Below are positions 1 to 64,000 of a DNA stretch of 64,000 bases, piece after piece (the first letter of the stretch is position 1; every line of letters starts with the position of its first letter). The position numbers were made by a program, and so were the translations under genes. Source of the stretch: Chitinophagaceae bacterium UBA7600. Its GTDB lineage: Bacteria; Bacteroidota; Bacteroidia; Chitinophagales; Chitinophagaceae. Below the pieces are notes generated by a model. The model saw only the letters and a program-made list of their open reading frames with translations, was not told the origin of the DNA and did no database searches. The stretch covers positions 1 through 64,000 of the forward strand of contig DLKC01000089.1 of NCBI GenBank assembly GCA_002478885.1, given 5' to 3'.

Positions 1-37
1 TTGCCACGCTCGGTTCACAGTCCCACTTTCATAGCAT

Positions 38-229
38 CATTTGTGGTTCCGAGAGCGACAGCGATTCGGGATGTCACTCACTTCAACGTTCTGAACATCT
101 TTGACCAGATGTGCTACGTGAAATAATCTCAAGTTTGTCGTCACATATCTGTCGAATAATTATTCAACTGTACAAGAGTGCGACGCAAACACAGTTTCAT
201 CGATGCACCATAGCCGGGTCCATAAAAAA
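38..229 (+). repeat. Paired intergenic repeat (S arm reverse, A arm forward), reference copy
   Basis: Best reference copy of the window-wide repeat family. The forward A arm (170-229) starts GTACAAGAGTGCGACGCAA, has a variable middle, and ends in a tail like AAGCCGGGTNCCAAAAAA. The reverse arm (about 38-96) carries the S core, seen on this strand as GTCACTCACTTCAACGTTC. The arms face each other head to head around a roughly 73-nt spacer, so both A-rich tails point outward. The A arm ends at 229 and the stop codon of the SGNH gene begins at 230. The spacer resembles that of the copy at 10690-10880. Nothing else is seen in 1-229. Confidence 0.85.
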
Positions 230-889
230 CTATTTCATCAGCACGGGCTCAATTTCCTTCTTCCATATTGCGTAGCCCTGCGCATTCATGTGCAGGCTGT
301 CCTCAATAAAAATGCCGGGTAAAGGTAGCCCGTCAGCCCCGAGCATTTTATGATAAACATCAATAAACATGGCGTTCTTTTGATTGTTTATATAAGCGCT
401 TATTAATTTATTGGCGGCGGTAACCCTGTCCTGCATTTTCCACCTTGAAGGGCTTGGCTTAAGTGATATAAAAACAACTTTTGTTTTTGGCAGGTTTGTC
501 CTGATCATGCCGAACAATTGCTTGAATCGTTCAAAGACTATCTGCGCCGTTACTGTGTCTGATGATGCCACATCGTTTTCGCCACAATAGATCACTATTT
601 CCTTTGGCTGGTAAGGATAAATAACCTGGCCGGCATAGCGGATCACATCGGGCAAGGTTGATCCACCGAACCCGCGGTTAATGATCGTGTAGCCGGGAAA
701 ATAATCCTGTACATCTGTCCATTTTGTAAAGGACGAACTGCCCACGAAAAGTATCGCATGTTTTGGTGGAAACTTTAGCGCGTCAGCTTTTTTAAATGCA
801 GCAATATCTTCTGCAAAAGGTTGTGCATTGCAGATGCCGGCAAAGCAAGCGATAACAAGCAGGACACTCAACAATTTTGCACTTTTCAT
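230..889 (-). CDS. Secreted SGNH/GDSL-family hydrolase
   Basis: A 219-aa esterase-like protein. Residues 1-22 form a signal peptide ending near CNAQ, so it is exported. SGNH blocks are visible: GSSS around residues 50-53 (nucleophile Ser), GFGGS at 73-77 (oxyanion Gly), GEND at 103-106 (Asn) and DSLH at 197-200 (Asp/His dyad). The family hydrolyses esters of lipids or of acetylated sugars; the substrate cannot be read from the sequence. It is the last gene of a tight operon: its start is 2 bp past the stop of the DoxX-like gene, which itself overlaps the MBL hydrolase gene. The stop codon abuts the repeat at 170-229. Confidence 0.85.
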   Translation of the reverse strand: MKSAKLLSVLLVIACFAGICNAQPFAEDIAAFKKADALKFPPKHAILFVGSSSFTKWTDVQDYFPGYTIINRGFGGSTLPDVIRYAGQVIYPYQPKEIVIYCGENDVASSDTVTAQIVFERFKQLFGMIRTNLPKTKVVFISLKPSPSRWKMQDRVTAANKLISAYINNQKNAMFIDVYHKMLGADGLPLPGIFIEDSLHMNAQGYAIWKKEIEPVLMK

Positions 890-891
890 AA

Positions 892-1308
892 TTACCTGTT
901 TTTAAAGAGCGGCGAATCAAGGTTCCATTTTCCGGGCCCGGTGAAAAATAATAACGCAGCCATCAGCACAAACATAAAAGGATGTTGCGCGTCGTACCAA
1001 ATTTTTCCATTACCTACAAAGAAGGTTATATAAAACATATCAACGCCCAAGATTATACAAGCGAGTCTTGTAAATAAGCCTGTGAACAGCAATAAGCCGC
1101 CGATAAACTCGGCACTTTTCCCCATGTATACCAGGAGTTTTCCATTTGGCAAATTTTTGAACATGTCCCATTCAAGGTAGTGCTGGATTGTTTGCGAAGA
1201 AAAAATTTCGGCTCCATGATAGATCATAAACGCCCCGGTGATTATGCGGGCTACAGCAATGGCTTCTGCCTGGCAGAATGGCTTGTTTGAAAAAAGGGTG
1301 TTAAACAT
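892..1308 (-). CDS. DoxX-family integral membrane protein
   Basis: A 138-aa hydrophobic protein with about four membrane segments. It has the DoxX-type N-terminal block (ARIITGAFMIYHGAE), the central GLLLFTGLFTRLAC helix and the C-terminal TGPGKWNLD motif that closes many DoxX proteins. DoxX-like proteins are small inner-membrane proteins linked to redox or thiol stress in some bacteria; the exact role here is unknown. Its first 8 bp overlap the end of the MBL-fold hydrolase gene and the SGNH hydrolase follows 2 bp later, so the three genes are very probably co-transcribed and translationally coupled. Confidence 0.8.
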   Translation of the reverse strand: MFNTLFSNKPFCQAEAIAVARIITGAFMIYHGAEIFSSQTIQHYLEWDMFKNLPNGKLLVYMGKSAEFIGGLLLFTGLFTRLACIILGVDMFYITFFVGNGKIWYDAQHPFMFVLMAALLFFTGPGKWNLDSPLFKNR

Positions 1309-2170
1309 TAACTGACGTTTTTAAAGCTGTTACGGAATAAAATGCTTCTCCGCCACGCAGTATTTTATATGGCTGTTCAATCGATTCGCAGGCTTTCGCA
1401 AAATCTTCTGGGTTAGCAGTATTGAAAGTAAACATATCGTAATGGCATGGAATTACACAGTGCGCCCCGATCTCCTTTCCGAGTTGCGCTGCCTCACAGC
1501 AATCAAGATTACCGGCAACGCCGCGCAAGGGATCATTGCCGTTGACAGGCAGCAATGCCAAGTCAACATTAAAAGGTTTGAGTAAATCCGCCATACCATC
1601 AAACCATAAGGTATCACCGCTGTGATAAATTGTATGACCGCCAAATTTTATCACATAACCCATGAACCTGGAGTTGCCATGCTCATCACGTTCTAATTCG
1701 TTATGCTTTGCAGGAACACCGATGAAAGTAAAATCGCCAATTGTTACTTGTTTGCTGTCATTTAAACCAACAGGAAAATTCAAATCACATTTCACACGCT
1801 CCGCCACAAATGCCCTGTTCGCTTCGGGAATAACAAATTTTATAGCCGGATTATTTTTTATAACAGGCATCAACGTTTCTCCGTCGAGGTGGTCTGTATG
1901 GTTATGGCTTGAAGTAACAACCAAAATATTTTCCAGGAGTTCGGGCTTTACTACCAATTCACTCATTCTTGTATGAGGCTTATTTGTTGCAAGGTATTTT
2001 TTTGTGAGCGAGTCGGACAAATATGGATCAATTAACACCCGCTGCTTTTTCCATTGCAGCAAGTAACCACTTTGCCCGAGCCACCAGAGTTGAAAGACAT
2101 CGTCATTGCTTAGACATGCATCCATTTCGGCGATGAGCGCTTCATCTTTTTTTATGGCAGGAATTAACAT
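1301..2170 (-). CDS. MBL-fold metal-dependent hydrolase (UlaG-like)
   Basis: A 289-aa cytosolic protein of the metallo-beta-lactamase fold. The zinc motif is HNHTDH at residues 89-94, with further ligands in HSGDTLW (about 180-186) and PCHYD (about 240). The N-terminal WWLGQSGYLL block resembles the UlaG (L-ascorbate-6-phosphate lactonase) branch, whose members hydrolyse cyclic or phosphorylated small molecules. The substrate is not identifiable. It is the first gene of the MBL-DoxX-SGNH operon, and the upstream region holds the repeat at 2204-2267. Confidence 0.85.
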   Translation of the reverse strand: MLIPAIKKDEALIAEMDACLSNDDVFQLWWLGQSGYLLQWKKQRVLIDPYLSDSLTKKYLATNKPHTRMSELVVKPELLENILVVTSSHNHTDHLDGETLMPVIKNNPAIKFVIPEANRAFVAERVKCDLNFPVGLNDSKQVTIGDFTFIGVPAKHNELERDEHGNSRFMGYVIKFGGHTIYHSGDTLWFDGMADLLKPFNVDLALLPVNGNDPLRGVAGNLDCCEAAQLGKEIGAHCVIPCHYDMFTFNTANPEDFAKACESIEQPYKILRGGEAFYSVTALKTSVNV

Positions 2171-2203
2171 CGTTAATGGTTAATGATGAAAAGTGAACAT
2201 ACA

Positions 2204-2267
2204 GTACAAGTGTGCGACGCAAGCAAAGTTTAATAGTTGTTTTCAAAAGCCCGGCTTACAAATTTTT
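2204..2267 (+). repeat. Single A-arm repeat overlapping a stop codon
   Basis: Head GTACAAGTGTGCGACGCAAG from 2204; tail AAGCCCGGCTTACAAATTTT at the right. The tail runs across the end of the MetE-like gene: the last codons (Lys-Asn-Leu-stop, 2256-2267) lie inside repeat sequence, so the stop codon itself is part of the element. No reverse arm is seen next to it. Confidence 0.8.
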
Positions 2268-3284
2268 CCTTACTTGCTTTGCACCCTTCACCATGTTAAT
2301 GAGTTTTTGCCGCGATGCCCAACGGGCAGTTTGGCTAAGGCCACAGTCAGGAGCTACAGATAATTTTTCTGCAGGAATATATTGCAGGCAACGTTTAATT
2401 CTTTCCACAACGTCATTCACCGATTCGATGTAATAGTTTTTTACGTCGATGATTCCGACAGCCACATGCATTTTTTCAGCGAATACCTGCAGTAATTCCA
2501 TTTCAGCAAACTCGCGGTTGGCCATTTCAATGTGAATCTCATCGACAGACAAATCAAGAAAATCCGGAAGCATTGGCTTAATACTTCTATAACCAACAGG
2601 CCTTCCTTTGAAATTCCCAAAACATAAATGTGTACTCAGGTTACATTTCCCCACGATGGGCTTTACCGTTCGGTTGAAAATATCGACGAATCGCTTTGTA
2701 TCTTCCTTATATGCATAACAACTCATCGATGGTTCATCGACAGTGATTTCTGTACAGCCCGCAGCCACAAGGTCTTCCAGCTCTTTACGCACCATCGGCA
2801 GCAACGCTTCGGTTATAGCATAACGGTCTTTATATTTTTCGTTGGGTAACAACCTTCCGCTAAGCGTATACGGGCCGGGCACACTCGCTTTTAACGTTGG
2901 ACCTGCGGGCGCTAGCTTTTGTAATCGCTGAAACTCTTTTACTGCACCGAGGCCGGCTGGTGCAGTTAATTCGCCAACAATATTATTTTTTCCGCGTTGA
3001 TCATGTGCAGGCGGGCCAAACTTTCGTGTTTCCGTTTCGTTGTTCTGGATGCCTTTGATATAACCATAGAACGACAAATTAAAATCAAGACGTGTTTGCT
3101 CACCATCGGTAATTACATCGAGGCCAGCCGTAACCTGGTCATGAATCGCAGCGATCACGGCATCTTCGATCATTTCCTCAATATCGGCAGCACCAAACTG
3201 GTTAAGGTTTTTTGAACCAAATTCGAGCCAGCCCGGGAAAGGATAACTACCTACAACTGTTGTACGAATCGGGATATTTTGCAT
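2256..3284 (-). CDS. Core-MetE-like cobalamin-independent methionine synthase family protein
   Basis: A 342-aa protein matching only the C-terminal (catalytic) half of MetE. The N-terminal block RTTVVGSYPFPGW is the typical start of this domain, and the zinc ligands are recognisable: His and Cys in STHLCFGN (about 221-228), a Glu in IHIEMANRE, and Cys in PDCGLSQTA near residue 315. MetE itself is about 750 aa and uses methyltetrahydrofolate polyglutamate. Single-domain relatives transfer methyl groups to homocysteine from other donors, sometimes with a partner protein; no obvious partner is adjacent. The start is the ATG at 3284. The 3' end lies inside a repeat. Confidence 0.85.
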   Translation of the reverse strand: MQNIPIRTTVVGSYPFPGWLEFGSKNLNQFGAADIEEMIEDAVIAAIHDQVTAGLDVITDGEQTRLDFNLSFYGYIKGIQNNETETRKFGPPAHDQRGKNNIVGELTAPAGLGAVKEFQRLQKLAPAGPTLKASVPGPYTLSGRLLPNEKYKDRYAITEALLPMVRKELEDLVAAGCTEITVDEPSMSCYAYKEDTKRFVDIFNRTVKPIVGKCNLSTHLCFGNFKGRPVGYRSIKPMLPDFLDLSVDEIHIEMANREFAEMELLQVFAEKMHVAVGIIDVKNYYIESVNDVVERIKRCLQYIPAEKLSVAPDCGLSQTARWASRQKLINMVKGAKQVRKNL

Positions 3285-3290
3285 CGTTGG

Positions 3291-3351
3291 AAATTTTATA
3301 GTTCAAGCTTTAGTAATACTAATCAACTTCGTTGTTTCACTCACTTGTGCG
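3291..3351 (-). repeat. Single S-arm repeat, reverse
   Basis: Read on the minus strand it gives GCACAAGTGAGTGAAACAAC followed by a tail AAAGCTTGAACTATAAAATT. It fills nearly the whole gap between the SIS-domain gene (ends 3365) and the MetE-like gene (starts 3284). Its A-rich tail is only 6 bp from the MetE-like ATG, so this copy lies in a 5' untranslated position. Confidence 0.7.
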
Positions 3352-3364
3352 CTTCGTTCGCTAT

Positions 3365-4144
3365 TCATCCTCCTACATTCTCGTATAATTTTGCCAGCCT
3401 GTGTGCATGCTCATCGTAAGCACTTTCAAAAAGTGTGGTTGCTCTTTCGCTTCCAACTATAGCACCAGCGGTTAGCACTTTTGGCGGGTGGCCTGCAGCA
3501 GTAAGCAGGTTCGCCACTTCGGCCTTTATGCAATTCACAATCATTGCACCGCCGACTGTTGACCCGGGTGATACAGGCGTATCCAAACCTGGCAAATAAA
3601 TCATAGCGTCACCAACCGGGGCACCGGTATCTAAAATAAGATCTGAAAAATCACCTAGTTTTTTGCCGTCACTTCTTTTACTGGTTGATTTTTCAGAATG
3701 CTCTTTTGTGATAATGGACACCACTCTGATTTTTCTCTGCTGAAACAATTCCGCCATTTCTATTGGCACAATATTGCAGCCACTCGAAGAAATGATCAGC
3801 GCAGTATCTGTATCATTCAGACCGTAGTTTCGCAGTATTCTATCGGCAAGGCCGCTGACATTCTCGAGGAACATTGCCTGTCTTTGCCCATTGGCGCCAA
3901 CGACGAGATTGTGAAACGTGAGTGATAATTCAACAATTGGATTAAAGCCGGGAAACGACCCGTAACGTGGCCACATTTCTTCAACCATAATGCGGCTGTG
4001 GCCGCTGCCAAACACGTGCACCATTCTGCCTGCAAGAATGGTTTGTACAAACCATTCCGCAGCTTGTTTAATTTGCTGTTGCTGTGCATTGACCTTTTCG
4101 ATAATGGCACTGCATTTTTGTAAGTATGTTTCGGTTAAGTTCAT
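3365..4144 (-). CDS. SIS-domain protein, UPF0309-type sugar isomerase
   Basis: A 259-aa protein with one SIS (sugar isomerase) domain, a phosphosugar-binding Rossmann-like fold. Visible blocks: VFGSGHSR at residues 44-51 (phosphate loop), IISSSGCN at about 117-124 and the APVGDA region before the C-terminal helices. This is the UPF0309 subgroup, related to GmhA and MurQ-type SIS proteins. It lies next to a ROK sugar kinase transcribed in the same direction (gap 166 bp), so the pair may handle a phosphorylated sugar or amino sugar. The precise substrate is unknown. Confidence 0.8.
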   Translation of the reverse strand: MNLTETYLQKCSAIIEKVNAQQQQIKQAAEWFVQTILAGRMVHVFGSGHSRIMVEEMWPRYGSFPGFNPIVELSLTFHNLVVGANGQRQAMFLENVSGLADRILRNYGLNDTDTALIISSSGCNIVPIEMAELFQQRKIRVVSIITKEHSEKSTSKRSDGKKLGDFSDLILDTGAPVGDAMIYLPGLDTPVSPGSTVGGAMIVNCIKAEVANLLTAAGHPPKVLTAGAIVGSERATTLFESAYDEHAHRLAKLYENVGG

Positions 4145-4253
4145 CTTGTTATCTATATTACCGTAAAATTAATTTCAATCCTGAGACGTCACCAGTAAGA
4201 CGTAAAATAATTCCAATACTTAAGCCTCAGGCCTGACAAATATTTGTTTCCAA

Positions 4254-4310
4254 GCACAAGAGTGCGAAGCAACAGCAGCTTATGCATGCAACTGGCCTGG
4301 CGCCAAACAC
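4254..4310 (+). repeat. Single A-arm repeat abutting ROK stop codon
   Basis: Slightly decayed head GCACAAGAGTGCGAAGCAAC and tail TGGCCTGGCGCCAAACAC. It ends at 4310 and the ROK kinase stop codon begins at 4311, so no untranslated spacer remains between gene and repeat. Confidence 0.75.
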
Positions 4311-5210
4311 CTATTTCGCTGCTTCGTGCAATTCCTTTGCGTAGCATGCTGCACCAGCCGCGCCTGACATATCGCCAAATGCCGCCTTTATGATTTCGAC
4401 TTTGTTGCCGCCTGCGCGCCATTCATATTTTGCGAGGTATTCTTCCAACGGCTCAAACAAGTCTTTACCTGCCTCGGTAATGCCACCGCCAAGAATAATT
4501 GTTTCTGGCGAAAGCAGGTTGGTAACTGAAGCTATACCAATCGCCAGTTTGCGCACCGAAGTAAGCCATACTTGTTTTGCAAATGCATCTCCGTCATGCA
4601 TGGCATCGAGCATTGCCTGCGTTGACGTAAATTTTCCTTTGCTGCGTTGCGCGATTGTTGCATTGCCGACAGCATCTTCGAGGCTGCCGGGCATGCCTGT
4701 TATATCTGGATCGCCATCGTCGTTAATCACAATGTGACCAACATGGCCTGCTTTATTAAAAGCTCCCTGGTATGGTTTGCCATTGATGAGAATAGCGCCT
4801 CCAACACCCGTGCCAAGGGTAATCATTACAACATTCCTTTTTTGTTTTGCTGCACCAAGTCTTGCTTCGGCCATGAGCGCCGATACCGCATCGTTCAACA
4901 CGTATGAAGGTGTTTGTAAAAAATCTTTCCATGCAAAATTTTCAAGTCCCTGCAAACGGCCGGGCATAAAAGCAATAGCAGTATTGCTGTTGTTGGGTAA
5001 GCCCGGTGCGGAAATACCCACGACAATGTTTTCATTTTGCAGCCTGTACTTAAGTTCATATACTGCAGCAGCAACGGCATTTTTCCAGGCAGCATCATCG
5101 CCATCATTCGTTAGCTTATACAATTGATGCAATATGTTGCCCTCAGCATCAAGTGCCAGTGCTTTAATTCGTGTTCCGCCAAGATCGATACCAATTGCTG
5201 TTTCTGACAT
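4311..5210 (-). CDS. ROK-family sugar kinase lacking the zinc cysteines
   Basis: A 299-aa cytosolic kinase of the ROK family. Features: ATP phosphate motif GIDLGGTRIK at residues 7-16, candidate catalytic Asp107 in VLNDAVSALMAEARLG, second phosphate loop GTGVGGAI at 133-140, and AGHVGHI at 154-160. Most bacterial ROK proteins then have a CxCGxxGC zinc motif; here the aligned stretch reads ITGMPGSLE, so all cysteines are replaced although the glycines and the following LE remain. Likely a hexose or amino-sugar kinase acting with the downstream SIS protein; the substrate is inferred only. Confidence 0.85.
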   Translation of the reverse strand: MSETAIGIDLGGTRIKALALDAEGNILHQLYKLTNDGDDAAWKNAVAAAVYELKYRLQNENIVVGISAPGLPNNSNTAIAFMPGRLQGLENFAWKDFLQTPSYVLNDAVSALMAEARLGAAKQKRNVVMITLGTGVGGAILINGKPYQGAFNKAGHVGHIVINDDGDPDITGMPGSLEDAVGNATIAQRSKGKFTSTQAMLDAMHDGDAFAKQVWLTSVRKLAIGIASVTNLLSPETIILGGGITEAGKDLFEPLEEYLAKYEWRAGGNKVEIIKAAFGDMSGAAGAACYAKELHEAAK

Positions 5211-5283
5211 GTTTTATTAATTATCGTGAAACGTGAGGAGGCATACAAGAGTATGCATCTATCTTTTCGGTCAAATCTGCTTT

Positions 5284-6072
5284 TCAAAATTGCCCTTCAC
5301 TAATTTCCCACCCACCATCGACTGCGATCACTTGCCCGGTTGTAAATTTTGAATGGTCCGACATAAAATATATGGCTAGCCCGTCGAGGTCTTCCGGCCT
5401 TCCGATTCTTCCTCCGTCCAAAGGTTGTTTTGTTTTTATAAAGTTCATAATTGTTGTGTCGTTAGCTGCACGCTGTGCCATGGGTGTTTCTATCAATGCC
5501 GGCAACAGCACATTAATGCGGATATTGTATTGCGCATAGTAAGCCGCAATAGATTTTGAAAATCCGATCACAGCAGACTTTGCGGCTGCATATGCATGCG
5601 TGGTAAAATACTTTGGCGATGGCGACTGGCCTAGCACTGAGCCAATGTTTAATATTGAACCGGCTTTGTTTAATTCAATAAACTTTTTTACTGCCGACTG
5701 GTTTGAGTACATCAGTGATGTAAGATTAAGTTCGAGTGTCTTGCTCCAGCCTTCCGGGGTTATTTCATGCAAAGGACCATCGCCCATTTTTCTGCCGCTG
5801 CCGCCTGCAACATGATAGAGGGCATCAAAGTCGCCAAAGGTTTTGATGCAGGTTTCAATCGCATTTGCCGCTGTTGATATATTTGTGGCATCTTCACTTA
5901 TTGCAACGGCCTTTGCACCAAGTTCCGCTTTCGCCTTTTCAGCGCTTTCTGCATTTCTTCCCACCACAACAACAGAGGCACCATTTGAAACAAATGCTTT
6001 TGCGGCAGACAATCCAATGCCCGTTGTTCCACCAATGACGACGATTTTTTTATTTTCTAATTGTTCATTCAT
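5284..6072 (-). CDS. Short-chain dehydrogenase/reductase (SDR)
   Basis: A 262-aa classical SDR. Cofactor motif GGTTGIG at residues 14-20, structural AGG near 89-91, and the catalytic triad Ser145 (NIGS), Tyr161 and Lys165 (YAAAK). The C-terminal GRPEDLDGLAIYFMSD and DGG blocks are typical. It oxidises or reduces a hydroxyl/keto group with NAD(P)H; together with the next gene (Gfo/Idh oxidoreductase) and the ROK kinase it suggests a sugar-derivative catabolic set. The start is the ATG at 6072. The 73-bp gap before the ROK gene has only a weak, decayed repeat-like trace (ACAAGAGTATGCATC). Confidence 0.85.
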   Translation of the reverse strand: MNEQLENKKIVVIGGTTGIGLSAAKAFVSNGASVVVVGRNAESAEKAKAELGAKAVAISEDATNISTAANAIETCIKTFGDFDALYHVAGGSGRKMGDGPLHEITPEGWSKTLELNLTSLMYSNQSAVKKFIELNKAGSILNIGSVLGQSPSPKYFTTHAYAAAKSAVIGFSKSIAAYYAQYNIRINVLLPALIETPMAQRAANDTTIMNFIKTKQPLDGGRIGRPEDLDGLAIYFMSDHSKFTTGQVIAVDGGWEISEGQF

Positions 6073-6128
6073 GCTATAGGTAATGCGGCAGTTTATAATT
6101 AGTGCATCTTGCTCAGCAAAGGAAAAAG

Positions 6129-6190
6129 CGTTGAAGAGTGCGACGCAACAATGTTGAATATCTATCCTAAGCCCGGCTAAAAAAAAATTC
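6129..6190 (+). repeat. Single A-arm repeat abutting Gfo/Idh stop codon
   Basis: Head CGTTGAAGAGTGCGACGCAA, tail AAGCCCGGCTAAAAAAAAAT. It ends directly before the stop codon at 6191. The head uses the GTTGAAG variant instead of GTACAAG, also seen at 22676 and 55408. Confidence 0.8.
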
Positions 6191-7357
6191 TTACAGCATT
6201 GGCCATTTGAATGTTGACTGCAGTTTTATTTTCATGCCTGTTGCGGATGATTTTCTTGCAGCTTCAATGATTTCGAGCACATGCAAAGCATGCTCCACAT
6301 TAATACGCGGCTCTATGCCTTTGACCATGCTTTCACCAACGACCCTCGCCCCTTCCTGCCATTCGTAACCACCCTTATCTGTGCAGAGCAGTTGCGGAGG
6401 TTGTATCGATACGGTGTCAAGCACTACGCCATTAGTCTCCCAGTCGTAGCCAAGCAGGCGCATATTCCCTTCCGTGCCAAATAACTGGATAGAATGCAGC
6501 GAGGTAGTGCCGGCTTCATGGCCGTGTGTATCAAAAAAGTTAAATCCGCACATTACATGGCTGATAATATTTTTATCGTGTTCCAAAAGCAAATGCGCAT
6601 TGTCTTCTGCTTCCACTTTTATTTTTCCTTTGTCATCAACGGTACGTTCGGCAGTTACAATACTTGTCATGGCCATTACCGATTTTGCGGGGCCAAGCAG
6701 GCCTGTTAGCGTAGCCATATTATAAACGCCAAGATCGGGCATGCTGCCACCTCCTTTCTCGTAAAAGAAAGCACTCCATATCGGTCCTGTGTGGCCATAC
6801 TGTCCATGAGCGCTCGAAATGCGGCCAAGCTTTCCCTCTTGTATTGTTTTGCTCATGAAGGCAAACTGCGGGCTATTTACAACAGCAGGTGCGCCCCATA
6901 AACGCAGGCCTTTGCTTTTTGCAAGATCAAGCAGGGCTTTGCCTTCCGCATAAGTGTTAGCCATGGGCTTTTCGCTCCACACATGTTTGCCTGCGGTTAT
7001 AGCGATCTTGTTTAAAGTGCCATGCATTTGCATATCAGTGAGTGTGACCATCATGTCGAACGGAACACCAGCAAGCATTTTTTCGATGTGTGGGTATGTT
7101 TCAGCATTTACATTGTATTGTTTGTTTTGAGCAATAGCCCGATCATATTTTATGTCGCACAAGCTTACTACTTGTATAAGCTGTGACGAAAGGAGTTGTG
7201 GAAGGTAACGATTGCTTACACTTCCGCAGCCAATGATTGCAACCCGCAATCTGTTAGTGGGCATTTCTTTCGCAAAACTTTCAAGAGAGGAAAGTAATGC
7301 TGCTGCACCGGCTGCTGCAGTTTGCTGCAGGAATTGTGCGCGGGAAATATTATTCAT
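6191..7357 (-). CDS. Gfo/Idh/MocA-family oxidoreductase with N-terminal export-like signal
   Basis: A 388-aa NAD(P)-dependent oxidoreductase. I chose the ATG at 7357 over an in-frame TTG at 7366. The N-terminus has SRAQFLQ followed by an Ala-rich helix, resembling the S/T-R-R-x-F-L Tat signals of this phylum but with only one Arg, so Tat export is uncertain. The Rossmann motif is IIGCGSVSNRY (about residues 42-52), followed by the family's EKPMAN catalytic-lysine block and a C-terminal GFO_IDH_MocA_C-like domain. Members act on sugars, inositols or bile-salt-like substrates. It sits downstream of the GH144 genes, consistent with processing of released sugars, but the substrate is unknown. Confidence 0.85.
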   Translation of the reverse strand: MNNISRAQFLQQTAAAGAAALLSSLESFAKEMPTNRLRVAIIGCGSVSNRYLPQLLSSQLIQVVSLCDIKYDRAIAQNKQYNVNAETYPHIEKMLAGVPFDMMVTLTDMQMHGTLNKIAITAGKHVWSEKPMANTYAEGKALLDLAKSKGLRLWGAPAVVNSPQFAFMSKTIQEGKLGRISSAHGQYGHTGPIWSAFFYEKGGGSMPDLGVYNMATLTGLLGPAKSVMAMTSIVTAERTVDDKGKIKVEAEDNAHLLLEHDKNIISHVMCGFNFFDTHGHEAGTTSLHSIQLFGTEGNMRLLGYDWETNGVVLDTVSIQPPQLLCTDKGGYEWQEGARVVGESMVKGIEPRINVEHALHVLEIIEAARKSSATGMKIKLQSTFKWPML

Positions 7358-7406
7358 GACAAACAATTTGGTGAAAATCTATGACGGTTTAACATAGGCA
7401 ACGGCT

Positions 7407-7548
7407 ACTTTAAACCGGTTTTAGAATAAACATAAAATAAAACATCGTTGCGTCGCACTCTTCAGCGGTTTTAACTTTACGCAGCACAATGCCGGCCTTT
7501 TATTCTTTCACTCATGCAATATTCATTTAATGAGCCGGGTTAAAGTAT
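7407..7548. repeat. Repeat pair: A arm reverse plus decayed forward arm
   Basis: The reverse A arm (7407-7466) reads on the minus strand CTGAAGAGTGCGACGCAAC with a tail AAAACCGGTTTAAAGTA. A decayed forward arm follows (about 7505-7548): its head is poor (TTTCACTCATGCAATA) but its tail AGCCGGGTTAAAGT is clear. The tail is about 10 bp from the stop codon of the first GH144 gene (7558). Confidence 0.65.
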
Positions 7549-7557
7549 TGCTCAAAG

Positions 7558-8982
7558 TTATTTTATATATGGGCTTTTAAAACCCAGTTTCTTTAATCCA
7601 TTTTGAACGTCGGGAATGTTCATAAACAGTTTCCAGATTAACCCCGACCTGTAATTTTCGATCATCACAACAATGGGTCCTTCATCAATAGCGAGGTGCG
7701 TTTTTGCATACCAATTGTGTTCTTCACTAAAGCCATCGGCAAAACCGTAGTTGCCCCAGATTTTATCTCCATGGTCATAATAAAAGTGTTTCAGGGCCTG
7801 TATGGACAATTCCGGCGTATAAGGCATTGAAGACAGTGCCGCAGTGGGTTGAATAACACCACGATCATTGTCGGGGCTATGGGCAAGGTAGCCTTTGTAA
7901 CTGTCGCCGGCAGTTAAGCCCCAGCAATTTTCAGCGTAACCTTTGAAGTGATGGGGATTTTCCATGCAATATGCCCGGTTAATGAGTGTATGATTTTTCC
8001 CCTGCAAAAAATAATCGTTGCCTGCCGAGTCAATTAATCCGCGAGGATCAATACCCTGGAAAGTATATTGCTCGAAGAATAAGGGTCCGCCTTTGTCGGA
8101 ATTATAGTTGCCAAGTGGTAAAGTATAACCATAATATTTTTTTCCGTTTTTGAAACCTTCGCTCCCTGCCCAGGTTCCATTATAAACATCTTTTGAAATG
8201 GAATGATTAGGGGAGGCTGCAGACAAGATGTAAGTGATTAAACATTCGTTCCAACCCCAGATAGGGAAGTTCATATCAAAATCATTATTCGGACTCCAAT
8301 GCCAGAATAATTTGTTTTGATGATTGGTATGCCAGTTCCAGTCTGCCGCACCCCACATAGCATTAATCCTGTTGCGTAAATATTTTTCGGGTGCTGTTTC
8401 TTTATTAAAATATTCCCGTGCACACAAAAAGCCCATCATGAGATAAGATGTTTCAACAAGATCGGCTCCATCGTCTAACCGGTCAAAAGGAATGGTTCTA
8501 CCTGTTCCTCCATTCATAAAATGCGGGTAAATGCCGTGATAACAATCAGCATGCGTTAAAAAATCCGCAATCTTAATCAGGCGGCCAACCGCGGTATCTC
8601 TTCCAATCCACCCTCTCTGAACTGCTACTATAGTTGCCATGATGCCAAAGCCGGTACCACCGATTGCTCCTGCATCAGGGCCAAAAGCTGACTTGCTCAA
8701 ATTGGGTTCATCCCATGCTTCATTAATATAATCCCAATAATATTCTGCGTGCACGGTGTTATCTCTTTCCAAAGCCAGGCCGCTTACGGGATGGGCATGG
8801 TGCCAGAAATAGCGAAAAGTTTGACGTTGCACAATATCGAGCAATTCAGAATCTGAAATATTTTTAATAATTCCAACTGATGCTATAGAATCGGGGAATG
8901 TTGCAGCTACCTTGTTTTTCTTTTGGGCAAAAGAAAAAATTGCGAACAGGCATAACACCGTTGTGCAGATTGTCTTTTTCAT
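7558..8982 (-). CDS. Secreted GH144-type (glucoamylase-family) glucanase, copy 1
   Basis: A 474-aa protein, counted from the ATG at 8982; an upstream in-frame ATG would only translate repeat sequence. Signal peptide 1-19 (MKKTICTTVLCLFAIFSFA). The catalytic (alpha/alpha)6-barrel-type domain carries the family landmarks GGTGFGIMA, DLVETSYLMMG, FWHWSPN, GWNECLITY, GIDPRGL, NCWGLTAGD and MIENYRSGLIWKLFM. It belongs to the Glycoamylase Pfam family (PF10091), CAZy GH144, whose founding member is an endo-beta-1,2-glucanase from Chitinophaga. No lipobox, so probably periplasmic. Last of three paralogues in the window. Confidence 0.88.
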   Translation of the reverse strand: MKKTICTTVLCLFAIFSFAQKKNKVAATFPDSIASVGIIKNISDSELLDIVQRQTFRYFWHHAHPVSGLALERDNTVHAEYYWDYINEAWDEPNLSKSAFGPDAGAIGGTGFGIMATIVAVQRGWIGRDTAVGRLIKIADFLTHADCYHGIYPHFMNGGTGRTIPFDRLDDGADLVETSYLMMGFLCAREYFNKETAPEKYLRNRINAMWGAADWNWHTNHQNKLFWHWSPNNDFDMNFPIWGWNECLITYILSAASPNHSISKDVYNGTWAGSEGFKNGKKYYGYTLPLGNYNSDKGGPLFFEQYTFQGIDPRGLIDSAGNDYFLQGKNHTLINRAYCMENPHHFKGYAENCWGLTAGDSYKGYLAHSPDNDRGVIQPTAALSSMPYTPELSIQALKHFYYDHGDKIWGNYGFADGFSEEHNWYAKTHLAIDEGPIVVMIENYRSGLIWKLFMNIPDVQNGLKKLGFKSPYIK

Positions 8983-8990
8983 GATAGTAT

Positions 8991-9170
8991 ATTTTTCAGG
9001 GTACAGGCTTTCGATCATTATGGCATCGCCTGTTGCGTCGCATTCCATTCATCGTTCCGGGGTTCTGTTGAGCATGGTACATCACTTTTACTGATGCCTC
9101 TTGTTATGCAGTTAAAGTGCTTGCGACGCAACGAAGCTGCCATGAAATGCTGCAGCCAGTATCTTTATTT
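8991..9170. repeat. Repeat pair: two A-type arms head to head
   Basis: The reverse arm (8991-9060) belongs to a variant reading GAACGATGAATGGAATGCG then ACGCAACAGGCGATGCC on the minus strand; the same variant occurs at 39217-39281 and, more loosely, at 36754-36817. The forward arm (9110-9170) has GTGCTTGCGACGCAACGAAG and tail GCAGCCAGTATCTTTATT. The pair occupies most of the gap between the first and second GH144 genes, and the reverse tail is 8 bp from the ATG of the first. Confidence 0.7.
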
Positions 9171-9256
9171 TCTTTTTGTTTCTTCTTCTAATTTTTTCAG
9201 GCCTTGCTGTATCTCCGGATTACATAAATAATTTCCATATCAACCCTGATAGCTTC

Positions 9257-10627
9257 TTATTTAATATAAGGACTTTCGAAACCTAATTTCTTTAACCCAT
9301 CCTTTACCTCCGGGCAACTCATAAATAATTTCCAGAGCAAACCACTGCGGTAATTTTCGATCATCGCAACCTCGGGGCCCTGATCGATGGACAGGTACCA
9401 GGGCTTGCACCATTTTTCGCTTACACTAAAGGCATCGTAAAAACCATATTTGCCCCAGATAACATTGCCCAGGCTGTCGTTCTCGTACCAATGCCTTATT
9501 GCTGCAAGTGATTCTTTTGGTGTATATGGAATAGAAGATATTGCCGCAGTGGGAGAGATTACACCCAAATCATTTTCATCGTTTGGTGCATGTGCCGCAT
9601 AAAATTTTACGGAATAGCTTGCCGTTAATCCCCAACTGCTGTCGCTGTAACCCGCATAATGTTTAGGATTATCGACACACCACTGGTAATTAATGTGTGC
9701 AAGGCTACTCATCTCTTTCCAGTAATTCGCATATTCGTCTTTTAAGCCATGCGGGTCGAGGCCAAGATAAGAATAGTGTGCCCAGAATAAAGAAGCGCCG
9801 TGCGGTGGATTGCCCTGGTAACGTAAATGCAACGTATCATTTTTGTAGAAAGTTGTTTTGCTTATTTCCCCATTTTGTGCCCAACCCTGTTGGTAAACTT
9901 CAGCGGGAACTCCGTGAGTTGGAGACGATGCGCCAAGCACATAAAAAATAAGGCACTCATTGTAACCATGCACAGGGAAGTTCATTTGCCATGCATACTC
10001 CGGGCTCCAGTGCCAATACAAAACATTTTGCGCGCCGTTGCGATACCAGTCATAATCCACATCTTTCCAAAGTTTGTCGATGCGTGCAGCCAATTGTTTT
10101 TCCTTTTCATTTCCATCTTTATAATATTGACGCACACACAGCAGGCCCTGAAAAAGAAATGATGTCTCCACAAGGTCGCCGCCATTATCTTTTTGCCCGA
10201 ATGGCTTTACATGTCCATTTTCTCCATTAATCCAATGCGGGAATGCGCCATGAAAACGATCTGCCTTTTCTAAAAATGAGATGATTTTTTCAAAACGCTC
10301 CTCACCCTGTTGCCTTGTAATGTAGCCACGTTCAATGCCTGCAAGAATTGCCATCACACCAAAGCCGCTGCCGCCTGTTGCAACAGTGCGCTGGTCATGA
10401 TCGGGATAATCGCCATCCATATGAATACGTTCGGGGGCCATGCCGCTGTTGGGTTCTGCACCTGTCCAGAAAAAATCAAACGTTCTTCGCTCAACCGAGT
10501 CGAGCAGTGCGGAATCACTCAAATTTTTAGGGTTACCAACGGCGGTTATTGCAGTACTTTTTTGCTGCTGTTTACAGGAAAACAAAATAGCGCAGAGCAG
10601 CAAAATACTTAGAGAAATTTTTTTCAT
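9257..10627 (-). CDS. Lipoprotein GH144-type glucanase, copy 2
   Basis: A 456-aa lipoprotein from the ATG at 10627. The signal ends in the lipobox LFSC, so Cys17 is the predicted lipid anchor. The catalytic domain matches copy 1 throughout (GGSGFGVMA, DLVETSFLFQG, YWHWSPEY, GYNECLIFY, GLDPHGL, SSWGLTASYS, MIENYRSGLLWKLFM). Surface or periplasmic lipid-anchored endo-glucanase of the GH144 family by homology. The paralogues differ in anchoring: signal peptide only (copy 1), lipoprotein (copy 2), lipoprotein with an extra domain (copy 3), which suggests division of labour by location. Confidence 0.88.
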   Translation of the reverse strand: MKKISLSILLLCAILFSCKQQQKSTAITAVGNPKNLSDSALLDSVERRTFDFFWTGAEPNSGMAPERIHMDGDYPDHDQRTVATGGSGFGVMAILAGIERGYITRQQGEERFEKIISFLEKADRFHGAFPHWINGENGHVKPFGQKDNGGDLVETSFLFQGLLCVRQYYKDGNEKEKQLAARIDKLWKDVDYDWYRNGAQNVLYWHWSPEYAWQMNFPVHGYNECLIFYVLGASSPTHGVPAEVYQQGWAQNGEISKTTFYKNDTLHLRYQGNPPHGASLFWAHYSYLGLDPHGLKDEYANYWKEMSSLAHINYQWCVDNPKHYAGYSDSSWGLTASYSVKFYAAHAPNDENDLGVISPTAAISSIPYTPKESLAAIRHWYENDSLGNVIWGKYGFYDAFSVSEKWCKPWYLSIDQGPEVAMIENYRSGLLWKLFMSCPEVKDGLKKLGFESPYIK

Positions 10628-10689
10628 GGCAGATATGTTCGTTAATAATTGACTTATTCTTTTGTTACCAGCTTCCGTGCTTATCGCAT

Positions 10690-10880
10690 CGGCTGCTGTG
10701 CTATAGTGCCGGCTGTCCGGCATCACTCACTTCATCACCGGGAACAAACTTGACCAGGTCGTAAGACGTGAGATAGTCTTCTGTTGATGTTGCACGCCTG
10801 GCGAATATTGATTCAATCGTATAAGTGCGCGACGCAAGTAAAGCCTTATCTATAAATCACAGACCGGTTCACAATGATTT
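10690..10880 (+). repeat. Long repeat pair (S reverse, A forward) with conserved spacer
   Basis: The reverse S arm (about 10690-10745) reads GAAGTGAGTGATGCCGGAC on the minus strand and is diverged. The forward A arm (10819-10880) starts GTATAAGTGCGCGACGCAAG with tail AGACCGGTTCACAATG. The spacer between them shares blocks in order with the spacer at 97-169, including CTTGACCAG, ACGTGAGATAGTCT, CGAATAT and ATTCAA. The A tail ends 4 bp from the stop codon of the gene at 10885. Confidence 0.75.
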
Positions 10881-10884
10881 CTGC

Positions 10885-12882
10885 TTAACGGATGAGTACC
10901 GTTGTTCCATGCAACGAAATTCTTTTGTTTGCCACATCGTTGTATTCGAGTATCCAAACATATGCACCCGCAGGTTGTTGCTGGCTGTTTACCGTGCCAT
11001 CCCATTTTCTTGTCCAGTCTTTTGTTTCAAATATCAACTGGCCATACCGGTTATACACGCGAAAAATAAGGTTGGTAGCCTTGTATGCATTCAGCGGATA
11101 AAGATAATCGTTATGCCCATCGTTATTAGGCGTAAATGCTGAAGGCACGGCAATAAAACAATTGGCTGCAACTTTCACAAGATGAAGGGCAGAGTCGGCA
11201 CAACCCGTGCTGTCAGCAACTCTCAACATCACCGGAAAATTTTTCTCGCTGCCCGAAACATAATAATACTGCAAAGGTGGATCTTGTTTATAGCTCAATT
11301 GCCCGTTGCCAAAGCTCCATTGCCAGCTTTGAATTTTGCCAGTGCTCAGGTCTTTGAACGAAACCGTATCTGTTGGCGGGCATATATATTCTGTGTTGCT
11401 GAAAGCAGCTTTCACCGGTATACTATTTAAGACCTTGACAGTAACTTTTGCTGTATCGCTACAGCCATCTGGCGACGTAACTTCAACCGTATAAATTGTT
11501 GTTGTGACCGGGGTTGCTTTCGGCGATTGAACCGTTGTTCCGGATAATCCTGTTGCCGGTGTCCATAAGTAAGTGGTTCCCGTGCTTGCATGTAAGGTAA
11601 CTGAGTTACCATTACAAATCGTTGTATCGGGTTTCGCTTTTACGTTGGTGCCTATCATTATTACATGCGTGCTATCCGAAGTTGTGCAGCCGCCCAGTGT
11701 TGTTATTTGCACGTAATATGTTCCGCTGTCTTCCAACACAGAATTGAAAATATGCGGAAAGGGAATATTGTCGTAAAAGCCGTTGGGCCCGCTCCACAGG
11801 TAGCTTGCACCACCTTCTGCTTTAAACTCCAGATCGGTTCCTGCGCAAACGGGAGAGTTGTTGGTAACACTGATACCTGTTGGGATTCCATCGACATGAA
11901 TGATCACTGTATTAGAAACAACCCGACAATTTATATTATTCATATTCGCCTGTTCTGCGCCGGTAAGCCTGTAGAAAATAGTGTCTGCTGTTGAAAATGT
12001 ATTCGAATAAGTATTGGTTGTGGCGCGGGGAATATCGATCCATGTAGCCCCACTGTCAAAACTCCGCTGCCATTGCAAAGAAGGAACATTGTAGTACGCA
12101 TCCATAACACCGGTAATCGATATTGTTGCATTTTGTTGGTAGCAAACACTTTTCACTATGGTTGTCGGTGGTTCATTATCGAAAGCGATCTTTACTTTAG
12201 GGCCCAGCGGTTGTATTTGTATATCATCAACCGCAAAGTCTTCAGCGCACAAATAAGTTGAGTGGAGTAAGGTAAGTTTTGGGACAAGCTTTGTAACACC
12301 GGGCGGAACAGTAAAGTCAAAACCATATGTGTTGAATGGATATTGATCCGGCGGTGAATACCCTACACCAGGCCTTGTGGTATCTTTTTTTACAAGGTTA
12401 CCATTGCCGTCTTCTATGCGGTATTCAAATACCGGGAAATCCTTCCCATACTGGCAATCGGAAGGCCGATCAATATTAATAACAGAGAACGAGTAATGAT
12501 AGATAGTTGCATTGCATAAACTCTTTGTAACAGTATCCTGGTAAACGATCCTGTTTGTTGTGGATGAAGTATTATTGATGAGCATCATCATTCCAAAGTC
12601 AGTTGGTCCATGATCGTGTGAAAGCGGTATCCATTCATCCGCAAAGCACCCCTTGATATTCATGCGCCTTACAATTGTATATGTGCCTGGTGGCGGACAG
12701 AGTTCCGCATCATATTTAAAATCTGTTTTGCCCGTTGGTATCGAAGGCCCGATAGTGCCCGGATCGTTATTTCCTTCGCCGAACGTTTGAATAAACACAG
12801 GATCGCCCAACTGCGCCGTTGCTACAGAAACACTCCCTACAAAAAGCACCAGGAATAAAAAATATTTTATATCCTTCCTCAT
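10885..12882 (-). CDS. Large secreted PKD/Ig-like protein with type B (gliding-motility) C-terminal domain
   Basis: A 665-aa secreted protein with signal peptide about 1-23. The N-terminal half looks like a lectin or jelly-roll region (two Asp/Gly-rich blocks, then DDIQIQPLGP). The middle has Ig-like segments (CAGTDLEFKAEGGASYLWSG; CNGNSVTLHASTGTTYLW) and a PKD domain (SFKDLSTGKIQSWQWSFGNG). The C-terminal about 90 residues form the gliding-motility-associated/type B sorting domain: VPSAFTPNNDGHNDYLYP, VYNRYGQLIFET and WDGTVNSQQQPAGAYVW. Such proteins leave the cell by the type IX secretion system. Lying between GH144 genes, it may be a surface glycan-binding or adhesion protein (inference). 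Confidence 0.85.
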   Translation of the reverse strand: MRKDIKYFLFLVLFVGSVSVATAQLGDPVFIQTFGEGNNDPGTIGPSIPTGKTDFKYDAELCPPPGTYTIVRRMNIKGCFADEWIPLSHDHGPTDFGMMMLINNTSSTTNRIVYQDTVTKSLCNATIYHYSFSVINIDRPSDCQYGKDFPVFEYRIEDGNGNLVKKDTTRPGVGYSPPDQYPFNTYGFDFTVPPGVTKLVPKLTLLHSTYLCAEDFAVDDIQIQPLGPKVKIAFDNEPPTTIVKSVCYQQNATISITGVMDAYYNVPSLQWQRSFDSGATWIDIPRATTNTYSNTFSTADTIFYRLTGAEQANMNNINCRVVSNTVIIHVDGIPTGISVTNNSPVCAGTDLEFKAEGGASYLWSGPNGFYDNIPFPHIFNSVLEDSGTYYVQITTLGGCTTSDSTHVIMIGTNVKAKPDTTICNGNSVTLHASTGTTYLWTPATGLSGTTVQSPKATPVTTTIYTVEVTSPDGCSDTAKVTVKVLNSIPVKAAFSNTEYICPPTDTVSFKDLSTGKIQSWQWSFGNGQLSYKQDPPLQYYYVSGSEKNFPVMLRVADSTGCADSALHLVKVAANCFIAVPSAFTPNNDGHNDYLYPLNAYKATNLIFRVYNRYGQLIFETKDWTRKWDGTVNSQQQPAGAYVWILEYNDVANKRISLHGTTVLIR

Positions 12883-12928
12883 AGCATAGCAACTGGCAAA
12901 TAATGACCGCCCAATTTTTTGGTTTTAA

Positions 12929-13080
12929 ATTTTTGGTTACAAGCTTAATCCCTTCGTGGCATCGCCTGTTGTGTCACTCACTTTGAGGTTCTGAACATCA
13001 GTCGACCGTTGACAGAAAGTACAAGAGTGCGACGCAAGTAAAGCTTGTTTTTTGCGTTAAAGCCGGGTTAACTATTTTTC
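12929..13080 (+). repeat. Compact repeat pair (S reverse, A forward)
   Basis: The reverse S arm (12929-12996) reads on the minus strand AAGTGAGTGACACAACAGGC followed by GATGCCACGAAG, then tail AAGCTTGTAACCAAAAATTT. The forward A arm (13019-13080) reads GTACAAGAGTGCGACGCAAG with tail AAAGCCGGGTTAACTATTTT. The spacer is only about 22 nt, making this the shortest complete pair. The A tail ends 4 bp from the stop codon at 13085. Confidence 0.85.
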
Positions 13081-13084
13081 TTCT

Positions 13085-14758
13085 TTACAAATTGGGGCTG
13101 CTAAATCCCAACGCCTTCATACCGGTTTTTATTTCAGGGCAACTCATAAACAAATTCCACAACAAAGCTGTTCTGTAATTTTCTATCATGACGATTTCGG
13201 GGCCCTGGTCAATAGCGAGATATGAATCGGCAAACCAGCAATTGTGCAGGTTAAATGCATCGACAAAACCATAATCTCCCCAGAGTTTGTTGCCCATTGT
13301 ATAGTAAAAAAACTTAAGCGCATTCATCGATTCAACCGGCGTGTATGGCAGGGAAGAAATCGCTGCGGTTGGTGAAATCGTTCCATTGTCGTTGCCCGGT
13401 GCATGTGCATTGTAGCCATTTTCTTCGTCACTCGCAGTAAGGCCCCAGCAAAGGTTACTATAGCCATAGAATTTTGCTGCATTTATAACGCAATAGTTGT
13501 AATTGATTTTGGCATGTGCTGTATCCTGAGTCCAGTAAGCTGCATACGCATCGCTAAGCGAGTGAGGATCTATTCCCAAAAAAGAATAGTGAGCAAAAAA
13601 CAATGGGCCACCGTTTGCAGGGCCAAGCGGCAATTGAATGCTATAATAACTGTTGCCATTTTTTATTGCGCCGTTCGATGCCCAACCGTTGTCGTAAACT
13701 GGTTTTGTTATTGCCGAAATATTGGAAGAAGCTGCAAGTGCATAAACGATCAAGGCTTCATTCCAACCGGTAATTTTCATATTCATGTCCCAATTGTAAT
13801 TCGGGCTCCAATGCCAATACAAAACATTTTCGTTACTTTTTTGAAACCAGTTAAAGTCAACGGCATTCCACAAAGTGTTGATATCATTCCGAAGCAATGT
13901 TTCTTTGGCATCGGTCGTGTTAAAATATTGCCTAGCACAAAGCAGTCCCTGCATTAAATAAGAAGTTTCAACAAGATCTGCTCCATCATCCTTTGTACTG
14001 AAAGGAACCGTTGCACCGGTGGCGCCATTAATCCAATGGGCATAAGCACCATGAAAAGCCGTACAATTATTTTTATAAAAACTCACGATCTTTTGTATGC
14101 GTTGCAATGCGTCTGTTCGTGTAATGAAATTCCTGTTCGCTGCAACAATGATGGACATTATGCCGAAGCCCGTTCCCCCGGTAGTGCAAATATCGCCTGA
14201 CGAATTTCTTTCCCTCGCCAAACCGCTAACCGGGTGGCCAAAATCCCAAAAATATTTAAACGTTTGCTTTTGCACAAGGTCGAGCAAGGCGCTATCAGTG
14301 ATGCGTGTAAACTTATCTGTTGAATCAAGGACCGTTGCTACGGCCAGGTTTACAGGCAGCTTTAACGCAACCGCATCTTTCGATTTTAAATTTGTGGTAA
14401 GCGCAACATCATAATGGGTAATATTTGCAAGTGCCGCAGCGGGTGTAAGAACCAGGGTGCTATCGCCATTTTCGTAGGAAGCTGTGTAGTTTACCGCAAC
14501 GCCGTACTTCGTTTTATAAGTTACTCCTGAGGCAACGGACGCATGATCAACCGGCGCGGAGAAAGTGAATTTAATAATTGAATTAACGGGCACGCCGTGA
14601 TAATTGTACCCACTGTTAACACCGTTCACCTCAAGTGTTTTGAAATTGAAAGGACCGGGCACGGGTAAAGGCGGTTCAACAGGACCGGATGATCCCTTGC
14701 TGCAGCCCAATAAAGCTGCGGCGACACAAAGAGTAACAAAATTGCATTTGTTCAACAA
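13085..14758 (-). CDS. Lipoprotein GH144-type glucanase with N-terminal Big_5-like domain, copy 3
   Basis: A 557-aa lipoprotein (lipobox LLGC, Cys19). Residues about 37-150 form an Ig-like Big_5-type domain (VPVNSIIKFTFSAPVDHASV), absent from the other two copies. The rest is the GH144/Glycoamylase catalytic domain (GGTGFGIMS, DLVETSYLMQG, YWHWSPNY, GWNEALIVY, FFAHYSFLGIDPHSL, MIENYRTALLWNLFM). The start is TTG at 14758 (or TTG at 14755): no in-frame ATG precedes the signal peptide, and an out-of-frame ATG just upstream opens a three-codon mini-ORF. It begins 11 bp after the upstream GH30 gene, so it is the third gene of a GH30-GH30-GH144 operon. Confidence 0.87.
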   Translation of the reverse strand: MLNKCNFVTLCVAAALLGCSKGSSGPVEPPLPVPGPFNFKTLEVNGVNSGYNYHGVPVNSIIKFTFSAPVDHASVASGVTYKTKYGVAVNYTASYENGDSTLVLTPAAALANITHYDVALTTNLKSKDAVALKLPVNLAVATVLDSTDKFTRITDSALLDLVQKQTFKYFWDFGHPVSGLARERNSSGDICTTGGTGFGIMSIIVAANRNFITRTDALQRIQKIVSFYKNNCTAFHGAYAHWINGATGATVPFSTKDDGADLVETSYLMQGLLCARQYFNTTDAKETLLRNDINTLWNAVDFNWFQKSNENVLYWHWSPNYNWDMNMKITGWNEALIVYALAASSNISAITKPVYDNGWASNGAIKNGNSYYSIQLPLGPANGGPLFFAHYSFLGIDPHSLSDAYAAYWTQDTAHAKINYNYCVINAAKFYGYSNLCWGLTASDEENGYNAHAPGNDNGTISPTAAISSLPYTPVESMNALKFFYYTMGNKLWGDYGFVDAFNLHNCWFADSYLAIDQGPEIVMIENYRTALLWNLFMSCPEIKTGMKALGFSSPNL

Positions 14759-14769
14759 AGCATTACTGT

Positions 14770-16236
14770 TTATTTTATCACATAAGTGTTCATCGAATGC
14801 GGCCTTGCCTTTGCTTCAGCAGCCTTTCCATTGATCCAGATAAAAAATGGCGTATCGATATTGCCCTGGTTCATTACAACGACAACAACTGAGCCATCAT
14901 TATTTTTAAAAGCTGTTGTAAGCAACTGGCTGCGACTTGGGCTGCTGATGATTCTCTTAGCACCCGGTTGAATAAACTTAGAGAAGTGACCGATATAATA
15001 GTAAGCATTTGTGTAGATCAATTGCCCTGTTCTTGTATCTGCATGTATTGGCGCAAAACAAAAATTGCCTACATGATTGGGGCCACCGGTTTGGTCAAGA
15101 ATAATATTCCAGTCGGTAAACCCAACCATGCCGTTGTTGAAATCATTGATCATCGACCTGCCATATCTTTCACCCAGTGCCCATGCGTTGAATTTTGTTG
15201 AATCGAAGCTTTCAGCACATCCTTCTGTAAACAGGATGTTTTTATCGGGCCAGGCCTCATGCACTCTTTTCAGGTTATCGTACATTTCTGTTCCCCCGCT
15301 CCAGCTTTCATACCAGTGAAATCCTAAACCCCAGATGTATTTGGCCGCTTCAGGATCATCGAAGTAAGTTTCTGCCCGTTGGTAAACAAGATCACGGTTA
15401 TGATCCCATACAATGATCTTTCTATCTTTCAAACCCTCTTTCTCCATTGTTGGCCCAAGACTTTTTTTCAAAAAATCCCTTTCTTCTTCTGCGCTGTATA
15501 TACAACTTTCCCATCGTTGTGTTGCCATTGGTTCATTTTGCACACTAATACCCCAGATTGGAATTCCTTCTTTCTCATAGTCCTTGATAAACTTTGTATA
15601 GTATAAAGCCCAGCTATCGTAAAATTCCGGTTTCAGTTTACCGCCGTGCAGCATATCATTGTTAGTCTTCATCCATGCGGGCGGGCTCCATGGGCTTGCA
15701 AACATGGTAAGCTTGCCTCCTGCAGCAGCAATGGCTTCTTTAATGAAGGGGATTTTATATTTTCTGTCATGGTCAATATTAAACGAGGTAAGGTCTTTAG
15801 CGCTATCGCTAACATAATTGTAAGTGTCGCTGCTGAAATCGCAACTGTTGATATTTGTTCTTCCAACGGTATATCCAATTCCCGACTGTTTGTCAAAAAA
15901 CGCTTTCAATATTTCCTGCTGCTTGTCTTTTGGCATTTTATAAAAAGTTTCGGCGGCTGCATCGGTCAACGCTGCACCAATGCCAAAATAATCCTGGAAA
16001 GTTTTGGTGGGATCAACAAATACACAAACCTGGGTTTCAACAGGCTGGCCCATCTCTTTAAAAGAAAGCGTATCAGTTGCCGTAAGCCTTAGTTGAGTGC
16101 TGTCTGCCGTGGTGTATGCAACCGCTGTTTTACCTTCCGCATTAAAAGCTGCTACCGGTGATTGGGTGACTTCTTCTTTTTGTTCGGCGCAGGAGGCCAG
16201 GATTAAAAGCGCTGCGGGAATGAATATTTTTTTCAT
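14770..16236 (-). CDS. GH30 glycoside hydrolase, lipoprotein (copy A)
   Basis: A 488-aa lipoprotein (lipobox LASC, Cys16). GH30 (beta/alpha)8 barrel plus flanking beta domain. N-terminal FGIGAALTDAAAETF, SPWSPPAWMKTN at about 181-192, acid/base Glu235 in QNEPMATQRWE and nucleophile Glu338 in LFTEGCAESF. GH30 enzymes include beta-1,6-glucanases, beta-glucosidases, glucosylceramidases and xylanases; the subfamily cannot be fixed by eye, but the LFTEGC pattern resembles the glucosylceramidase/beta-glucosidase side. Middle gene of the GH30-GH30-GH144 operon. Confidence 0.9.
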   Translation of the reverse strand: MKKIFIPAALLILASCAEQKEEVTQSPVAAFNAEGKTAVAYTTADSTQLRLTATDTLSFKEMGQPVETQVCVFVDPTKTFQDYFGIGAALTDAAAETFYKMPKDKQQEILKAFFDKQSGIGYTVGRTNINSCDFSSDTYNYVSDSAKDLTSFNIDHDRKYKIPFIKEAIAAAGGKLTMFASPWSPPAWMKTNNDMLHGGKLKPEFYDSWALYYTKFIKDYEKEGIPIWGISVQNEPMATQRWESCIYSAEEERDFLKKSLGPTMEKEGLKDRKIIVWDHNRDLVYQRAETYFDDPEAAKYIWGLGFHWYESWSGGTEMYDNLKRVHEAWPDKNILFTEGCAESFDSTKFNAWALGERYGRSMINDFNNGMVGFTDWNIILDQTGGPNHVGNFCFAPIHADTRTGQLIYTNAYYYIGHFSKFIQPGAKRIISSPSRSQLLTTAFKNNDGSVVVVVMNQGNIDTPFFIWINGKAAEAKARPHSMNTYVIK

Positions 16237-16254
16237 AATTGGCTGTTTAAGATT

Positions 16255-17700
16255 TTACCAAACATATGTGACTACTGTATTTCCTGCTATTGAAGCAGGC
16301 GCGATTTTTTGTTTGAATTTTATATTAAAGTCCACCGATGCACTCCCTTCATTGAGCACGATCAGCACTTTTTTGCCAGCCGGTGTTTTAAACGCTGCAG
16401 TTGAAAGTGTTCCTGCCTGCGTGCTTGCGATCCTTACTGACCCTGCCGGCACAAATTTCGAGGCGTGGGCTACAATATAGTAAGCCACATTTTTTGTTAT
16501 GGCCGAGCCAATAGTCAACGCGCCTTTGCACTCTGTACAACCACCGGGCGTATGAGGGCCGTAAGTTGGGTCGTTGGCAAGATTCCATTCAAGCGCTACA
16601 CTACTCCAGTTACGAACTGTTCCTATGATCACATTTTTCATGTGCCATTGCAGGTCGCCGCTAAAGCTTCCTGTAGATCCAGTCCATTGTTCTGTGAAAT
16701 ATAATTTCTTATCAGGGAATGCAGCATGTACTGTTGACAACGCCGACACATCGCCTTCATACAAATGAAATGCAGACCCATCCACGTAAGGATTTGCAGC
16801 AGCATCGCTGAGAACCGTAATAGGATAGTCGGGTTTGTTGCAATTGTGGTCGTACGAAATAATTTTGGTGGTAATGCCCGCCGCTTTAAAGGCCGGTCCA
16901 AGGTTATTCTTTATAAAATTTGCCTGTTCTTCTGCAGTCATGATCATGCTGGGGTTATTGCCGCCGTACAATGGTTCATTCTGTGGAGTAATCGCATCAA
17001 CAGTAATGCCCTCAGCTTTCATGGCCTGTATATATTTTACAAAATAGCGGGCATATACATCATAGTATTCGGGAAGCAGGTTTCCGCCAATTGAATTTTT
17101 GTTGCTCTTCATCCATACAGGCGGGCTCCACGGTGTGCCCATGATTTTTATACCAGGATTTATCGCAACAATCTCTTTAAGCAGGGGCACAAAATCAACC
17201 AGGTCTTTCGACAAACTAAAATGGTCGAGCGTAAGATCTGTGGTACCCGCAGCAATATCATCATAACTGAACACTTCCGCATTCAGGTCAGACGCACCAA
17301 TGCTTGTGCGCAAATAACTAATGCCAATTGAATTATCGTTCTTTCCAAATAATTCCTGCAATAAAGCTGCTTTATCTGCAGCAGGCAGTTTGCTTATTAC
17401 ATAAGCACTGCCGCCGGTAAGGGTAAATCCAAAGCCATCTATTGCTTGAAACGATTGTGTGCTATCTATTTCGATATTAACATTGCTGTTCGTAGCCGTT
17501 GTAAAACCTGTGGTACCCTTTAACAGCAATGCCGATTGGTCTGCACGTGTTTGCCAGAAAGTAACATCTTTTGTTACAGGCGTGGAGTCGACGGGGTCAA
17601 CAGGTGGTTCTATTGTTCCGCCCTTTTTTGAACAATCTGCCGCAAGCGATACAACTGTTGATACAAGTAGCATTACTGTTATAAATCTTGTCTTAATCAT
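16255..17700 (-). CDS. GH30 glycoside hydrolase, probable lipoprotein (copy B)
   Basis: A 481-aa protein with a signal region of about 22 residues and a possible lipid-anchor Cys23 (SLAADC; an Asp before the Cys is unusual, so lipidation is uncertain), followed by a Pro-rich tether. GH30 landmarks: GFGFTLTGGSAYV, GTPWSPPVWMKSN at about 188-200, acid/base Glu242 (PQNEPLYGG) and nucleophile Glu337 (LYFTEQWTGS). It differs enough from the downstream GH30 to suggest a different specificity rather than a recent duplicate. First gene of a three-gene operon (18 bp to the next GH30). Confidence 0.9.
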   Translation of the reverse strand: MIKTRFITVMLLVSTVVSLAADCSKKGGTIEPPVDPVDSTPVTKDVTFWQTRADQSALLLKGTTGFTTATNSNVNIEIDSTQSFQAIDGFGFTLTGGSAYVISKLPAADKAALLQELFGKNDNSIGISYLRTSIGASDLNAEVFSYDDIAAGTTDLTLDHFSLSKDLVDFVPLLKEIVAINPGIKIMGTPWSPPVWMKSNKNSIGGNLLPEYYDVYARYFVKYIQAMKAEGITVDAITPQNEPLYGGNNPSMIMTAEEQANFIKNNLGPAFKAAGITTKIISYDHNCNKPDYPITVLSDAAANPYVDGSAFHLYEGDVSALSTVHAAFPDKKLYFTEQWTGSTGSFSGDLQWHMKNVIIGTVRNWSSVALEWNLANDPTYGPHTPGGCTECKGALTIGSAITKNVAYYIVAHASKFVPAGSVRIASTQAGTLSTAAFKTPAGKKVLIVLNEGSASVDFNIKFKQKIAPASIAGNTVVTYVW

Positions 17701-17721
17701 TATTCGTGTGTTTAATATTTA

Positions 17722-17957
17722 TTTGTTTTTCTGTTAGCCCAACATTTGTTTTTCATAGCGTCGCCTGTTGCGTCGCACACTTCGGCTGCTGAAGCTTTAT
17801 GCTAAAGCAGTCTTTGCGTTCTGTTTGTCAATCGTCAATGGTGAATCGTAAACAGAAACTAAATAAATTATTCAGCATTGCCCATTCACCATTCACCTGT
17901 ACAAGTGAGTGACACAACCAAAGCCCAATACTTATTCTGTAGCCGGTTTCAAAAAAA
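17722..17957 (+). repeat. Repeat pair in inverted class order (A reverse, S forward)
   Basis: The reverse arm (17722-17794) is class A (GAAGTGTGCGACGCAACAGG on the minus strand, tail GGGCTAACAGAAAAACAAAT). The forward arm (17899-17957) is class S (GTACAAGTGAGTGACACAAC, tail AGCCGGTTTCAAAAAAACAA). This is the only pair with the classes swapped. The about 104-nt spacer contains its own inverted motif (TCAATGGTGAATCG and CCCATTCACCATTCACC). The S tail overlaps the last codons of the VCBS gene (17932 onward), so its final residues KPATE and the stop are encoded by the repeat. Confidence 0.8.
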
Positions 17958-20900
17958 CAATTCCTTTGTTGTTTCTCGCGATCGCCATTATCTTCCCTTT
18001 GGCGGTGTTTATCCATTTTGCATCACGCACTTCGCCATCGATGGCGGGCAGTGAAACAGGATGGTCAAACCGGGCCGCGTTTTTGTTATATGTTGCAAGC
18101 GTTGGCAGCAAAGCATCGTAGCGGCCTTCGTAGGGAACAACCCCGTAGAAATTACCAGTTGCCATAAATGCCGTTTGCTGGTTTTGCTGTACCGAAGTAA
18201 AATTAAAAACTGGTGCAAACTGCATTTCGTCAGGCAGATCGGTTCTTGTAAAATTTCCCTTGCCATCGTTAATGAAACAAGATGAACTAAGTGTCTCTGC
18301 TTTGTACTCACGGTAACCTTTGAACAAGTCGTAAAACATATACTGTACATTTTTGCCTGCTACTTCACTGTAAGCCAGATACGCTTTTTTTAAAACAGGT
18401 AAAGAACGTTCGAGTTCGTCTTTAGCGAGAAAAGTATATTCTTCTCCATTAACAGTATAGCAAACAACCTGTTCAATGGACCCATTGCCATCGAAGTCTT
18501 TTACATACATTTTTACTGGGCCATTCTTGCCCGACCAGAATTTATTGTTATGCCCCCAGTTGCCAGCAAGAATATCAGTGAAACCATCGCCATTAACATC
18601 GGCTGTATAAACGGACTGCCACAATCCGGTTGATGCATTAAGATCGGAAGCGGTGAATTTGCCTTTGTTGTTTATGAAGATCTTAACGGGCATCCACTCG
18701 CCTGCTACAATAAGATCGGCCCAGCCATCATTGTTTATATCGGCAAAGGAAGAAGTTGTTACAATGCCGGTTGAATCAAGTGCGATGGTATTGTGGTCGG
18801 CTTTTCTGAAATTGCCTTTACCATCGTTGAGCAATAAATAAGATGGTTGAAGTATGCCATAGCTTTTTGAACCGGCGAGGCCACCAACGAAAAGATCGTT
18901 GTCGCCATCTTTATCAACATCGGCAATAGACACGGTTGACTTGTTGGTATAAATGACAGGCAACGCAGTTGCGGAGATATTGAAGTGGCCTTTACCGTCG
19001 TTAAGAAACAAACGATCGCCGAGCAAGGCGTTGCCGTCTTCGTATTCGTTGCCACCACTCACCACATAAAGATCGGGGTAGCCATCGTTGTTAGCGTCGA
19101 AGAATGTTGCGTCCAGATCTTCCCACGCTGCATAGCGATTGAAGAGCGCAGTATCTGATGGAGCAAAAGAACCGTTGGCCTGTTGAATCATCAGTGCGCC
19201 AGGTTGCAGCCTTGCGCCGCACACATAAAAATCGTCGAGCCCATCTTTATTCACATCGCCAACAGCCAATTTTGGACCTCGTGTACTTTGCTCATGCGGT
19301 ATCAGGTATTGCACATTAAAATCGACAAAATCATCTTCTTTATGTTTCCAGTTGCAATTGACCTCGGATGTAATGTCTTGAAACAATACTTGCTTTTTCG
19401 GAAAGAAGGAGTAATAGTCGAAAGTGCCAGAAGCATTTTTCTGATCAAATGTTATTAGTGCACGGCCGTTAACAGGAACATTTCTCAAAAGCTGATATCG
19501 CTGATTAGGCCAAACCACCAAAATACTGTCAACAGAAGCAAGAGTATCTAAACCAAAATTTAGTTTAAGATCTGAGGAAGACATAAAGCCTCTTGTTGGC
19601 ATCAACTGCTGGTATTGCAAGCCATTTCTTGTAAACAAATAGGCCTTGGCGCCGACGCCAAAAATATTGGTGCTATCGCTGTGAAAAGAAATGGAGGCTG
19701 TATGCTTCTTTGGTGCGTTATTCTTTAAAATAACTGCAGGAGCATTCAGGCAATTGATAATAAGGTCCGGATTGCCATCGGCGTCAAGATCGGCATAGGC
19801 TGCGCCATTGAAATACCCTTTAAGTTTTGCCGTGCCCCAATCCTCGCTAACATCCCTGAACGATAATTTTCCATCGCCTTTAAACAGAAAAGGATGCGAT
19901 GAGCCATCCGGCATTGCATTAATGGCGTCCTCATCATATTTATCTGTTTTATCCATGCCTTTATTCTTAAGATCTGAGGCAAACCTTATGTAATCGAGAT
20001 CCACCGGGCGCTTAACAATGCCACTTGAAATAAAAAGGTCTTTTTTACCATCGTTGTCAAAGTCAGCAAACAGTGGTGACCAACTCCAGTCTGTTGCAGC
20101 CATACCGCTTTGCAAACTTGTTTCACTGAAGCTTGCGCCATCGCCGTTGTTGCGCTGTAAACAATTTTTAGAGTATTGGTATTGATAACCGTTGATCTCG
20201 AGTTTTACTTTATAGATGTCGGGGTTTTCATCGCTGCCGTAAGTTTTTAAAACTTTTTCATCGGGCGGAAGCATATCAACAGTAACTACATCAGGTTGCC
20301 CGTCGTTGTTATAATCTGCCACATCGTTACCCATACTGAAGCGGCTATAATGTTTAAAGTGTTGAGCCCCGCTTTCAGTAAATGTTCCATCGCCATTGTT
20401 GATATAGTAATAGTCATTTTCGTGAAAGTCGTTGCCGATATATATATCATCCCACCCGTCGTTATTCATATCGGCAACTGCAATACCCAACCCATAGCCA
20501 AGATTGCTTTGAAAGATGCCTGTTTGTTTCGAAACATCAGTGAAATGCGCCACCCCCTTTTTCCCATTCATAATTAGGTCATTGCGGTAAAACCTGTCGC
20601 CCGATAAGCTATCAAAACTTCTCCTGTGGGCAGTATCCGCAATGTTTGCATGCGGGTGATGCGATTGGTTTAGAATGTAACAATCAAGGTCGCCGTCGTG
20701 ATCATAATCAAAAAATGCCGTTTGCGTGGTGAAGCCGGAAAAATCCAAACCATATGCACCGGCGCTTTCAGTGAATGTTCCATTTTTATTGTTGAGGAAT
20801 AATTCATTGTGCCCTTTAAGATCATACTTGCCCGCAACTGCTGAAACATATAAATCAAGATAGCCGTCATTGTTTACATCTGCCATGGTTACGCCGGTAC

Positions 20901-21231
20901 ACCAGTCCGAAGTGCCTGCCACACCAGCCTTTGCAGTAATATCTTCGAACTCAAAATTGCCTTTGTTCAAGTAGAGTTTATTGTGGCCTTTGCTGTTAGC
21001 GGCAAAATAAATATCCGGCAGGCCATCGTTATTAATATCACCCGTGGCAACACCTCCGCCATTGTAATAATAGAGATAGTAAAGTATATTGAAAAGTTTG
21101 TGCTTCTCCGCAACATTGGTAAAATCAACATGCGTTTGTGATGCGGGCAGGCTGGCAAACAGGTTTTCTTTTTGCTGACACGAAACGATGCTGATACTTA
21201 AAAAAGCCAGGTAAAAAATTTTCGCTCTCAT
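17932..21231 (-). CDS. Large VCBS/FG-GAP repeat lipoprotein with ASPIC/UnbV domain
   Basis: A 1099-aa lipoprotein (lipobox IVSC, Cys18). At least twelve Ca-binding-type DxNxDGxxD motifs are spread along it (for example DINNDGLPD, DVNNDGYLD, DMNNDGWDD, DANNDGYPD, DVNGDGFTD), implying beta-propeller folds. Between the two propeller halves, at about 530-600, is an ASPIC/UnbV domain (GVGAKAYLFTRNGLQYQQ; LNFGLDTLASVDSILVVWPN). Related proteins (CRTAC1-like) are common in Bacteroidota polysaccharide loci and are thought to bind carbohydrate or protein outside the cell. It starts 37 bp after the multihaem cytochrome gene. The C-terminus is encoded by repeat sequence. Confidence 0.9.
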   Translation of the reverse strand: MRAKIFYLAFLSISIVSCQQKENLFASLPASQTHVDFTNVAEKHKLFNILYYLYYYNGGGVATGDINNDGLPDIYFAANSKGHNKLYLNKGNFEFEDITAKAGVAGTSDWCTGVTMADVNNDGYLDLYVSAVAGKYDLKGHNELFLNNKNGTFTESAGAYGLDFSGFTTQTAFFDYDHDGDLDCYILNQSHHPHANIADTAHRRSFDSLSGDRFYRNDLIMNGKKGVAHFTDVSKQTGIFQSNLGYGLGIAVADMNNDGWDDIYIGNDFHENDYYYINNGDGTFTESGAQHFKHYSRFSMGNDVADYNNDGQPDVVTVDMLPPDEKVLKTYGSDENPDIYKVKLEINGYQYQYSKNCLQRNNGDGASFSETSLQSGMAATDWSWSPLFADFDNDGKKDLFISSGIVKRPVDLDYIRFASDLKNKGMDKTDKYDEDAINAMPDGSSHPFLFKGDGKLSFRDVSEDWGTAKLKGYFNGAAYADLDADGNPDLIINCLNAPAVILKNNAPKKHTASISFHSDSTNIFGVGAKAYLFTRNGLQYQQLMPTRGFMSSSDLKLNFGLDTLASVDSILVVWPNQRYQLLRNVPVNGRALITFDQKNASGTFDYYSFFPKKQVLFQDITSEVNCNWKHKEDDFVDFNVQYLIPHEQSTRGPKLAVGDVNKDGLDDFYVCGARLQPGALMIQQANGSFAPSDTALFNRYAAWEDLDATFFDANNDGYPDLYVVSGGNEYEDGNALLGDRLFLNDGKGHFNISATALPVIYTNKSTVSIADVDKDGDNDLFVGGLAGSKSYGILQPSYLLLNDGKGNFRKADHNTIALDSTGIVTTSSFADINNDGWADLIVAGEWMPVKIFINNKGKFTASDLNASTGLWQSVYTADVNGDGFTDILAGNWGHNNKFWSGKNGPVKMYVKDFDGNGSIEQVVCYTVNGEEYTFLAKDELERSLPVLKKAYLAYSEVAGKNVQYMFYDLFKGYREYKAETLSSSCFINDGKGNFTRTDLPDEMQFAPVFNFTSVQQNQQTAFMATGNFYGVVPYEGRYDALLPTLATYNKNAARFDHPVSLPAIDGEVRDAKWINTAKGKIMAIARNNKGIVFLKPATE

Positions 21232-21268
21232 TCGTGCTTATTTAATTTCCGGGTTATAACTGTTTCGC

Positions 21269-22510
21269 TTATTTATCCTGCCTTTTTAAAAGTACAAGGT
21301 ATTTTTTTGCTTCTTCTGGATATATCCTGATGTAATGCGAACGCATAGAAGCAGTGGCTGGTTTTGTAGCGCCTTGCTCAAGGAAAACGATCGCTTTGGA
21401 TGATTGTACCGGCATATGGCAATCGATACAATTTTTTGTAATGGTTGTCCCGATTTGTGAAGCCAACTTACAAAAATTATTATGCTGTTCATTATGACAG
21501 CTCATACACTTCTGCGAAAACATTTCTTCCATTCCGCGCTGGTTCAAATGTGTATTATGGCATGTTGTACAGGTCATCCCGCTCATTTTAAAACACTTGC
21601 TTGCAGCCAGCAATCCAAACTGGTTGCCATGCACATCAATGTTCGCAGTATCTTTCGCGGCGGTATCTTTAATAAAATAGTTCGCTAGTGTATCACCAAC
21701 CTCGAAACTGAATGAAGGTACTGTTTTAATCATGCGCCCACCATGACATAACGCACATAAATTAAGATTTTGCGTTCTGGATAAAGATGCCGGGTTAACG
21801 ATATACTTAGCGGTTTTTACGTCGGGATTTTGCAGTTGGTATTCTACGTGCTTTTCACCAGCACCATGGCATTTTTCGCAGTCAACTCCGAGTATCATTT
21901 GGTTATGATCGAACTCCTCTGGTTCAACAAAAACTTCCGAAACCACCCTGGCGAATGTGCTGTGGCATTCCATGCACCGCGAGGTTATGGGCCTGCTGTA
22001 AATAACCTGGCCAGGAAAACCCGGGCTATTGGCCCATTCGTTCTTTGCCGCATAATAAAACAGCGGCATCTGTGAAAGTTTATTGCCATTCCAGTAGGCA
22101 TAGGATTGTCCTTTTGTACCGGAACCGATGGCAATGTCAAATTTCTGCCGACGCATTTCCATGCCATTAGTGTATTGGACCTGGTAATAGTCAGTATCGC
22201 GCTTTTCCATTGTTACATTCATGTCCGGCGAAAAAACAAAGCGGTTTATACCATCATTAAAATTTCCCTTTATACTTTGCCCCGATGCCGGCGCCGAGGT
22301 ATTGTAATGCGCGGTAAGCATATGGCTGTCATAAATAGCTTTATGGCATTGAGCACATGCAACTGATCCGGCAAAGACCTCACCCCTCATGTTTTTTATT
22401 TCATTTTTTGGGGCCTCCTGTTTGTCTACGCACTGCACCAACAAAACCAGCGCAATAGCAATTGAGCAAATAACCAGTAGTGAACGTTTTGATTTTGATA
22501 CAAGGCGCAT
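21269..22510 (-). CDS. Seven-haem c-type cytochrome lipoprotein
   Basis: A 413-aa protein from the ATG at 22510; an upstream in-frame ATG would add 18 residues before the signal and overlap a repeat. Lipobox LVQC predicts a lipid anchor. Seven CxxCH haem-binding motifs are visible: CAQCH, CMECH, CEKCH, CALCH, CTTCH, CMSCH and CIDCH, with extra His residues for axial ligation. The spacing resembles cytochrome c554/NrfA-like multihaem proteins, suggesting periplasmic or outer-membrane electron transfer. It is in the same operon as the VCBS/ASPIC lipoprotein. Why a multihaem cytochrome sits in a glucan-degradation region is unclear; coupling to an oxidative enzyme is one possibility. Confidence 0.88.
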   Translation of the reverse strand: MRLVSKSKRSLLVICSIAIALVLLVQCVDKQEAPKNEIKNMRGEVFAGSVACAQCHKAIYDSHMLTAHYNTSAPASGQSIKGNFNDGINRFVFSPDMNVTMEKRDTDYYQVQYTNGMEMRRQKFDIAIGSGTKGQSYAYWNGNKLSQMPLFYYAAKNEWANSPGFPGQVIYSRPITSRCMECHSTFARVVSEVFVEPEEFDHNQMILGVDCEKCHGAGEKHVEYQLQNPDVKTAKYIVNPASLSRTQNLNLCALCHGGRMIKTVPSFSFEVGDTLANYFIKDTAAKDTANIDVHGNQFGLLAASKCFKMSGMTCTTCHNTHLNQRGMEEMFSQKCMSCHNEQHNNFCKLASQIGTTITKNCIDCHMPVQSSKAIVFLEQGATKPATASMRSHYIRIYPEEAKKYLVLLKRQDK

Positions 22511-22539
22511 ATGCAACGCAGAAAATTTTTTCAATACGG

Positions 22540-22738
22540 TTCTTTTATGCAGGCAGTAATACATGTGGCATCGCCGGTTGTGTCACTCACTTGTACGCTC
22601 AGCTATTTAATCATCAATCGAGAACACACTGGCTGCTCAATCGCAACCAGGTTCGCCATTGACCATTCATAGCTCAACGCTGAAGTGTGCGACGCAACGA
22701 AAGCCTGAAATTGTTCTACAGCCCGGCTCCAAAAAATT
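22540..22738 (+). repeat. Repeat pair (S reverse, A forward)
   Basis: The reverse S arm (22540-22602) reads GTACAAGTGAGTGACACAAC then CGGCGATGCC on the minus strand. The forward A arm (22676-22738) is CGCTGAAGTGTGCGACGCAA with tail AGCCCGGCTCCAAAAAATTA. The spacer of about 73 nt contains GCCATTGACCATTCAT, similar to the spacer motif at 17880-17895. Together with the terminator that follows it fills the 320-bp gap between the cytochrome and LamG genes. Confidence 0.85.
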
Positions 22739-22767
22739 ATTTTCCAAAGACCAATGCTGTGAAATTT

Positions 22768-22801
22768 AAAAAAGGCTGAACAAATTTTGTCAGCCTTTTT
22801 C
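22768..22801 (-). terminator. Rho-independent terminator after the susCD-LamG operon
   Basis: A near-perfect hairpin, AAAAGGCTGA then a short AT loop then TCAGCCTTTTT. Because it has A's on the left and T's on the right it works in both directions, but on the minus strand it lies 29 bp after the LamG gene stop (22830), ending the SusC-SusD-LamG transcript before the cytochrome gene. Confidence 0.8.
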
Positions 22802-22829
22802 TCTGCAATGACTATTTGAAATTTGACGA

Positions 22830-23702
22830 TTACAGCTTGCTGTTATATAAGGCCGAGATTTCAGAAGAACTAAGCGCCTTATTATATAACCTGAACTGAT
22901 CGAGCCCACCTTGCCAGGATTGGATCCATGCATCTGTTGGTGCACCATTGCCAAGGCTGGCATGCTTGTTCCAGCCGCCCAATACAAAGCCATAGGTGTT
23001 TGCAAAGTTTAAAGGACCGAAAGGAGCACTACCATTCTTGAGATCTGTAAGGTTAGAGGGCAAACCGGTTAATTCGGCGCCATCAATATAATAAGACATT
23101 TTGGATGTTGTTTCATCGTACACGAAAGCCATGTGATGCCATTCGTTATTCAACAGATTACCGGGCATTCTTCCGTTGGCAGGTGTGAATTCGAACCAAT
23201 GGTCTTCAATAGCAATTTTAACTACAGCATCTGTTGCAGTCGAGCCGGCTCCATCGTGATCTACGAGGCAGAACAATGCACTTTGATGCCAGTAATCTTT
23301 AGATGCTAGAGAGAACAGAAACTGGGGGCTTCCACCACCAGGAACAGAATTCCTTTCCCAGAAGGCAATCGTGAAACTTGTTGACTTTGCCCAATCATTA
23401 GCTGAAGGATAAAGAATTGCTTTCTGATCAACACCCTGTGCCCCGGCGCCATTTACACCGCTAATTGATGTGAATGGATTTGTTGCGGGAAAGTTTGCCC
23501 TTATGCTATCTACTCCATTCATTAAAGGGTCGGTGCCCGTACCGTCAAAGGCTGTATAGAATTTAAGCGGCCCACCGGGAGGGTTGGCATCTTTTGGATA
23601 GTCACCCAATGGAGGCCGGTCCATTTTCTGGCAGGCGGTTAAAAGAGCGCCTGCGGTTAAAATGCAGAGAGCGTATTTAGCGATGTTATTTTTATAGTTC
23701 AT
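22830..23702 (-). CDS. LamG-domain lipoprotein, probable surface glycan-binding protein
   Basis: A 290-aa lipoprotein (lipobox LLTAC, Cys24). After a Pro-rich tether (PPLGDYPKDANPPGGP) there is one concanavalin-like LamG/Laminin_G_3 domain: SFTIAFWERN, EWHHMAFVYDETTSKMSYYIDG and GLDQFRLYNKALSSSEI are its standard strands. No glycosidase catalytic residues are evident. Placed directly after SusD (73 bp), as expected of an SGBP (surface glycan-binding protein) that hands glycan to the SusCD transporter. Its transcript ends at the hairpin 22768-22801. Confidence 0.85.
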   Translation of the reverse strand: MNYKNNIAKYALCILTAGALLTACQKMDRPPLGDYPKDANPPGGPLKFYTAFDGTGTDPLMNGVDSIRANFPATNPFTSISGVNGAGAQGVDQKAILYPSANDWAKSTSFTIAFWERNSVPGGGSPQFLFSLASKDYWHQSALFCLVDHDGAGSTATDAVVKIAIEDHWFEFTPANGRMPGNLLNNEWHHMAFVYDETTSKMSYYIDGAELTGLPSNLTDLKNGSAPFGPLNFANTYGFVLGGWNKHASLGNGAPTDAWIQSWQGGLDQFRLYNKALSSSEISALYNSKL

Positions 23703-23775
23703 GGTTTCAGATTTTATTTATAGTTCTTGTAAATAAGAGCCTTGAAACAACGGCTTATTTAACTGAAAATTAATT

Positions 23776-25353
23776 TTACCATTCGGGATTTTGAACCAGT
23801 ACCCCACCTGACAGATCGATAGCTTTTTGAGGTATCGGGTAATAACGACAACGGTTGGTATATCCTAAGCTACCCAAAGCGCTGATTGCATCTCCCCACC
23901 TTACGAGGTCGTAGAAGCGGTATCCTTCCATTGCAAACTCCCAGCGACGCTCGTTCTTAATAATAGTGCGCATGGACGCCTGATCTGTAGGCGATACATC
24001 GGGAAGCCTGCTATCATTGCCATTTCTGGCCCTGGCCCTGATGGTGTTTACCATCTCGGCAGCTGTAGTAGCATCTCCAAGCTCATTGGCAGCTTCTGCC
24101 TTCATGAGTATAACATCAGCATAGCGCAAAATGCGGTGGTTAATCCAAGAGGCCCCACCATTAGAATTAATCTGGCCAGTAAACTTGCGCACATCAGGAT
24201 CTGAATAAACCTTTTTATTCCAGTATGGTTGATCAAGTGCAACGCCTGGATTATACGCAGGCAAGGTAGCACCGTAACCACCGGAACTATCGCCTCCATC
24301 ATATTGACCGGAGAAAAGCACCGTTTGCCATTTTCTTGGGTCAGCATCTGGCCATGCCTTCACAAGGTTATCTGTTGGTGTATTCCAGCCCCAGCCCAGG
24401 TTCCACTCAACAGATGCGCCGCCCTGGCGTACATTCTGGCTTGTTCCCCAGAAAGTGCCTTTATCATTTTTACCATTTTCACCAACGTATGCCTGCATTT
24501 CAAAAATTGATTCGGTGCCATTTTTACCGTCTCCGTCCAACCCATCTTTCCAGATATCTGTAAACTTCGTTGCTAGTTGATATTGACCGGATAAAATAAC
24601 GGAGTCGCAGGCGTTCTTTACCTGTGTCCATTTTTCGCCTGCCGCAACATCTTGCCTGAAAGCATAAACCTGGGCTTTTAGTGTGTGAGCAGCCCCTTTG
24701 GTTAATCGGCCGGGATACTGATTGGTACCATTTGCCAATTGCCAATTTAACGGCAAATATTGAGCGGCAACATCAAGGTCTGCAACAATTAGGTTGTAGA
24801 GATCTTCAACTTTTGCCTTTGGTTTTAAACCATCAGCAGGGTTGGTGTAATAAAAATCGATCAATGGAACTTCGCCATAAGCTTTTACCAATTCGAAATA
24901 GGAGTAGGCCCTGAAGAAGTGCGCTTCACCAATATTACGCAGGGATGCTTCATCGGTAACTTTTAGCGAGTCTGCATAGTACAATTCTTTATTGGCAAGA
25001 TTGATCATGTAGTAATGATCATTCCAATATGTATTGGTGGCCCAGTCATCTTTTGTATACTGGAACGTTTCAAACTCTGCATTTATCTCTGCACCATCGG
25101 TTGTACTGCTACCTTTTTGCGCATCGTCGTCCCGGATGCTATTGAAATCGATCCATGGCAGTGTTGAGAATCCTGCGTAATCGCGAAGTGTATTGTATAG
25201 GCCAAGGCTTTGCGCTTCAAGGGCGCCCTGGTTCAAATCATCGAGCGTGGCCGTAAGTGGCTTGCGATCTAAAAATTTTTGACAACCGAAAAACAAAATC
25301 AAGGTTGGAATAAACATAATGGAAGTCCATACCAGGTTTTTATTTCTTTTCAT
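23776..25353 (-). CDS. SusD/RagB-family glycan-binding lipoprotein
   Basis: A 525-aa outer-membrane lipoprotein (lipobox FFGC, Cys24, followed by QKFLDRKPL, a common SusD start). The N-terminal TPR-like helices (LYNTLRDYAGF, NIGEAHFFRAYSYFELVKAYGEVPL) and the C-terminal block ERRWEFAMEGYRFYDLVRWGD are hallmark SusD sequences. It caps the SusC channel on the cell surface and binds the target oligosaccharide. It starts 19 bp after SusC, so the two are co-transcribed. Confidence 0.95.
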   Translation of the reverse strand: MKRNKNLVWTSIMFIPTLILFFGCQKFLDRKPLTATLDDLNQGALEAQSLGLYNTLRDYAGFSTLPWIDFNSIRDDDAQKGSSTTDGAEINAEFETFQYTKDDWATNTYWNDHYYMINLANKELYYADSLKVTDEASLRNIGEAHFFRAYSYFELVKAYGEVPLIDFYYTNPADGLKPKAKVEDLYNLIVADLDVAAQYLPLNWQLANGTNQYPGRLTKGAAHTLKAQVYAFRQDVAAGEKWTQVKNACDSVILSGQYQLATKFTDIWKDGLDGDGKNGTESIFEMQAYVGENGKNDKGTFWGTSQNVRQGGASVEWNLGWGWNTPTDNLVKAWPDADPRKWQTVLFSGQYDGGDSSGGYGATLPAYNPGVALDQPYWNKKVYSDPDVRKFTGQINSNGGASWINHRILRYADVILMKAEAANELGDATTAAEMVNTIRARARNGNDSRLPDVSPTDQASMRTIIKNERRWEFAMEGYRFYDLVRWGDAISALGSLGYTNRCRYYPIPQKAIDLSGGVLVQNPEW

Positions 25354-25372
25354 ACTAAAGATTTTTAAAAAG

Positions 25373-28300
25373 TTAAAAAGTTACGTTCAGTCCAACAGTG
25401 CTTATACGCGGAATTGCTCCTCCTGCATTATCATAGCCAAATGCGGTTGCATCTCCACCATACTCTGCGGTGTAGCCATAATTGTGTTTCCATGTAACCA
25501 AATTCTGAACGTTTACAAACACTCTCAGGTTGGTAATTTTCCATTTTTGCATGAGATCTCTACCGAAATTGTAACCAAGCTGAATGTTTCTTATTCTAAG
25601 ATAGCTGCCATCTTCAAGATTGTAGGTGGAACCATTGTAGTTAAACCGGTCTGCCTGGCTCAAGATAGGGACCCAGTTGGAAGTGCCTTCGCCGTGCCAT
25701 CTGTCAATTTTATCCCCTGAGTAGTTTACCCTCTGAAAAGGAGACTCGAGTGAACCCCATGTTCTGAATATCTCGTTTCCATAAACACCGACAAAGTCGA
25801 GACCGAAATTGAAATTCTTGTAAGTAAGATTTATCGAACCACCGTATGTAAAGTCTGGAGTTGGATTTCCAATTACGGTTCTGTCATCTGGAGTAATTAC
25901 ACCATCTCCATTCACATCTTTAAATTTGAAGTCGCCCGGGCGGTATGCACCAACTGCAGACGCAACGGGCGATTTTAGAATATCGGCATAGCTCTGGTAC
26001 AGGCCTTCCACAACATATCCATAATAAGAAGCGATAGGATAACCAGGTAAAGTCCTGCTTTCTGCACTTCCATTATTCTGGAATGATCTTATTAAAACTC
26101 CTGTTGGGATATCGGAACTCAAGCTAAGCACTTTGTTACTAAGGAAGGTAATGTTTCCACTAACATTCAAAGTCCAGTCCTTAGAAATATTCTGATTCCA
26201 GGAAGCTGATATTTCTTCTCCCCAGTTCCTGATGCTGCCCCCGTTGATCAATTCGTCCGGGATACCCAATGAAGCCCTGCTCACATAGGTCATCAGGTCG
26301 TTGGTCGTTTTATTAAAATAGTTGAAATCTACATGCAACCTATTGTTAAAAGCGTTCATTTCAACACCAATCTCTTTCGCTGAAACTGTCTCCCATTTAA
26401 GGTTAGGATTAGGTTGATAAGACGGCTGAGCTGCCGAATAAATATTCGTTCCAAACACAGCACCAATACCTGTATTCAGCTGGGGATAGAATGGATAATT
26501 AATTGGTGTGCCGTCTAGGTAACTGGCAGACTGGTTACCCAGCACACCAATAGAGCCTTTCAGCTTCAAAAAGTCGATCCATTTAACGCTTTCCATAAAC
26601 TTTTCTTTCGTCAGTTCCCATCCGGCGCCAATGGCCCAAAATTGTTGGTTCCTGTTTTGTGTTGGGATCTGTGAAGAAGCATCATTTCTCAAGGTAGCAT
26701 TCAGGTAGTACTTATTGCGGTAATTGTAAAGCAACCTTCCAAGACCTGATACAATAGTGTATTCGTTTTGATAAGATGTTGCGAAAGTATTTGCGGGATC
26801 TTCAAATCCGCTGGTCATATACCAAAATCTTTTATCATCAGGAATAGGAAGCGCTGTTCCGGTCGAATACTGCTTGGCAACCCCGCCCCTGCCAAATGCA
26901 CCAAAGTAATAAGTGGTGAACCCTGCCATGGCGGTAAGGTTGTGATCACCAAAACTTTGTTTGTAAGTAAGGATATGATCTTGCTGGAACTTTTTATAGT
27001 TCACATTATTTTGGTTAACTGAAGTTGTTTGCGAAAAAAGATAAGGCTGATCTGTCAAAGGATCATAAGCATAATAAAGAGGCTTATAACTGCGATCGTC
27101 AACAGTGCTCATATCTGCATACAAGGTAGAGCGAAGCGTAAAATGCTTAAGGAAATTTACCTCTCCATAAATTGTACCTACTGTCCTGTACTCAATATTG
27201 ATCGTTTTGTTCCATTCATTCTCGAGCTGAACGAGAGGGTTGATAACTCCTGAGTTTTGCAGGGCGTTATCAAGACCCGAGTAAATATCCTGGGTAATAT
27301 CTGCACCGCCATAAGGATTTTGAACAGTAAACTGCTTTGTGCCCGCCGAAACCTGTGGCATTACTTTTCGTGCAGCATCAAGTACCCATGTCGCATTGTA
27401 AGGATTATTTTGTCTTGATGCATTCAGGATAACGCCAACTTTTATGGCCTTATTAATTTTAAACTCATCGCTTAAAGAAAGCAACCATTTTTGTAATTGT
27501 TCATGCTTCACAATGCCTTCGTCAACCAGGTAACCAACTCCCAAATTGAACCTGTTCTTTTCGGTGCTTCCGGAAACGCTCAGGTTATTAGAATTATATA
27601 TTCCTTTTTGTGTAACCGCGTCAATCCAGTCTGTGTTGGCAGTTAGTTTTGAATAGTCGGGCGTTGTTACCCCGTTATTAGCATTCTCTTCTGCAAACAA
27701 AGTGTTAAAATCGTCGGCATTGGTCACCTTAATCTTATCCACCAGTTGCTTATACCCATAAGTGGTATTGAAGTTTATTACCGTTGTACCGGCTTTTGCC
27801 TTTTTAGTTGTAATAGCAATAACCCCTGTAGCACCTTTCACACCAAAGATTGCCAGTGAAGAAGGGTCTTTTAATATTTCGATGGATTCAATATCGTTAG
27901 GATTCAAGTAATCGATGTTATCGTTAAAAATACCATCAACAACATACAAAGGGTGCACTTGTCCTATACTTACTGTACCACGTATACGAATATCAGGTTG
28001 CTGCCCTGGTGTACCATTGTTTACAACAGACAAGCCGGCAACCTTTCCCTGTAATGAAGCAATCGGGTTAGAGTTTGGTTTATCCGCCACTACTTTACCA
28101 TCAACTTTTACTATAGAACCTGTCAGGTCTCTTTTACTCGCCGTACCATAACCGATAACCACTATTTGTTCAAGCTGTTTGTTAGTCAGGGCCATCGTAA
28201 CATTTATTTCAGACCTACCGGCAACCGGTATACTCGTACTCTCATATCCTACGTAAGAGAATACGAGCACATCATCTGAATTGGCATTGATAGAAAAAAT

Positions 28301-28789
28301 ACCTTCTGCATTGGTCGTGGCACCCTTGGTGGTGCCTTTAACCTGAACAGCAACACCCGAAAGCGGCGTATTGTTTTCACCCAACACTTTGCCTGTGACA
28401 ATACTCTGCACTTCGTAAACCATGTCTTCCTCAGAACCCGACTTAATTACAATCAAGTTGTTTTGCATGATCTCATACGAAAGCTCAGTTTCGGCGAAGA
28501 TGATGTCGAGTACCTGTTTAAGATCGGCATCTTCCACACTCAGATCGATCTTTTTGTTTAACCCTTCAAGGTCATTTTTATACAAAAACCGGTAGCTCGT
28601 TCTTTTCTCAATGGTAGAAAGAACGTTGGCAATCTCAGTCTTTTTAAGTTTCAAGCTGATCTTCTGTTGCCCGAATCCATCTGCCGATGCATTTAAAGAA
28701 AAAACAAGCATTAATACAACCGTCAGTTTCATAATAAGCAATAGTTTGTAGAAGAACGGAGGTTTTGATACCGTTGATAAAGATTTCAT
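25373..28789 (-). CDS. SusC/RagA TonB-dependent transporter with STN domain
   Basis: A 1138-aa outer-membrane receptor. Order: signal peptide (about 1-37), STN secretin/TonB N-terminal domain (about 43-118; KISLKLKKTEIANVLSTIEK) that signals to an anti-sigma factor, carboxypeptidase-D-like regulatory domain (about 130-200; VTGKVLGENNTPLSGVAVQV), plug with VVIGYGTASKRDLTGS, and a 22-strand-type barrel ending in GLNVTF. The STN domain matches the adjacent FecR/ECF-sigma pair, implying trans-envelope induction by substrate. Imports oligosaccharides, by context glucan fragments. The 5' untranslated region has a strong nested hairpin (28845-28906). Confidence 0.95.
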   Translation of the reverse strand: MKSLSTVSKPPFFYKLLLIMKLTVVLMLVFSLNASADGFGQQKISLKLKKTEIANVLSTIEKRTSYRFLYKNDLEGLNKKIDLSVEDADLKQVLDIIFAETELSYEIMQNNLIVIKSGSEEDMVYEVQSIVTGKVLGENNTPLSGVAVQVKGTTKGATTNAEGIFSINANSDDVLVFSYVGYESTSIPVAGRSEINVTMALTNKQLEQIVVIGYGTASKRDLTGSIVKVDGKVVADKPNSNPIASLQGKVAGLSVVNNGTPGQQPDIRIRGTVSIGQVHPLYVVDGIFNDNIDYLNPNDIESIEILKDPSSLAIFGVKGATGVIAITTKKAKAGTTVINFNTTYGYKQLVDKIKVTNADDFNTLFAEENANNGVTTPDYSKLTANTDWIDAVTQKGIYNSNNLSVSGSTEKNRFNLGVGYLVDEGIVKHEQLQKWLLSLSDEFKINKAIKVGVILNASRQNNPYNATWVLDAARKVMPQVSAGTKQFTVQNPYGGADITQDIYSGLDNALQNSGVINPLVQLENEWNKTINIEYRTVGTIYGEVNFLKHFTLRSTLYADMSTVDDRSYKPLYYAYDPLTDQPYLFSQTTSVNQNNVNYKKFQQDHILTYKQSFGDHNLTAMAGFTTYYFGAFGRGGVAKQYSTGTALPIPDDKRFWYMTSGFEDPANTFATSYQNEYTIVSGLGRLLYNYRNKYYLNATLRNDASSQIPTQNRNQQFWAIGAGWELTKEKFMESVKWIDFLKLKGSIGVLGNQSASYLDGTPINYPFYPQLNTGIGAVFGTNIYSAAQPSYQPNPNLKWETVSAKEIGVEMNAFNNRLHVDFNYFNKTTNDLMTYVSRASLGIPDELINGGSIRNWGEEISASWNQNISKDWTLNVSGNITFLSNKVLSLSSDIPTGVLIRSFQNNGSAESRTLPGYPIASYYGYVVEGLYQSYADILKSPVASAVGAYRPGDFKFKDVNGDGVITPDDRTVIGNPTPDFTYGGSINLTYKNFNFGLDFVGVYGNEIFRTWGSLESPFQRVNYSGDKIDRWHGEGTSNWVPILSQADRFNYNGSTYNLEDGSYLRIRNIQLGYNFGRDLMQKWKITNLRVFVNVQNLVTWKHNYGYTAEYGGDATAFGYDNAGGAIPRISTVGLNVTF

Positions 28790-28844
28790 ACTTTTAGAAA
28801 TATTAATGGTTAATGAGCCGCCACAAGGCGGGAGGCTAAATTCT

Positions 28845-28906
28845 TATCCAAAACCGTTAATAGCGGGGAATGCTGCAACATTCTCCGCTTCTTTTTATTT
28901 TGGATA
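28845..28906 (-). promoter_or_regulatory. Nested hairpin in the susC leader
   Basis: Two stacked inverted repeats: an outer 9-bp perfect arm pair (TATCCAAAA and TTTTGGATA, 28845-28853 and 28898-28906) and an inner 10-bp pair (GCGGGGAATG and CATTCTCCGC, 28863-28872 and 28879-28888, one G-T mismatch). It lies 56-117 bp upstream of the susC ATG, in the probable 5' leader. It could be a leader RNA structure, a target of an antisense RNA or a protein-binding element. A plus-strand terminator is a weaker alternative (TTCTTTTTATTTT follows on that strand, but no plus-strand gene precedes it). Confidence 0.5.
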
Positions 28907-29010
28907 GAGATGATTTACAAAAAGCAGTAGCTGTTTCATATGCAATAGTTATAGTTTAAAAATCAGAAATCAAATTCATTTACCCTTTCGATCAAATGCT
29001 GCTGATGTTG

Positions 29011-29069
29011 CTTTCTTTGTACCCGGCTCCTTATCGCTGTTCAACTTTTGTTGCGTCGCACTCTTGTAC
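29011..29069 (-). repeat. Single A-arm repeat, reverse
   Basis: On the minus strand: GTACAAGAGTGCGACGCAAC, then AAAAGTTG and tail GGAGCCGGGTACAAAGAAAG, a near-consensus copy. It lies in the 423-bp gene-free stretch between susC and fecR (28790-29211), 143 bp downstream of the fecR stop. Apart from this repeat and the hairpin at 28845-28906, I see no other gene in that stretch. Confidence 0.8.
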
Positions 29070-29211
29070 TGATGAATATTTATCAGCTTCCGGTATCCGA
29101 AATCAACATATATGTCATGTTGTAGTTTACCACCAACTGCCAGTAGTGACACAATCCCGCACTTACGGGAATGCCTCTTCCACAAAAGCCTTTACCAAAG
29201 AACTCTATTTA

Positions 29212-30321
29212 TCAATGCCCGCTCCTAATGTGAATGTCTTTTCCGCTGATGGCGAAATCGAAAGCCGCTGCAGTTTTTAAAGCCGTCAAGGCCTGGTCTA
29301 TCGTTTCCTGTTGAAACGAACCATTAAAACTTAGCTGCTTCACCTTATCGTCATCGAAAAATATGTTTACGTTATACCAACGCTCCAGTTTTGCTGCAAG
29401 ATCGCTGAAGCTGTCGCCTCGAAATTCAAGGCGGTTATAAACCCATGCTGTTTCAATACGCTCACTTTCCTGTATTCCCGAATCGAGCTGCGTAATTTTA
29501 TACTCGGTACTAACAGCATTGTGTTTTAAAGGCTCGGGCTGCTTGTCAACCGATGCAACTACCGGGTCCAGGTCGAGTACCAGTTTTTGATTTGGATGCA
29601 AAAAAATAGGGGGCCGTTTTGTTTCACCCTGCTTAGTAACCTGTACAAGACCACGTAATAAAGTTGTTTCTATGGTTTTATCTCCGGGGTAAGATTTAAC
29701 ATTAAAAGCCGTTCCCAGCACACGTATGTCATAGCCCGAAACGTGCACGATAAAAGGTTGCTTCGGATTCTTAACCACATCAAAATAAGCTTCACCATTA
29801 AGCGTAACTTCCCTTGTTTGGCCTTTAAAATCGTTGTCAAAGGAAATGTGTGATCCTGCATTAACCCAAACTGTGGAGCCATCGGGCAATATGGTTCGTG
29901 TTCTGCTGCCGTTTTCAGCTGAAAGCGTTTTTGTTGAATCTTCTTCTTTAGCTGTATTGCTGCTGCCGAAAAACATCCAAGATGAGACAGCAAGAATAAC
30001 GATTGCGGCAACCTTTAGTGCAGCAGGTATCCAGAGTTTATGTTTTTTGGTAGCTATTGCAGCTAATTCTTCCTCAACATCTCCGTCTGTTTTTACCAGT
30101 TCCAAAATGTGCGAAACACTATCCTTTTCTTCGTCAGCAGTATCCGTATAATTTTTTTCGGCAGCATTCCACATCCTTTTCATCAGGTCAAATTGCTGTT
30201 GAAGCGCAACATCGTGGTCTAGTATGGATTTAAGTATTACCTGCTCATCAGCAGTTATCTCACCACTTAATGAGCGGGCGAACAAAAACCACAAACTGTT
30301 ATGTGAAGGCTGTTGGTTCAT
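29212..30321 (-). CDS. FecR-family anti-sigma factor
   Basis: A 369-aa inner-membrane protein. Short cytosolic N-terminal region (residues about 1-95, sigma-binding), one membrane helix at about 98-118 (LWIPAALKVAAIVILAVSSW), then the periplasmic FecR domain (LPDGSTVWVNAGSHISF; LNGEAYFDVVKNPKQPF; VLGTAFNVKSY) and a C-terminal DUF4974-like domain (LEFRGDSFSDLAAKLERWY; LSFNGSFQQETIDQALTAL). It holds the ECF sigma factor inactive until the STN domain of the SusC receptor signals substrate. It follows the sigma gene by 58 bp. Confidence 0.92.
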   Translation of the reverse strand: MNQQPSHNSLWFLFARSLSGEITADEQVILKSILDHDVALQQQFDLMKRMWNAAEKNYTDTADEEKDSVSHILELVKTDGDVEEELAAIATKKHKLWIPAALKVAAIVILAVSSWMFFGSSNTAKEEDSTKTLSAENGSRTRTILPDGSTVWVNAGSHISFDNDFKGQTREVTLNGEAYFDVVKNPKQPFIVHVSGYDIRVLGTAFNVKSYPGDKTIETTLLRGLVQVTKQGETKRPPIFLHPNQKLVLDLDPVVASVDKQPEPLKHNAVSTEYKITQLDSGIQESERIETAWVYNRLEFRGDSFSDLAAKLERWYNVNIFFDDDKVKQLSFNGSFQQETIDQALTALKTAAAFDFAISGKDIHIRSGH

Positions 30322-30379
30322 CGACAGACAATTAAAGACATGAAAGAATCGCTGATCTACTAAAGAATTATAAAAAAAA

Positions 30380-30970
30380 TCACAATTTTTTTTCGGGTTG
30401 ACCTAAGGATGGCGTTTTTGACTGGCGGCTAATTTGTAAAGCTGAGCAAATACGCTTCACTGCAATCGCCATTTGCACATCTATAGTATTTACGGATATA
30501 TTCAATATCTGGGCAACCTCTTTATAACGGAGCCCATCTTCCCGTATTAACTTGAAAATCATTTTACAGCGTGGGGGAAGGGCATCTACAGCAGCCTGCA
30601 TGTTGCTCATCATTTCGGAAGTGATCATCAGTTCATCAGGACTTCCAACTGCTTCTTTGATATCAATATCCAAATAGCTGAATGATTCGGTAATCAGCTC
30701 CTGGGCTTTTTTTGAGAGGGCATTTAATGATTGATTTTTAACAGCTATGTATAGATAAACAGTAAGATTTTCAATCTCTTGGATCTTGGTGCGGCGGGCC
30801 CAAAGTTTTACAAAAACATCATCAACCACTTCTTCAGCTATTTCGTCATTTCTTATAATGAGCCGGGAAAAATGTTGCAACCGCTTATGAAATAATTTAT
30901 AAAGCTCGGCAAGCTTTATCTCGTCGCCCTGAGCAATACCAGACTGGATATGAATTAAGTCATTCGCCAT
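30380..30970 (-). CDS. ECF-type RNA polymerase sigma-70 factor
   Basis: A 196-aa ECF sigma factor of the Bacteroidota PUL type. I chose the ATG at 30970 (MANDLIHIQ); an upstream ATG at 31024 would add a run of leucines encoded by a trinucleotide repeat. Region 2 is at about 17-85 (LAELYKLFHKRL, DEIAEEVVDDVFVKLW) and region 4 at about 125-185 (LPPRCKMIFKLIREDGLRYKEVAQILNISVNTIDVQM). It should direct transcription of the susC operon when released by the adjacent FecR protein. Confidence 0.92.
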   Translation of the reverse strand: MANDLIHIQSGIAQGDEIKLAELYKLFHKRLQHFSRLIIRNDEIAEEVVDDVFVKLWARRTKIQEIENLTVYLYIAVKNQSLNALSKKAQELITESFSYLDIDIKEAVGSPDELMITSEMMSNMQAAVDALPPRCKMIFKLIREDGLRYKEVAQILNISVNTIDVQMAIAVKRICSALQISRQSKTPSLGQPEKKL

Positions 30971-30980
30971 AGTAGCAAGC

Positions 30981-30992
30981 AGTAGTAGTAGT
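30981..30992. repeat. Trinucleotide microsatellite (AGT)4 before the sigma gene
   Basis: Four perfect AGT units start 11 bp upstream of the sigma-factor ATG (30970), with two further imperfect units nearer it. Length changes would alter the spacing of the 5' leader. Short, so possibly chance. Confidence 0.4.
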
Positions 30993-31059
30993 AAAAACAC
31001 TGTAAATTCCGACAAATTTTCCAATTCTGCTCATTCAAAAAACTTTTTTGCGCGAATCC

Positions 31060-31128
31060 CTAACATTTGTTAGCGAAAAAATGTTTATTCATTAAATTTA
31101 CAGCCCAGGTTTGAATTGATATACCTGG
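31060..31128. promoter_or_regulatory. Palindrome and inverted repeat between sigma gene and paaA
   Basis: Two candidate operators in the divergent 304-bp region 30971-31274. CTAACATTTGTTAG (31060-31073) is a 14-bp palindrome apart from its central AT-rich pair. CCAGGT (31105-31110) and ACCTGG (31123-31128) form a second inverted repeat, accompanied by a direct repeat of TTGAATTGA. Either could be bound by a regulator of the paa operon; TetR-type PaaR sites in other bacteria are also short AAC/GTT palindromes, but no PaaR gene is in the window. I found no convincing TTTG/TANNTTTG promoter pair here. Confidence 0.35.
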
Positions 31129-31274
31129 TTGAATTGAAAAAATATCATGCCTAACGGCGACAAATTTTAACTTATTGGCAGAAGAAATTTATGATACACA
31201 TCATAAAGAACTAAAATTAGCCAGTAGTTTGAACTACGGAAACTTAACCGGAAGTATCCATTAACAAGGAGTAT

Positions 31275-32240
31275 ATGCAAATGCACGATTTAGAAAAAAT
31301 CTTTGCCGACAAAATAGCAACAGAAATAAAGATTGAGCCCCGTGATTGGATGCCCGATGCCTATAGAAAGACCCTTGTGCGGCAAATAAGTCAACATGCC
31401 CATAGCGAGGTTGTAGGCATGCTGCCCGAGGGTAACTGGATAACCAGGGCACCATCCCTGAAAAGAAAAGCTATATTACTTGCCAAAATACAGGATGAAG
31501 CAGGCCACGGCCTATACCTATACTCTGCTGCCGAAACCCTTGGCGTTTCACGAGAAGAAACCATCAATGAACTCCACAACGGGAAAGCAAAATATTCCTC
31601 CATATTCAACTACCCGACTCTTACCTGGGCCGATATCGGCGCCATAGGATGGCTCGTAGACGGAGCCGCCATCATGAACCAGGTAATGCTTTGCAGAACA
31701 TCTTACGGTCCGTATGCACGGGCAATGGTTCGCATTTGTAAGGAAGAAAGCTTCCATCAGCGACAAGGTTTCGATATTCTTTACACACTTTCAAAGGGCA
31801 GCGACGACCAAAAAACTATGTGCCAGGATGCGATCAACCGCTGGTGGTGGCCATCCCTTATGATGTTCGGCCCAAAGGATGCCGATTCTCCACACACTGA
31901 CCAAAGTATGAAATGGAAGATCAAACGAATGACCAATGATGAGCTCAGGCAACGTTTTGTTGACATGATCGCCGAACAGGTAAAAGTGCTTGGTATGGTT
32001 CTGCCAGACCCTAAGCTTACATGGAATGACGAACGAAAACACTATGATTTTGGTGAAATCGACTGGGCAGAGTTTTGGCAGGTGGTTAAAGGTTACGGAC
32101 CATGCAACAAACAAAGGATAGCCACCCGGAAGAATGCATGGGACAATGGCGCCTGGGTGCGGGAAGCAGCCCTTGCCCACGCACAAAAAAGAAAGTCAAG
32201 GACCGATACCCATCCATCTCAAAACGCTGCGGCAGCATAA
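31275..32240 (+). CDS. paaA: 1,2-phenylacetyl-CoA epoxidase catalytic subunit A
   Basis: A 321-aa ferritin-like di-iron oxygenase subunit. Family blocks [36 protein letters not shown] and [19 protein letters not shown] (the DEAGH carries iron ligands), plus [10 protein letters not shown] (second ligand set) and a Trp-rich stretch [11 protein letters not shown]. PaaA epoxidises phenylacetyl-CoA in aerobic phenylacetate degradation. An AAGGAG ribosome site at 31266-31271 suits the second ATG (31281) better than the first (31275), so the true N-terminus may be two residues shorter. First gene of paaABCD. Confidence 0.95.
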
Positions 32241-32256
32241 TAAAAATCTATCATCT

Positions 32257-32634
32257 ATGTTTAGCAATATATTTTACGGCAAAAATTACTATGGCGATTT
32301 TGGTGAAAGCGGTGCTACAGATACAGACCAGGCCGGCAAGGAAAATAAGCCAGGCAATGACTGGCCACTTTGGGAGGTTTTCATCCGTAGCAAACAGGGT
32401 TTGGATCATAAACATGCCGGCAGCCTTCATGCGGCAGACGCACAAATGGCCATCGAAAATGCCAGGGATGTTTATACAAGAAGAAATGAGGGCATCAGTA
32501 TCTGGGTAGTAGAGAGCAGACATATACACGCTTCAAACCCAGACGAGGCTGGCAGCCTGTTCGATCCTGCCAACGACAAGGTCTACCGCCATCCAACATT
32601 TTACGATCTGCCCGATGCCGTTAAACATATGTAA
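32257..32634 (+). CDS. paaB: 1,2-phenylacetyl-CoA epoxidase subunit B
   Basis: A 125-aa small structural subunit of the PaaABCE complex. The start is the ATG at 32257, 16 bp past the paaA stop; the reading frame is open further upstream but only overlaps paaA. Recognisable PaaB blocks: WPLWEVFIRSKQGLDHKHAG, SLHAADAQMAIENARDVYTR and ISIWVVESRHIHASNPDE. PaaB is needed for activity and assembly and has no catalytic site of its own. Confidence 0.93.
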   Translation: MFSNIFYGKNYYGDFGESGATDTDQAGKENKPGNDWPLWEVFIRSKQGLDHKHAGSLHAADAQMAIENARDVYTRRNEGISIWVVESRHIHASNPDEAGSLFDPANDKVYRHPTFYDLPDAVKHM

Positions 32635-32659
32635 CAGTCGGCAACATTAAAACCTGGTA

Positions 32660-33463
32660 ATGAACAGCAGCAAAGAACACATTATAATGTCTGATGCATT
32701 AAGCGATGCAGACAAAAACAAATTAGACTACCTGTTACACCTCGCCGATAACACGCTGGTGCTTTCGCATCGTAGCAGTGAGTGGTGCGGTCATGGGCCA
32801 ATATTGGAACAGGATATTGCAATAACCAATATCTCGCTGGACCTGATCGGCCAGGCAAGAAATTTTTACCAGTATGCAGCTTTAATAGCAGGCGGCCACG
32901 CAACCGAAGACACGCTTGCCTACCTGCGAAAAGAACATCAATATCTTAATTGCCTTATCTGCGAACAACCAAATGGCGATTGGGCTACCACTATCCTGCG
33001 GCAGTTTTTTTTTAGTGCCTATCAATTCCTTCTTTACGAAAGAATGCAGCATAGCAGCGATACACAAATAGCGGCTATCGCTGCAAAGGCGTTAAAAGAG
33101 GTTGCCTATCATCTGCGCTGGAGTAGCGAGTGGGTCATTCGCCTTGGCGATGGAACCGAAGAAAGTCATAGCCGCATGCTGCATGCCATAGAAGAACTCT
33201 GGATGTTCACCGGCGAAATGTTCAGCACCGCGGGTTACGAGGGCAAAGCCTATTTAAATGGCTACGGCGTTGACCCGTCCAGCTTAAAAAGCGACTGGTT
33301 TTCAAAAGTTGAAGAGATTTTCCGTGAAGCCACACTGCCGGTTCCTCCCGCCAATACTGCCATGCAGCGCGGCGGCAAGCAAGGCAGGCATAGCGAGCAT
33401 CTCGGGTATATTCTTTCTGAATTACAGTATATGCAAAGAACTTTCCCAGGCTGCGAATGGTAA
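32660..33463 (+). CDS. paaC: 1,2-phenylacetyl-CoA epoxidase structural subunit C
   Basis: A 267-aa ferritin-like subunit that pairs with PaaA. Blocks: LADNTLVLSHRSSEWCGHGP, EQDIAITNISLDLIGQARNF, ISLDLIGQ and VAYHLRWSSEWVIRLGDGTEESH, with the C-terminal GGKQGRHSEHLGYILSELQY. PaaC resembles PaaA but lost the di-iron site and serves as scaffold. The start is the ATG at 32660, with 32687 as an alternative. Immediately after its stop codon a repeat arm begins (33464), separating it from paaD. Confidence 0.93.
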   Translation: MNSSKEHIIMSDALSDADKNKLDYLLHLADNTLVLSHRSSEWCGHGPILEQDIAITNISLDLIGQARNFYQYAALIAGGHATEDTLAYLRKEHQYLNCLICEQPNGDWATTILRQFFFSAYQFLLYERMQHSSDTQIAAIAAKALKEVAYHLRWSSEWVIRLGDGTEESHSRMLHAIEELWMFTGEMFSTAGYEGKAYLNGYGVDPSSLKSDWFSKVEEIFREATLPVPPANTAMQRGGKQGRHSEHLGYILSELQYMQRTFPGCEW

Positions 33464-33527
33464 TTTTTGGTCGCCAGCTTTATTGCAGGTGGCATCGCCG
33501 GTTGTGTCACTCACTTATACGTTCAGC
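33464..33527 (-). repeat. S-arm repeat inserted between paaC and paaD
   Basis: On the minus strand: CGTATAAGTGAGTGACACAA then CCGGCGATGCC and tail AAAGCTGGCGACCAAAAA. The A-rich tail (T-rich on this strand) begins at the base after the paaC stop, and the head ends 15 bp before the paaD ATG. It therefore fills the whole paaC-paaD gap inside an otherwise tight operon. Confidence 0.85.
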
Positions 33528-33541
33528 TCATTTTTCAGCAA

Positions 33542-34063
33542 ATGCCCAATCTTCAAACAATAAACATAGCGAGCATATGGCGCATGCTTGAAGCGGTGAC
33601 CGACCCGGAAATACCGGTTTTATCTGTGGTGGACATGGGCATTATACGCGCTGTACGTATTGATGAAACCGGTTTGCCCAACAGACCTGCAGTGGAAATT
33701 ACCATTACGCCAACTTATACCGGCTGCCCCGCCATGGATGTTATCAACACCAGCATAAGACTTGCCCTGATTGAAGGTGGCATTACAAAACACCAAATAA
33801 AAACCGTGTTATACCCTGCATGGTCAACCGACTGGATAACGGAGAGTGGCAAACAAAAACTAAAAGCGTATGGTATTGCACCTCCGCAGGCGAAGAGTAC
33901 CGCACCTACTATGAATCTTACAGAAGCGGAAGAAACAATACAATGCCCCCAATGCAATTCAACCGATACAAAACTCATTAGCAGGTTTGGCTCAACTGCC
34001 TGCAAGGCCCTTTACCAATGCCAGGATTGCAAAGAACCTTTCGATTACTTCAAATGCCATTGA
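33542..34063 (+). CDS. paaD: Phenylacetate degradation protein PaaD (MIP18/DUF59 type)
   Basis: A 173-aa protein. I start it at the ATG 33542; an upstream in-frame GTG/ATG-like extension would only translate the preceding repeat. The N-terminal MIP18/DUF59 domain shows LEAVTDPEIPVLSVVDMGI and TPTYTGCPAMDVI; the C-terminal zinc ribbon has CPQC and CQDCKEPFDYFKC. PaaD is thought to help mature the iron-sulfur or di-iron centres of the epoxidase. It is bracketed by an S arm (33464-33527) and an A arm (34106-34162). paaE, the reductase, is not downstream. Confidence 0.93.
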   Translation: MPNLQTINIASIWRMLEAVTDPEIPVLSVVDMGIIRAVRIDETGLPNRPAVEITITPTYTGCPAMDVINTSIRLALIEGGITKHQIKTVLYPAWSTDWITESGKQKLKAYGIAPPQAKSTAPTMNLTEAEETIQCPQCNSTDTKLISRFGSTACKALYQCQDCKEPFDYFKCH

Positions 34064-34105
34064 TACGTTAATCACGTTGCCTTTTCTGCTGCAAAATATT
34101 CTGCG

Positions 34106-34162
34106 GTACAAGCGTGCGACGCAACGAAGCCCAGGATTGTTGCTCAGCTGTGGTCCAAAAAA
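34106..34162 (+). repeat. Single A-arm repeat downstream of paaD
   Basis: Head GTACAAGCGTGCGACGCAAC and tail AGCTGTGGTCCAAAAAACCC. It lies 42 bp after the paaD stop and 126 bp before the AraC-type gene. With the S arm before paaD it makes an S-gene-A arrangement. Confidence 0.8.
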
Positions 34163-34287
34163 CCCCCTCTATATTTTCTTTTGAACAAGCGATTATTGAT
34201 TTCTGCAAAACCGAATAGCACAATTGCAAAATTCAATTATAAATCGGCAAAGAGTTAAGATAGCTTCGGAGAACGAAACCACCAATC

Positions 34288-34728
34288 ATGGAGAAATATT
34301 TACCCGCTCATCGGGATGAGTTCTTAAAAATCCAGGACATGCCGAATGTTGCAGCAATGTTCCTGTCGTACTGCTATTCTTATATTAATGACAACATAGA
34401 TGGAAACCTTTCTGTTGGCGACCTTGCCGCAAAAATGTGCGTAAGCAAGAGCACTCTTAACCGCAAATTAAGTATGTTCACCGGGCGCTCAGCCAATGAA
34501 ATAATCAGGGATTGCCGGCTAAAGAAAGCCGCAGAATTACTTGCTGCGGGTAAAAATGTTTGCGAGGCCGCCTATATGTCGGGGTTTGAAACTCCTTCGT
34601 ATTTTATTTACTGTTTCAGGGCGGCGTTTAAACAAACGCCAAAAAAATACGCGCAAAACAATTCAATTTTCCGGCAGGAAAAAATGTACAGTGATGGCGT
34701 TTTAAACTTACAAATGAAAATTGCATAA
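34288..34728 (+). CDS. Short AraC-family transcriptional regulator
   Basis: A 146-aa protein that is almost only a C-terminal AraC/XylS DNA-binding domain with two helix-turn-helix motifs: SVGDLAAKMCVSKSTLNRKL (about 50-70) and VCEAAYMSGFETPSYFIYCF (about 96-115), followed by the PKKYAQ ending. The usual sensor domain is missing; the N-terminal 45 residues are a short helix. In this phylum such a module is often the C-terminal part of hybrid two-component sensors, so it could be a free-standing output domain. Its position after paaD suggests, but does not show, a role in phenylacetate genes. Confidence 0.82.
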   Translation: MEKYLPAHRDEFLKIQDMPNVAAMFLSYCYSYINDNIDGNLSVGDLAAKMCVSKSTLNRKLSMFTGRSANEIIRDCRLKKAAELLAAGKNVCEAAYMSGFETPSYFIYCFRAAFKQTPKKYAQNNSIFRQEKMYSDGVLNLQMKIA

Positions 34729-34750
34729 ATGGTATCCATACCATGTAACC

Positions 34751-35794
34751 CTAAACGGTTTGCGTAAATACCTGCCCGTTAGCCTGCCGGCGCGTATTGT
34801 TATTCAAGTGAAGTGCTTTGTTAATTACGTGTTCAACAATGCCGGCAGTGGTGTTCGTTAGCGTTAATCTTACCGGCAGGGAGCCATTTAGCCACTGTGT
34901 TATTTCTTCGTTGAAACGTTCTGTAATGCTGCAGATGACGGGCACATTAAAATTTTTCAGGGCTTCCGCATTACAATATTGTTCGTACTGGCCTTTTATT
35001 GGCAGACACAACAGTCGCTTGGCAAGATATAATGCCTCAGCGGGCGTTTCAAAACCAGCCCCGGTTATGATGCCTGTACAGTTGACCAGGCTTTTATTAA
35101 AGGTATTGTTGCTGACCGGCAAATAAGTGATGTTGCCCGCAACCGCTTTTGTCCGTATCTTTTTTGAAAATATTTCGAACCGCTGGCCAGTAATTTTACG
35201 CAGTTGCTGCGCCACTACCTCATCGGCGTAATGGGATAAATAAACAGTTATATATCCGTTGTCTTTGGGATCTGCTTTAAGGATAGCTTCTTTTATTACC
35301 GGGTTAAAAATAAAATCATCATATTGTTTAAAGTGAAGGCCGACATAAGTGGAGGCCACAGCATATTTTTTCAGAATCAGTTCACCGACAAAGTCTTTTT
35401 TCCAAGGCCGTGGCACTTTATTACTTTGAAAACTTGCCTGGTGACCAAAGTTGATGGAAGGCAATTTTTTTATCCTGCAGGCGTAGGCTGTTAAGCTTTC
35501 GAAATCGTTTATAATGATATCGTAATCTTCCAGCGGTAATTGGCTGGCAAAACTGAAAACCCGTCGGAGCCTGAGCTCCCTCAAAATTTTCCAGTAATTG
35601 AGACCGCCGTGTTTATGATAATAAAGACTAAGTCCGCGACTCCGGAATTTAACTGGCAATTCAACTTCAAGATCGCTGTTATTGCCACTCAGAAAAACAT
35701 CTACCTCGCCATACTGCTGCAGGTAAGGCATTAGTTCCTTTGCCCGGGAAATATGCCCGTTGCCTGTGGCCTGTACTGCATAGAATATTTTCAC
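34751..35794 (-). CDS. Glycosyltransferase family protein (MJ1255-like, GT-B fold)
   Basis: A 347-aa protein starting at a GTG (35794). The N-terminal ATGNGHISRAKELMPYL (donor/acceptor loop) and the C-terminal GAGFETPAEALYLAKRLLCLP then KGQYEQYCNAEAL match the nucleotide-sugar binding half of GT-B enzymes related to MurG and UDP-glycosyltransferases. The substrate is not known. It follows the metallophosphoesterase gene by 6 bp, so the two form an operon; similar pairs are frequent in Bacteroidota and suggest a lipid- or envelope-linked sugar. Confidence 0.8.
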   Translation of the reverse strand: MKIFYAVQATGNGHISRAKELMPYLQQYGEVDVFLSGNNSDLEVELPVKFRSRGLSLYYHKHGGLNYWKILRELRLRRVFSFASQLPLEDYDIIINDFESLTAYACRIKKLPSINFGHQASFQSNKVPRPWKKDFVGELILKKYAVASTYVGLHFKQYDDFIFNPVIKEAILKADPKDNGYITVYLSHYADEVVAQQLRKITGQRFEIFSKKIRTKAVAGNITYLPVSNNTFNKSLVNCTGIITGAGFETPAEALYLAKRLLCLPIKGQYEQYCNAEALKNFNVPVICSITERFNEEITQWLNGSLPVRLTLTNTTAGIVEHVINKALHLNNNTRRQANGQVFTQTV

Positions 35795-35800
35795 GCTGCT

Positions 35801-36691
35801 CTATTGATTGGATAATTTCAGGGAATCGATGAACATGCTTATTTCCGTTGGTATCACATTCACCTCGGGTAGTTTCTTTTCCATCTGCGCAACCGGCGGT
35901 TTATCTTTTTCGAATTCACTTACGTTGTATTGGTAGATTTTCCATTCGCTGTGTTCGTATTCCAAAGCCGTTAGATTTTCTATCCAGTCACCAGTGTTCA
36001 AATAAGTGACTTTACCTTTCCCGGTTTCTATCACCCGATGCTGTGGTTGATGAATATGCCCGCAAATAACATAGTCATATTTGTTTTCGATAGCGAGTTC
36101 AGCAGCAGTTTGCTCAAAATCGGTAATCCATGCCACTGCTTTCTTTACACCGTTTTTTATCTTTTTGCTAAAGCTTAGTTTTTCTTTTCCCATTCCCGCC
36201 AGGCACCAATTGATGAAACTATTGATGATGATAAGAAGATCGTAACCATGACCCCCAAGTTTTGCCAGCAGTTTTGCGCTTCCTTTTGTTGTACGGTCAA
36301 ATACATCGCCATGGAATATCCAGGTCATTTTGCCATTGATCTCCATCACAATTTTATCGGTTAGCTGAAAGTTGCCAATCTGCAGATCGCTGTACCGGCG
36401 CAGCATTTCATCGTGGTTACCGGTGATGTAAATAACCCGGGTTCCTTTGTCAAGATGGTTCATGATCTCTTTTATTACTTGTATATGGGCTACGGGAAAA
36501 TAGCGTTTACTAAATTGCCATCCATCGATGATATCGCCATTCAAAACGAGGATTTGAGGTTGAATACTTTCCAGATAGTTGACTATTTCTGTGGCGCGGC
36601 AGCCGTAGGTTCCCAGGTGCAGGTCGCTCATTACCACAACGTCAACATGTCTTCTTTCCATTTTGCGGGGTTTAACAAAGGTCAGTAGCAT
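35801..36691 (-). CDS. Metallophosphoesterase, LpxH-like UDP-2,3-diacylglucosamine diphosphatase family
   Basis: A 296-aa calcineurin-type phosphoesterase. Metal-binding blocks in order: MSDLHLG (about 21-27), NGDIIDGWQ (about 55), TGNHDE (about 95), FHGDVFD (about 125) and GHIHQPQ (about 215). This spread is that of the LpxH/UshA superfamily; members next to MJ1255-type glycosyltransferases are usually annotated as UDP-2,3-diacylglucosamine diphosphatases, which act in lipid A synthesis. Exact substrate inferred. First gene of a two-gene operon. Confidence 0.8.
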   Translation of the reverse strand: MLLTFVKPRKMERRHVDVVVMSDLHLGTYGCRATEIVNYLESIQPQILVLNGDIIDGWQFSKRYFPVAHIQVIKEIMNHLDKGTRVIYITGNHDEMLRRYSDLQIGNFQLTDKIVMEINGKMTWIFHGDVFDRTTKGSAKLLAKLGGHGYDLLIIINSFINWCLAGMGKEKLSFSKKIKNGVKKAVAWITDFEQTAAELAIENKYDYVICGHIHQPQHRVIETGKGKVTYLNTGDWIENLTALEYEHSEWKIYQYNVSEFEKDKPPVAQMEKKLPEVNVIPTEISMFIDSLKLSNQ

Positions 36692-36753
36692 ATGTTACGT
36701 AGCTGTTACCGCAAGATTAAGGGATTATGAAAGCGTGTAGCCGAACAAAGAAC

Positions 36754-36817
36754 GGGACGATGAACGGATTGCGACGCAACGATGCTCCATTATTGCTCAG
36801 AAGCCGGTATCAAAGTC
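36754..36817 (+). repeat. Variant A-arm repeat between phosphoesterase and E2 genes
   Basis: It reads GACGATGAACGGATTGCG then ACGCAACGATGCTCC and tail AGAAGCCGGTATCAAAG. The GATGAACGGA head is shared with 39217-39281 and the reverse arm at 8991-9060, defining a subfamily. It sits beyond the E2 gene's own terminator, on the far side from the stop codon. Confidence 0.7.
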
Positions 36818-36824
36818 CAACTAA

Positions 36825-36853
36825 TAAAAATGCCGGCTCAACAGAACCGGCAT
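36825..36853 (-). terminator. Rho-independent terminator of the E2 gene
   Basis: On the minus strand: ATGCCGGT, loop, then GCCGGCAT followed by TTTTTATT. Stem of 7-8 bp with a T tract, 22 bp past the E2 stop (36876). Confidence 0.85.
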
Positions 36854-36875
36854 CGTATAAATAACGAGTTTATTA

Positions 36876-38501
36876 TTATATGAGCATGCGCAAAGGTTCT
36901 TCCAGCAGGCTTTTTAGCGTTTGCAGGAAGGCTGCACCTGTTGCTCCGTCGACTACGCGGTGATCGCAACTGAGGGTTACTTTCATGATATTGCCGGGAA
37001 CAACGAGGCCGTTCTTTACAACAGGGACCTGTGATATACCGCCCACTGCAAGAATACAGGCGTCTGGTGGATTGATGATCGCGGTGAACTCATCGATACC
37101 AAACATACCCAGGTTGGAAATGGTGAATGTGCTTCCTTCCCAATCTGATGGTTGCAATTTTTTGTCTTTGGCTTTCTGCGCAAACACTTTTACTTCTGCG
37201 CCGATCTGGCTGAGCGTTTTAGTATCGGCAAAACGTACGACAGGCACAAGCAGGCCTTCGTCAACTGCAACGGCCACACCAATATTTACATGGTAGTTTG
37301 TACGAATCTTATCACCAAGCCAGCTGCTGTTTACTTTAGGGTGCTGCTTCAAAGCCACTGATGTTGCTTTAAGCACCATATCGTTAAAGCTGATCTTTAC
37401 CTTACTTACTTCATTAAGTTTTGCCCTTGCTGCTACGCAGGCATCCATATCGATTACCATTGTAAGATAGAAATGCGGGGCAGTAAATAAACTTTCGCTA
37501 AGACGGCGGGCAATTGTTTTTCGCATCTGAGAAACAGGTGTTTCTTCAAACCTAACCTCGCCGGCAGGGGGAGAAGCAACCGGTGCTACAGATGGCGTAG
37601 GGGCAGTTGCTGCCGGAGCAGGTGCTGCGGCAGGAACATAATTGTCGATATCGCTTTTGGTAATTCTTCCGTTATCGCCGCTGCCTTTTACATAACGCAG
37701 ATCAACACCTTTTTCGGCTGCGAGTTTCTTTGCGAGCGGTGAAGCAAAAATTCTTCCTTCGTTCACCACAACAGCTGCTGGTGCAGGTGCTGCGTCTTGC
37801 GGTGCGGCCGCAGGAGCAGGAGTAGCGGGTGCCGTGGTTGCAGCGGGGGCAGCAGTTCCACCGCCTGTTTTAAGCGCTTCAAGTACAGCATTTACATCAA
37901 AGCCCTGTTTTCCAATGATACAAAGCAGGTCATTTACCTGTATTTTTTCGCCGGGTTTTGCTCCCTGGTATAAAAGAACTCCCTCTTTATAGCTTTCGAG
38001 TTCCATGGTTGCCTTATCGGTTTCAATATCGGCAAGCACTTCACCCTTTTTAACAGCATCGCCTACATTCTTATGCCAGCCAGCAATAACGCCTTCGGTC
38101 ATGGTATCGCTCAGCCTTGGCATCAATACAACTTCTTCCATACTGCTCACATCAACGGCTGGTTTTGCAGCGGGTGCTGCACTTGCCGGTGCTTCGGCAA
38201 CGGGTGCAGGAGCAGGCGCCGCGCCACCTGAATGCTGCGCTACCAGGGCACCCACGTCTTCGCCGGCTTTTCCAATAATGGCAAGCAGGTCGTTCACCTG
38301 TAGTTTGCCACCCTTGTCGCTGCCGATATGCAACAGCGTGCCTTCCTGGTAACTTTCGAGTTCCATAGTGGCTTTATCGGTTTCAATATCGGCCAGCAGG
38401 TCACCTTTTTTTACGGCATCGCCTACTTTCTTATGCCATCCAGCAATAACGCCTTCGGTCATGGTATCGCTTAAACGGGGCATTAAAATCACTTCTGCCA
38501 T
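36876..38501 (-). CDS. Dihydrolipoamide acetyltransferase, pyruvate dehydrogenase E2 component
   Basis: A 541-aa E2 subunit starting at the ATG 38501 (MAEVILMPRLSD); an in-frame ATG further upstream would translate a repeat. Two lipoyl domains (about 3-78 and about 125-200), each with the lipoylation motif ETDKATMELESY; then an Ala/Pro-rich linker, a peripheral subunit-binding domain (ASPLAKKLAAEKGVDLRYVKG) and the 2-oxoacid catalytic domain ending in DHRVVDGATGAAFL (catalytic His). The two lipoyl-domain DNA stretches are nearly identical over about 110 bp (around 37990-38110 and 38350-38470), a possible site of intragenic recombination. E1 and E3 are not in the window. Confidence 0.93.
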   Translation of the reverse strand: MAEVILMPRLSDTMTEGVIAGWHKKVGDAVKKGDLLADIETDKATMELESYQEGTLLHIGSDKGGKLQVNDLLAIIGKAGEDVGALVAQHSGGAAPAPAPVAEAPASAAPAAKPAVDVSSMEEVVLMPRLSDTMTEGVIAGWHKNVGDAVKKGEVLADIETDKATMELESYKEGVLLYQGAKPGEKIQVNDLLCIIGKQGFDVNAVLEALKTGGGTAAPAATTAPATPAPAAAPQDAAPAPAAVVVNEGRIFASPLAKKLAAEKGVDLRYVKGSGDNGRITKSDIDNYVPAAAPAPAATAPTPSVAPVASPPAGEVRFEETPVSQMRKTIARRLSESLFTAPHFYLTMVIDMDACVAARAKLNEVSKVKISFNDMVLKATSVALKQHPKVNSSWLGDKIRTNYHVNIGVAVAVDEGLLVPVVRFADTKTLSQIGAEVKVFAQKAKDKKLQPSDWEGSTFTISNLGMFGIDEFTAIINPPDACILAVGGISQVPVVKNGLVVPGNIMKVTLSCDHRVVDGATGAAFLQTLKSLLEEPLRMLI

Positions 38502-38528
38502 TGTATCTCTCGATTTTAAGTTCAATAT

Positions 38529-38585
38529 ATTTTTGGGCCCGGCTGCAATCTTGGTGGCGTCGGTTGTTGCGTCGCACACTTGTAC
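38529..38585 (-). repeat. Single A-arm repeat upstream of the E2 gene
   Basis: On the minus strand: GTACAAGTGTGCGACGCAAC then AACCGACGCC and tail AGCCGGGCCCAAAAATATAT. The tail is 28 bp before the E2 ATG, so the arm lies in the leader or promoter region of this housekeeping gene. Confidence 0.8.
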
Positions 38586-38735
38586 AGTATAACGCTTTGC
38601 AGCATTTTTTGGAGCCGTGAAATTACAGTAAAATGCAATAGCAGCAACTTAAGGCTATCTTTTTTGTAAAGAAGGCCTGTGACCAATATCATCGTTTTCG
38701 TAAAGCCGTTTTTTTAACTTAACAAAAACAATTAT

Positions 38736-39179
38736 ATGGCAACCAGGAAAACATGGGCGGAGAAGATGAAGACACCGGCCGCTCCGGAAGTAAAGCGTAC
38801 CGAAAAAGCCTTTACTGACATACCGGAACATAGCCTGATGCTTATACCAACACCCGTGATCATCGACGCATACATAAAGCAAATACCAAAAGGCCGTGCC
38901 ATGGATGTTACAACGCTGCGCAATGACCTCGCCGCTGAGCATCATGCAGCCAAAACCTGCCCCCTAACAACAGGGATATTTTTACGCATTGTTGCTGAAG
39001 CCGCATGGGAAGAGCATGTGAAGGGCAAAGCTTTAAAAAACATTACACCATTCTGGAGGGTGATCGATGAAAGGTCGAAGGTCGCGGCAAAGCTTGCCTG
39101 TGGTGCGGAAAAGATCGCCGAACTAAGAAAAAGGGAAGGCATCTTGCCGCAAGGCCGTATCAAGGCGAAAGGCGTTTAA
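38736..39179 (+). CDS. MGMT-family (alkyltransferase-like) protein without the active-site motif
   Basis: A 147-aa cytosolic protein. The region LIPTPVIIDAYIKQIPKGRAM, CPLTTGIFLRIVAEAAWEE and ITPFWRVID aligns with the DNA-binding domain of O6-methylguanine methyltransferases as found in a Bacteroidota group annotated as MGMT family. The usual PCHRV reactive-cysteine motif is replaced by PFWRVI, and Cys109-like positions are not in context, so methyl transfer is unlikely. It may bind DNA or damaged bases like alkyltransferase-like proteins (inference). Single gene between two oppositely transcribed genes; start ATG 38736. Confidence 0.75.
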   Translation: MATRKTWAEKMKTPAAPEVKRTEKAFTDIPEHSLMLIPTPVIIDAYIKQIPKGRAMDVTTLRNDLAAEHHAAKTCPLTTGIFLRIVAEAAWEEHVKGKALKNITPFWRVIDERSKVAAKLACGAEKIAELRKREGILPQGRIKAKGV

Positions 39180-39216
39180 TGCGAAACCAATGTATTGCCT
39201 GTATCACCACTATTCC

Positions 39217-39281
39217 GAACGATGAACGGAATGCGACGCAACAGGTGATGCCATGTTTGCTACGGCTGGTATCCCAAAAAT
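39217..39281 (+). repeat. Variant A-arm repeat abutting dnaX stop codon
   Basis: It reads GAACGATGAACGGAATGCG then ACGCAACAGGTGATGCC and tail ACGGCTGGTATCCCAAAAAT. It ends at the base before the dnaX stop codon (39282). Its nearest relative in the window is the reverse arm at 8991-9060. Confidence 0.8.
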
Positions 39282-41117
39282 TTACTTGTAGTCGATCTCC
39301 AACCTGAGTTTATCTTTCAACTCTCTTACAAGGGGGTATTTTTCAGCAATCCGGTCGAAACGTTCCCGGCTATTCAAAGCCAAATGAGGTGGCAGGGTTT
39401 CTTTTTCAGCTTCTGTCACTAACACTTTAAACGAAATGCTCCTGTTATTGAATGCCTGCTGAATAAAATCGGCGAGCATCATTTTTTCCTGTTCGATAAA
39501 ACGTTGTTGCGTAATGGCATTTACGGTAACCGTGAAAAAGTTTTCGGCTTCGATCGACAGTTTGGCGAGTTTAAAACTGTTGGCAGATGAGTGCTTCTGC
39601 TGCTCATCCATTTTATCTGCATATTGCAGCCATAACAATTTCAGCTTTTCCATGACGAGTGCCTCAGCCTCTTTTACCTCCTCAATATGATATTCCGGGC
39701 TGTATTTCTGCCGAAGGCCATCGAGTAAACTTGTTTTACTTTTTATGCCCGGGGCAGGGGCAGGCATTTTTATTACCGGCGTTTCGATCACCAGCTTTTG
39801 TGCCGGCTCTATTTTTCCGGGCACATGTTGCGGAAATGCGGGAATTGTTTTTGCCGGCGCCGCATTTTCCTGTACATAAAGTTTTGCTGCAGGCGTTTCT
39901 GTTTTCGTTACAGTGGCGGGTGGCTTTGCAGCAAGCGGATTTATAGTTTTTACCCTATAGGCGACAGGACCATCAACCCGCTTTTTTTTTACAACGGTTC
40001 CTCCGTCCATGGAAAGTTCTATAGCCTGTTGCAAAAAATTGAGTTTGATGAGCGTCATTTCTACCTGGAGCCTTTTATTACGGGCCATCCGGTAGTTGAT
40101 TTCTGACTCGCTGATAAGGTTAAGCGCACTAACCAGGTAAGACAAGCCTGTTTTGGTGGCAACCTCGTTATACTTGCTTTGCATGCCCTCAACAATATCG
40201 AGCAGGCTTAGCGCTTTAGGATCTTTACAAACCAAAAGATTGCGTATAAATTCGGCGAAGCCGTTCAGCACCATATCGCCCTCGAACCCTTTTTTGTTAA
40301 TCTCGTCGTAGAGCAACATTGCCCCGGCAAGATCCTGCTGTTGCAAAAGGTCGAGCAGTTTGAAATAATAGTCATGATCAAGCACATTCAAATGCTCAAG
40401 CGTGTTCTGATAGGTTACGGTGCCATTGGTAAAGCTTACGATCTTATCAAGGATGCTCAATGCATCACGCATACAGCCTTCACTTTTTTGAGCAATTACC
40501 TGTAATGCGGCTTTCTCGGTTTTTATATCTTCTTTTTGGGTAATGTCTTCCAGGTGTTCGACGGTATCGTTGTTGGTAATACGTTTGAAATCGAAGATCT
40601 GGCAGCGGCTTAAGATGGTTGGCAGAATCTTGTGTTTTTCTGTAGTTGCCAAAATAAAGATGGCATAAGACGGAGGTTCTTCCAGCGTTTTCAGAAAAGC
40701 GTTGAAGGCGCTTGCGCTAAGCATGTGCACCTCATCCACAATATATACTTTGTATTTACCGGCCTGTGGGGCAAAACGCACCTGCTCAACCAGTGCCCTT
40801 ATATCGTCGACCGAGTTATTACTTGCGGCATCAAGTTCATGTATATTTAAAGATGCGCCGCTGTTAAAACTCTTACAGCTGGCGCAGGTATCACAAGCTT
40901 CACCATCCGGCTGCAGGTTTTCGCAGTTGATGGTTTTTGCAAGAATACGTGCACAGGTTGTTTTTCCAACTCCACGCGGACCGCAAAATAAAAATGCATG
41001 TGCAAGCTGGTTATTTTTGATAGCGTTCTTTAAAGTGGTGGTAATATGCGATTGTCCCACGACTGTGTCGAAGGTTTGGGGCCTGTATTTCCTGGCAGAA
41101 ACAATGAACTTGTCCAT
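39282..41117 (-). CDS. dnaX: DNA polymerase III subunit gamma/tau
   Basis: A 611-aa clamp-loader subunit. I start it at the ATG 41117 (MDKFIVSARKYRPQTFDTVV); an ATG 12 bp upstream is possible. AAA+ motifs: Walker A GPRGVGKTTCAR (about 46-57), zinc ligands CENLQPDGEACDTCASC, Walker B-like VYIVDEVHMLS, and sensor motif ATTEKHKILPTILSRCQ. The C-terminal 200 residues are the variable, Pro/Lys-rich tau-like region. No obvious slippery A-run frameshift site for a shorter gamma form was noticed. Single gene; its 3' end abuts a repeat. Confidence 0.95.
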   Translation of the reverse strand: MDKFIVSARKYRPQTFDTVVGQSHITTTLKNAIKNNQLAHAFLFCGPRGVGKTTCARILAKTINCENLQPDGEACDTCASCKSFNSGASLNIHELDAASNNSVDDIRALVEQVRFAPQAGKYKVYIVDEVHMLSASAFNAFLKTLEEPPSYAIFILATTEKHKILPTILSRCQIFDFKRITNNDTVEHLEDITQKEDIKTEKAALQVIAQKSEGCMRDALSILDKIVSFTNGTVTYQNTLEHLNVLDHDYYFKLLDLLQQQDLAGAMLLYDEINKKGFEGDMVLNGFAEFIRNLLVCKDPKALSLLDIVEGMQSKYNEVATKTGLSYLVSALNLISESEINYRMARNKRLQVEMTLIKLNFLQQAIELSMDGGTVVKKKRVDGPVAYRVKTINPLAAKPPATVTKTETPAAKLYVQENAAPAKTIPAFPQHVPGKIEPAQKLVIETPVIKMPAPAPGIKSKTSLLDGLRQKYSPEYHIEEVKEAEALVMEKLKLLWLQYADKMDEQQKHSSANSFKLAKLSIEAENFFTVTVNAITQQRFIEQEKMMLADFIQQAFNNRSISFKVLVTEAEKETLPPHLALNSRERFDRIAEKYPLVRELKDKLRLEIDYK

Positions 41118-41393
41118 AGTTGGCTGCAAGTTAAAATAAAGCAGTCAAGGCTAAAAGCGTAAAAGTGCGATGGGGAAAATTTATGAAGAGGTATCCGCTG
41201 ACCAGCTCCGTCTTCCAGAAGCCCAATTGGCAAACGGCAATAAAATGATTGGCCTGACATGAGGCTTTATTTACCTTTGGTTCTTTTCCAAATCATACGC
41301 TTAACCAGGGTTATTGTGGCCCTGAAATAAGGGTTTGCTTATGGATTGGGGAGGCGGCCACGCGCTTAATGTGCGCTTTTACTACGGCTTTAG

Positions 41394-41414
41394 TACTACT
41401 TAAGTACCACTTAA
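41394..41414 (+). promoter_or_regulatory. Direct repeat in the dnaX-LuxR divergent region
   Basis: TACTACTTAA (41394-41403) is followed one base later by TACCACTTAA (41405-41414), nine of ten bases identical with an 11-bp period, i.e. one helical turn. This could be a binding site for a response regulator, for instance autoregulation by the downstream gene. The rest of the 449-bp gap 41118-41566 shows no gene or repeat arm. Confidence 0.35.
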
Positions 41415-41566
41415 CATACGCCCAGGTAGCAACAAGCCTGGCAGGAAATTACCGTGGCAGCCAACAAATTACCCCTACAGTTTGTAACTTGTAGCAGCAT
41501 CCGATACAAAATATCAGCAATTAAACCAACAAAATGTTCTAGCCCATCACCTCAAAACCTAAACTA

Positions 41567-42298
41567 ATGAAAACGCCATTCCAGCATTCCCTTCAAAAGT
41601 CGCCATTTGAAAAGGACAATAACGGTCCCGAACAATGCAAAGTCGCGCTTGCCGATGATCATGCGCTCATCCGCAACGGGCTTGCGGGGCTTATCAACAG
41701 CTTTGAAGGTTATACCGTGCTGTTCCAGGCCGGGAACGGACAGGAATTCATTGATAAACTCGATCCAAATTCGCCACCTGGCATTGTGCTCATGGACATC
41801 AATATGCCCAAGAAAGATGGCTACGAAACTACTTTATGGCTGAAGCAAAATTATCCCGATGTAAAAGTGCTTGCGCTGAGCATGTACGACAACGAGAACT
41901 CCATTATCCGCATGCTGAAGAATGGTGCCAAAGGCTATATCCTGAAAGATGCCGAACCAACCGAATTAAAATCAGCACTTGATTCGCTTTGCAAAAAAGG
42001 TTATCACTATTCCGATCTTGTAACGGGCCATCTCATCAACACCGTCACCAAGCTTGATGACGAACACGAAAAACACAAAAACCCCCTGTTGCTCAGCGAC
42101 CGCGAACTTGATTTCCTGCGCTACAGCTGCACCGAACTCAGCTATAAAGAAATCGCCGATAAAATGTTTGTAAGTCCACGCACCGTTGACGGCTACCGCG
42201 AAGCGTTGTTCGAAAAGCTTGAGATAAAATCAAGGGTTGGCCTGGTTATCTATGCTATTAAGAACGGCATTGTAAATCTCAATAATAAAGGGGCCTGA
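41567..42298 (+). CDS. NarL/LuxR-type response regulator
   Basis: A 243-aa two-domain regulator. Receiver domain about 24-145 with acidic pocket Asp30-Asp31, phosphoacceptor Asp77 in VLMDINMPKKDGYE and Lys in GYILKDAEP. The C-terminal LuxR/GerE helix-turn-helix (about 180-240) reads LSDRELDFLRYSC then YKEIADKMFVSPRTVDGYR. No cognate kinase is adjacent on the same strand; the nearby TPR histidine kinase is paired with a LytTR regulator. The stop codon (42296-42298) is followed directly by a repeat arm. Confidence 0.92.
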   Translation: MKTPFQHSLQKSPFEKDNNGPEQCKVALADDHALIRNGLAGLINSFEGYTVLFQAGNGQEFIDKLDPNSPPGIVLMDINMPKKDGYETTLWLKQNYPDVKVLALSMYDNENSIIRMLKNGAKGYILKDAEPTELKSALDSLCKKGYHYSDLVTGHLINTVTKLDDEHEKHKNPLLLSDRELDFLRYSCTELSYKEIADKMFVSPRTVDGYREALFEKLEIKSRVGLVIYAIKNGIVNLNNKGA

Positions 42299-42365
42299 TT
42301 TTTTCCTGTCCCGGCGGCAGTCTTCGTGGCATCTTCGTTGTGTCACTCCCTTGATCGCCCGGAAC
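42299..42365 (-). repeat. Single S-arm repeat abutting LuxR-type gene stop
   Basis: On the minus strand: GATCAAGGGAGTGACACAAC then GAAGATGCCACGAAG and tail CCGCCGGGACAGGAAAAA. It begins at the first base after the stop codon of a plus-strand gene and so shows the stop-adjacent placement also for plus-strand genes. Confidence 0.75.
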
Positions 42366-42421
42366 TTTGCCGGGCCAGATGAACTATTTGTTTTCTACTA
42401 CGAAGTAGCGGTAAATATATT

Positions 42422-43174
42422 TTACATACCGGATAGCCTTTTTAAAAAATCATCTTTTCTCCGGGTAGATACTTCGATATCTGTATTATCGGTCATAGTA
42501 ACAAAACCACCCTTGCCCTTGTTATAACTTTTTATAAAAGCGAGATTGATAAGATGTGAATTGTGTACCCTGTAGAAATCAAAATCGCTCAACATTTCTT
42601 CAAACTCTTTTAGCGTTTTTGCCACCACCAGTTTTTGCTTGTCTTTTGTAAAGATGGTTGTATAGTTAATATCACTCTGGCAACGGACAATGTCGCTTAC
42701 CTGCAAAAACACAAGGCCGGTTGTAACAGGAACACAGATACGTTTGGATATACCTTGTATGCTTTTAAGGTTGTGAAAAAGTGTGTCGAACCTTGCATTA
42801 CTTTCCTTTACGGATATTTTTTCTTTGAGTTTTTGAAGCGCGGCTGCAAGGTCATCGGCATCAACAGGTTTAAGCAGGTAGTCAAGCGCGCTGAATTTAA
42901 AGGCCTGCACTGCGTAACGTTCAAAAGCTGTTGTAAATATTACTTCAAAGTTTACTGAAGACAATTGCTGCAGCAAATCAAAACCTGTTTTATCGTTAAT
43001 CTGAACATCAAGAAACACGAGATCGGGTTGCAATTTTTGAATGCCACTTATGCCATCTTCCGCTGTTTTAAAATAGCCAAGTAATTCCAATCCTGTCGAA
43101 GCACTTTCATTTAGCAGTTTGCTTAACCGGTCTATGCAATGCTGCTCATCGTCGATAATTATTGCTCTTGTCAT
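42422..43174 (-). CDS. LytTR-family response regulator
   Basis: A 250-aa regulator of the AlgR/LytR type. Receiver domain with Asp8-Asp9 pocket (IIDDE) and phosphoacceptor Asp56 in VFLDVQI; LytTR DNA-binding domain at about 150-248 (ISKRICVPVTTGLVFLQVSDI; FYRVHNSHLINLAFIKSYNKGKGG), which binds direct repeats. It starts 8 bp after the histidine kinase gene ends, so the two form a two-component operon. Confidence 0.93.
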   Translation of the reverse strand: MTRAIIIDDEQHCIDRLSKLLNESASTGLELLGYFKTAEDGISGIQKLQPDLVFLDVQINDKTGFDLLQQLSSVNFEVIFTTAFERYAVQAFKFSALDYLLKPVDADDLAAALQKLKEKISVKESNARFDTLFHNLKSIQGISKRICVPVTTGLVFLQVSDIVRCQSDINYTTIFTKDKQKLVVAKTLKEFEEMLSDFDFYRVHNSHLINLAFIKSYNKGKGGFVTMTDNTDIEVSTRRKDDFLKRLSGM

Positions 43175-43182
43175 AATTTATT

Positions 43183-45171
43183 TTAAAAAGCGAGTTCCAA
43201 AGGCAGCCTCACTTCCACTTTTAAACCTTCTGCAAGATCGGTCAATTCAATGCCGGCTTTCGATTTTTTTATTTTGTTGAGAATGTCAATTCTTGCGTTG
43301 GTTATCTTCATGCCGAGCGATCTTCTTTCTTCAGAGCCGTAAGCCGATTTTGCAGCCGAAGATTTTGCGCGGCCAATACCATTGTCCTCAACAGTACAAG
43401 TAATCATACCTTCTTCCTTTCTGATATGGATGTTTATTTTCCCAGGGCCGTCCTTTTTTGCGATGCCATGCCAAATGCTGTTCTCTACGAAAGGCTGTAA
43501 GATCAATGGTGGTACAAGCGTATTTTCGCAATCGATATTCTCATCGACTTTTATCTCGTAAGTGAACTTGTTTTTCAAACGCAGCGCTTCGAGTTGCATA
43601 TACAGTTCGAGCGCTTTGAGATCGTCTTCCAGTGTTACTTCTTTTTGTTCGGAATTTTCGAGGATCATGCGCATCAGCTTTGCAAACTTTGTAATATAGC
43701 CCGATGCAGTTCCGGTGTCGTTTTTATCAATATAATCATTAACCGAGTTGAGTGAATTAAAAATAAAATGAGGGTTCATCTGGCTCCGCAGCGCTTTCAT
43801 CTCTGTGTCAGAAACCTGCGCATTAAATTCTGCTTCTTTTTGCTGCTCAAGCGCGTCCCTTCTTTTTTTATAGGAGAAAAACAACAAGCCAGCCGACAAC
43901 AGCAATATTGCCGTGCCCGCTATTACTGCATTTCGGATTGTTTGCTGTTGTTTTATTTCCGCTTGTGCAAGCGCCTGTTTTTTGTCATGTTCGGCTTTGG
44001 TCAGTGCTTCCTTTTTATCAAATTCATACAGCAACTCCTGTTTGTTGATGGCCTGCTTTTTTGTTTGCTGGTAAATACTGTCTTTGGTATCCTGGTAACT
44101 CTTATAAATGGCCAGTGCTTTCGAAAACTGTTTGCTGTCTTCATAGTAATTGGAAAGCATTTGCAGGCCGCTGGCCTTTCTGTCAAGCGAGCCTGCGGCC
44201 TTTGCATATTCAATGCCTTTGTTAATGTTTTCCAGTACGAGTTCTTTTCTTTTTGAAGCAGCTATGCCATTGGCGGTAAGCAGGCTTTGATCTGCATTGG
44301 TATAAAGATTGGCCAGCTCATAGCACAGCAGGGAATAGTTGTTTTTATTTCCGGTTTGTAAATAAAGGCTTGCAGCTTTTTGCAGGTACGGCAATGCCTC
44401 CTGGTATTGATCGGTATAGAGATAAACGATGCCAATGTTAAAGAGATTGTTTGCATAACCGGCTGTATTGCCGAGCTGTTGATACAGGTTTCCTGCCTTA
44501 TTATAATATTCGAGGGCCTGTTCAGTACTGTCCATATAATCGTAGGTAGAGCCCATATTAGACCAGAGGTTGGCATGAAATAAATCGTTGTTAAAGCCAT
44601 TAGCTGACTGAGCTGATTTATTAAAGTAATCCAGCGCCTTTTCATACTCGGAAAGACTGTTATAGACCAGCGCAATATTCATCAATACATCTGCCGCTTT
44701 TTTATTGCTTTTGAACTGGTCAAAAAGTCTAAGCGCCTGAAAATAATATTCCAGGGCTTTTGGGGCATCGCCCATGCTTTTAAAAGTTACGCCAATGTTG
44801 TTGTAGGCCGAAGCAATGCCAATCGTGTCTTTTGTTTGTTGAAATATGATGACGGCAGTATCATATGAACGAAGTGCCAAACCAAAGTCAGATCTTGTCC
44901 AATAGTTCATGCCTCTTGAACGGTAAGCCTGGCCTTTCATGGCAATTGCCGGAAACTGGTTGCCGAGCCTGATGGCGCTGTCTGCATAGAGCAATCCCTT
45001 CACCGGGTCTGAAGCATATAATTCATAACTAAGCTCACAAAGCAACCTCAACCTGGTGGTATCATTTGCGGGATGTTGTTGAATCAGCAACAGCAGGGAA
45101 TCTGCTTTCTTTTGCTGCGCACTTGCTGTTAGCATATATAAGCAGCAAATACTGAAAAGAATTTTTGTCAT
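43183..45171 (-). CDS. TPR-containing sensor histidine kinase (LytS/His_kinase family)
   Basis: A 662-aa membrane sensor. Signal peptide about 1-18, then about seven tetratricopeptide repeats (about 30-370; for example AYNNIGVTFKSMGDAPKALEYY, YDYMDSTEQALEYYNKAGNL), a coiled segment rich in Lys/Gln, a membrane helix at about 410-432 (AVIAGTAILLLSAGLLFFSY), and a His_kinase domain with MNPHFIFNSLNSVNDYI (phospho-His) and an HATPase with EDNGIGRAKSSA. The periplasmic TPR region probably senses a peptide or protein partner. Paired with the downstream LytTR regulator. Confidence 0.93.
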   Translation of the reverse strand: MTKILFSICCLYMLTASAQQKKADSLLLLIQQHPANDTTRLRLLCELSYELYASDPVKGLLYADSAIRLGNQFPAIAMKGQAYRSRGMNYWTRSDFGLALRSYDTAVIIFQQTKDTIGIASAYNNIGVTFKSMGDAPKALEYYFQALRLFDQFKSNKKAADVLMNIALVYNSLSEYEKALDYFNKSAQSANGFNNDLFHANLWSNMGSTYDYMDSTEQALEYYNKAGNLYQQLGNTAGYANNLFNIGIVYLYTDQYQEALPYLQKAASLYLQTGNKNNYSLLCYELANLYTNADQSLLTANGIAASKRKELVLENINKGIEYAKAAGSLDRKASGLQMLSNYYEDSKQFSKALAIYKSYQDTKDSIYQQTKKQAINKQELLYEFDKKEALTKAEHDKKQALAQAEIKQQQTIRNAVIAGTAILLLSAGLLFFSYKKRRDALEQQKEAEFNAQVSDTEMKALRSQMNPHFIFNSLNSVNDYIDKNDTGTASGYITKFAKLMRMILENSEQKEVTLEDDLKALELYMQLEALRLKNKFTYEIKVDENIDCENTLVPPLILQPFVENSIWHGIAKKDGPGKINIHIRKEEGMITCTVEDNGIGRAKSSAAKSAYGSEERRSLGMKITNARIDILNKIKKSKAGIELTDLAEGLKVEVRLPLELAF

Positions 45172-45258
45172 GGGCTTTCCAGTTGTTTTAGTTCAGGTTG
45201 TTTCTTACCAACGCATATTCCGGCGGCAGCGTAAAACATTTGCCGCACAAAGTGCTTA

Positions 45259-45319
45259 AGTAAAAGTGTGCGACGCAAGAAAAGCCGATGCCTGTACTGC
45301 AGCCGGGCTCCTGATTTTC
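45259..45319 (+). repeat. Single A-arm repeat in the divergent promoter region
   Basis: AGTAAAAGTGTGCGACGCAA then GAAAAGCC and tail AGCCGGGCTCCTGATTTT. It lies in the 303-bp region between the histidine kinase start (45171) and the CsgG-like gene (45475). I see no other feature there. Confidence 0.75.
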
Positions 45320-45474
45320 TTATTCTTTTTAAAGATACCGACTATGCAGTTACCTGCTTTTCCGCAACAGAAAATAAACAGCAGCCTGCAAAAAATAAAT
45401 GTATGTTGATATCGGCTTCCCCGCTGTGTAAGTTAGTGCTGTTAATTTTTTATTTAACACAAACTCCTGAAAAG

Positions 45475-46365
45475 ATGAACACAAATTTTAAATGCATAAT
45501 GCTGCTTTGCAGCCTTGTGCTATCACGCGTTACGTACGCGCAAAAAATAAGTATCGATGAGATTAAAAAGCAGTGCAGCGGGCTTGCAATGGATAAGCGG
45601 GTCCGCATGACGGTTTCCAGCTTTACCGTAGCAACGCCAACCGCTAAAGGCAAGTTTGGAGATGAGCTTGCCCAAATGTTAACAACCGCGCTGCAGGAAG
45701 TAGACTGTTTTAATGTGCTGCTTAGCCTGAGCGATATTAATAACGCAACAGACGAGATCAACTTTAATAACAAGGGCACAACTGATCAGAATACCAGCGT
45801 TCAGCCTGGCAAAATGAAAGGCGCACAGGTAATTGTAATGGGTAAGGTAACCGATTATTTTCCCGGAACATCCAACAACGGATCGTTAGGCGCGGGTAAG
45901 GCAAAGCTTGGCTTTACGGTGCAACTGGTAAACCCGCAAACCCGGGAGATCATTGCTTCAAAAGCTATTAATGTGCAGGGCAAAACCGTTATTGGCATAG
46001 GTGGCACGAGTAATAAATCGTTGGCAGATGCAACGGAAAAGGGCATTTATGAAGCCGTTGAATTTATTGCGGAACACAAAGACAATATGGCAATGCCGGA
46101 AACAAGCGCTGCGGCAACAACGGGTACGGTCACCAGCATAAACGTGCTCAACACCGACTATACAAAATTCAAATCCCTCATTGATATTATTTCTGCGAAA
46201 GGCAAAGTGTTGGAGAAATCGATTTCAAACGGGAACGGGTTTATCAAATTTGACTATGCTGGTTCCACGATCGACGATATTGTTGATCTTATCGACAAAA
46301 AAGCCGGGTCAAAATTTACTATAAAAGATTTCAATACCGCAGGTATCACCCTGCAATCGAAATAG
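45475..46365 (+). CDS. CsgG/HfaB-family secreted protein
   Basis: A 296-aa protein starting at ATG 45475 (MNTNFKC); frame open upstream but only over a repeat. Signal peptide about 1-22 (ending SRVTYAQ). Central domain resembles CsgG/HfaB: RMTVSSFTVATPTAKGKFGDE, LTTALQEVDCFNVL, GAQVIVMGKVTDYFP, KLGFTVQLVNPQTREIIAS and SLADATEKGIYEAVEFI. CsgG-type proteins form outer-membrane pores or bind there; no curli subunit is nearby, so this is better called CsgG-like. The C-terminal 70 residues form a separate small domain. Confidence 0.8.
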   Translation: MNTNFKCIMLLCSLVLSRVTYAQKISIDEIKKQCSGLAMDKRVRMTVSSFTVATPTAKGKFGDELAQMLTTALQEVDCFNVLLSLSDINNATDEINFNNKGTTDQNTSVQPGKMKGAQVIVMGKVTDYFPGTSNNGSLGAGKAKLGFTVQLVNPQTREIIASKAINVQGKTVIGIGGTSNKSLADATEKGIYEAVEFIAEHKDNMAMPETSAAATTGTVTSINVLNTDYTKFKSLIDIISAKGKVLEKSISNGNGFIKFDYAGSTIDDIVDLIDKKAGSKFTIKDFNTAGITLQSK

Positions 46366-46530
46366 CATTTGTGCAGCCCGGTTCTATGGTTTCAACCAAG
46401 CAGCTGTTGCGCCTGTGCTGAGAGGAACGATTTCGGGATCGTACTCCCGTAATGCAATGCATGTAGCAGCTTCCGGGAAAATACCCAAGCAATCCTTAAC
46501 CATCATTATCCAATCTTCAAAATTTAAGCA

Positions 46531-47637
46531 ATGAAAAAAATATTTATCGTAAGTCTTTGCCTGGCTTCTGCCACAATATCAAAGGCGACCATTCGCACAG
46601 TTTGTAATTTACCCGCGCCATCTGCGCAATATTCCAGCATACAAGCTGCAGTTGATGCAAGCGCAACCGGGGATACGATCCTGGTCCAGGGCAGCGGACA
46701 GAGTTATGGCGTTTTTACCATCGCCGATAAAAGGCTAGTCGTTATAGGCCCGGGATGGAAGCCTTTAAAAAATGTACCGCAGCTCGTTGCCAATGTTCAG
46801 AATTGTACCATCAACGGAACGGCAGCAAGTGGCACAGAAATACAGGGGCTAACTTTCAGGGACGGCTTTACCGATGCAGTAGATATACAGCCCGGAGTTA
46901 TCATCAGTAACCTGAAGTTTGTAAGAAACCATTTCTTAAAATCAGTGGTAATCGGCGGCAGCGGAACCGGCACTTATAACAGCTACCTGTTCGAGGGCAA
47001 TTGGTTCGACCAGGGTTGGATCGCCATGGGCGGCTATGGCGGAAATTTTACTTCCAACTATATTATACGAAACAATATTTTTTATAATGCACGCGTGAGT
47101 GGTTTTATAAACGCCAACAGCATTATGGTTGATCATAACCTGTTTTATTCTTCAGGTCTCTTTTATGTGTTTGGCTCCAACGCGAGTTATCCCAGCGTAA
47201 ACTTTACTATTCAAAACAATATCTTTTGCCGCGCAGAGCCGATTTATGGTACCAGCGGCAATGGTGGCGCGAAAAATTGCGTTTTCAAAAACAATATCAC
47301 TTTCAACACCAATGCTACGGCACCCTGGACGCTCAATGGGAATATTGATGCCGGAGGAAATGTGCTCAACCAGGATCCGTTGATGGCAGCGCAAACACAG
47401 GTTAACAGCGGCGTGGATGATCCGTTGCTCAATTTTACCATCGCTTCGGGACCTGCAAACAACAAGGCAACTGATGGAAAAGATATGGGCCTGTTATTCG
47501 ATAATACGGGCAATCTTAACTGGAGCAACAGCCGCAACAGCAGGCTTCCGTATGTGTATGATATCAATATCACCAACCCGAACATTGCACCTGGCGGCAC
47601 TTTAAACATAACCCTTGAAGCAAGAAAAAGCAATTAG
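46531..47637 (+). CDS. Secreted right-handed beta-helix protein
   Basis: A 368-aa secreted protein with signal peptide about 1-19. The body shows the Asn- and Gly-rich short repeats of a right-handed parallel beta-helix (SIQAAVDASATGDTI start block, then NCTINGTAASGTEIQGLTFRD, NYIIRNNIFYNARVSGF, NFTIQNNIFCRAEPIYG, KNCVFKNNITFNTNA). Such folds occur in pectate lyases, adhesins and other glycan-active or surface proteins; no catalytic residues can be assigned. 38 bp from the next gene, with which it is probably co-transcribed. Confidence 0.75.
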   Translation: MKKIFIVSLCLASATISKATIRTVCNLPAPSAQYSSIQAAVDASATGDTILVQGSGQSYGVFTIADKRLVVIGPGWKPLKNVPQLVANVQNCTINGTAASGTEIQGLTFRDGFTDAVDIQPGVIISNLKFVRNHFLKSVVIGGSGTGTYNSYLFEGNWFDQGWIAMGGYGGNFTSNYIIRNNIFYNARVSGFINANSIMVDHNLFYSSGLFYVFGSNASYPSVNFTIQNNIFCRAEPIYGTSGNGGAKNCVFKNNITFNTNATAPWTLNGNIDAGGNVLNQDPLMAAQTQVNSGVDDPLLNFTIASGPANNKATDGKDMGLLFDNTGNLNWSNSRNSRLPYVYDINITNPNIAPGGTLNITLEARKSN

Positions 47638-47675
47638 CAAGCAGTCGAACACTTTTCACCTTCAAAAACTTCTGT

Positions 47676-48938
47676 ATGAAAAAAATCATTACTGCTTTCC
47701 TTTGCTGTGTCACCTGCCTTATATGCCTTGGGCAAAAAATTAAACGGGTTGAATATTTTATCGACAATGATCCGGGTGTGGGCAAAGGTAAAAACATCAG
47801 CATCGCACAAAACGACACTGTTCTTATCAATACAACCCTACAAATGCCCAATCTTGTGCAAGGCGTACACGTGCTTTATGTACGTGCCGCAAACGATAAT
47901 GGATGGGGTCTGACAGAAAACTACCCGTTTACGGTAACTGACACCGCCGGCAGTCCGGCCATCATAAATGCCGAGTACTTTTTTGATAATGATCCGGGGG
48001 CCGCAAAAGCCACGACACTCAATATCAATGCGGCAGATACAGTCAGGCAAAAACTAGCATTGTCAACCGGTTCGCTTTCTGATGGCATGCATACCCTTTA
48101 TGTAAGAACACAAAGCAGTTCCGGCAAGTGGTCGCTTACCGAAAATGCACTTTTCTATGTAACAGGTTTTTCAAAGGATGCACCAAAACTAAATGCAGCT
48201 GAATACTTTGTAGATGTTGATCCGGGACCAGGCAAGGCAAAAAAAATCAGCCTTTCGGGTTCCGCCGATACCATAAGGGAAACAATCAATATTAAAGTTC
48301 CTGCCGGCCTTGATACCGCAGCCAATCATTATCTCTGCATCAGGGTAAGGAACGTTGATGGCGCCTGGAGTTTGTATGAGCTGGATACTTTTAAAGTAAA
48401 AGCTTCTGCTGCATTTTCCAATATAGATCTGTATGCTTCATTGGACGGAGATCATGCTTCACTAAACTGGAGCACTCCGACAATTAATGCCAACGGCGTT
48501 TACGAACTTGAAAAAAGCGCAAACGGCATAGACTTCGAAGCGATTGGTAAAATGATTGCGGTACCACAACATAAAAGCTACCACGCAACCGATGCAAAAC
48601 TGCTCCGGCAATTCAATTATTACCGTGTTAAATACACCGATGCTTTTGGAAACAGCAGTTACAGCAACAGCTCGCAAGTATATGTTTCAAACAAAAACAG
48701 CGATGCATTCGTGGTGTTTCCAAATCCGGCCAAGGCTGTGGTAAACCTGCATTTCGCCAGTAACAAAGCAACGCTTATGGTGAATATATTTGATGCCGGT
48801 GGCAGAAATGTTAAGACGGTAATTGTGCCTGTTTCTGAAACAATCAGCTTGAATGTGAGCGCACTTGCCGCGGGAAATTATTTGTTGCATGTAAGCGACG
48901 GAGAGCGCGTCGCGACCACGAAACTGGTAAAGCAATAA
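47676..48938 (+). CDS. T9SS type A sorted protein with three EYF-DNDPG repeats
   Basis: A 420-aa secreted protein with signal peptide about 1-20. Residues about 22-235 contain three imperfect repeats of about 70 residues, each starting with a [VA]EYFxDxDPGxxK motif (VEYFIDNDPGVGK, AEYFFDNDPGAAK, AEYFVDVDPGPGK) and ending in a strand with H-L/Y-VR. A fibronectin-like segment follows, then a C-terminal type IX secretion type A domain (VVFPNPAKAVVNLHF, VNIFDAGGRNVKTV, LAAGNYLLHVSDGE, KLVKQ). It is exported by T9SS and probably surface-attached; function unknown. It ends before the terminator 48973-49007. Confidence 0.87.
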   Translation: MKKIITAFLCCVTCLICLGQKIKRVEYFIDNDPGVGKGKNISIAQNDTVLINTTLQMPNLVQGVHVLYVRAANDNGWGLTENYPFTVTDTAGSPAIINAEYFFDNDPGAAKATTLNINAADTVRQKLALSTGSLSDGMHTLYVRTQSSSGKWSLTENALFYVTGFSKDAPKLNAAEYFVDVDPGPGKAKKISLSGSADTIRETINIKVPAGLDTAANHYLCIRVRNVDGAWSLYELDTFKVKASAAFSNIDLYASLDGDHASLNWSTPTINANGVYELEKSANGIDFEAIGKMIAVPQHKSYHATDAKLLRQFNYYRVKYTDAFGNSSYSNSSQVYVSNKNSDAFVVFPNPAKAVVNLHFASNKATLMVNIFDAGGRNVKTVIVPVSETISLNVSALAAGNYLLHVSDGERVATTKLVKQ

Positions 48939-48972
48939 GCCTTTAAAATTGTTCTAATTTCAGGAGAACGGG

Positions 48973-49007
48973 AGCCTGTAAAGTATTTATACTTTCAGGC
49001 TTTTTTG
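48973..49007 (+). terminator. Rho-independent terminator after T9SS-sorted protein
   Basis: AGCCTGTAAAGTA, TTTA loop, TACTTTCAGGCT then TTTTTT: a stem of about 12 bp with one mismatch, followed by a clear T tract. It ends the transcript of 46531-48938. Confidence 0.9.
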
Positions 49008-49018
49008 ATTTTATAAAA

Positions 49019-49213
49019 AATTATGTAGCCAGCTATTGTTCGCGTAGCGTCTTCGTTGTGTCACTCACTTGTACAGCAGAATATAATCAGCCGTCGACTA
49101 TTTATGTAATAGTGCTGCAGAACGGTATGGGGTATACGGTGTAATCCAGAACCATTTCTATCGGTACTGGTGCAACAGCAGCTACTCGAAATAAAGCTAG
49201 GCTCCAAAAATTA
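49019..49213 (+). repeat. Repeat pair (S reverse, decayed forward)
   Basis: The reverse S arm (49019-49074) reads GTACAAGTGAGTGACACAAC then GAAGACGC and tail AGCTGGCTACATAATTT on the minus strand. The forward arm (49163-49213) is decayed at its head but has a clear tail AAAGCTAGGCTCCAAAAATT. The tail overlaps the paaZ stop codon (49211-49213). Confidence 0.7.
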
Positions 49214-51259
49214 CTGCTCTTTTTTGGCCACCATGGTTAATATCGTTCCGATACCTACATGCTCATTGTTGCTGTCGAAGATTTCCACGTACCATTTTAC
49301 AATTCCTTTTGGAATATCATTTTCATCTTTTAATTCCTGCGCGATTTTTTCCTTGCAGGTAAAGCGAACATAAATGGTTGTACCTGCATAAACCGGTTTG
49401 GTAAACCGTAGTTCATCGATGCCGTAGTTGAGCAGCACGGGGCATTTGGCACTGCTTTCCACAAAAAGCCCTGCAGCCGCGCTCATGATAAGATAACCAT
49501 GAGCCACCGGATGTTCAAATAATGTTCCCGCCAAAGAAGTGTGATCGGTGTGGGCATAAAAGTGATCCCAGCTAAGGTTGGCGAAAGCCTTTATATCGGC
49601 ATCGGTGATGGTGCGCTTTCCGCTAATGAGCTGGTCACCGACCTGTAGCTCTTCAAAATATTTCCGGAAGGGATGAATAGTATCGTGCCTGCCTTTTGCA
49701 TTGGGCTGGTAAACATTTGAGATGGCAGTGAGCGTGGTTGGAGCGCCCTGAATTGCGCAACGTTGCATGTAATGTTTTACACCGCGAATGCCGCCCATTT
49801 CCTCTCCACCGCCTGCCCTGCCCGGCCCGCCGTGGACCAACAGTGGCAAAGGCGATCCATGGCCGGTGCTTTCTTTTGCACAATCATTGTTAAGTGTCAG
49901 TATTCTCCCATGATGTGTTGCAGTGGCAAGCACATATTGTTTCGCGGTTTGGTCATTGGCGGTAACAATCGTGGAGCAAAGCGAACCTTTACCCATTCGC
50001 GCCAAATGAATTGCCTCTTCTATGCTGCTATAAGGCATTAGTGTGGAAACGGGTCCGAAAGCCTCTATTTCATGGACACCTGTTGCATATAGAGGATTTT
50101 CGTTGAGCAACAACAAAGGGCTGATAAAGGCACCTTTGGCCGCATCGGCATCAACCAGGCTTACACTATCGAGAGAGCCGTAAATGATCTGTGAAGAGGC
50201 AAGCAGTTTCTGCACCTGCGCTTTGACTTCATCGCGCTGGCTCTGACCGGCAAGTGCACCCATTCTTACTTTTTCATTTAACGGGTTGCCGATCGTTGTT
50301 TGCGACAAGGCTTTACCTAAGGCAATTTGTACGTCTTCCAGTTTATTCTCAGGCACAAAAATTCTGCGGATTGCAGTGCACTTTTGGCCGGCTTTTACCG
50401 TAATTTCCTTTCGCACTTCCTTTATGAAAATATCCCACTCGGGCATGCTGGGCGTTACATCATTGGCGAGAACAATGCAGTTAAGAGAATCCGCTTCCAT
50501 TGTAAAGGGAACATTTTCTTTTAAAAGGTGCGGACTACTTTTCAGCATTAAACCAGTTGAGGCAGAACCTGTGAAAGTGATAACATCCTGCGAGGTTGTA
50601 TGGTCGAGCAAATCTCCTGCTGAGCCACAAACCAATTGCAATGCACCTTCGGGTAGGATGCCCGAGGCTATGATTTCTTTTACTACTGCTTCTGTGAGAT
50701 AGCTTGTGATGGTCGCCGGTTTCACCAATGCGGGAACTCCCGCCAACAGGTTCACGGCGATTTTTTCCAGCATACCCCAAACGGGAAAATTGAATGCGTT
50801 GATGTGAATGGCTACGCCTTCTTTTGGTACCAATATATGATGGCCCATAAAAGAGCCGGATTTGCTTAAGCCGTGGCTTTCTCCGTCGAGGCAGAAAGAT
50901 TCATCAGGAAATTTTCTTCTCAAAGATGCATATGCAAAAAGGTTTCCGATACCACCTTCTATATCTATCCAGCTATCAGCTTTTGTTGCGCCACTCAAAT
51001 AGCTGATCGCATAAAATTTGTCCAGATGATTGCGCAGGTGCATGGCGAGTGAACGAAGCATAAGTCCCCGCTGTTGAAAACTCATTTTGCGCATTGCAGG
51101 TGACCCGGTGTTCCTCGCATACTCCACGATCTTTTGAAAGTCAAGCCCCTTTGTGGTTGCATAACCGATCACGTCTCCATTGACCGCATTAAAAAGCGCT
51201 TGTCCGTCACCATCGCCGGTGATCCACCTTCCCAGGATATAATTTTCCAGTTTTTGCAT
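49211..51259 (-). CDS. paaZ: Bifunctional aldehyde dehydrogenase/oxepin-CoA hydrolase PaaZ
   Basis: A 682-aa fusion. N-terminal aldehyde dehydrogenase (about 1-520): EGVAIHINAFNFPVWGM, FTGSASTG, FTMEADSLNC (catalytic Glu) and KAGQKCTAIRR (catalytic Cys). C-terminal MaoC-type hydratase (about 540-680): SWDHFYAHTDHTSLAGT with hot-dog Asp/His residues, and HPVAHGYLIMS. PaaZ opens the oxepin ring made from phenylacetyl-CoA epoxide and oxidises the resulting aldehyde, so it works with paaABCD at 31.3-34.1 kb though 15 kb away. Start ATG 51259. Confidence 0.95.
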   Translation of the reverse strand: MQKLENYILGRWITGDGDGQALFNAVNGDVIGYATTKGLDFQKIVEYARNTGSPAMRKMSFQQRGLMLRSLAMHLRNHLDKFYAISYLSGATKADSWIDIEGGIGNLFAYASLRRKFPDESFCLDGESHGLSKSGSFMGHHILVPKEGVAIHINAFNFPVWGMLEKIAVNLLAGVPALVKPATITSYLTEAVVKEIIASGILPEGALQLVCGSAGDLLDHTTSQDVITFTGSASTGLMLKSSPHLLKENVPFTMEADSLNCIVLANDVTPSMPEWDIFIKEVRKEITVKAGQKCTAIRRIFVPENKLEDVQIALGKALSQTTIGNPLNEKVRMGALAGQSQRDEVKAQVQKLLASSQIIYGSLDSVSLVDADAAKGAFISPLLLLNENPLYATGVHEIEAFGPVSTLMPYSSIEEAIHLARMGKGSLCSTIVTANDQTAKQYVLATATHHGRILTLNNDCAKESTGHGSPLPLLVHGGPGRAGGGEEMGGIRGVKHYMQRCAIQGAPTTLTAISNVYQPNAKGRHDTIHPFRKYFEELQVGDQLISGKRTITDADIKAFANLSWDHFYAHTDHTSLAGTLFEHPVAHGYLIMSAAAGLFVESSAKCPVLLNYGIDELRFTKPVYAGTTIYVRFTCKEKIAQELKDENDIPKGIVKWYVEIFDSNNEHVGIGTILTMVAKKEQ

Positions 51260-51517
51260 GGCAATCTGTTTAAGTTAACAAAGCTAACAAATGGCAGCTT
51301 AGCAAGAAACTGCCGGCCGAGATAAATAAATCACAAAGAATGTGGCAGGATTAGCGTCGCTGAAAATTGATTTACTTGCCGGTATTCAATCAATATGTAA
51401 CTTGTGGCGACCTTAGGGTGAATGAAACCGGGAGTGAGGAAAGACACGTATATATACTGCAAAGGCTTCCGGTGGCCGTAAGAACTTTCTTTCAGATATG
51501 TCAAACCAATTTTCGTG

Positions 51518-52549
51518 ATGAAACCTGATGTTAAATTAACCGCCGCAATTACAGCAATGGGTGGCTATGTTCCTGATTACAAGTTAACCAATACAGAACT
51601 GGAAACCCTTGTGGATACCAATGACGAATGGATAAAAACCCGAACCGGCATTGAAGAACGGCGCGTTTTAAAAGACCCTTCAAAGGCAACAAGCGACCTG
51701 GCCATTGCCGCTATCAATGAAATAATCAGGAAAAAAAATCTTGATCCCACAGAGATCGAGTGCATTATTTGTTGCACCATGACCCCGGATATGCAGCTGA
51801 CCGTTACCGCAGCCTATATTGCTATGCAAATCGGGGCTGTAAATGCGTGGGGTTATGATTTTACCGCAGCTTGCTGTGGCTTTATTTACGGGCTTACAAC
51901 CGCGGCTACTTATATTGAGAGCGGCCGCTATAAAAAAATACTGGTGATAGGCGTAGATAACATGACCCGTTTTGTCGATTACAAGGACCGCGGCACCTGT
52001 ATCATTTTTGGCGACGGTGCCGGCGCAGCTTTGGTGGAGCCCAACTACGAAGGCCTTGGTGTCATCGACAGTTATTTCCGCACCGATGGAACCGGCAGAA
52101 AGTTGATGCACCAAAAAGCAGGCGGTTCTCTAAAACCCGCGTCGCACAGCACTGTCGACGCAAGGGAACACTATGCTTTTATGGATGGCCGCGGCGTTTT
52201 TAAATCTGCCGTGAACAATATGGCCGACTCGGTTTTAAAAGTGATGGAGCGCAACAATCTTACTAAGGAAGACATTGCGTGGGTTGTTCCACACCAGGCG
52301 AATATGCGCATTATTGAAGCCGTTGGCGAACAAATCGGCATTTCGCTCGACAAAATGATGATCAATATTCAACGCTATGGCAACACCATCGCCGGCACAT
52401 TGCCCATTTGTTTATGGGAATGGGAGCCGCGTTTAAAAAAAGGCGATAACATTATGCTCGTTGCTTTTGGCGGCGGCTTTACCTGGGGCGCCAGTTGGAT
52501 TAAGTGGGCTTATGACGGCAGCGATTTCCTCAACGGCAAACATATTTAA
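51518..52549 (+). CDS. 3-oxoacyl-ACP synthase III family protein (FabH-like)
   Basis: A 343-aa thiolase-fold enzyme from the ATG at 51518 (a GTG is one codon upstream). Active-site triad: Cys in AACCGFIYG (about residue 124), His in VPHQANMRI (about 265) and Asn in YGNTIAGT (about 295). The N-terminal NDEWIKTRTGIEERR is characteristic of FabH. FabH condenses acetyl-CoA with malonyl-ACP; the unusual GNTIAGT (versus GNTSAAS in classical FabH) suggests a relative with altered substrate. It is transcribed alone, divergently from paaZ. Confidence 0.85.
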   Translation: MKPDVKLTAAITAMGGYVPDYKLTNTELETLVDTNDEWIKTRTGIEERRVLKDPSKATSDLAIAAINEIIRKKNLDPTEIECIICCTMTPDMQLTVTAAYIAMQIGAVNAWGYDFTAACCGFIYGLTTAATYIESGRYKKILVIGVDNMTRFVDYKDRGTCIIFGDGAGAALVEPNYEGLGVIDSYFRTDGTGRKLMHQKAGGSLKPASHSTVDAREHYAFMDGRGVFKSAVNNMADSVLKVMERNNLTKEDIAWVVPHQANMRIIEAVGEQIGISLDKMMINIQRYGNTIAGTLPICLWEWEPRLKKGDNIMLVAFGGGFTWGASWIKWAYDGSDFLNGKHI

Positions 52550-52556
52550 GTTAGAT

Positions 52557-52732
52557 CTTTTTGACACCAGCCTTATCTTTTTTTATGGCATCACTGATGC
52601 CAAGCCCGGTTCTCCGTTCCTGTTTTCATGGCAACAATTTAGCTTGTTGGGCAGCTGAAATTTTTGTTGCTGCACAAGAGTGCGACGCAAGAAAAGCTTA
52701 ATGCTTATTCTAAAGCCGGGTTCATAAACAGC
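52557..52732 (+). repeat. Repeat pair: decayed reverse arm and clear A arm
   Basis: The forward A arm (52672-52732) reads GCACAAGAGTGCGACGCAAG then AAAAGC and tail AAAGCCGGGTTCATAAACAG. A decayed reverse arm (about 52557-52610) has a tail AAGGCTGGTGTCAAAAAG on the minus strand and a small hairpin GGCATCA/TGATGCC; it begins just 7 bp after the FabH stop. The A tail is about 20 bp from the stop of the PAP2-like gene. Confidence 0.6.
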
Positions 52733-52752
52733 CTTGAAAAATTTCGGAAAGA

Positions 52753-53448
52753 TTATTGCGAAACCCAATACGCGATGAGTTGGCAGAGTGCGCCAACGAT
52801 AAGCCCTGCATAGATTTCAAAATTGCTGTGTTCAGAGAGTATAAGCCTGGCACTGCAAACCATGCCGGTTATTATTAGCACGATGGAAAGATCTGCACCC
52901 AAATAAACCTGGTAATAAAAGGCGGTTAGTATGGCGAACACCATAAGCCCGCCAACGCCCATCGCATGCATGCTGATTTTGAAAAATGCATTGCAGATAA
53001 GCCCGGCTGCGGTTGCTATAAAAATGGAAAAGAAATAAAATTTAAGTGCGGTTGGCTGATCGGTGAAGTTGCGTGCGAGGTACCACATCCACCAATAAAA
53101 GATCATGGAAATAATGTAGGGTGCTACTCTTTCGCGCTGGGTTCTCAGGTAAATATTATCGATAAACTTAAGCCTCCACAAAAGAAAAACGGCGAATGCG
53201 GGAAAGAAGGCTGTCATCCAAAACACGGTGATCTTCCTGGCAAAAAGTGACATTTCGGTAATGCCTGCAAATTCATAAGGAAAGCGTGCAAGCAACCAAA
53301 AGAAAACATACGTTGGCAGGAACAAAGGATGAAAAACATAAGAAATGATTTTTGCCGCGGCACGTATAACTGCAGGCTGTTGAACCGGCTGACTGATCTG
53401 TTGTTCCATATTCATGTTTGCTGCAAATGAACTGCAGTTGCGATACAT
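52753..53448 (-). CDS. PAP2-like integral membrane protein
   Basis: A 231-aa protein with about six membrane helices. Diverged phosphatidic-acid-phosphatase signature: RTQRERVAPY at the first motif, KISMHAMGVGG at the second (SxHxxG), and ARLILSEHSNFEIYAG at the third (R-x5-H-x3-E/D). So it may be a membrane phosphatase, or a PAP2-fold protein that has lost activity: the second motif normally has PSGH. It begins 4 bp after the rpoN stop on the same strand, so both are probably co-transcribed. An ATG at 53415 is an alternative start. Confidence 0.72.
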   Translation of the reverse strand: MYRNCSSFAANMNMEQQISQPVQQPAVIRAAAKIISYVFHPLFLPTYVFFWLLARFPYEFAGITEMSLFARKITVFWMTAFFPAFAVFLLWRLKFIDNIYLRTQRERVAPYIISMIFYWWMWYLARNFTDQPTALKFYFFSIFIATAAGLICNAFFKISMHAMGVGGLMVFAILTAFYYQVYLGADLSIVLIITGMVCSARLILSEHSNFEIYAGLIVGALCQLIAYWVSQ

Positions 53449-53452
53449 TATT

Positions 53453-54958
53453 TTATAATTCTTTCCTCAGCCTTGCCACAGGAATATTCAATTGCTCCCT
53501 GTATTTGGCAACGGTGCGGCGGGCGATATTGTAACCTTTTTCCTGGAGCAGTTCGGTAAGGCGTTCATCGCTCAATGGTTTTCGTTTGTCTTCGCCTTCG
53601 ATAAGGTCGCTGAGAATCTTTTTTACCTCGCGGGTACTTACCTCTTCCCCGCTGTCGGTGCTGAGCGATTCGCTGAAGAAAAATTTGAGGCGGTAGGTTC
53701 CAAACTCAGTCTGCACAAATTTGCTATTGGCAACACGGCTTACGGTAGAAATGTCGAGCCCGGTCATTTCAGCAATATCTTTCAAAATCATCGGGCGCAA
53801 GACCGTTTGGTCGCCGGTGAGAAAAAACTCCCGCTGGTAGTTCATGATCGCATCCATTGTGCTAAGCAAGGTATGTTGCCGCTGTTTGATCATATCAATA
53901 AACCATTTGGCCGAATCGATTTTCTGTTTGATGAACAGCACGGCCTCCTTCTGCCGTTTGTCTTTTTTGCTGCCCCGGTCGTATTCTTTGAGCATATCGC
54001 GATAGCCTTCACTTATACGAAGGTCGGGTGCATTCCTGGAGTTAAGCGAAAGCTCGAGCTTGCCGCCACTGTTAAGTATAAAAAAGTCGGGAACGATGTA
54101 GCTTTCTGCAATATTGATTTCGCCAACATTGCCGCCGGGCTTAGGATTTAATTTTATGATCGCTCCTATTACCAGTTTAAGATCTTCGTCGGTGAGGTTG
54201 AGGCCCCGTTGTATTTTTTCGTAGTGCTTTTTGGTAAACTCATCGAAGTATTTTTCGAGTACCTGGATAGCCATACCTACATTTTTTCCTTCTTTAAGGT
54301 TGCGGTATAGTTGGAGCAACAGGCATTCCTGGAGATCCCTGGCGCAAATGCCGGGCGGATCAAATTGCTGAATTTTTTTAATAACGGCTTCGATCTCCTG
54401 TTCGTCGGCCATTACATTTTGCCTGAATGCCAGGTCATCTGAAATAGAAGAGAGTTCTCTGCGCAGGTACCCGTCGTCATCGAGGCTTCCCACTATCTGT
54501 TCGGCTATCTTTAAGGTCTTTTCGTCGAGTGAAAGCATTCCGAGCTGGTCGAGCAAAGATTCGTGAAAAGAGGTTTCCACCTTATGTGGCAAGGTTTTTT
54601 GCTCATCCATTTCCGGGTAGTTGTCATCCCGTGTGCGGTAGTCTGCCACATCATCATCGCCGTCGGAAACATATTCGCTTATATCGATATTTTCGAAGTT
54701 ATCCACGGTATCATCTGCGTCGTAGGTTTCTTCTTCTGTGTGGTCATCGTTATAGTTATCGTCGATACCATTCAAATCCTCATCAAACTCATCTTCGTTT
54801 TGCTCTTCACCGGTTTCGAGTGCGGGGTTTTCTTCCAGTTCTTCTTTTATGCGCTCTTCAAGATAGGCCGTAGGTATCTGCAGCAGTTTCATTAACTGAA
54901 TCTGCTGGGGAGATAATTTTTGTAATAGCTTTTGTTGTAAAGATTGACTTAATGCCAT
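53453..54958 (-). CDS. rpoN: RNA polymerase sigma-54 factor
   Basis: A 501-aa alternative sigma factor. N-terminal activator-interacting region (QSLQQKLLQKLSPQQIQLMK), a strongly acidic linker at about 40-120 (long Asp/Glu runs), core-binding domain (LLDQLGMLSLDEKTL; DPPGICARDLQECLLLQL) and C-terminal DNA-binding domain with helix-turn-helix DISTVSRVANSKFVQTEFG and the RpoN box ARRTVAKYREQLNIP. It recognises -24/-12 promoters with help of AAA+ activators; no such activator is in the window. Followed at 4 bp by the PAP2-like gene. Confidence 0.96.
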   Translation of the reverse strand: MALSQSLQQKLLQKLSPQQIQLMKLLQIPTAYLEERIKEELEENPALETGEEQNEDEFDEDLNGIDDNYNDDHTEEETYDADDTVDNFENIDISEYVSDGDDDVADYRTRDDNYPEMDEQKTLPHKVETSFHESLLDQLGMLSLDEKTLKIAEQIVGSLDDDGYLRRELSSISDDLAFRQNVMADEQEIEAVIKKIQQFDPPGICARDLQECLLLQLYRNLKEGKNVGMAIQVLEKYFDEFTKKHYEKIQRGLNLTDEDLKLVIGAIIKLNPKPGGNVGEINIAESYIVPDFFILNSGGKLELSLNSRNAPDLRISEGYRDMLKEYDRGSKKDKRQKEAVLFIKQKIDSAKWFIDMIKQRQHTLLSTMDAIMNYQREFFLTGDQTVLRPMILKDIAEMTGLDISTVSRVANSKFVQTEFGTYRLKFFFSESLSTDSGEEVSTREVKKILSDLIEGEDKRKPLSDERLTELLQEKGYNIARRTVAKYREQLNIPVARLRKEL

Positions 54959-55106
54959 AGGTTAAAATGCTTTCCCGATTTTTCATTTCCAAATTGCAAC
55001 TGAAGCTGACCTGGCTGTTCCGGATTGCGTTATATGTTGTTTTATATTAACGCGGGTTTGAAACAGTATGCCGTAAATTTACATAACAAATACAACCTGC
55101 AACATA

Positions 55107-55391
55107 ATGAAGAAGATTTGTTTGTTTGTGAATTTATTGCTAATTGTCGGCATTTCTGTGTCAGCACAGGCAAGCAAAGATTCACTTCAAAAAACATTTA
55201 TTCAACCAAAAGATACTCTAAAAACATTTAACCTGCGGGTATTATCTTCCAACTATTACAGCAATAACCTGGGCTTCTTTTGTAAAAAGGAACTACAGTT
55301 GGAAAAGGCAGTAAAGTTCCCTTTGAAATTCAGGCTTGGCAGTGTTGCCTATTGCGACGCTATAGAGGGGAAGAGTGGCCAGCATCCCTGA
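55107..55391 (+). CDS. Small secreted protein of unknown function
   Basis: A 94-aa protein with a signal peptide (about 1-22, ending VSAQ). The mature part has the segment NLGFFCKKELQLEKAVKFPL then FRLGS and a final CDAIEGK, which looks like a recurring short family in related genomes (from memory, not searched). The role is unknown. The gene lies on the opposite strand from its neighbours, with no clear ribosome site. Its last codons run toward the repeat at 55408. Confidence 0.6.
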   Translation: MKKICLFVNLLLIVGISVSAQASKDSLQKTFIQPKDTLKTFNLRVLSSNYYSNNLGFFCKKELQLEKAVKFPLKFRLGSVAYCDAIEGKSGQHP

Positions 55392-55407
55392 CCAGCATGG
55401 TACAAGG

Positions 55408-55465
55408 CGTTGAAGTGTGCGACGCAAGAGATGATGCCAAACGCAGCAAAGCCGGGCTTCAAATA
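55408..55465 (+). repeat. Single A-arm repeat abutting purM stop
   Basis: CGTTGAAGTGTGCGACGCAA then GAGATGATGCC and tail AAAGCCGGGCTTCAAATA. It ends at the base before the purM stop codon (55466). Confidence 0.8.
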
Positions 55466-56674
55466 TTAATACAACACTTCGTTCCCGTTTATAGTAAGCG
55501 CCAATTCTTTTTTGCCCGAGGTTTCCACATGTCCTATGATCTTTGCTTCTATCTGCAGATCGTTCGCCACAGTTATCATGTCAAGCGCTGTTGCCTCGGT
55601 GGTAAAGATTTCGAGCCTGTGGCCCATATTAAAAACCTGGTACATTTCCCGCAGGTCGGCGCCTGAGTTTTGCTGGATAAGTTTAAATATAAACGGAGGT
55701 TCAAATAAATTATTTTTCACAACGCGCATTGGTGCCGGAAGGTATTTCATGCACTTGGTTTGCCCGCCGCCGCTGCAATGGATTACGCCGTCGATACTTT
55801 CGAAAAATTCTTTCAGCAGAATGCTCATCAGCGGTGCATAAGTGCGTGTTGGACTAAGCAGCAGTTTACCGATATGCGTGATTCCAACGCCTTCCAGTTC
55901 TACTTCATCGGTCATTTTATTTTTGCCGATATAGACCACATCGTCGCTCAGGCTTGCTTCGAATGTTTCCGGATATTTTTCTGCATAATATTTAGAAAGC
56001 ACATCGTGCCTTGCGCTGGTAAGCCCGTTGCTGCCGAGCCCGCTATTATAACTTTGCTCATAAGCGGCGCGGCCGGCGCTTGCAAAACCCACGATCACAT
56101 TGCCGGGTTTAATGTTGTTGTTGGTAATAATCCTGTTCTTAGGCCAGCGCGCCGTCATGGTACCGTTAACCGCTATGGTGCGCACCACGTCGCCCACATC
56201 GGCCGTTTCGCCACCGAGAAAGTGAATATGCGTGCCATGGTTTTTGAGCGTATCGAAAAATTCCTGCGTGCCGTTGATCACCTGCTCCAGCACCTCGCCG
56301 GGAATCAATTTTTTATTCCGGTCGATGGTGGAAGAGAATAAGATATTATCGCAAACACCCACGCAAAGCAGGTCATCGAGGTTCATGGCAACAGCATCCT
56401 GGGCAATGCCTTTCCAAACCGAAACATCGCCGGTCTCTTTCCAGTACAGGTAGGCAAGAATACTTTTGGTGCCCGCGCCATCGGCATGCATAATATTAAT
56501 AAAGTCGCTGTCGCCGCCGATAAAATCGGGATACATTTTACAAAAGGCATTTGCATACAAACCCTGGTCGAGATTTTTTATTGCCGCATGCACTTCTTCT
56601 TTTTGTGCAGATACACCTCTTTTGCTGTACAGGCCCCCCTCTGCTACAGGCGAATATTTAATAGCGTGATTCAT
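55466..56674 (-). CDS. purM: Phosphoribosylformylglycinamidine cyclo-ligase (AIR synthase)
   Basis: A 402-aa purine biosynthesis enzyme (AIRS). Bacteroidota versions are longer than the about 345-aa E. coli enzyme, as here. Motifs: YSPVAEGGLYSKRG at the start, FINIMHADGAGTKSILAYLY, MNLDDLLCVG, FLGGETADVGDVVRT, VIHCSGGGQTK and GHRLEIFT. It closes the imidazole ring of aminoimidazole ribonucleotide using ATP. Single gene; upstream gap holds the repeat at 56722-56784. Confidence 0.93.
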   Translation of the reverse strand: MNHAIKYSPVAEGGLYSKRGVSAQKEEVHAAIKNLDQGLYANAFCKMYPDFIGGDSDFINIMHADGAGTKSILAYLYWKETGDVSVWKGIAQDAVAMNLDDLLCVGVCDNILFSSTIDRNKKLIPGEVLEQVINGTQEFFDTLKNHGTHIHFLGGETADVGDVVRTIAVNGTMTARWPKNRIITNNNIKPGNVIVGFASAGRAAYEQSYNSGLGSNGLTSARHDVLSKYYAEKYPETFEASLSDDVVYIGKNKMTDEVELEGVGITHIGKLLLSPTRTYAPLMSILLKEFFESIDGVIHCSGGGQTKCMKYLPAPMRVVKNNLFEPPFIFKLIQQNSGADLREMYQVFNMGHRLEIFTTEATALDMITVANDLQIEAKIIGHVETSGKKELALTINGNEVLY

Positions 56675-56721
56675 GTCTTTATCTATGATTTTGCGCTTGG
56701 GTGTCGAATAGAAGGGAAAGA

Positions 56722-56784
56722 TTTTTACTTGCTGCAGCGCTTCGTGGCGTCGCCTGTTGTGTCACACCCTTCAACGTTCCGAAC
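56722..56784 (-). repeat. Single S-arm repeat between purM and ribF
   Basis: On the minus strand: GTTGAAGGGTGTGACACAAC then AGGCGACGCCACGAAGC and tail CTGCAGCAAGTAAAAAT. It lies in the 240-bp divergent promoter region between purM (start 56674) and ribF (start 56915). Confidence 0.75.
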
Positions 56785-56914
56785 CCCTGGTGATCTTTTA
56801 ATGAGTACTAAAAAGAATGCAATTTCGCTGCAAAAGTAACGGATGCAATTTTGAAACGGACACGAATTTTCCTTTCAGGGCGTATGCAGCCGCAACTTAT
56901 ATTTGCGCCACTTT

Positions 56915-57850
56915 ATGCGGGTGCATACCAATTCAAATCAATTGCCTGTTTTCAGGAATGCCGTAGTAACCATCGGCACCTTTGATGGTGTGCATACCGG
57001 CCATCGCCAGATTATTAACCAGCTAAAAGAAGAAGCAAGGGCCGTTGACGGCGAAACGGTTATTATTACCTTTCACCCACACCCGCGGAAAATAGTTTCT
57101 TCCAAACAAATCTTTATCCTTACGACCTTGCCGGAGAAAATTGCTTTGTTAGACAAATTGGGAATCGATCATTTGGTGGTGGTTCCTTTCGACGAACATT
57201 TCGCAGACCAATCGGCAGAAGCATATGTTCATGATTTTCTTATTGAGAAATTTCATCCACGTGTGGTCATTATCGGGTACGACCATCGCTTTGGAAAAGG
57301 CAGGCAGGGCGACTACCATATGATGGAGGAGTATGCAAAAAAGTTCGGCTTTGAGCTGCGCGAAATACCAGAACACGTATTGAACAATGCAGCTGTAAGC
57401 TCAACCCGTACGAGGGAAGCACTGCTTGGTGGCAACCTTGCTGACGCGAATAAGTATCTCGGGTATGCCTATTTTTTTGAAGGCATCGTAACAGAAGGGA
57501 ATAAACTTGGCCGAACCATTGGCTACCCCACAGCCAATATTCATATTAATGACAACGAAAAGTTAGTTCCTGCCAACGGGGTTTATGCCGTGCTGGTAAC
57601 GTTGGTTTCAACTGCCGAAAACTTTGGCGGCATGATGAATATAGGTGTGCGCCCGACCCTCAATGGCACAAAGCGAACCATAGAGGTGAACATCTTCAAC
57701 TTTGACCGGGATATTTATGGCGATACCATTAAAATTTTTGTGGAGCAATATTTAAGGGCAGAAATTAAATTCAGCGGGCTCGAAGCCTTGAAAGAACAAC
57801 TGGCAAAAGATAAAGAAGCCGCACTCGCAACTTTACAAGGCTTTACCTAA
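56915..57850 (+). CDS. ribF: Bifunctional riboflavin kinase/FAD synthetase
   Basis: A 311-aa enzyme from the ATG 56915 (an upstream TTG adds four residues). N-terminal FAD synthetase/nucleotidyltransferase: VTIGTFDGVHTGHRQII (HxGH-like), YDHRFGKGRQGDY and SSTRTREALLGG. C-terminal riboflavin kinase: GRTIGYPTANIHI, NIGVRPTLNGTKRTIEVN and FNFDRDIYG. It makes FMN and then FAD from riboflavin. Divergent from purM and convergent with holA. Confidence 0.95.
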   Translation: MRVHTNSNQLPVFRNAVVTIGTFDGVHTGHRQIINQLKEEARAVDGETVIITFHPHPRKIVSSKQIFILTTLPEKIALLDKLGIDHLVVVPFDEHFADQSAEAYVHDFLIEKFHPRVVIIGYDHRFGKGRQGDYHMMEEYAKKFGFELREIPEHVLNNAAVSSTRTREALLGGNLADANKYLGYAYFFEGIVTEGNKLGRTIGYPTANIHINDNEKLVPANGVYAVLVTLVSTAENFGGMMNIGVRPTLNGTKRTIEVNIFNFDRDIYGDTIKIFVEQYLRAEIKFSGLEALKEQLAKDKEAALATLQGFT

Positions 57851-57853
57851 TAA

Positions 57854-58852
57854 TCAACAGATCATTTTAACCACCATTTCTTTTAATAATTCCGAGGGCT
57901 CGGTTCCCGCATTCTGAATGCCGATGCTTCTTAGGTTGTAGTGATGCAGCAATAACAATATTTTTTCAATGCCGTCGTAGCCATAATTATTCACCGCCAG
58001 CGTTGCCTGTTTTGCCGCAAATGGATTTTTACCAAAATAACTGATGAGGCTCTGTTCACTTCGGTTTTCAAGGCCAAACACCGCATATATCTTACTGAAA
58101 TAGGCGTATAGTGTTGGCAGCAACAACTGTATGGGCGCGGCTTTTGGGTTCGATGCGAAGTATTGAATAATACGAATGGCTTTAGCCAGGTTTTTTTGCG
58201 CAATCGCATCCTGAAGTTCAAACACATTGAACTCCTTACTTATGCCGATATAGCGCTCAATATCTTCTTCCGATATGGTTTTTCGTGAACCCAGGTTTAC
58301 GGTAAGTTTTTCCACCTCATTTTGCAGCCTGTTCAGGTCGTTACCCGTATGGTCTACCAGCAACGCCAACGCTTTTGGTGTAATACTCAACCCGTGCTTA
58401 GCGATCATTTGACTGGTCCATTCAGGCAGCTGGTTGTCATATAATTTTTTGGTAGAGAGAAATTCTGTTTTGTCTTTTATGCCTTTGCCGAATTTGGTGC
58501 GGCCATCGACTTTCTTGTCTTTGTAGGCTACAATGAAAATGGTAGAAGCCAGCGGTTTAAACACATAGTTCTCGAGCTTTTCAATGTCTTTCATGTATTG
58601 TGCTTCTTTAAGCAATACCACCTGCTTTTCCGAGAACATGGGGTAGCGCATACAGGCGTTCACAACCGAAGGCCAATCCGCATCACGTCCGTAGAAAATG
58701 GTGAGGTTAAACCCAGCTTCGCTTTCACTCAAAATGTGGTGTTCGGCATAATCGGTCACCATATCTATGTAGTATGGCTCATCACCTTCCAGCCAGTAAA
58801 CCGGTTTAAAAATTTTCTTTTGCCAGTCGGCAATGATCTTTTCTGCGGACAT
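57854..58852 (-). CDS. holA: DNA polymerase III delta subunit
   Basis: A 332-aa clamp-loader subunit. N-terminal PVYWLEGDEPYYIDMVTDY, LENYVFKPLASTIFIVAYKD and RTKFGKGIKDKT, then LLVDHTGNDLNRLQNEVEKL and SKEFNVFELQDAIAQKNL are diagnostic of HolA. It opens the sliding clamp ring. Its stop codon is 3 bp from ribF's on the opposite strand (convergent genes, no terminator seen between). Confidence 0.92.
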   Translation of the reverse strand: MSAEKIIADWQKKIFKPVYWLEGDEPYYIDMVTDYAEHHILSESEAGFNLTIFYGRDADWPSVVNACMRYPMFSEKQVVLLKEAQYMKDIEKLENYVFKPLASTIFIVAYKDKKVDGRTKFGKGIKDKTEFLSTKKLYDNQLPEWTSQMIAKHGLSITPKALALLVDHTGNDLNRLQNEVEKLTVNLGSRKTISEEDIERYIGISKEFNVFELQDAIAQKNLAKAIRIIQYFASNPKAAPIQLLLPTLYAYFSKIYAVFGLENRSEQSLISYFGKNPFAAKQATLAVNNYGYDGIEKILLLLHHYNLRSIGIQNAGTEPSELLKEMVVKMIC

Positions 58853-58971
58853 GCTGCAAATATATTGATCGGGCTTTCAAAAGTTATTCATAGTTATCAA
58901 GGTGAGCAACACCCAAAACCCTGGTTGTTGCTGTGTACAAATCAGCATGAATGTTTCAAAAACACATAAAG

Positions 58972-59031
58972 CATTTTTTGTAAGCAGCTTAAGTACAGGT
59001 GGCATCAATGGTTGCGTCGCACTCTTCAGCA
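58972..59031 (-). repeat. Single A-arm repeat upstream of holA
   Basis: On the minus strand: GCTGAAGAGTGCGACGCAAC then CATTGATGCCACC and tail AAGCTGCTTACAAAAAATGC. It lies in the 237-bp gap between the starts of holA and the zinc peptidase gene. Confidence 0.8.
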
Positions 59032-59089
59032 GCCGGCACGGGAATGAGCAGAACCTGTGTGGCAAACCGTTTGTGTTTGTCAATTTACT

Positions 59090-60154
59090 ATGAGGCTGTT
59101 TAAATGCACCAAATGCGATCAACCAGTTTATTTCGAAAATACATACTGCCTCCATTGCCATTCGCTGTTGGGCTTTGTTGCAGAAAAGCTACAACCTGTT
59201 GCATTGAAAGCGGAAAATAACGGACTGTACAGTTTTGAAGAAGACGGCAAAAAAACTTTTTATAAATTTTGCAGCAACCGGCAATATGCAGTCTGCAACT
59301 GGCTGCTGCCTGCCGAAAGCAATGCGCTGTTTTGCAAAGCCTGCGAACCAAACAGGATTATTCCTAACCTTGGCAAGGCTGAACATTTTGAAAGGTGGCA
59401 AAAAATTGAACTGGCAAAACACCGGCTGGTCTACCAGCTGTTGCGCATGCGATTGAATCTTGCCCACGAGGGGAAGGATAAAGGCCTGGCCATTTCTTTT
59501 AATTTCATGTCTGATGAACCAGGCGGCAATAGTGAACCCGTGTTAACGGGCCACCATAACGGTATGATCACTATCAACATCGCCGAGGCAGACAATCCGG
59601 AAAGGGAAAGGATCCGCAAAGACATGCATGAAGACTATCGCACTCTACTCGGACACTTTCGTCATGAGATCGGTCATTACTACTGGCACAGCCTGGTTGA
59701 TAATCCGGATATGCTGCAGCGTTTCAGAAGCGTTTTTGGTAACGAAAGCATTGATTATACTGCTGCCCTGAAAAAGTACTATAGCGAAGGTATACGGGTT
59801 AACTGGGCCGATAATTATATAAGTGCCTATGCTTCGATGCATCCATGGGAAGACTGGGCGGAAACGTGGGCCCATTACATGCATATTATGGACACCCTTG
59901 AAACTGCCTGCTCTTTCGGCCTGAGCGTAAATCCGCAGGTTACAGCAGAAGGGCTGCGTGCTGATATAAAAACAGATCCATATACCACCGAAGACTTTGA
60001 CGCGATTATGTCGTGGTGGCACCCACTTACGCTTGCGGTAAACAGCTTAAACAGGAGTATGGGTTTAAGTGATATTTATCCATTTGTGCTCACGGCCACC
60101 GTAAAAGCTAAAATGAAATTTATACACGGGCTGGTTAAAAACAGTTATTGCTAA
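59090..60154 (+). CDS. Putative zinc-binding metallopeptidase (Peptidase_Mx type)
   Basis: A 354-aa protein from the ATG 59090 (MRLFKCTKCDQP). The N-terminal zinc ribbon has two CxxC pairs (CTKC and CLHC) and a third Cys set in CNWLLPAESNALFCKAC. The catalytic motif HEIGHYYWHSLV (about residues 197-208) is the HExxH of a zincin; EDWAETWAHYMHIMDTLETA supplies further ligands. The family (PF15887, by recollection) is annotated only as a putative zinc-binding metallopeptidase; its substrate is unknown. No signal peptide, so cytosolic. Transcribed alone. Confidence 0.85.
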   Translation: MRLFKCTKCDQPVYFENTYCLHCHSLLGFVAEKLQPVALKAENNGLYSFEEDGKKTFYKFCSNRQYAVCNWLLPAESNALFCKACEPNRIIPNLGKAEHFERWQKIELAKHRLVYQLLRMRLNLAHEGKDKGLAISFNFMSDEPGGNSEPVLTGHHNGMITINIAEADNPERERIRKDMHEDYRTLLGHFRHEIGHYYWHSLVDNPDMLQRFRSVFGNESIDYTAALKKYYSEGIRVNWADNYISAYASMHPWEDWAETWAHYMHIMDTLETACSFGLSVNPQVTAEGLRADIKTDPYTTEDFDAIMSWWHPLTLAVNSLNRSMGLSDIYPFVLTATVKAKMKFIHGLVKNSYC

Positions 60155-60188
60155 AAGTTTACCGTGGTTTCGTTGCTCAAGGCGGTGC

Positions 60189-60246
60189 AGTAAAAGTGTG
60201 CGACGCAACCGAAGCCCATTAATGATCAAAGCCGGGTACCAAAAAA
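60189..60246 (+). repeat. Single A-arm repeat between metallopeptidase and TerC genes
   Basis: AGTAAAAGTGTGCGACGCAA then CCGAAGCCC and tail AAAGCCGGGTACCAAAAAAC, close to consensus. It lies 34 bp after the metallopeptidase stop and upstream of the TerC-family gene. Confidence 0.85.
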
Positions 60247-60369
60247 CAGCACAACAATTAACAGTAATTATTTGCCCGCCAGGTTGTGCAGTTTAACCAA
60301 CTGCGCTTAATTTCATGGCTGATTAACAGCATGGCGGTAAGCTACCCGCGGAAAGAAAACTATGTTACC

Positions 60370-61326
60370 ATGACCATTGACCAGGTTACCTATCTCGTAT
60401 TTGGAATTGTGCTTGTGCTTGCATTGATATTTGACCTGGGCCTGCTCAGCAAAAAAAACAGGACCATCACTATCAAACAGGCATTGTTGCAAACTTTTTT
60501 CTGGGTAGCACTGGCTGTGGCGTTTTTTATTTTTATGTGGGTAGAAAAAGGACGCAAGCCTGCGCTCGAATATATCAGTGCTTATTTTATGGAGTGGAGC
60601 CTGAGCATCGACAATATTTTTGTGTTTATTCTCATCTTCACTTCGTTTTCGGTAAAAGAAAAACATTTTCCGCGTGTGTTATTGATTGGTATCATCATGG
60701 CGGTGATTTTCAGGGTGATCTTTATTACGGTTGGCGTTGCGCTTGTTCGAAAGTTTGAATGGATATTGTTGTTATTTGGCGCTTTTCTTATTTACACCGG
60801 ATATAAAATGTTTACCTCCAACGAGGACGAAGAATTTGACCCGCACGATACAAAAATCTACAGGTTCCTGAAAAAAATTCTGCCGCTTGTGCCGCACGAT
60901 GGCAATGGCAAATACGTGATCTCTGAGAACGGCAGGCCCGCCTATACGAGCCTGTTTGTTGTGGTTGTTTTACTGGCCTCGATCGATCTTGTATTTGCCC
61001 TGGATTCTATTCCTGCTGTTATGGGCATTTCAAGAGATGTGCTGGTAATCTACACTTCAAATATTTTTGCCGTTCTTGGTTTGCGATCTTTATTCTTTTT
61101 ACTGCGCGGTGCCGTAAGCCGGTTTGATTACCTGCAACAAGGTATTGCAATCGTGCTCATTTTTATCGGGCTGAAGATGCTTGGCGAGCATTGGATAGAT
61201 GAGTGGATAGAAAAAGATGTGCAGGTGTTCATATCCCTTGGTGTGATATTGGCCTGTGTTTCGGGTTCAATCTTTTATTCCATCTTTATACAGAAAAAAG
61301 GCTTACCACCGGACGCGGATAGCTGA
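60370..61326 (+). CDS. TerC/Alx-family membrane protein
   Basis: A 318-aa integral membrane protein from ATG 60370 (earlier in-frame starts exist at 60331 and 60286). About eight membrane helices. Signature acidic motifs EWSLSIDNIFVF and ASIDLVFALDSIPAVMGISRD, the two conserved Asp-containing blocks of TerC/Alx, which export manganese in several bacteria. No yybP-ykoY manganese riboswitch was recognised upstream; the region holds a repeat. Function by homology: Mn(II) or other divalent-metal export. Confidence 0.88.
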   Translation: MTIDQVTYLVFGIVLVLALIFDLGLLSKKNRTITIKQALLQTFFWVALAVAFFIFMWVEKGRKPALEYISAYFMEWSLSIDNIFVFILIFTSFSVKEKHFPRVLLIGIIMAVIFRVIFITVGVALVRKFEWILLLFGAFLIYTGYKMFTSNEDEEFDPHDTKIYRFLKKILPLVPHDGNGKYVISENGRPAYTSLFVVVVLLASIDLVFALDSIPAVMGISRDVLVIYTSNIFAVLGLRSLFFLLRGAVSRFDYLQQGIAIVLIFIGLKMLGEHWIDEWIEKDVQVFISLGVILACVSGSIFYSIFIQKKGLPPDADS

Positions 61327-61425
61327 CCATTTATTATTTCATCTTTTAAAATAATTTAGCTGGCTTACACGATTGAACATATTGCAAAGATTGTTGCCGG
61401 AACTGCCTTTTATGGCAATCGTGGC

Positions 61426-63852
61426 ATGGAGATCGAGCAACTGTCGACAGACAGCAGGCGCATTGCTTTTCCGGCAACGACGCTATTTTTTGCCTTGCAA
61501 ACAGAAAGAAGAGATGCTCATATGTTTATCCCGGAATTATATAAAAGAGGGGTAAAGAATTTTGTAGTGATTGAAGAATTTAATACGGGTGAATTCAAAG
61601 GCGCGAATTTTCTTTTTTGTGCCAATACCCTTGAAGCATTGCAGAAACTGGCAGCCTATCACAGGAAGCAGTTTAACTATCCGGTAATCGGTATAACAGG
61701 CAGCAGCGGTAAAACCATCATTAAAGAATGGCTTTACCAATTGCTTTCCCCGGATTTTAATATTGTTCGCAGCCCGAGGAGCTATAATTCACAGGTTGGC
61801 GTTCCGTTAAGTGTATGGCAAATGAATGAAACCTATAATCTTGCCATTTTTGAAGCTGGCATTTCAATGCCCGGCGAAATGGCAAAGCTTGCCGGCATTA
61901 TTAGACCTACGCTCGGGATCTTTGCGAACATAGGAGCTGCGCACAGCGAAGGTTTTGAAAATGACCAAGAAAAGGTGGAAGAAAAAATTCAATTGTTTAA
62001 AGGAACAAGTGCTATCATCTGGTGCGCGGATCATGCATTGGTAAACGAAGTGCTTACGAATCAAAGCAACGCTGGATACCTTGTTACCGGAAAAAGGTCT
62101 TCCGGGGAATTTTCATGGGGATCAAAAGAAAATGCATTGGTAAAGATCATTGGTGAAAAGCAAAAAGATAAAACAATTGTTACTTTATCTTATGACAATG
62201 AACGAAAAAGGCTGATTATTCCTTTTACAGATGATGCTTCGGTTGAAAATGCGCTTCACTGTTACTGCGCTTGTTTTTTGATGAATCTTTCACATGAGGC
62301 GATAGCGGAGCGAATGCTTCAACTGCAGCCGGTGGAAATGCGCTTGCAGCTGTTGCATGCTATAAACAATTGTGTTGTAATAAATGATAGCTACAGTTTT
62401 GATATTAGTTCTTTCGCTACCGCGCTGGATTTTCTTTCGCAGCAGCAACAGCTAGTACAAAAAACAGCCATTATTTCGGACATACCGGCTGCCAGGGACG
62501 AGCATGCCTACCAGCAGGTGGTGAGCATGCTGGAGGCCAAACATATTTACAGGCTTATAACAATCGGACCCGAATGGGGACGGCTTAACCAACTTTGGCA
62601 AAACCGCTTTGCCGTAACGCAGCATTTTGACGATACCAATTCTTTTATTAAAAACTTCAGCAGTAATCATTTCCGGAATGAAGCCATTCTGCTAAAAGCC
62701 GCCAGGCTTTTTGAATTTGAAAAGATCGCCACACTCCTTGAAAAAAAAGTACACCAGACCGTATTGGAAATAGATCTTACCGCCATTATCCATAATTTAA
62801 ATCAGTACAGAAGCAGATTAAACAAAGGCGTTAAGATAATGGCCATGGTAAAAGCTTTTGCGTATGGCAGCGGAAGCCCGGAGATCGCCAGCCTGTTGCA
62901 ATTTCATAAAGTGGAATACCTCGCCGTAGCTTATGCCGATGAAGGGGTGGAGTTACGCAAGGCCGGGATCAGTTTACCGATTATGGTAATGAACGTAGAC
63001 CATGCGGCGTTTGAAACACTTATCCAGTATAATCTTGAACCGGAATTATTTTCCTTTGGCATATTAAAATCGTTCATTGTCTTTTTGGAAAGGCAGGGTT
63101 TGCAGCAATATCCTGTACATATTAAACTGGATACCGGCATGCACCGGCTCGGTTTTGAACAAACTGATATGGAGGCGCTGTCGACCATACTGCAGCAACA
63201 GAAACAAGTGGCAGTGCAATCTGTATTCAGTCACCTCGCGGCAAGTGAAGATGCGGCTGAAGATGCGTTTACAAAACATCAATCAGCAACTTTTGAAGCA
63301 TGCTGCGTGCAAATTAAAGCGGCTATCGGGTATTCTTTTACAAGGCATATTTCCAATACGGCGGCTATATTCAGAAATCCTGCACTGCAGTATGATATGG
63401 TGCGCCTCGGCATTGGCTTGTACGGCATTGACAGCGTACAGGAAAAGCAGCCTGGCCTGCAAACAGCTGCTACTCTAAAGACAACCATTGCACAACTAAG
63501 AAAAGTGAAGGCCGGTGATACGATCGGTTATAACCGGCGGGGTAAAACAATACGTGATTCCCTGATTGCCACCATTCGAATTGGTTATGCCGATGGATTT
63601 AGCAGAAAACTCGGGCTTGGTAATGGAAAAGTCTTTATCCGTGGTAAAATGGCCCCGGTTATCGGAAGTGTTTGTATGGATATGACGATGGTTGATGTTA
63701 CCGGCATCGATGACGTGCGGGAAGAAGATGAAGTGGAAATTTTTGGTAAGCATATAAGTGTTCAGGAAGTTGCCGCCTGGTGCGGCACTATTCCTTATGA
63801 AGTGCTTACCGGCATAAGCCAACGGGTTAAGCGGGTGTATATAGAGGCATGA
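61426..63852 (+). CDS. Bifunctional MurF / alanine racemase
   Basis: A fusion of about 808 aa counted from the ATG 61426. MurF half: GITGSSGKTIIKEWL (ATP loop), FEAGISMPGEMAKL, GIFANIGAAHSEGF, INDSYSFDISSF. Racemase half from about residue 440: KIMAMVKAFAYGSGS (PLP Lys), LDTGMHRLGF, GIGLYGID, RIGYADGFSRKLG and GSVCMDMTMVDV. It both makes D-alanine and attaches D-Ala-D-Ala to UDP-MurNAc-tripeptide. Such fusions are typical of this phylum. The frame is open upstream to 61360 and encodes YTIEHIAKIVAGTAF, matching the expected MurF N-terminus, but contains no ATG, GTG or TTG; see findings. Confidence 0.92.
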   Translation: MEIEQLSTDSRRIAFPATTLFFALQTERRDAHMFIPELYKRGVKNFVVIEEFNTGEFKGANFLFCANTLEALQKLAAYHRKQFNYPVIGITGSSGKTIIKEWLYQLLSPDFNIVRSPRSYNSQVGVPLSVWQMNETYNLAIFEAGISMPGEMAKLAGIIRPTLGIFANIGAAHSEGFENDQEKVEEKIQLFKGTSAIIWCADHALVNEVLTNQSNAGYLVTGKRSSGEFSWGSKENALVKIIGEKQKDKTIVTLSYDNERKRLIIPFTDDASVENALHCYCACFLMNLSHEAIAERMLQLQPVEMRLQLLHAINNCVVINDSYSFDISSFATALDFLSQQQQLVQKTAIISDIPAARDEHAYQQVVSMLEAKHIYRLITIGPEWGRLNQLWQNRFAVTQHFDDTNSFIKNFSSNHFRNEAILLKAARLFEFEKIATLLEKKVHQTVLEIDLTAIIHNLNQYRSRLNKGVKIMAMVKAFAYGSGSPEIASLLQFHKVEYLAVAYADEGVELRKAGISLPIMVMNVDHAAFETLIQYNLEPELFSFGILKSFIVFLERQGLQQYPVHIKLDTGMHRLGFEQTDMEALSTILQQQKQVAVQSVFSHLAASEDAAEDAFTKHQSATFEACCVQIKAAIGYSFTRHISNTAAIFRNPALQYDMVRLGIGLYGIDSVQEKQPGLQTAATLKTTIAQLRKVKAGDTIGYNRRGKTIRDSLIATIRIGYADGFSRKLGLGNGKVFIRGKMAPVIGSVCMDMTMVDVTGIDDVREEDEVEIFGKHISVQEVAAWCGTIPYEVLTGISQRVKRVYIEA

Positions 63853-63876
63853 TGTTTTGCTGCCCGCAGGGCGAAA

Positions 63877-63935
63877 GTACAAGTGTGCGACGCAACGAAA
63901 GACGCTACGGAAAGGGAAGCCGGACGCCAAAAAAA
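63877..63935 (+). repeat. Single A-arm repeat after murF-alr
   Basis: GTACAAGTGTGCGACGCAAC then GAAAGACGCTACGG and tail GAAGCCGGACGCCAAAAAAA, near consensus. It starts 25 bp after the murF-alr stop. The last 65 bases of the window (63936-64000) hold no recognisable gene. Confidence 0.8.
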
Positions 63936-64000
63936 CAAAAAATGGTTCCGGAAAAGCTGACTATAAACGATTACATTTAGGTGCAGCACAAGAAAAGCGG

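Follow-up and report, generated by a model that had tools for sequence, protein, structure and literature searches.

The window analysed here, the whole 64-kb stretch of DNA, raises the question of why the A-rich tails of a dispersed repeat end so precisely at the stop codons of neighbouring genes. In the initial annotation random intergenic insertion was judged insufficient, and either insertion targeted to translation termination sites or selection of the tail as a 3' end was proposed.

Anatomy and abundance of the repeat

The gene-end repeat is an intergenic element of ~85 bp of the Chitinophagaceae, made of a head part with a T-run and a GCTG box, a dyad core in the centre that reads GTACAAGnGTGCGACGCAAC or, in its second form, GTACAAGTGAGTGACACAAC, and a tail part in which a CCGG box precedes an A-run, the tail proper. 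In the sampled 1.567 Mb of the 5.47-Mb UBA7600 genome (a sampled part of each genome was compared) 617 profile copies were found, which extrapolates to ~2,150 copies for the whole genome. Within called genes lie 20 of these 617 copies, together with 13 of 475 exact cores in UBA7600 and 5 of 249 in a genome of a second genus, G073, genes being called with our own hexamer script and not with Prodigal (stops exact, starts approximate).

The core is dyad-symmetric, as its columns 33 and 37 covary (C/G in 367 copies, T/A in 100 and the next three classes together in 4), while column covariation over 475 aligned copies revealed no RNA stem beyond this short central dyad. The core was shown to occur as two concerted forms. 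The 1,576 exact cores of the UBA7600 genome comprise 1212 of form 1 and 364 of form 2, nearly equally shared between the strands (613/599 and 181/183 respectively), the split being less even in G073 (396/488), and the ratio of form 1 to form 2 is specific to each genome (1 vs 35 in G007, 153 vs 9 in G004 and 884 vs 720 in G073). Inverted pairs within 250 nt are head-to-head in 93 cases and tail-to-tail in 3, and single copies are commoner than pairs (289 of 475). The head-to-head pairs form long inverted repeats.

Two further identities were rejected by eye. One frame of the core reads VQ(E/V)CDAT, or VSDT in form 2, but coding is opposed by flanking indels to left and right and by the lack of third-position freedom; a Bacteroidetes promoter box has an unsuitable spacing at the T-run. 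No Rfam match at or above gathering score was obtained within the window, one copy compared by BLAST with the records of phages and plasmids gave no match, and no description of the repeat was found in the open-access literature among the matches listed. A scan of reference genomes for the repeat gave at least 113 stretches, 80 of which were listed, and Segetibacter, Lacibacter and Hydrotalea, culturable relatives, were among the genera hit.

Copies within the window

The window contains 30 profile copies, 16 with the tail facing a stop codon and 14 with the tail facing a start. They are given below with one copy found by eye (coordinates, strand, placement and profile E). Gene names used for the window are those of the initial annotation, assigned from the sequence alone.

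147..234, +, element copy, tail 3 nt from stop of minus-strand gene 230-889, E=2e-14
2182..2270, +, element copy, tail 7 nt over stop of minus-strand gene 2256-3284, E=1e-12
3290..3368, -, element copy, tail to start 10 nt, E=5e-6
4244..4307, +, element copy, tail 1 nt from stop of minus-strand gene 4311-5210, E=1e-5
6108..6191, +, element copy, tail 6 nt from stop of minus-strand gene 6191-7357, E=3e-12
7442..7487, -, element copy, tail to start 52 nt, E=5e-8
8989..9042, -, weak copy, overlaps called gene 7558-9048, E=5e-5
9088..9162, +, element copy, tail to stop 87 nt, E=5e-10
10798..10880, +, element copy, tail 9 nt from stop of minus-strand gene 10885-12882, E=4e-8
12927..13006, -, element copy, head-to-head pair, tail to start 47 nt, E=7e-8
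13000..13081, +, element copy, head-to-head pair, tail 9 nt from stop of minus-strand gene 13085-14662, E=4e-11
17732..17802, -, element copy, head-to-head pair, tail to start 29 nt, E=8e-9
17878..17961, +, element copy, head-to-head pair, tail 24 nt inside end of minus-strand gene 17932-21231, E=2e-11
22541..22620, -, element copy, head-to-head pair, tail to start 31 nt, E=2e-10
22674..22743, +, element copy, head-to-head pair, tail to stop 94 nt, E=1e-13
29014..29087, -, element copy, tail to start 224 nt, E=2e-11
33460..33542, -, element copy, tail 0 nt from stop of plus-strand gene 32660-33463, E=9e-12
34082..34162, +, element copy, tail to start 177 nt, E=1e-10
36738..36814, +, element copy, tail 59 nt from stop of minus-strand gene 36876-38579, E=2e-6
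38524..38604, -, element copy over called start of ORF 36876-38579 (start probably called too far upstream), E=2e-14
39232..39285, +, element copy, tail 2 nt from stop of minus-strand gene 39282-41117, E=4e-6
42307..42375, -, element copy, tail 4 nt from stop of plus-strand gene 41567-42298, E=7e-5
45239..45319, +, element copy, divergent gap, tail to start 183 nt, E=2e-14
49014..49091, -, element copy, tail 81 nt from stop of plus-strand gene 47676-48938, E=5e-10
49165..49210 (start approximate), +, degenerate copy (core decayed, tail kept), flush with stop of minus-strand gene 49211-51259, by eye, missed by profile
52652..52732, +, element copy, tail 24 nt from stop of minus-strand gene 52753-53415, E=4e-15
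55388..55468, +, element copy, tail 0 nt from stop of minus-strand gene 55466-56674, E=4e-10
56721..56784, -, element copy, tail to start 46 nt, E=5e-6
58968..59053, -, element copy, divergent gap, tail to start 122 nt, E=1e-11
60168..60246, +, element copy, tail to start 40 nt, E=4e-12
63853..63935, +, element copy, tail to start 47 nt, E=7e-12

The 16 stop-facing tails lie at 3, -7, 1, 6, 87, 9, 9, -24, 94, 0, 59, 2, 4, 81, 24 and 0 nt, 10 of them within -7..9 nt and 6 within 0..4 nt. Nine tails had been reported within 4 bp of a stop, which holds for six (230, 4311, 39282, 55466, 33463 and 42298) but not for three found at 6-9 nt (6191, 10885 and 13085). The reported overlap of the tail with the gene end was recovered at 2256 (-7 nt) and 17932 (-24 nt), and at paaZ (49211), where a third such copy escapes the profile, a tail-like AAAGCTAGGCTCCAAAAA nevertheless ends directly at the stop. 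A single orientation of tail to gene, as initially described, stands with respect to the precise one-sided placement at stops and fails as a rule for all copies, 14 of the 30 pointing their tail at a start codon.

Flush placement beside stop codons

In alignment-free measurements on exact-core copies of UBA7600, core centre and stop are separated by 40-54 nt in 119 of 260 cases on the tail side and 22 of 231 on the head side. The corresponding counts are 72 of 141 and 4 of 118 in G073, and 17 of 40 and 2 of 34 in UBA4407 (38-55 nt). No core-to-stop peak was seen in G075, a congener of G073 (tail 7/25 vs head 5/17).

Tail-to-stop distances were also compared with randomised intergenic positions, a check that had been set by the initial annotation, by placing single copies uniformly within their own intergenic region and counting tails at -6..9 nt as flush. 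An excess of flush tails was found in UBA7600, with 36 observed against 22.6 +/- 3.1 expected at convergent ends (n=68; heads 8) and 63 against 27.1 +/- 4.1 at co-directional ends (n=132; heads 5), and in G073, with 23/42 convergent (expected 9.6) and 39/71 co-directional (expected 9.5; heads 1 and 1), whereas the 120 kb of G075 gave no significant excess (5/13, expected 4.1, and 4/14, expected 2.7). In two genomes 40-50% of the stop-facing tails are flush, one-sidedly. The judgement that random intergenic insertion is insufficient is borne out, since precise one-sided placement beyond chance is seen again in other genera. The frequent placement at a stop or terminator end is far more precise than chance; selection is tentatively favoured as its cause, targeting being a possibility that we regard with some doubt.

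Under such targeting insertion would be directed: the machinery that mobilises the repeat would attach its tail to DNA at the ends of transcripts or of translation (U-tracts, stops), for example by an RNA-end- or transcription-coupled process, so that copies are flush from birth. This reading, which we hold to be possible but rather unlikely, is favoured by the two-state distances of G073, with a gap of 0/152 tails at 10-14 nt and 2 at 15-19 nt, by the lack of any trend of flushness with profile score, used as a proxy for age, and by one-sidedness: the head-side spacer is untrimmed, where a general deletion model would predict trimming, which argues against selection by deletion. It is weakened by the stop codons at flush tails (TAA 87, TAG 29, TGA 21, n=137), whose usage is the genome's own (63, 20 and 17% in all genes), no stop codon being preferred, as well as by the missing peak in G075 and by the tails that face starts, 187 of the 439 intergenic tails with both neighbours in a first sample and 256 of 594 UBA7600 profile copies. 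We know of no insertion machinery of such kind.

Convergent ends make up an only slightly larger share of flush tails than of gene ends (64/166 vs 374/1214 in UBA7600; 31/83 vs 222/648 in G073). In convergent pairs the flushness of one tail does not depend on that of the other, both being flush in 6 of 26 pairs in UBA7600 (5.5 expected) and in 1 of 8 in G073 (2.0 expected). The idea that single copies are pairs with a decayed mate finds some support in UBA7600, where genes on the head side reach a tail score >=5 more often (17%, n=83) than genes lacking an element (7%, n=226), and little in G073 (4%, n=67, vs 1%, n=130).

Terminators and the second placement mode

In a second mode the tail lies 15-80 nt past the stop, and about a quarter of these copies lend their tail T-run as U-tract to a strong intrinsic terminator: among 121 and 49 such copies, 25% and 24% respectively have a hairpin of <= -10 kcal in contact with that T-run, compared with 0-1% in flush, start-facing and shuffled controls. 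Flush genes, on the other hand, carry intrinsic terminators (a GC-rich hairpin and T-run in gene direction) near the shuffled level, 11/170 (shuffled 5) and 5/83 (shuffled 4), whereas element-free convergent genes carry them in 40/119 and 49/79 cases; this scarcity is partly built in, as any copy lying behind a terminator has its tail counted in the second mode. Terminators displaced beyond the element at flush convergent genes are few (6/64 and 6/31), and among orthologs 0/18 flush genes and 4/18 element-free counterparts have one.

The use of tail T-runs as U-tracts would suit an ordinary intrinsic terminator family. At flush genes, however, the T-run precedes any hairpin of the element and terminators hardly exceed the shuffled level, and copies inside a trp/his gene cluster and start-facing tails do not fit either, so that this identity is scarcely probable. 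Group IIC introns insert behind intrinsic terminators; a stop-codon insertion mode is, to our knowledge, not known for them, and the repeat differs in being far shorter and in giving no Rfam match at gathering score in the window.

Orthologous and empty sites

Comparison with empty sites, also proposed initially, indicated that gene ends are mostly unaltered by the element, since in 11 of 18 cases the proteins of the two genomes can be aligned up to their final residue; the stop codons thus pre-date the element. At two junctions that carry the element in the other genome the element-free orthologs overlap by 8 nt, which favours directed insertion, and the element is gained or lost as a unit between tightly packed genes. 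The expected target sequence or duplication did not emerge: no DNA motif shared by the stops was seen and no target duplication could be read, both of which count against directed insertion. By eye, a T-run follows the stop at only 1 of 4 empty sites (tail-to-stop cases, one being trpB of G050). Insertion targeted to translation termination sites was consequently not demonstrated, in view of this count, the genome-like stop usage, the second mode at terminator U-tracts and the start-facing tails.

At orthologous sites core and orientation are retained with diverged spacers. Spacer likeness between UBA7600 and G073 is no better for orthologous than for swapped spacers (3.7 vs 2.4, sd 6.8; 9 of 12 shared copies usable), and in the closer pair G073/G075 it is 5.8 vs 0.3 (sd 7.2; 9 of 11 usable), a degree of likeness being kept there; the unusable copies failed a core or length filter, and this filtering biases the comparison towards core persistence. 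The 18 conserved gene pairs of G073 and G075 comprise 8 with an element in both genomes and 10 with none in either, and 0 differ. A TrpB tree of 24 genomes was too poorly resolved to separate one origin of the repeat from several.

Comparison with known repeat families

In E. coli, 446 of 4,072 predicted REPs lie within 15 nt of a stop (PMC12306157), and REP/BIME repeats resemble the present one in being extragenic, in numbering hundreds to thousands of copies, in forming inverted pairs and in their share near stops. A REP/REPIN family mobilised by a Y1 (RAYT) transposase would agree with this extragenic, high-copy repeat in inverted doublets, with the excess of head-to-head over tail-to-tail pairs and with the three Y1 genes of the UBA7600 genome. 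The repeat differs in its ~85 bp and three boxes, in its one-sided flushness, in having neither a covarying palindromic stem-loop nor a GTAG foot visible by eye, and in its occurrence in two copy-rich genomes without Y1 match, G039 and G067 (copy counts in this survey are lower bounds, with <=76 candidates scored per genome). At 28 fetched Y1 loci a copy (E <= 0.1) was found in 11 and on both sides of the gene in <=2, and at the UBA7600 locus L093 the downstream copy abuts a convergent gene. RAYT mobilisation was rejected on account of the copy-rich genomes without Y1, the missing stem-loop covariation and the few flanked Y1 loci, and we consider it very improbable.

A DNA uptake sequence, which marks DNA as self in natural transformation, would be maintained by biased uptake, kept out of genes and frequently placed after stops. 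Such an identity would account for the many exact cores on nearly equal strands in UBA7600 (less so in G073), for the two core forms with genome-specific ratios and for the head-to-head pairs. Neisseria DUS are likewise mostly intergenic and often in inverted pairs (PMC2397512), and DUS/USS of Neisseria and Haemophilus share a short conserved core on both strands and dialects. DUS are cores of ~10-12 bp, scattered singly and also in genes, while here the conserved unit is far longer, has three boxes, comes and goes whole, lies very rarely in genes and has few intrinsic terminators at its flush copies, which makes an uptake function improbable. Bacterial MITEs are similar as short non-autonomous repeats inserted as units with copy numbers varying between genomes, and dissimilar in that the present core is kept at orthologous sites between genera with no target duplication seen. 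No parent transposon was found, Y1 being the sole transposase searched.

Selection as the proposed cause

The explanation to which we incline, tentatively, is a mobile-derived, probably protein-bound element kept flush with gene 3' ends by selection. The repeat would have spread by self-copying into intergenic DNA, like REP- or MITE-type repeats, and a putative dimeric protein would bind the dyad core. Where the tail directly adjoins the final functional base of a gene, the copy may then constitute that gene's 3' boundary, for example if a protein bound ~45 nt downstream of the stop acts as a roadblock and places the RNA end immediately after the last ribosome. Badly spaced copies would be lost and spacer deleted until the spacing is precise, and start-facing copies would have no boundary role. 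This reading draws on the tail-side flush peak, the second mode, the few terminators at flush genes, the independent flushness of convergent tails, the dyad of the core and the divergence of spacers around a persisting core in UBA7600 and G073, while the untrimmed head side and the spacer likeness kept between G073 and G075 count against it.

The initial proposal of a tail selected as 3' end gains from the scarcity of intrinsic terminators at flush genes and loses from flush copies within the trp/his cluster and the small enrichment at convergent ends, and it was not demonstrated. A strong 3' boundary inside that cluster, where the operon is inferred from gene order, would cut the operon. The start-facing tails, the absence of a peak in G075 and the near lack of convergent enrichment speak against a boundary role as well. 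With considerable reservation we suggest that a repeat of mobile origin may now act as a genome-wide protein-bound gene-end mark, a terminator substitute at hundreds of genes, positioned with single-base precision after the stop codon so that RNA and translation end together, or may be copied into DNA at RNA 3' ends.

If the flush copies end transcripts, a repeat would have spread a second, non-hairpin route of gene ending through this bacterial family. If instead they have been flush since insertion, gene 3' ends would be read by a mobile element, and a plain DNA target would not suffice to account for this. Under either reading, the presence or absence of the repeat at orthologous sites provides natural replicates by the hundred.

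Copy number and anatomy of the repeat

The genome from which the window comes (5.47 Mb, 105 contigs; the window is bases 1-64000 of contig C63) holds 1,212 exact matches to the 15-base form-1 core of the intergenic repeat, AAGNGTGCGACGCAA (613 on one strand and 599 on the other; 0 for the reversed control), 1,419 when up to one mismatch is allowed (control, 2), and 364 matches to the second core form, AAGNGAGTGACACAA. A nucleotide profile found 617 copies in a 1.567 Mb sample of this genome, taken in stretches and with 1,241 genes called by script, 20 of them being centred within called genes; extrapolation gives about 2,150 copies for the whole genome. The consensus from the profile, positions 1-85, is TTTTTTTTGCTGAATAATGTTCTGCAGTACAAGTGTGCGACGCAACAGAAGCTGCATAGATGTACTAAAGCCGGGTTCCAAAAAA, with conserved boxes TGCTG, a 20-bp core and AGCCGGG..CCAAAAA, between which the sequence varies and the length varies by about one base. 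Column covariation picked out a single strong signal, which falls in the core: the pair formed by columns 33 and 37 reads C/G in 367 copies and T/A in 100, column 31 co-varies and intermediates are rare. This covariation describes a dyad centred on an A, too tight to fold as an RNA stem, which suggests a putative protein dimer site. Paired copies lie head to head with their A-rich tails pointing outward; among neighbours less than 250 nt apart in the first sample (475 copies), 93 were head-to-head vs 3 tail-to-tail and none in the same direction.

Other repeats were seen as well. Some copies on contigs C2, C20 and C5 of the same genome are interrupted at the core dyad by another small hairpin repeat (around TGCCGGCTTATCCGGCA). 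Within the window, ORFs 7558, 9257 and 13085 (region 7558-14758) share stretches of repeat families D2 and D5 and therefore look paralogous, and in 37981-38501 a stretch of 161 nt is repeated at 84% inside ORF 36876-38579, as with a duplicated domain.

Tails at stop codons

Where the tail faces a stop codon, the distance between them is 0-9 nt for 137 of 338 tails in the window's genome and 70 of 152 in G073, a genome of a second genus; where the head faces a stop, the corresponding numbers are 15 of 299 and 3 of 125. No stop-facing G073 tail lies at 10-14 nt and two lie at 15-19 nt. Measured free of alignment, as core centres 40-54 nt from the stop, the counts are 119/260 tails vs 22/231 heads in the window's genome and 72/141 vs 4/118 in G073. 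UBA4407, a further genome, also has the peak (38-55 nt: 17/40 vs 2/34, Fisher p 0.0004). G075, a congener of G073, shows none (40-54 nt: 7/25 vs 5/17); in one of its regions (C1:249000-302000) core copies recur regularly, about every 2.6 kb, as they would if large genes were repeated there in tandem. Counts at 38-55 nt were not significant in GL140_2 (4/12 vs 2/13), Segetibacter (1/4 vs 0/2), 37 other loci (9/23 vs 3/22) and a further 30 loci, one from the window's genome (1/11 vs 0/18). The precise placement noted in the initial annotation is sound and extends beyond the window, and its view that random intergenic insertion is insufficient holds too, as uniform placement within each intergenic region fails to account for the peaks in the window's genome and G073.

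Gene ends at sites without a copy

Eighteen ortholog pairs were compared in which one genome has a flush copy (tail about 0-9 nt from the stop) and its counterpart lacks any copy within 200 nt of the stop. Gene ends were mostly unchanged where the copy was absent, the proteins aligning to the last residue in both genomes in 11 pairs; in the remaining 7 the discrepancy reaches 17 residues, and 91 in one of them. Genes ending at a flush copy use the three stop codons in the same proportions as the whole gene set. From these comparisons, the stop codon predates the flush copy.

In a cluster ordered trpE-trpG-trpD-trpC-trpF-acetyltransferase-trpB-trpA-hisH-hisA-hisF, tails are flush with the ends of trpE, trpF, trpB and hisA in the window's genome and with those of trpE, trpF and trpB in G073. 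Ten of the eleven genes were named by NCBIfam, of which trpE, trpF and the acetyltransferase scored under the cut-offs of their models; trpC, which has no NCBIfam name, is our own reading. Among the 24 of 30 genomes in which trpB was matched, a copy is flush with its stop in four genera (the window's genome, G073, G039 and G016) and lies 42 nt away in G013; in G050, G003 and G001, which have no profile match there, the genes overlap (-4 nt), and several copy-rich genomes had no copy at the trpB end. Upstream of trpB, a copy in the same orientation was found in 10 of the 24 genomes, in which the preceding gene may differ; that of the window's genome is a weak profile match (E 0.008). The trpB 3' ends of G042, G074 and G002 (loci L193, L186 and L195) carry other hairpin repeats and no copy of the element.

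Relation to terminators

Among tails lying 15-80 nt past a stop, a second mode, a hairpin of -10 kcal/mol or lower ends at the tail T-run in 25% of 121 (window's genome) and 24% of 49 (G073). At the same threshold, the values were 1% of 170 and 0% of 83 for flush copies, 1% of 169 and 1% of 68 for start-facing copies, and 0-1% for shuffled sequence. With intrinsic terminators often touching these tails, the T-run often adjoins the gene's last functional base, whether this belongs to a terminator stem or to a stop codon. The two tails of a convergent head-to-head pair are placed independently of each other (eight G073 pairs, for example (3, 53), (43, 1), (48, 2), (50, 4) and (61, 1) nt), which argues against flush copies being mere fillers of tight gaps.

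Intrinsic terminators within 110 nt past flush genes numbered 11/170 in the window's genome and 5/83 in G073 (shuffled 5 and 4), and 40/119 and 49/79 at element-free convergent genes, a deficit that stems in part from the counting itself, since copies lying behind a terminator fall into the second mode. Displaced terminators past the element were found at 6/64 and 6/31 convergent flush genes (shuffled 0 and 2), and in a small sample a terminator was present at 0/18 flush genes vs 4/18 element-free orthologs. This scarcity agrees with a putative role of the element as a gene end; against such a role, however, flush copies occur within the trp/his cluster, 256 of 594 tails point at starts, and flush tails hardly favour convergent ends.

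Persistence, distribution and mobility

Between the window's genome and G073 (median protein identity 70%, 135 orthologs), some orthologous gaps among 48 conserved gene pairs share copies in the same orientation and others differ; the comparison requires detection in both genomes, so that decayed copies are scored absent, and one decayed copy is legible between the acetyltransferase gene and trpB. At 9 sites shared by these two genomes, spacers resembled each other no more than those of swapped pairs did (3.7 vs 2.4, sd 6.8), with core forms agreeing in 5/9 (expected 5.7); at 9 G073/G075 sites some likeness is left (5.8 vs 0.3, sd 7.2) and core forms agree in 9/9 (expected 5.0). The core thus outlasts its surroundings, which calls for selection or renewal.

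Among the matches listed, records with the repeat are mostly titled as Chitinophagaceae or as genera within it, such as Lacibacter, Segetibacter and Hydrotalea, some bearing wider titles only (Sphingobacteriales, Bacteroidetes, Chitinophagales). Profile matches occur in at least 39 of 60 family genomes, counts being lower bounds; genera of a single family differ in their number of exact cores, from none to well above a thousand, and all 15 genomes of other families checked lacked the exact core. No description of the repeat was found among the best matches listed in the open-access literature; excerpts of PMC12306157, PMC3733652, PMC2397512 and PMC6006769 were consulted.

Gene junctions overlapping by 8 nt in one genome span 87 or 279 bp and contain copies in the other. 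Eight viral contigs carry the pattern, and on one, L317, the NinB, NinG, replication-initiation and primase/helicase genes place its copy, by gene content, in a phage genome. This copy (4162-4242) lies between genes, ahead of a same-strand ORF, its tail toward the start and not at a stop; L316, L318 and L320 have a copy with the same score. A REP/RAYT route is unlikely since two copy-rich genomes had no match to a Y1 transposase. At locus L093 (2000-2400), a ~100-bp tandem repeat containing CCTCAGTCTTGCGCTAGCG lies behind a Y1 transposase gene.

Possible causes of the placement

The initial annotation had offered insertion targeting or selection of the tail as a 3' end, an interpretation that is half right. 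Directed insertion, the main rival to selection, would give the placement at once, but a simple DNA target would hardly single out stop codons as such, and coupling to transcription or translation would therefore be needed; we regard it as rather improbable. Selection for spacing at gene 3' ends is tentatively the likeliest cause of flush placement, and it would have to account for the tightness being confined to the tail side.
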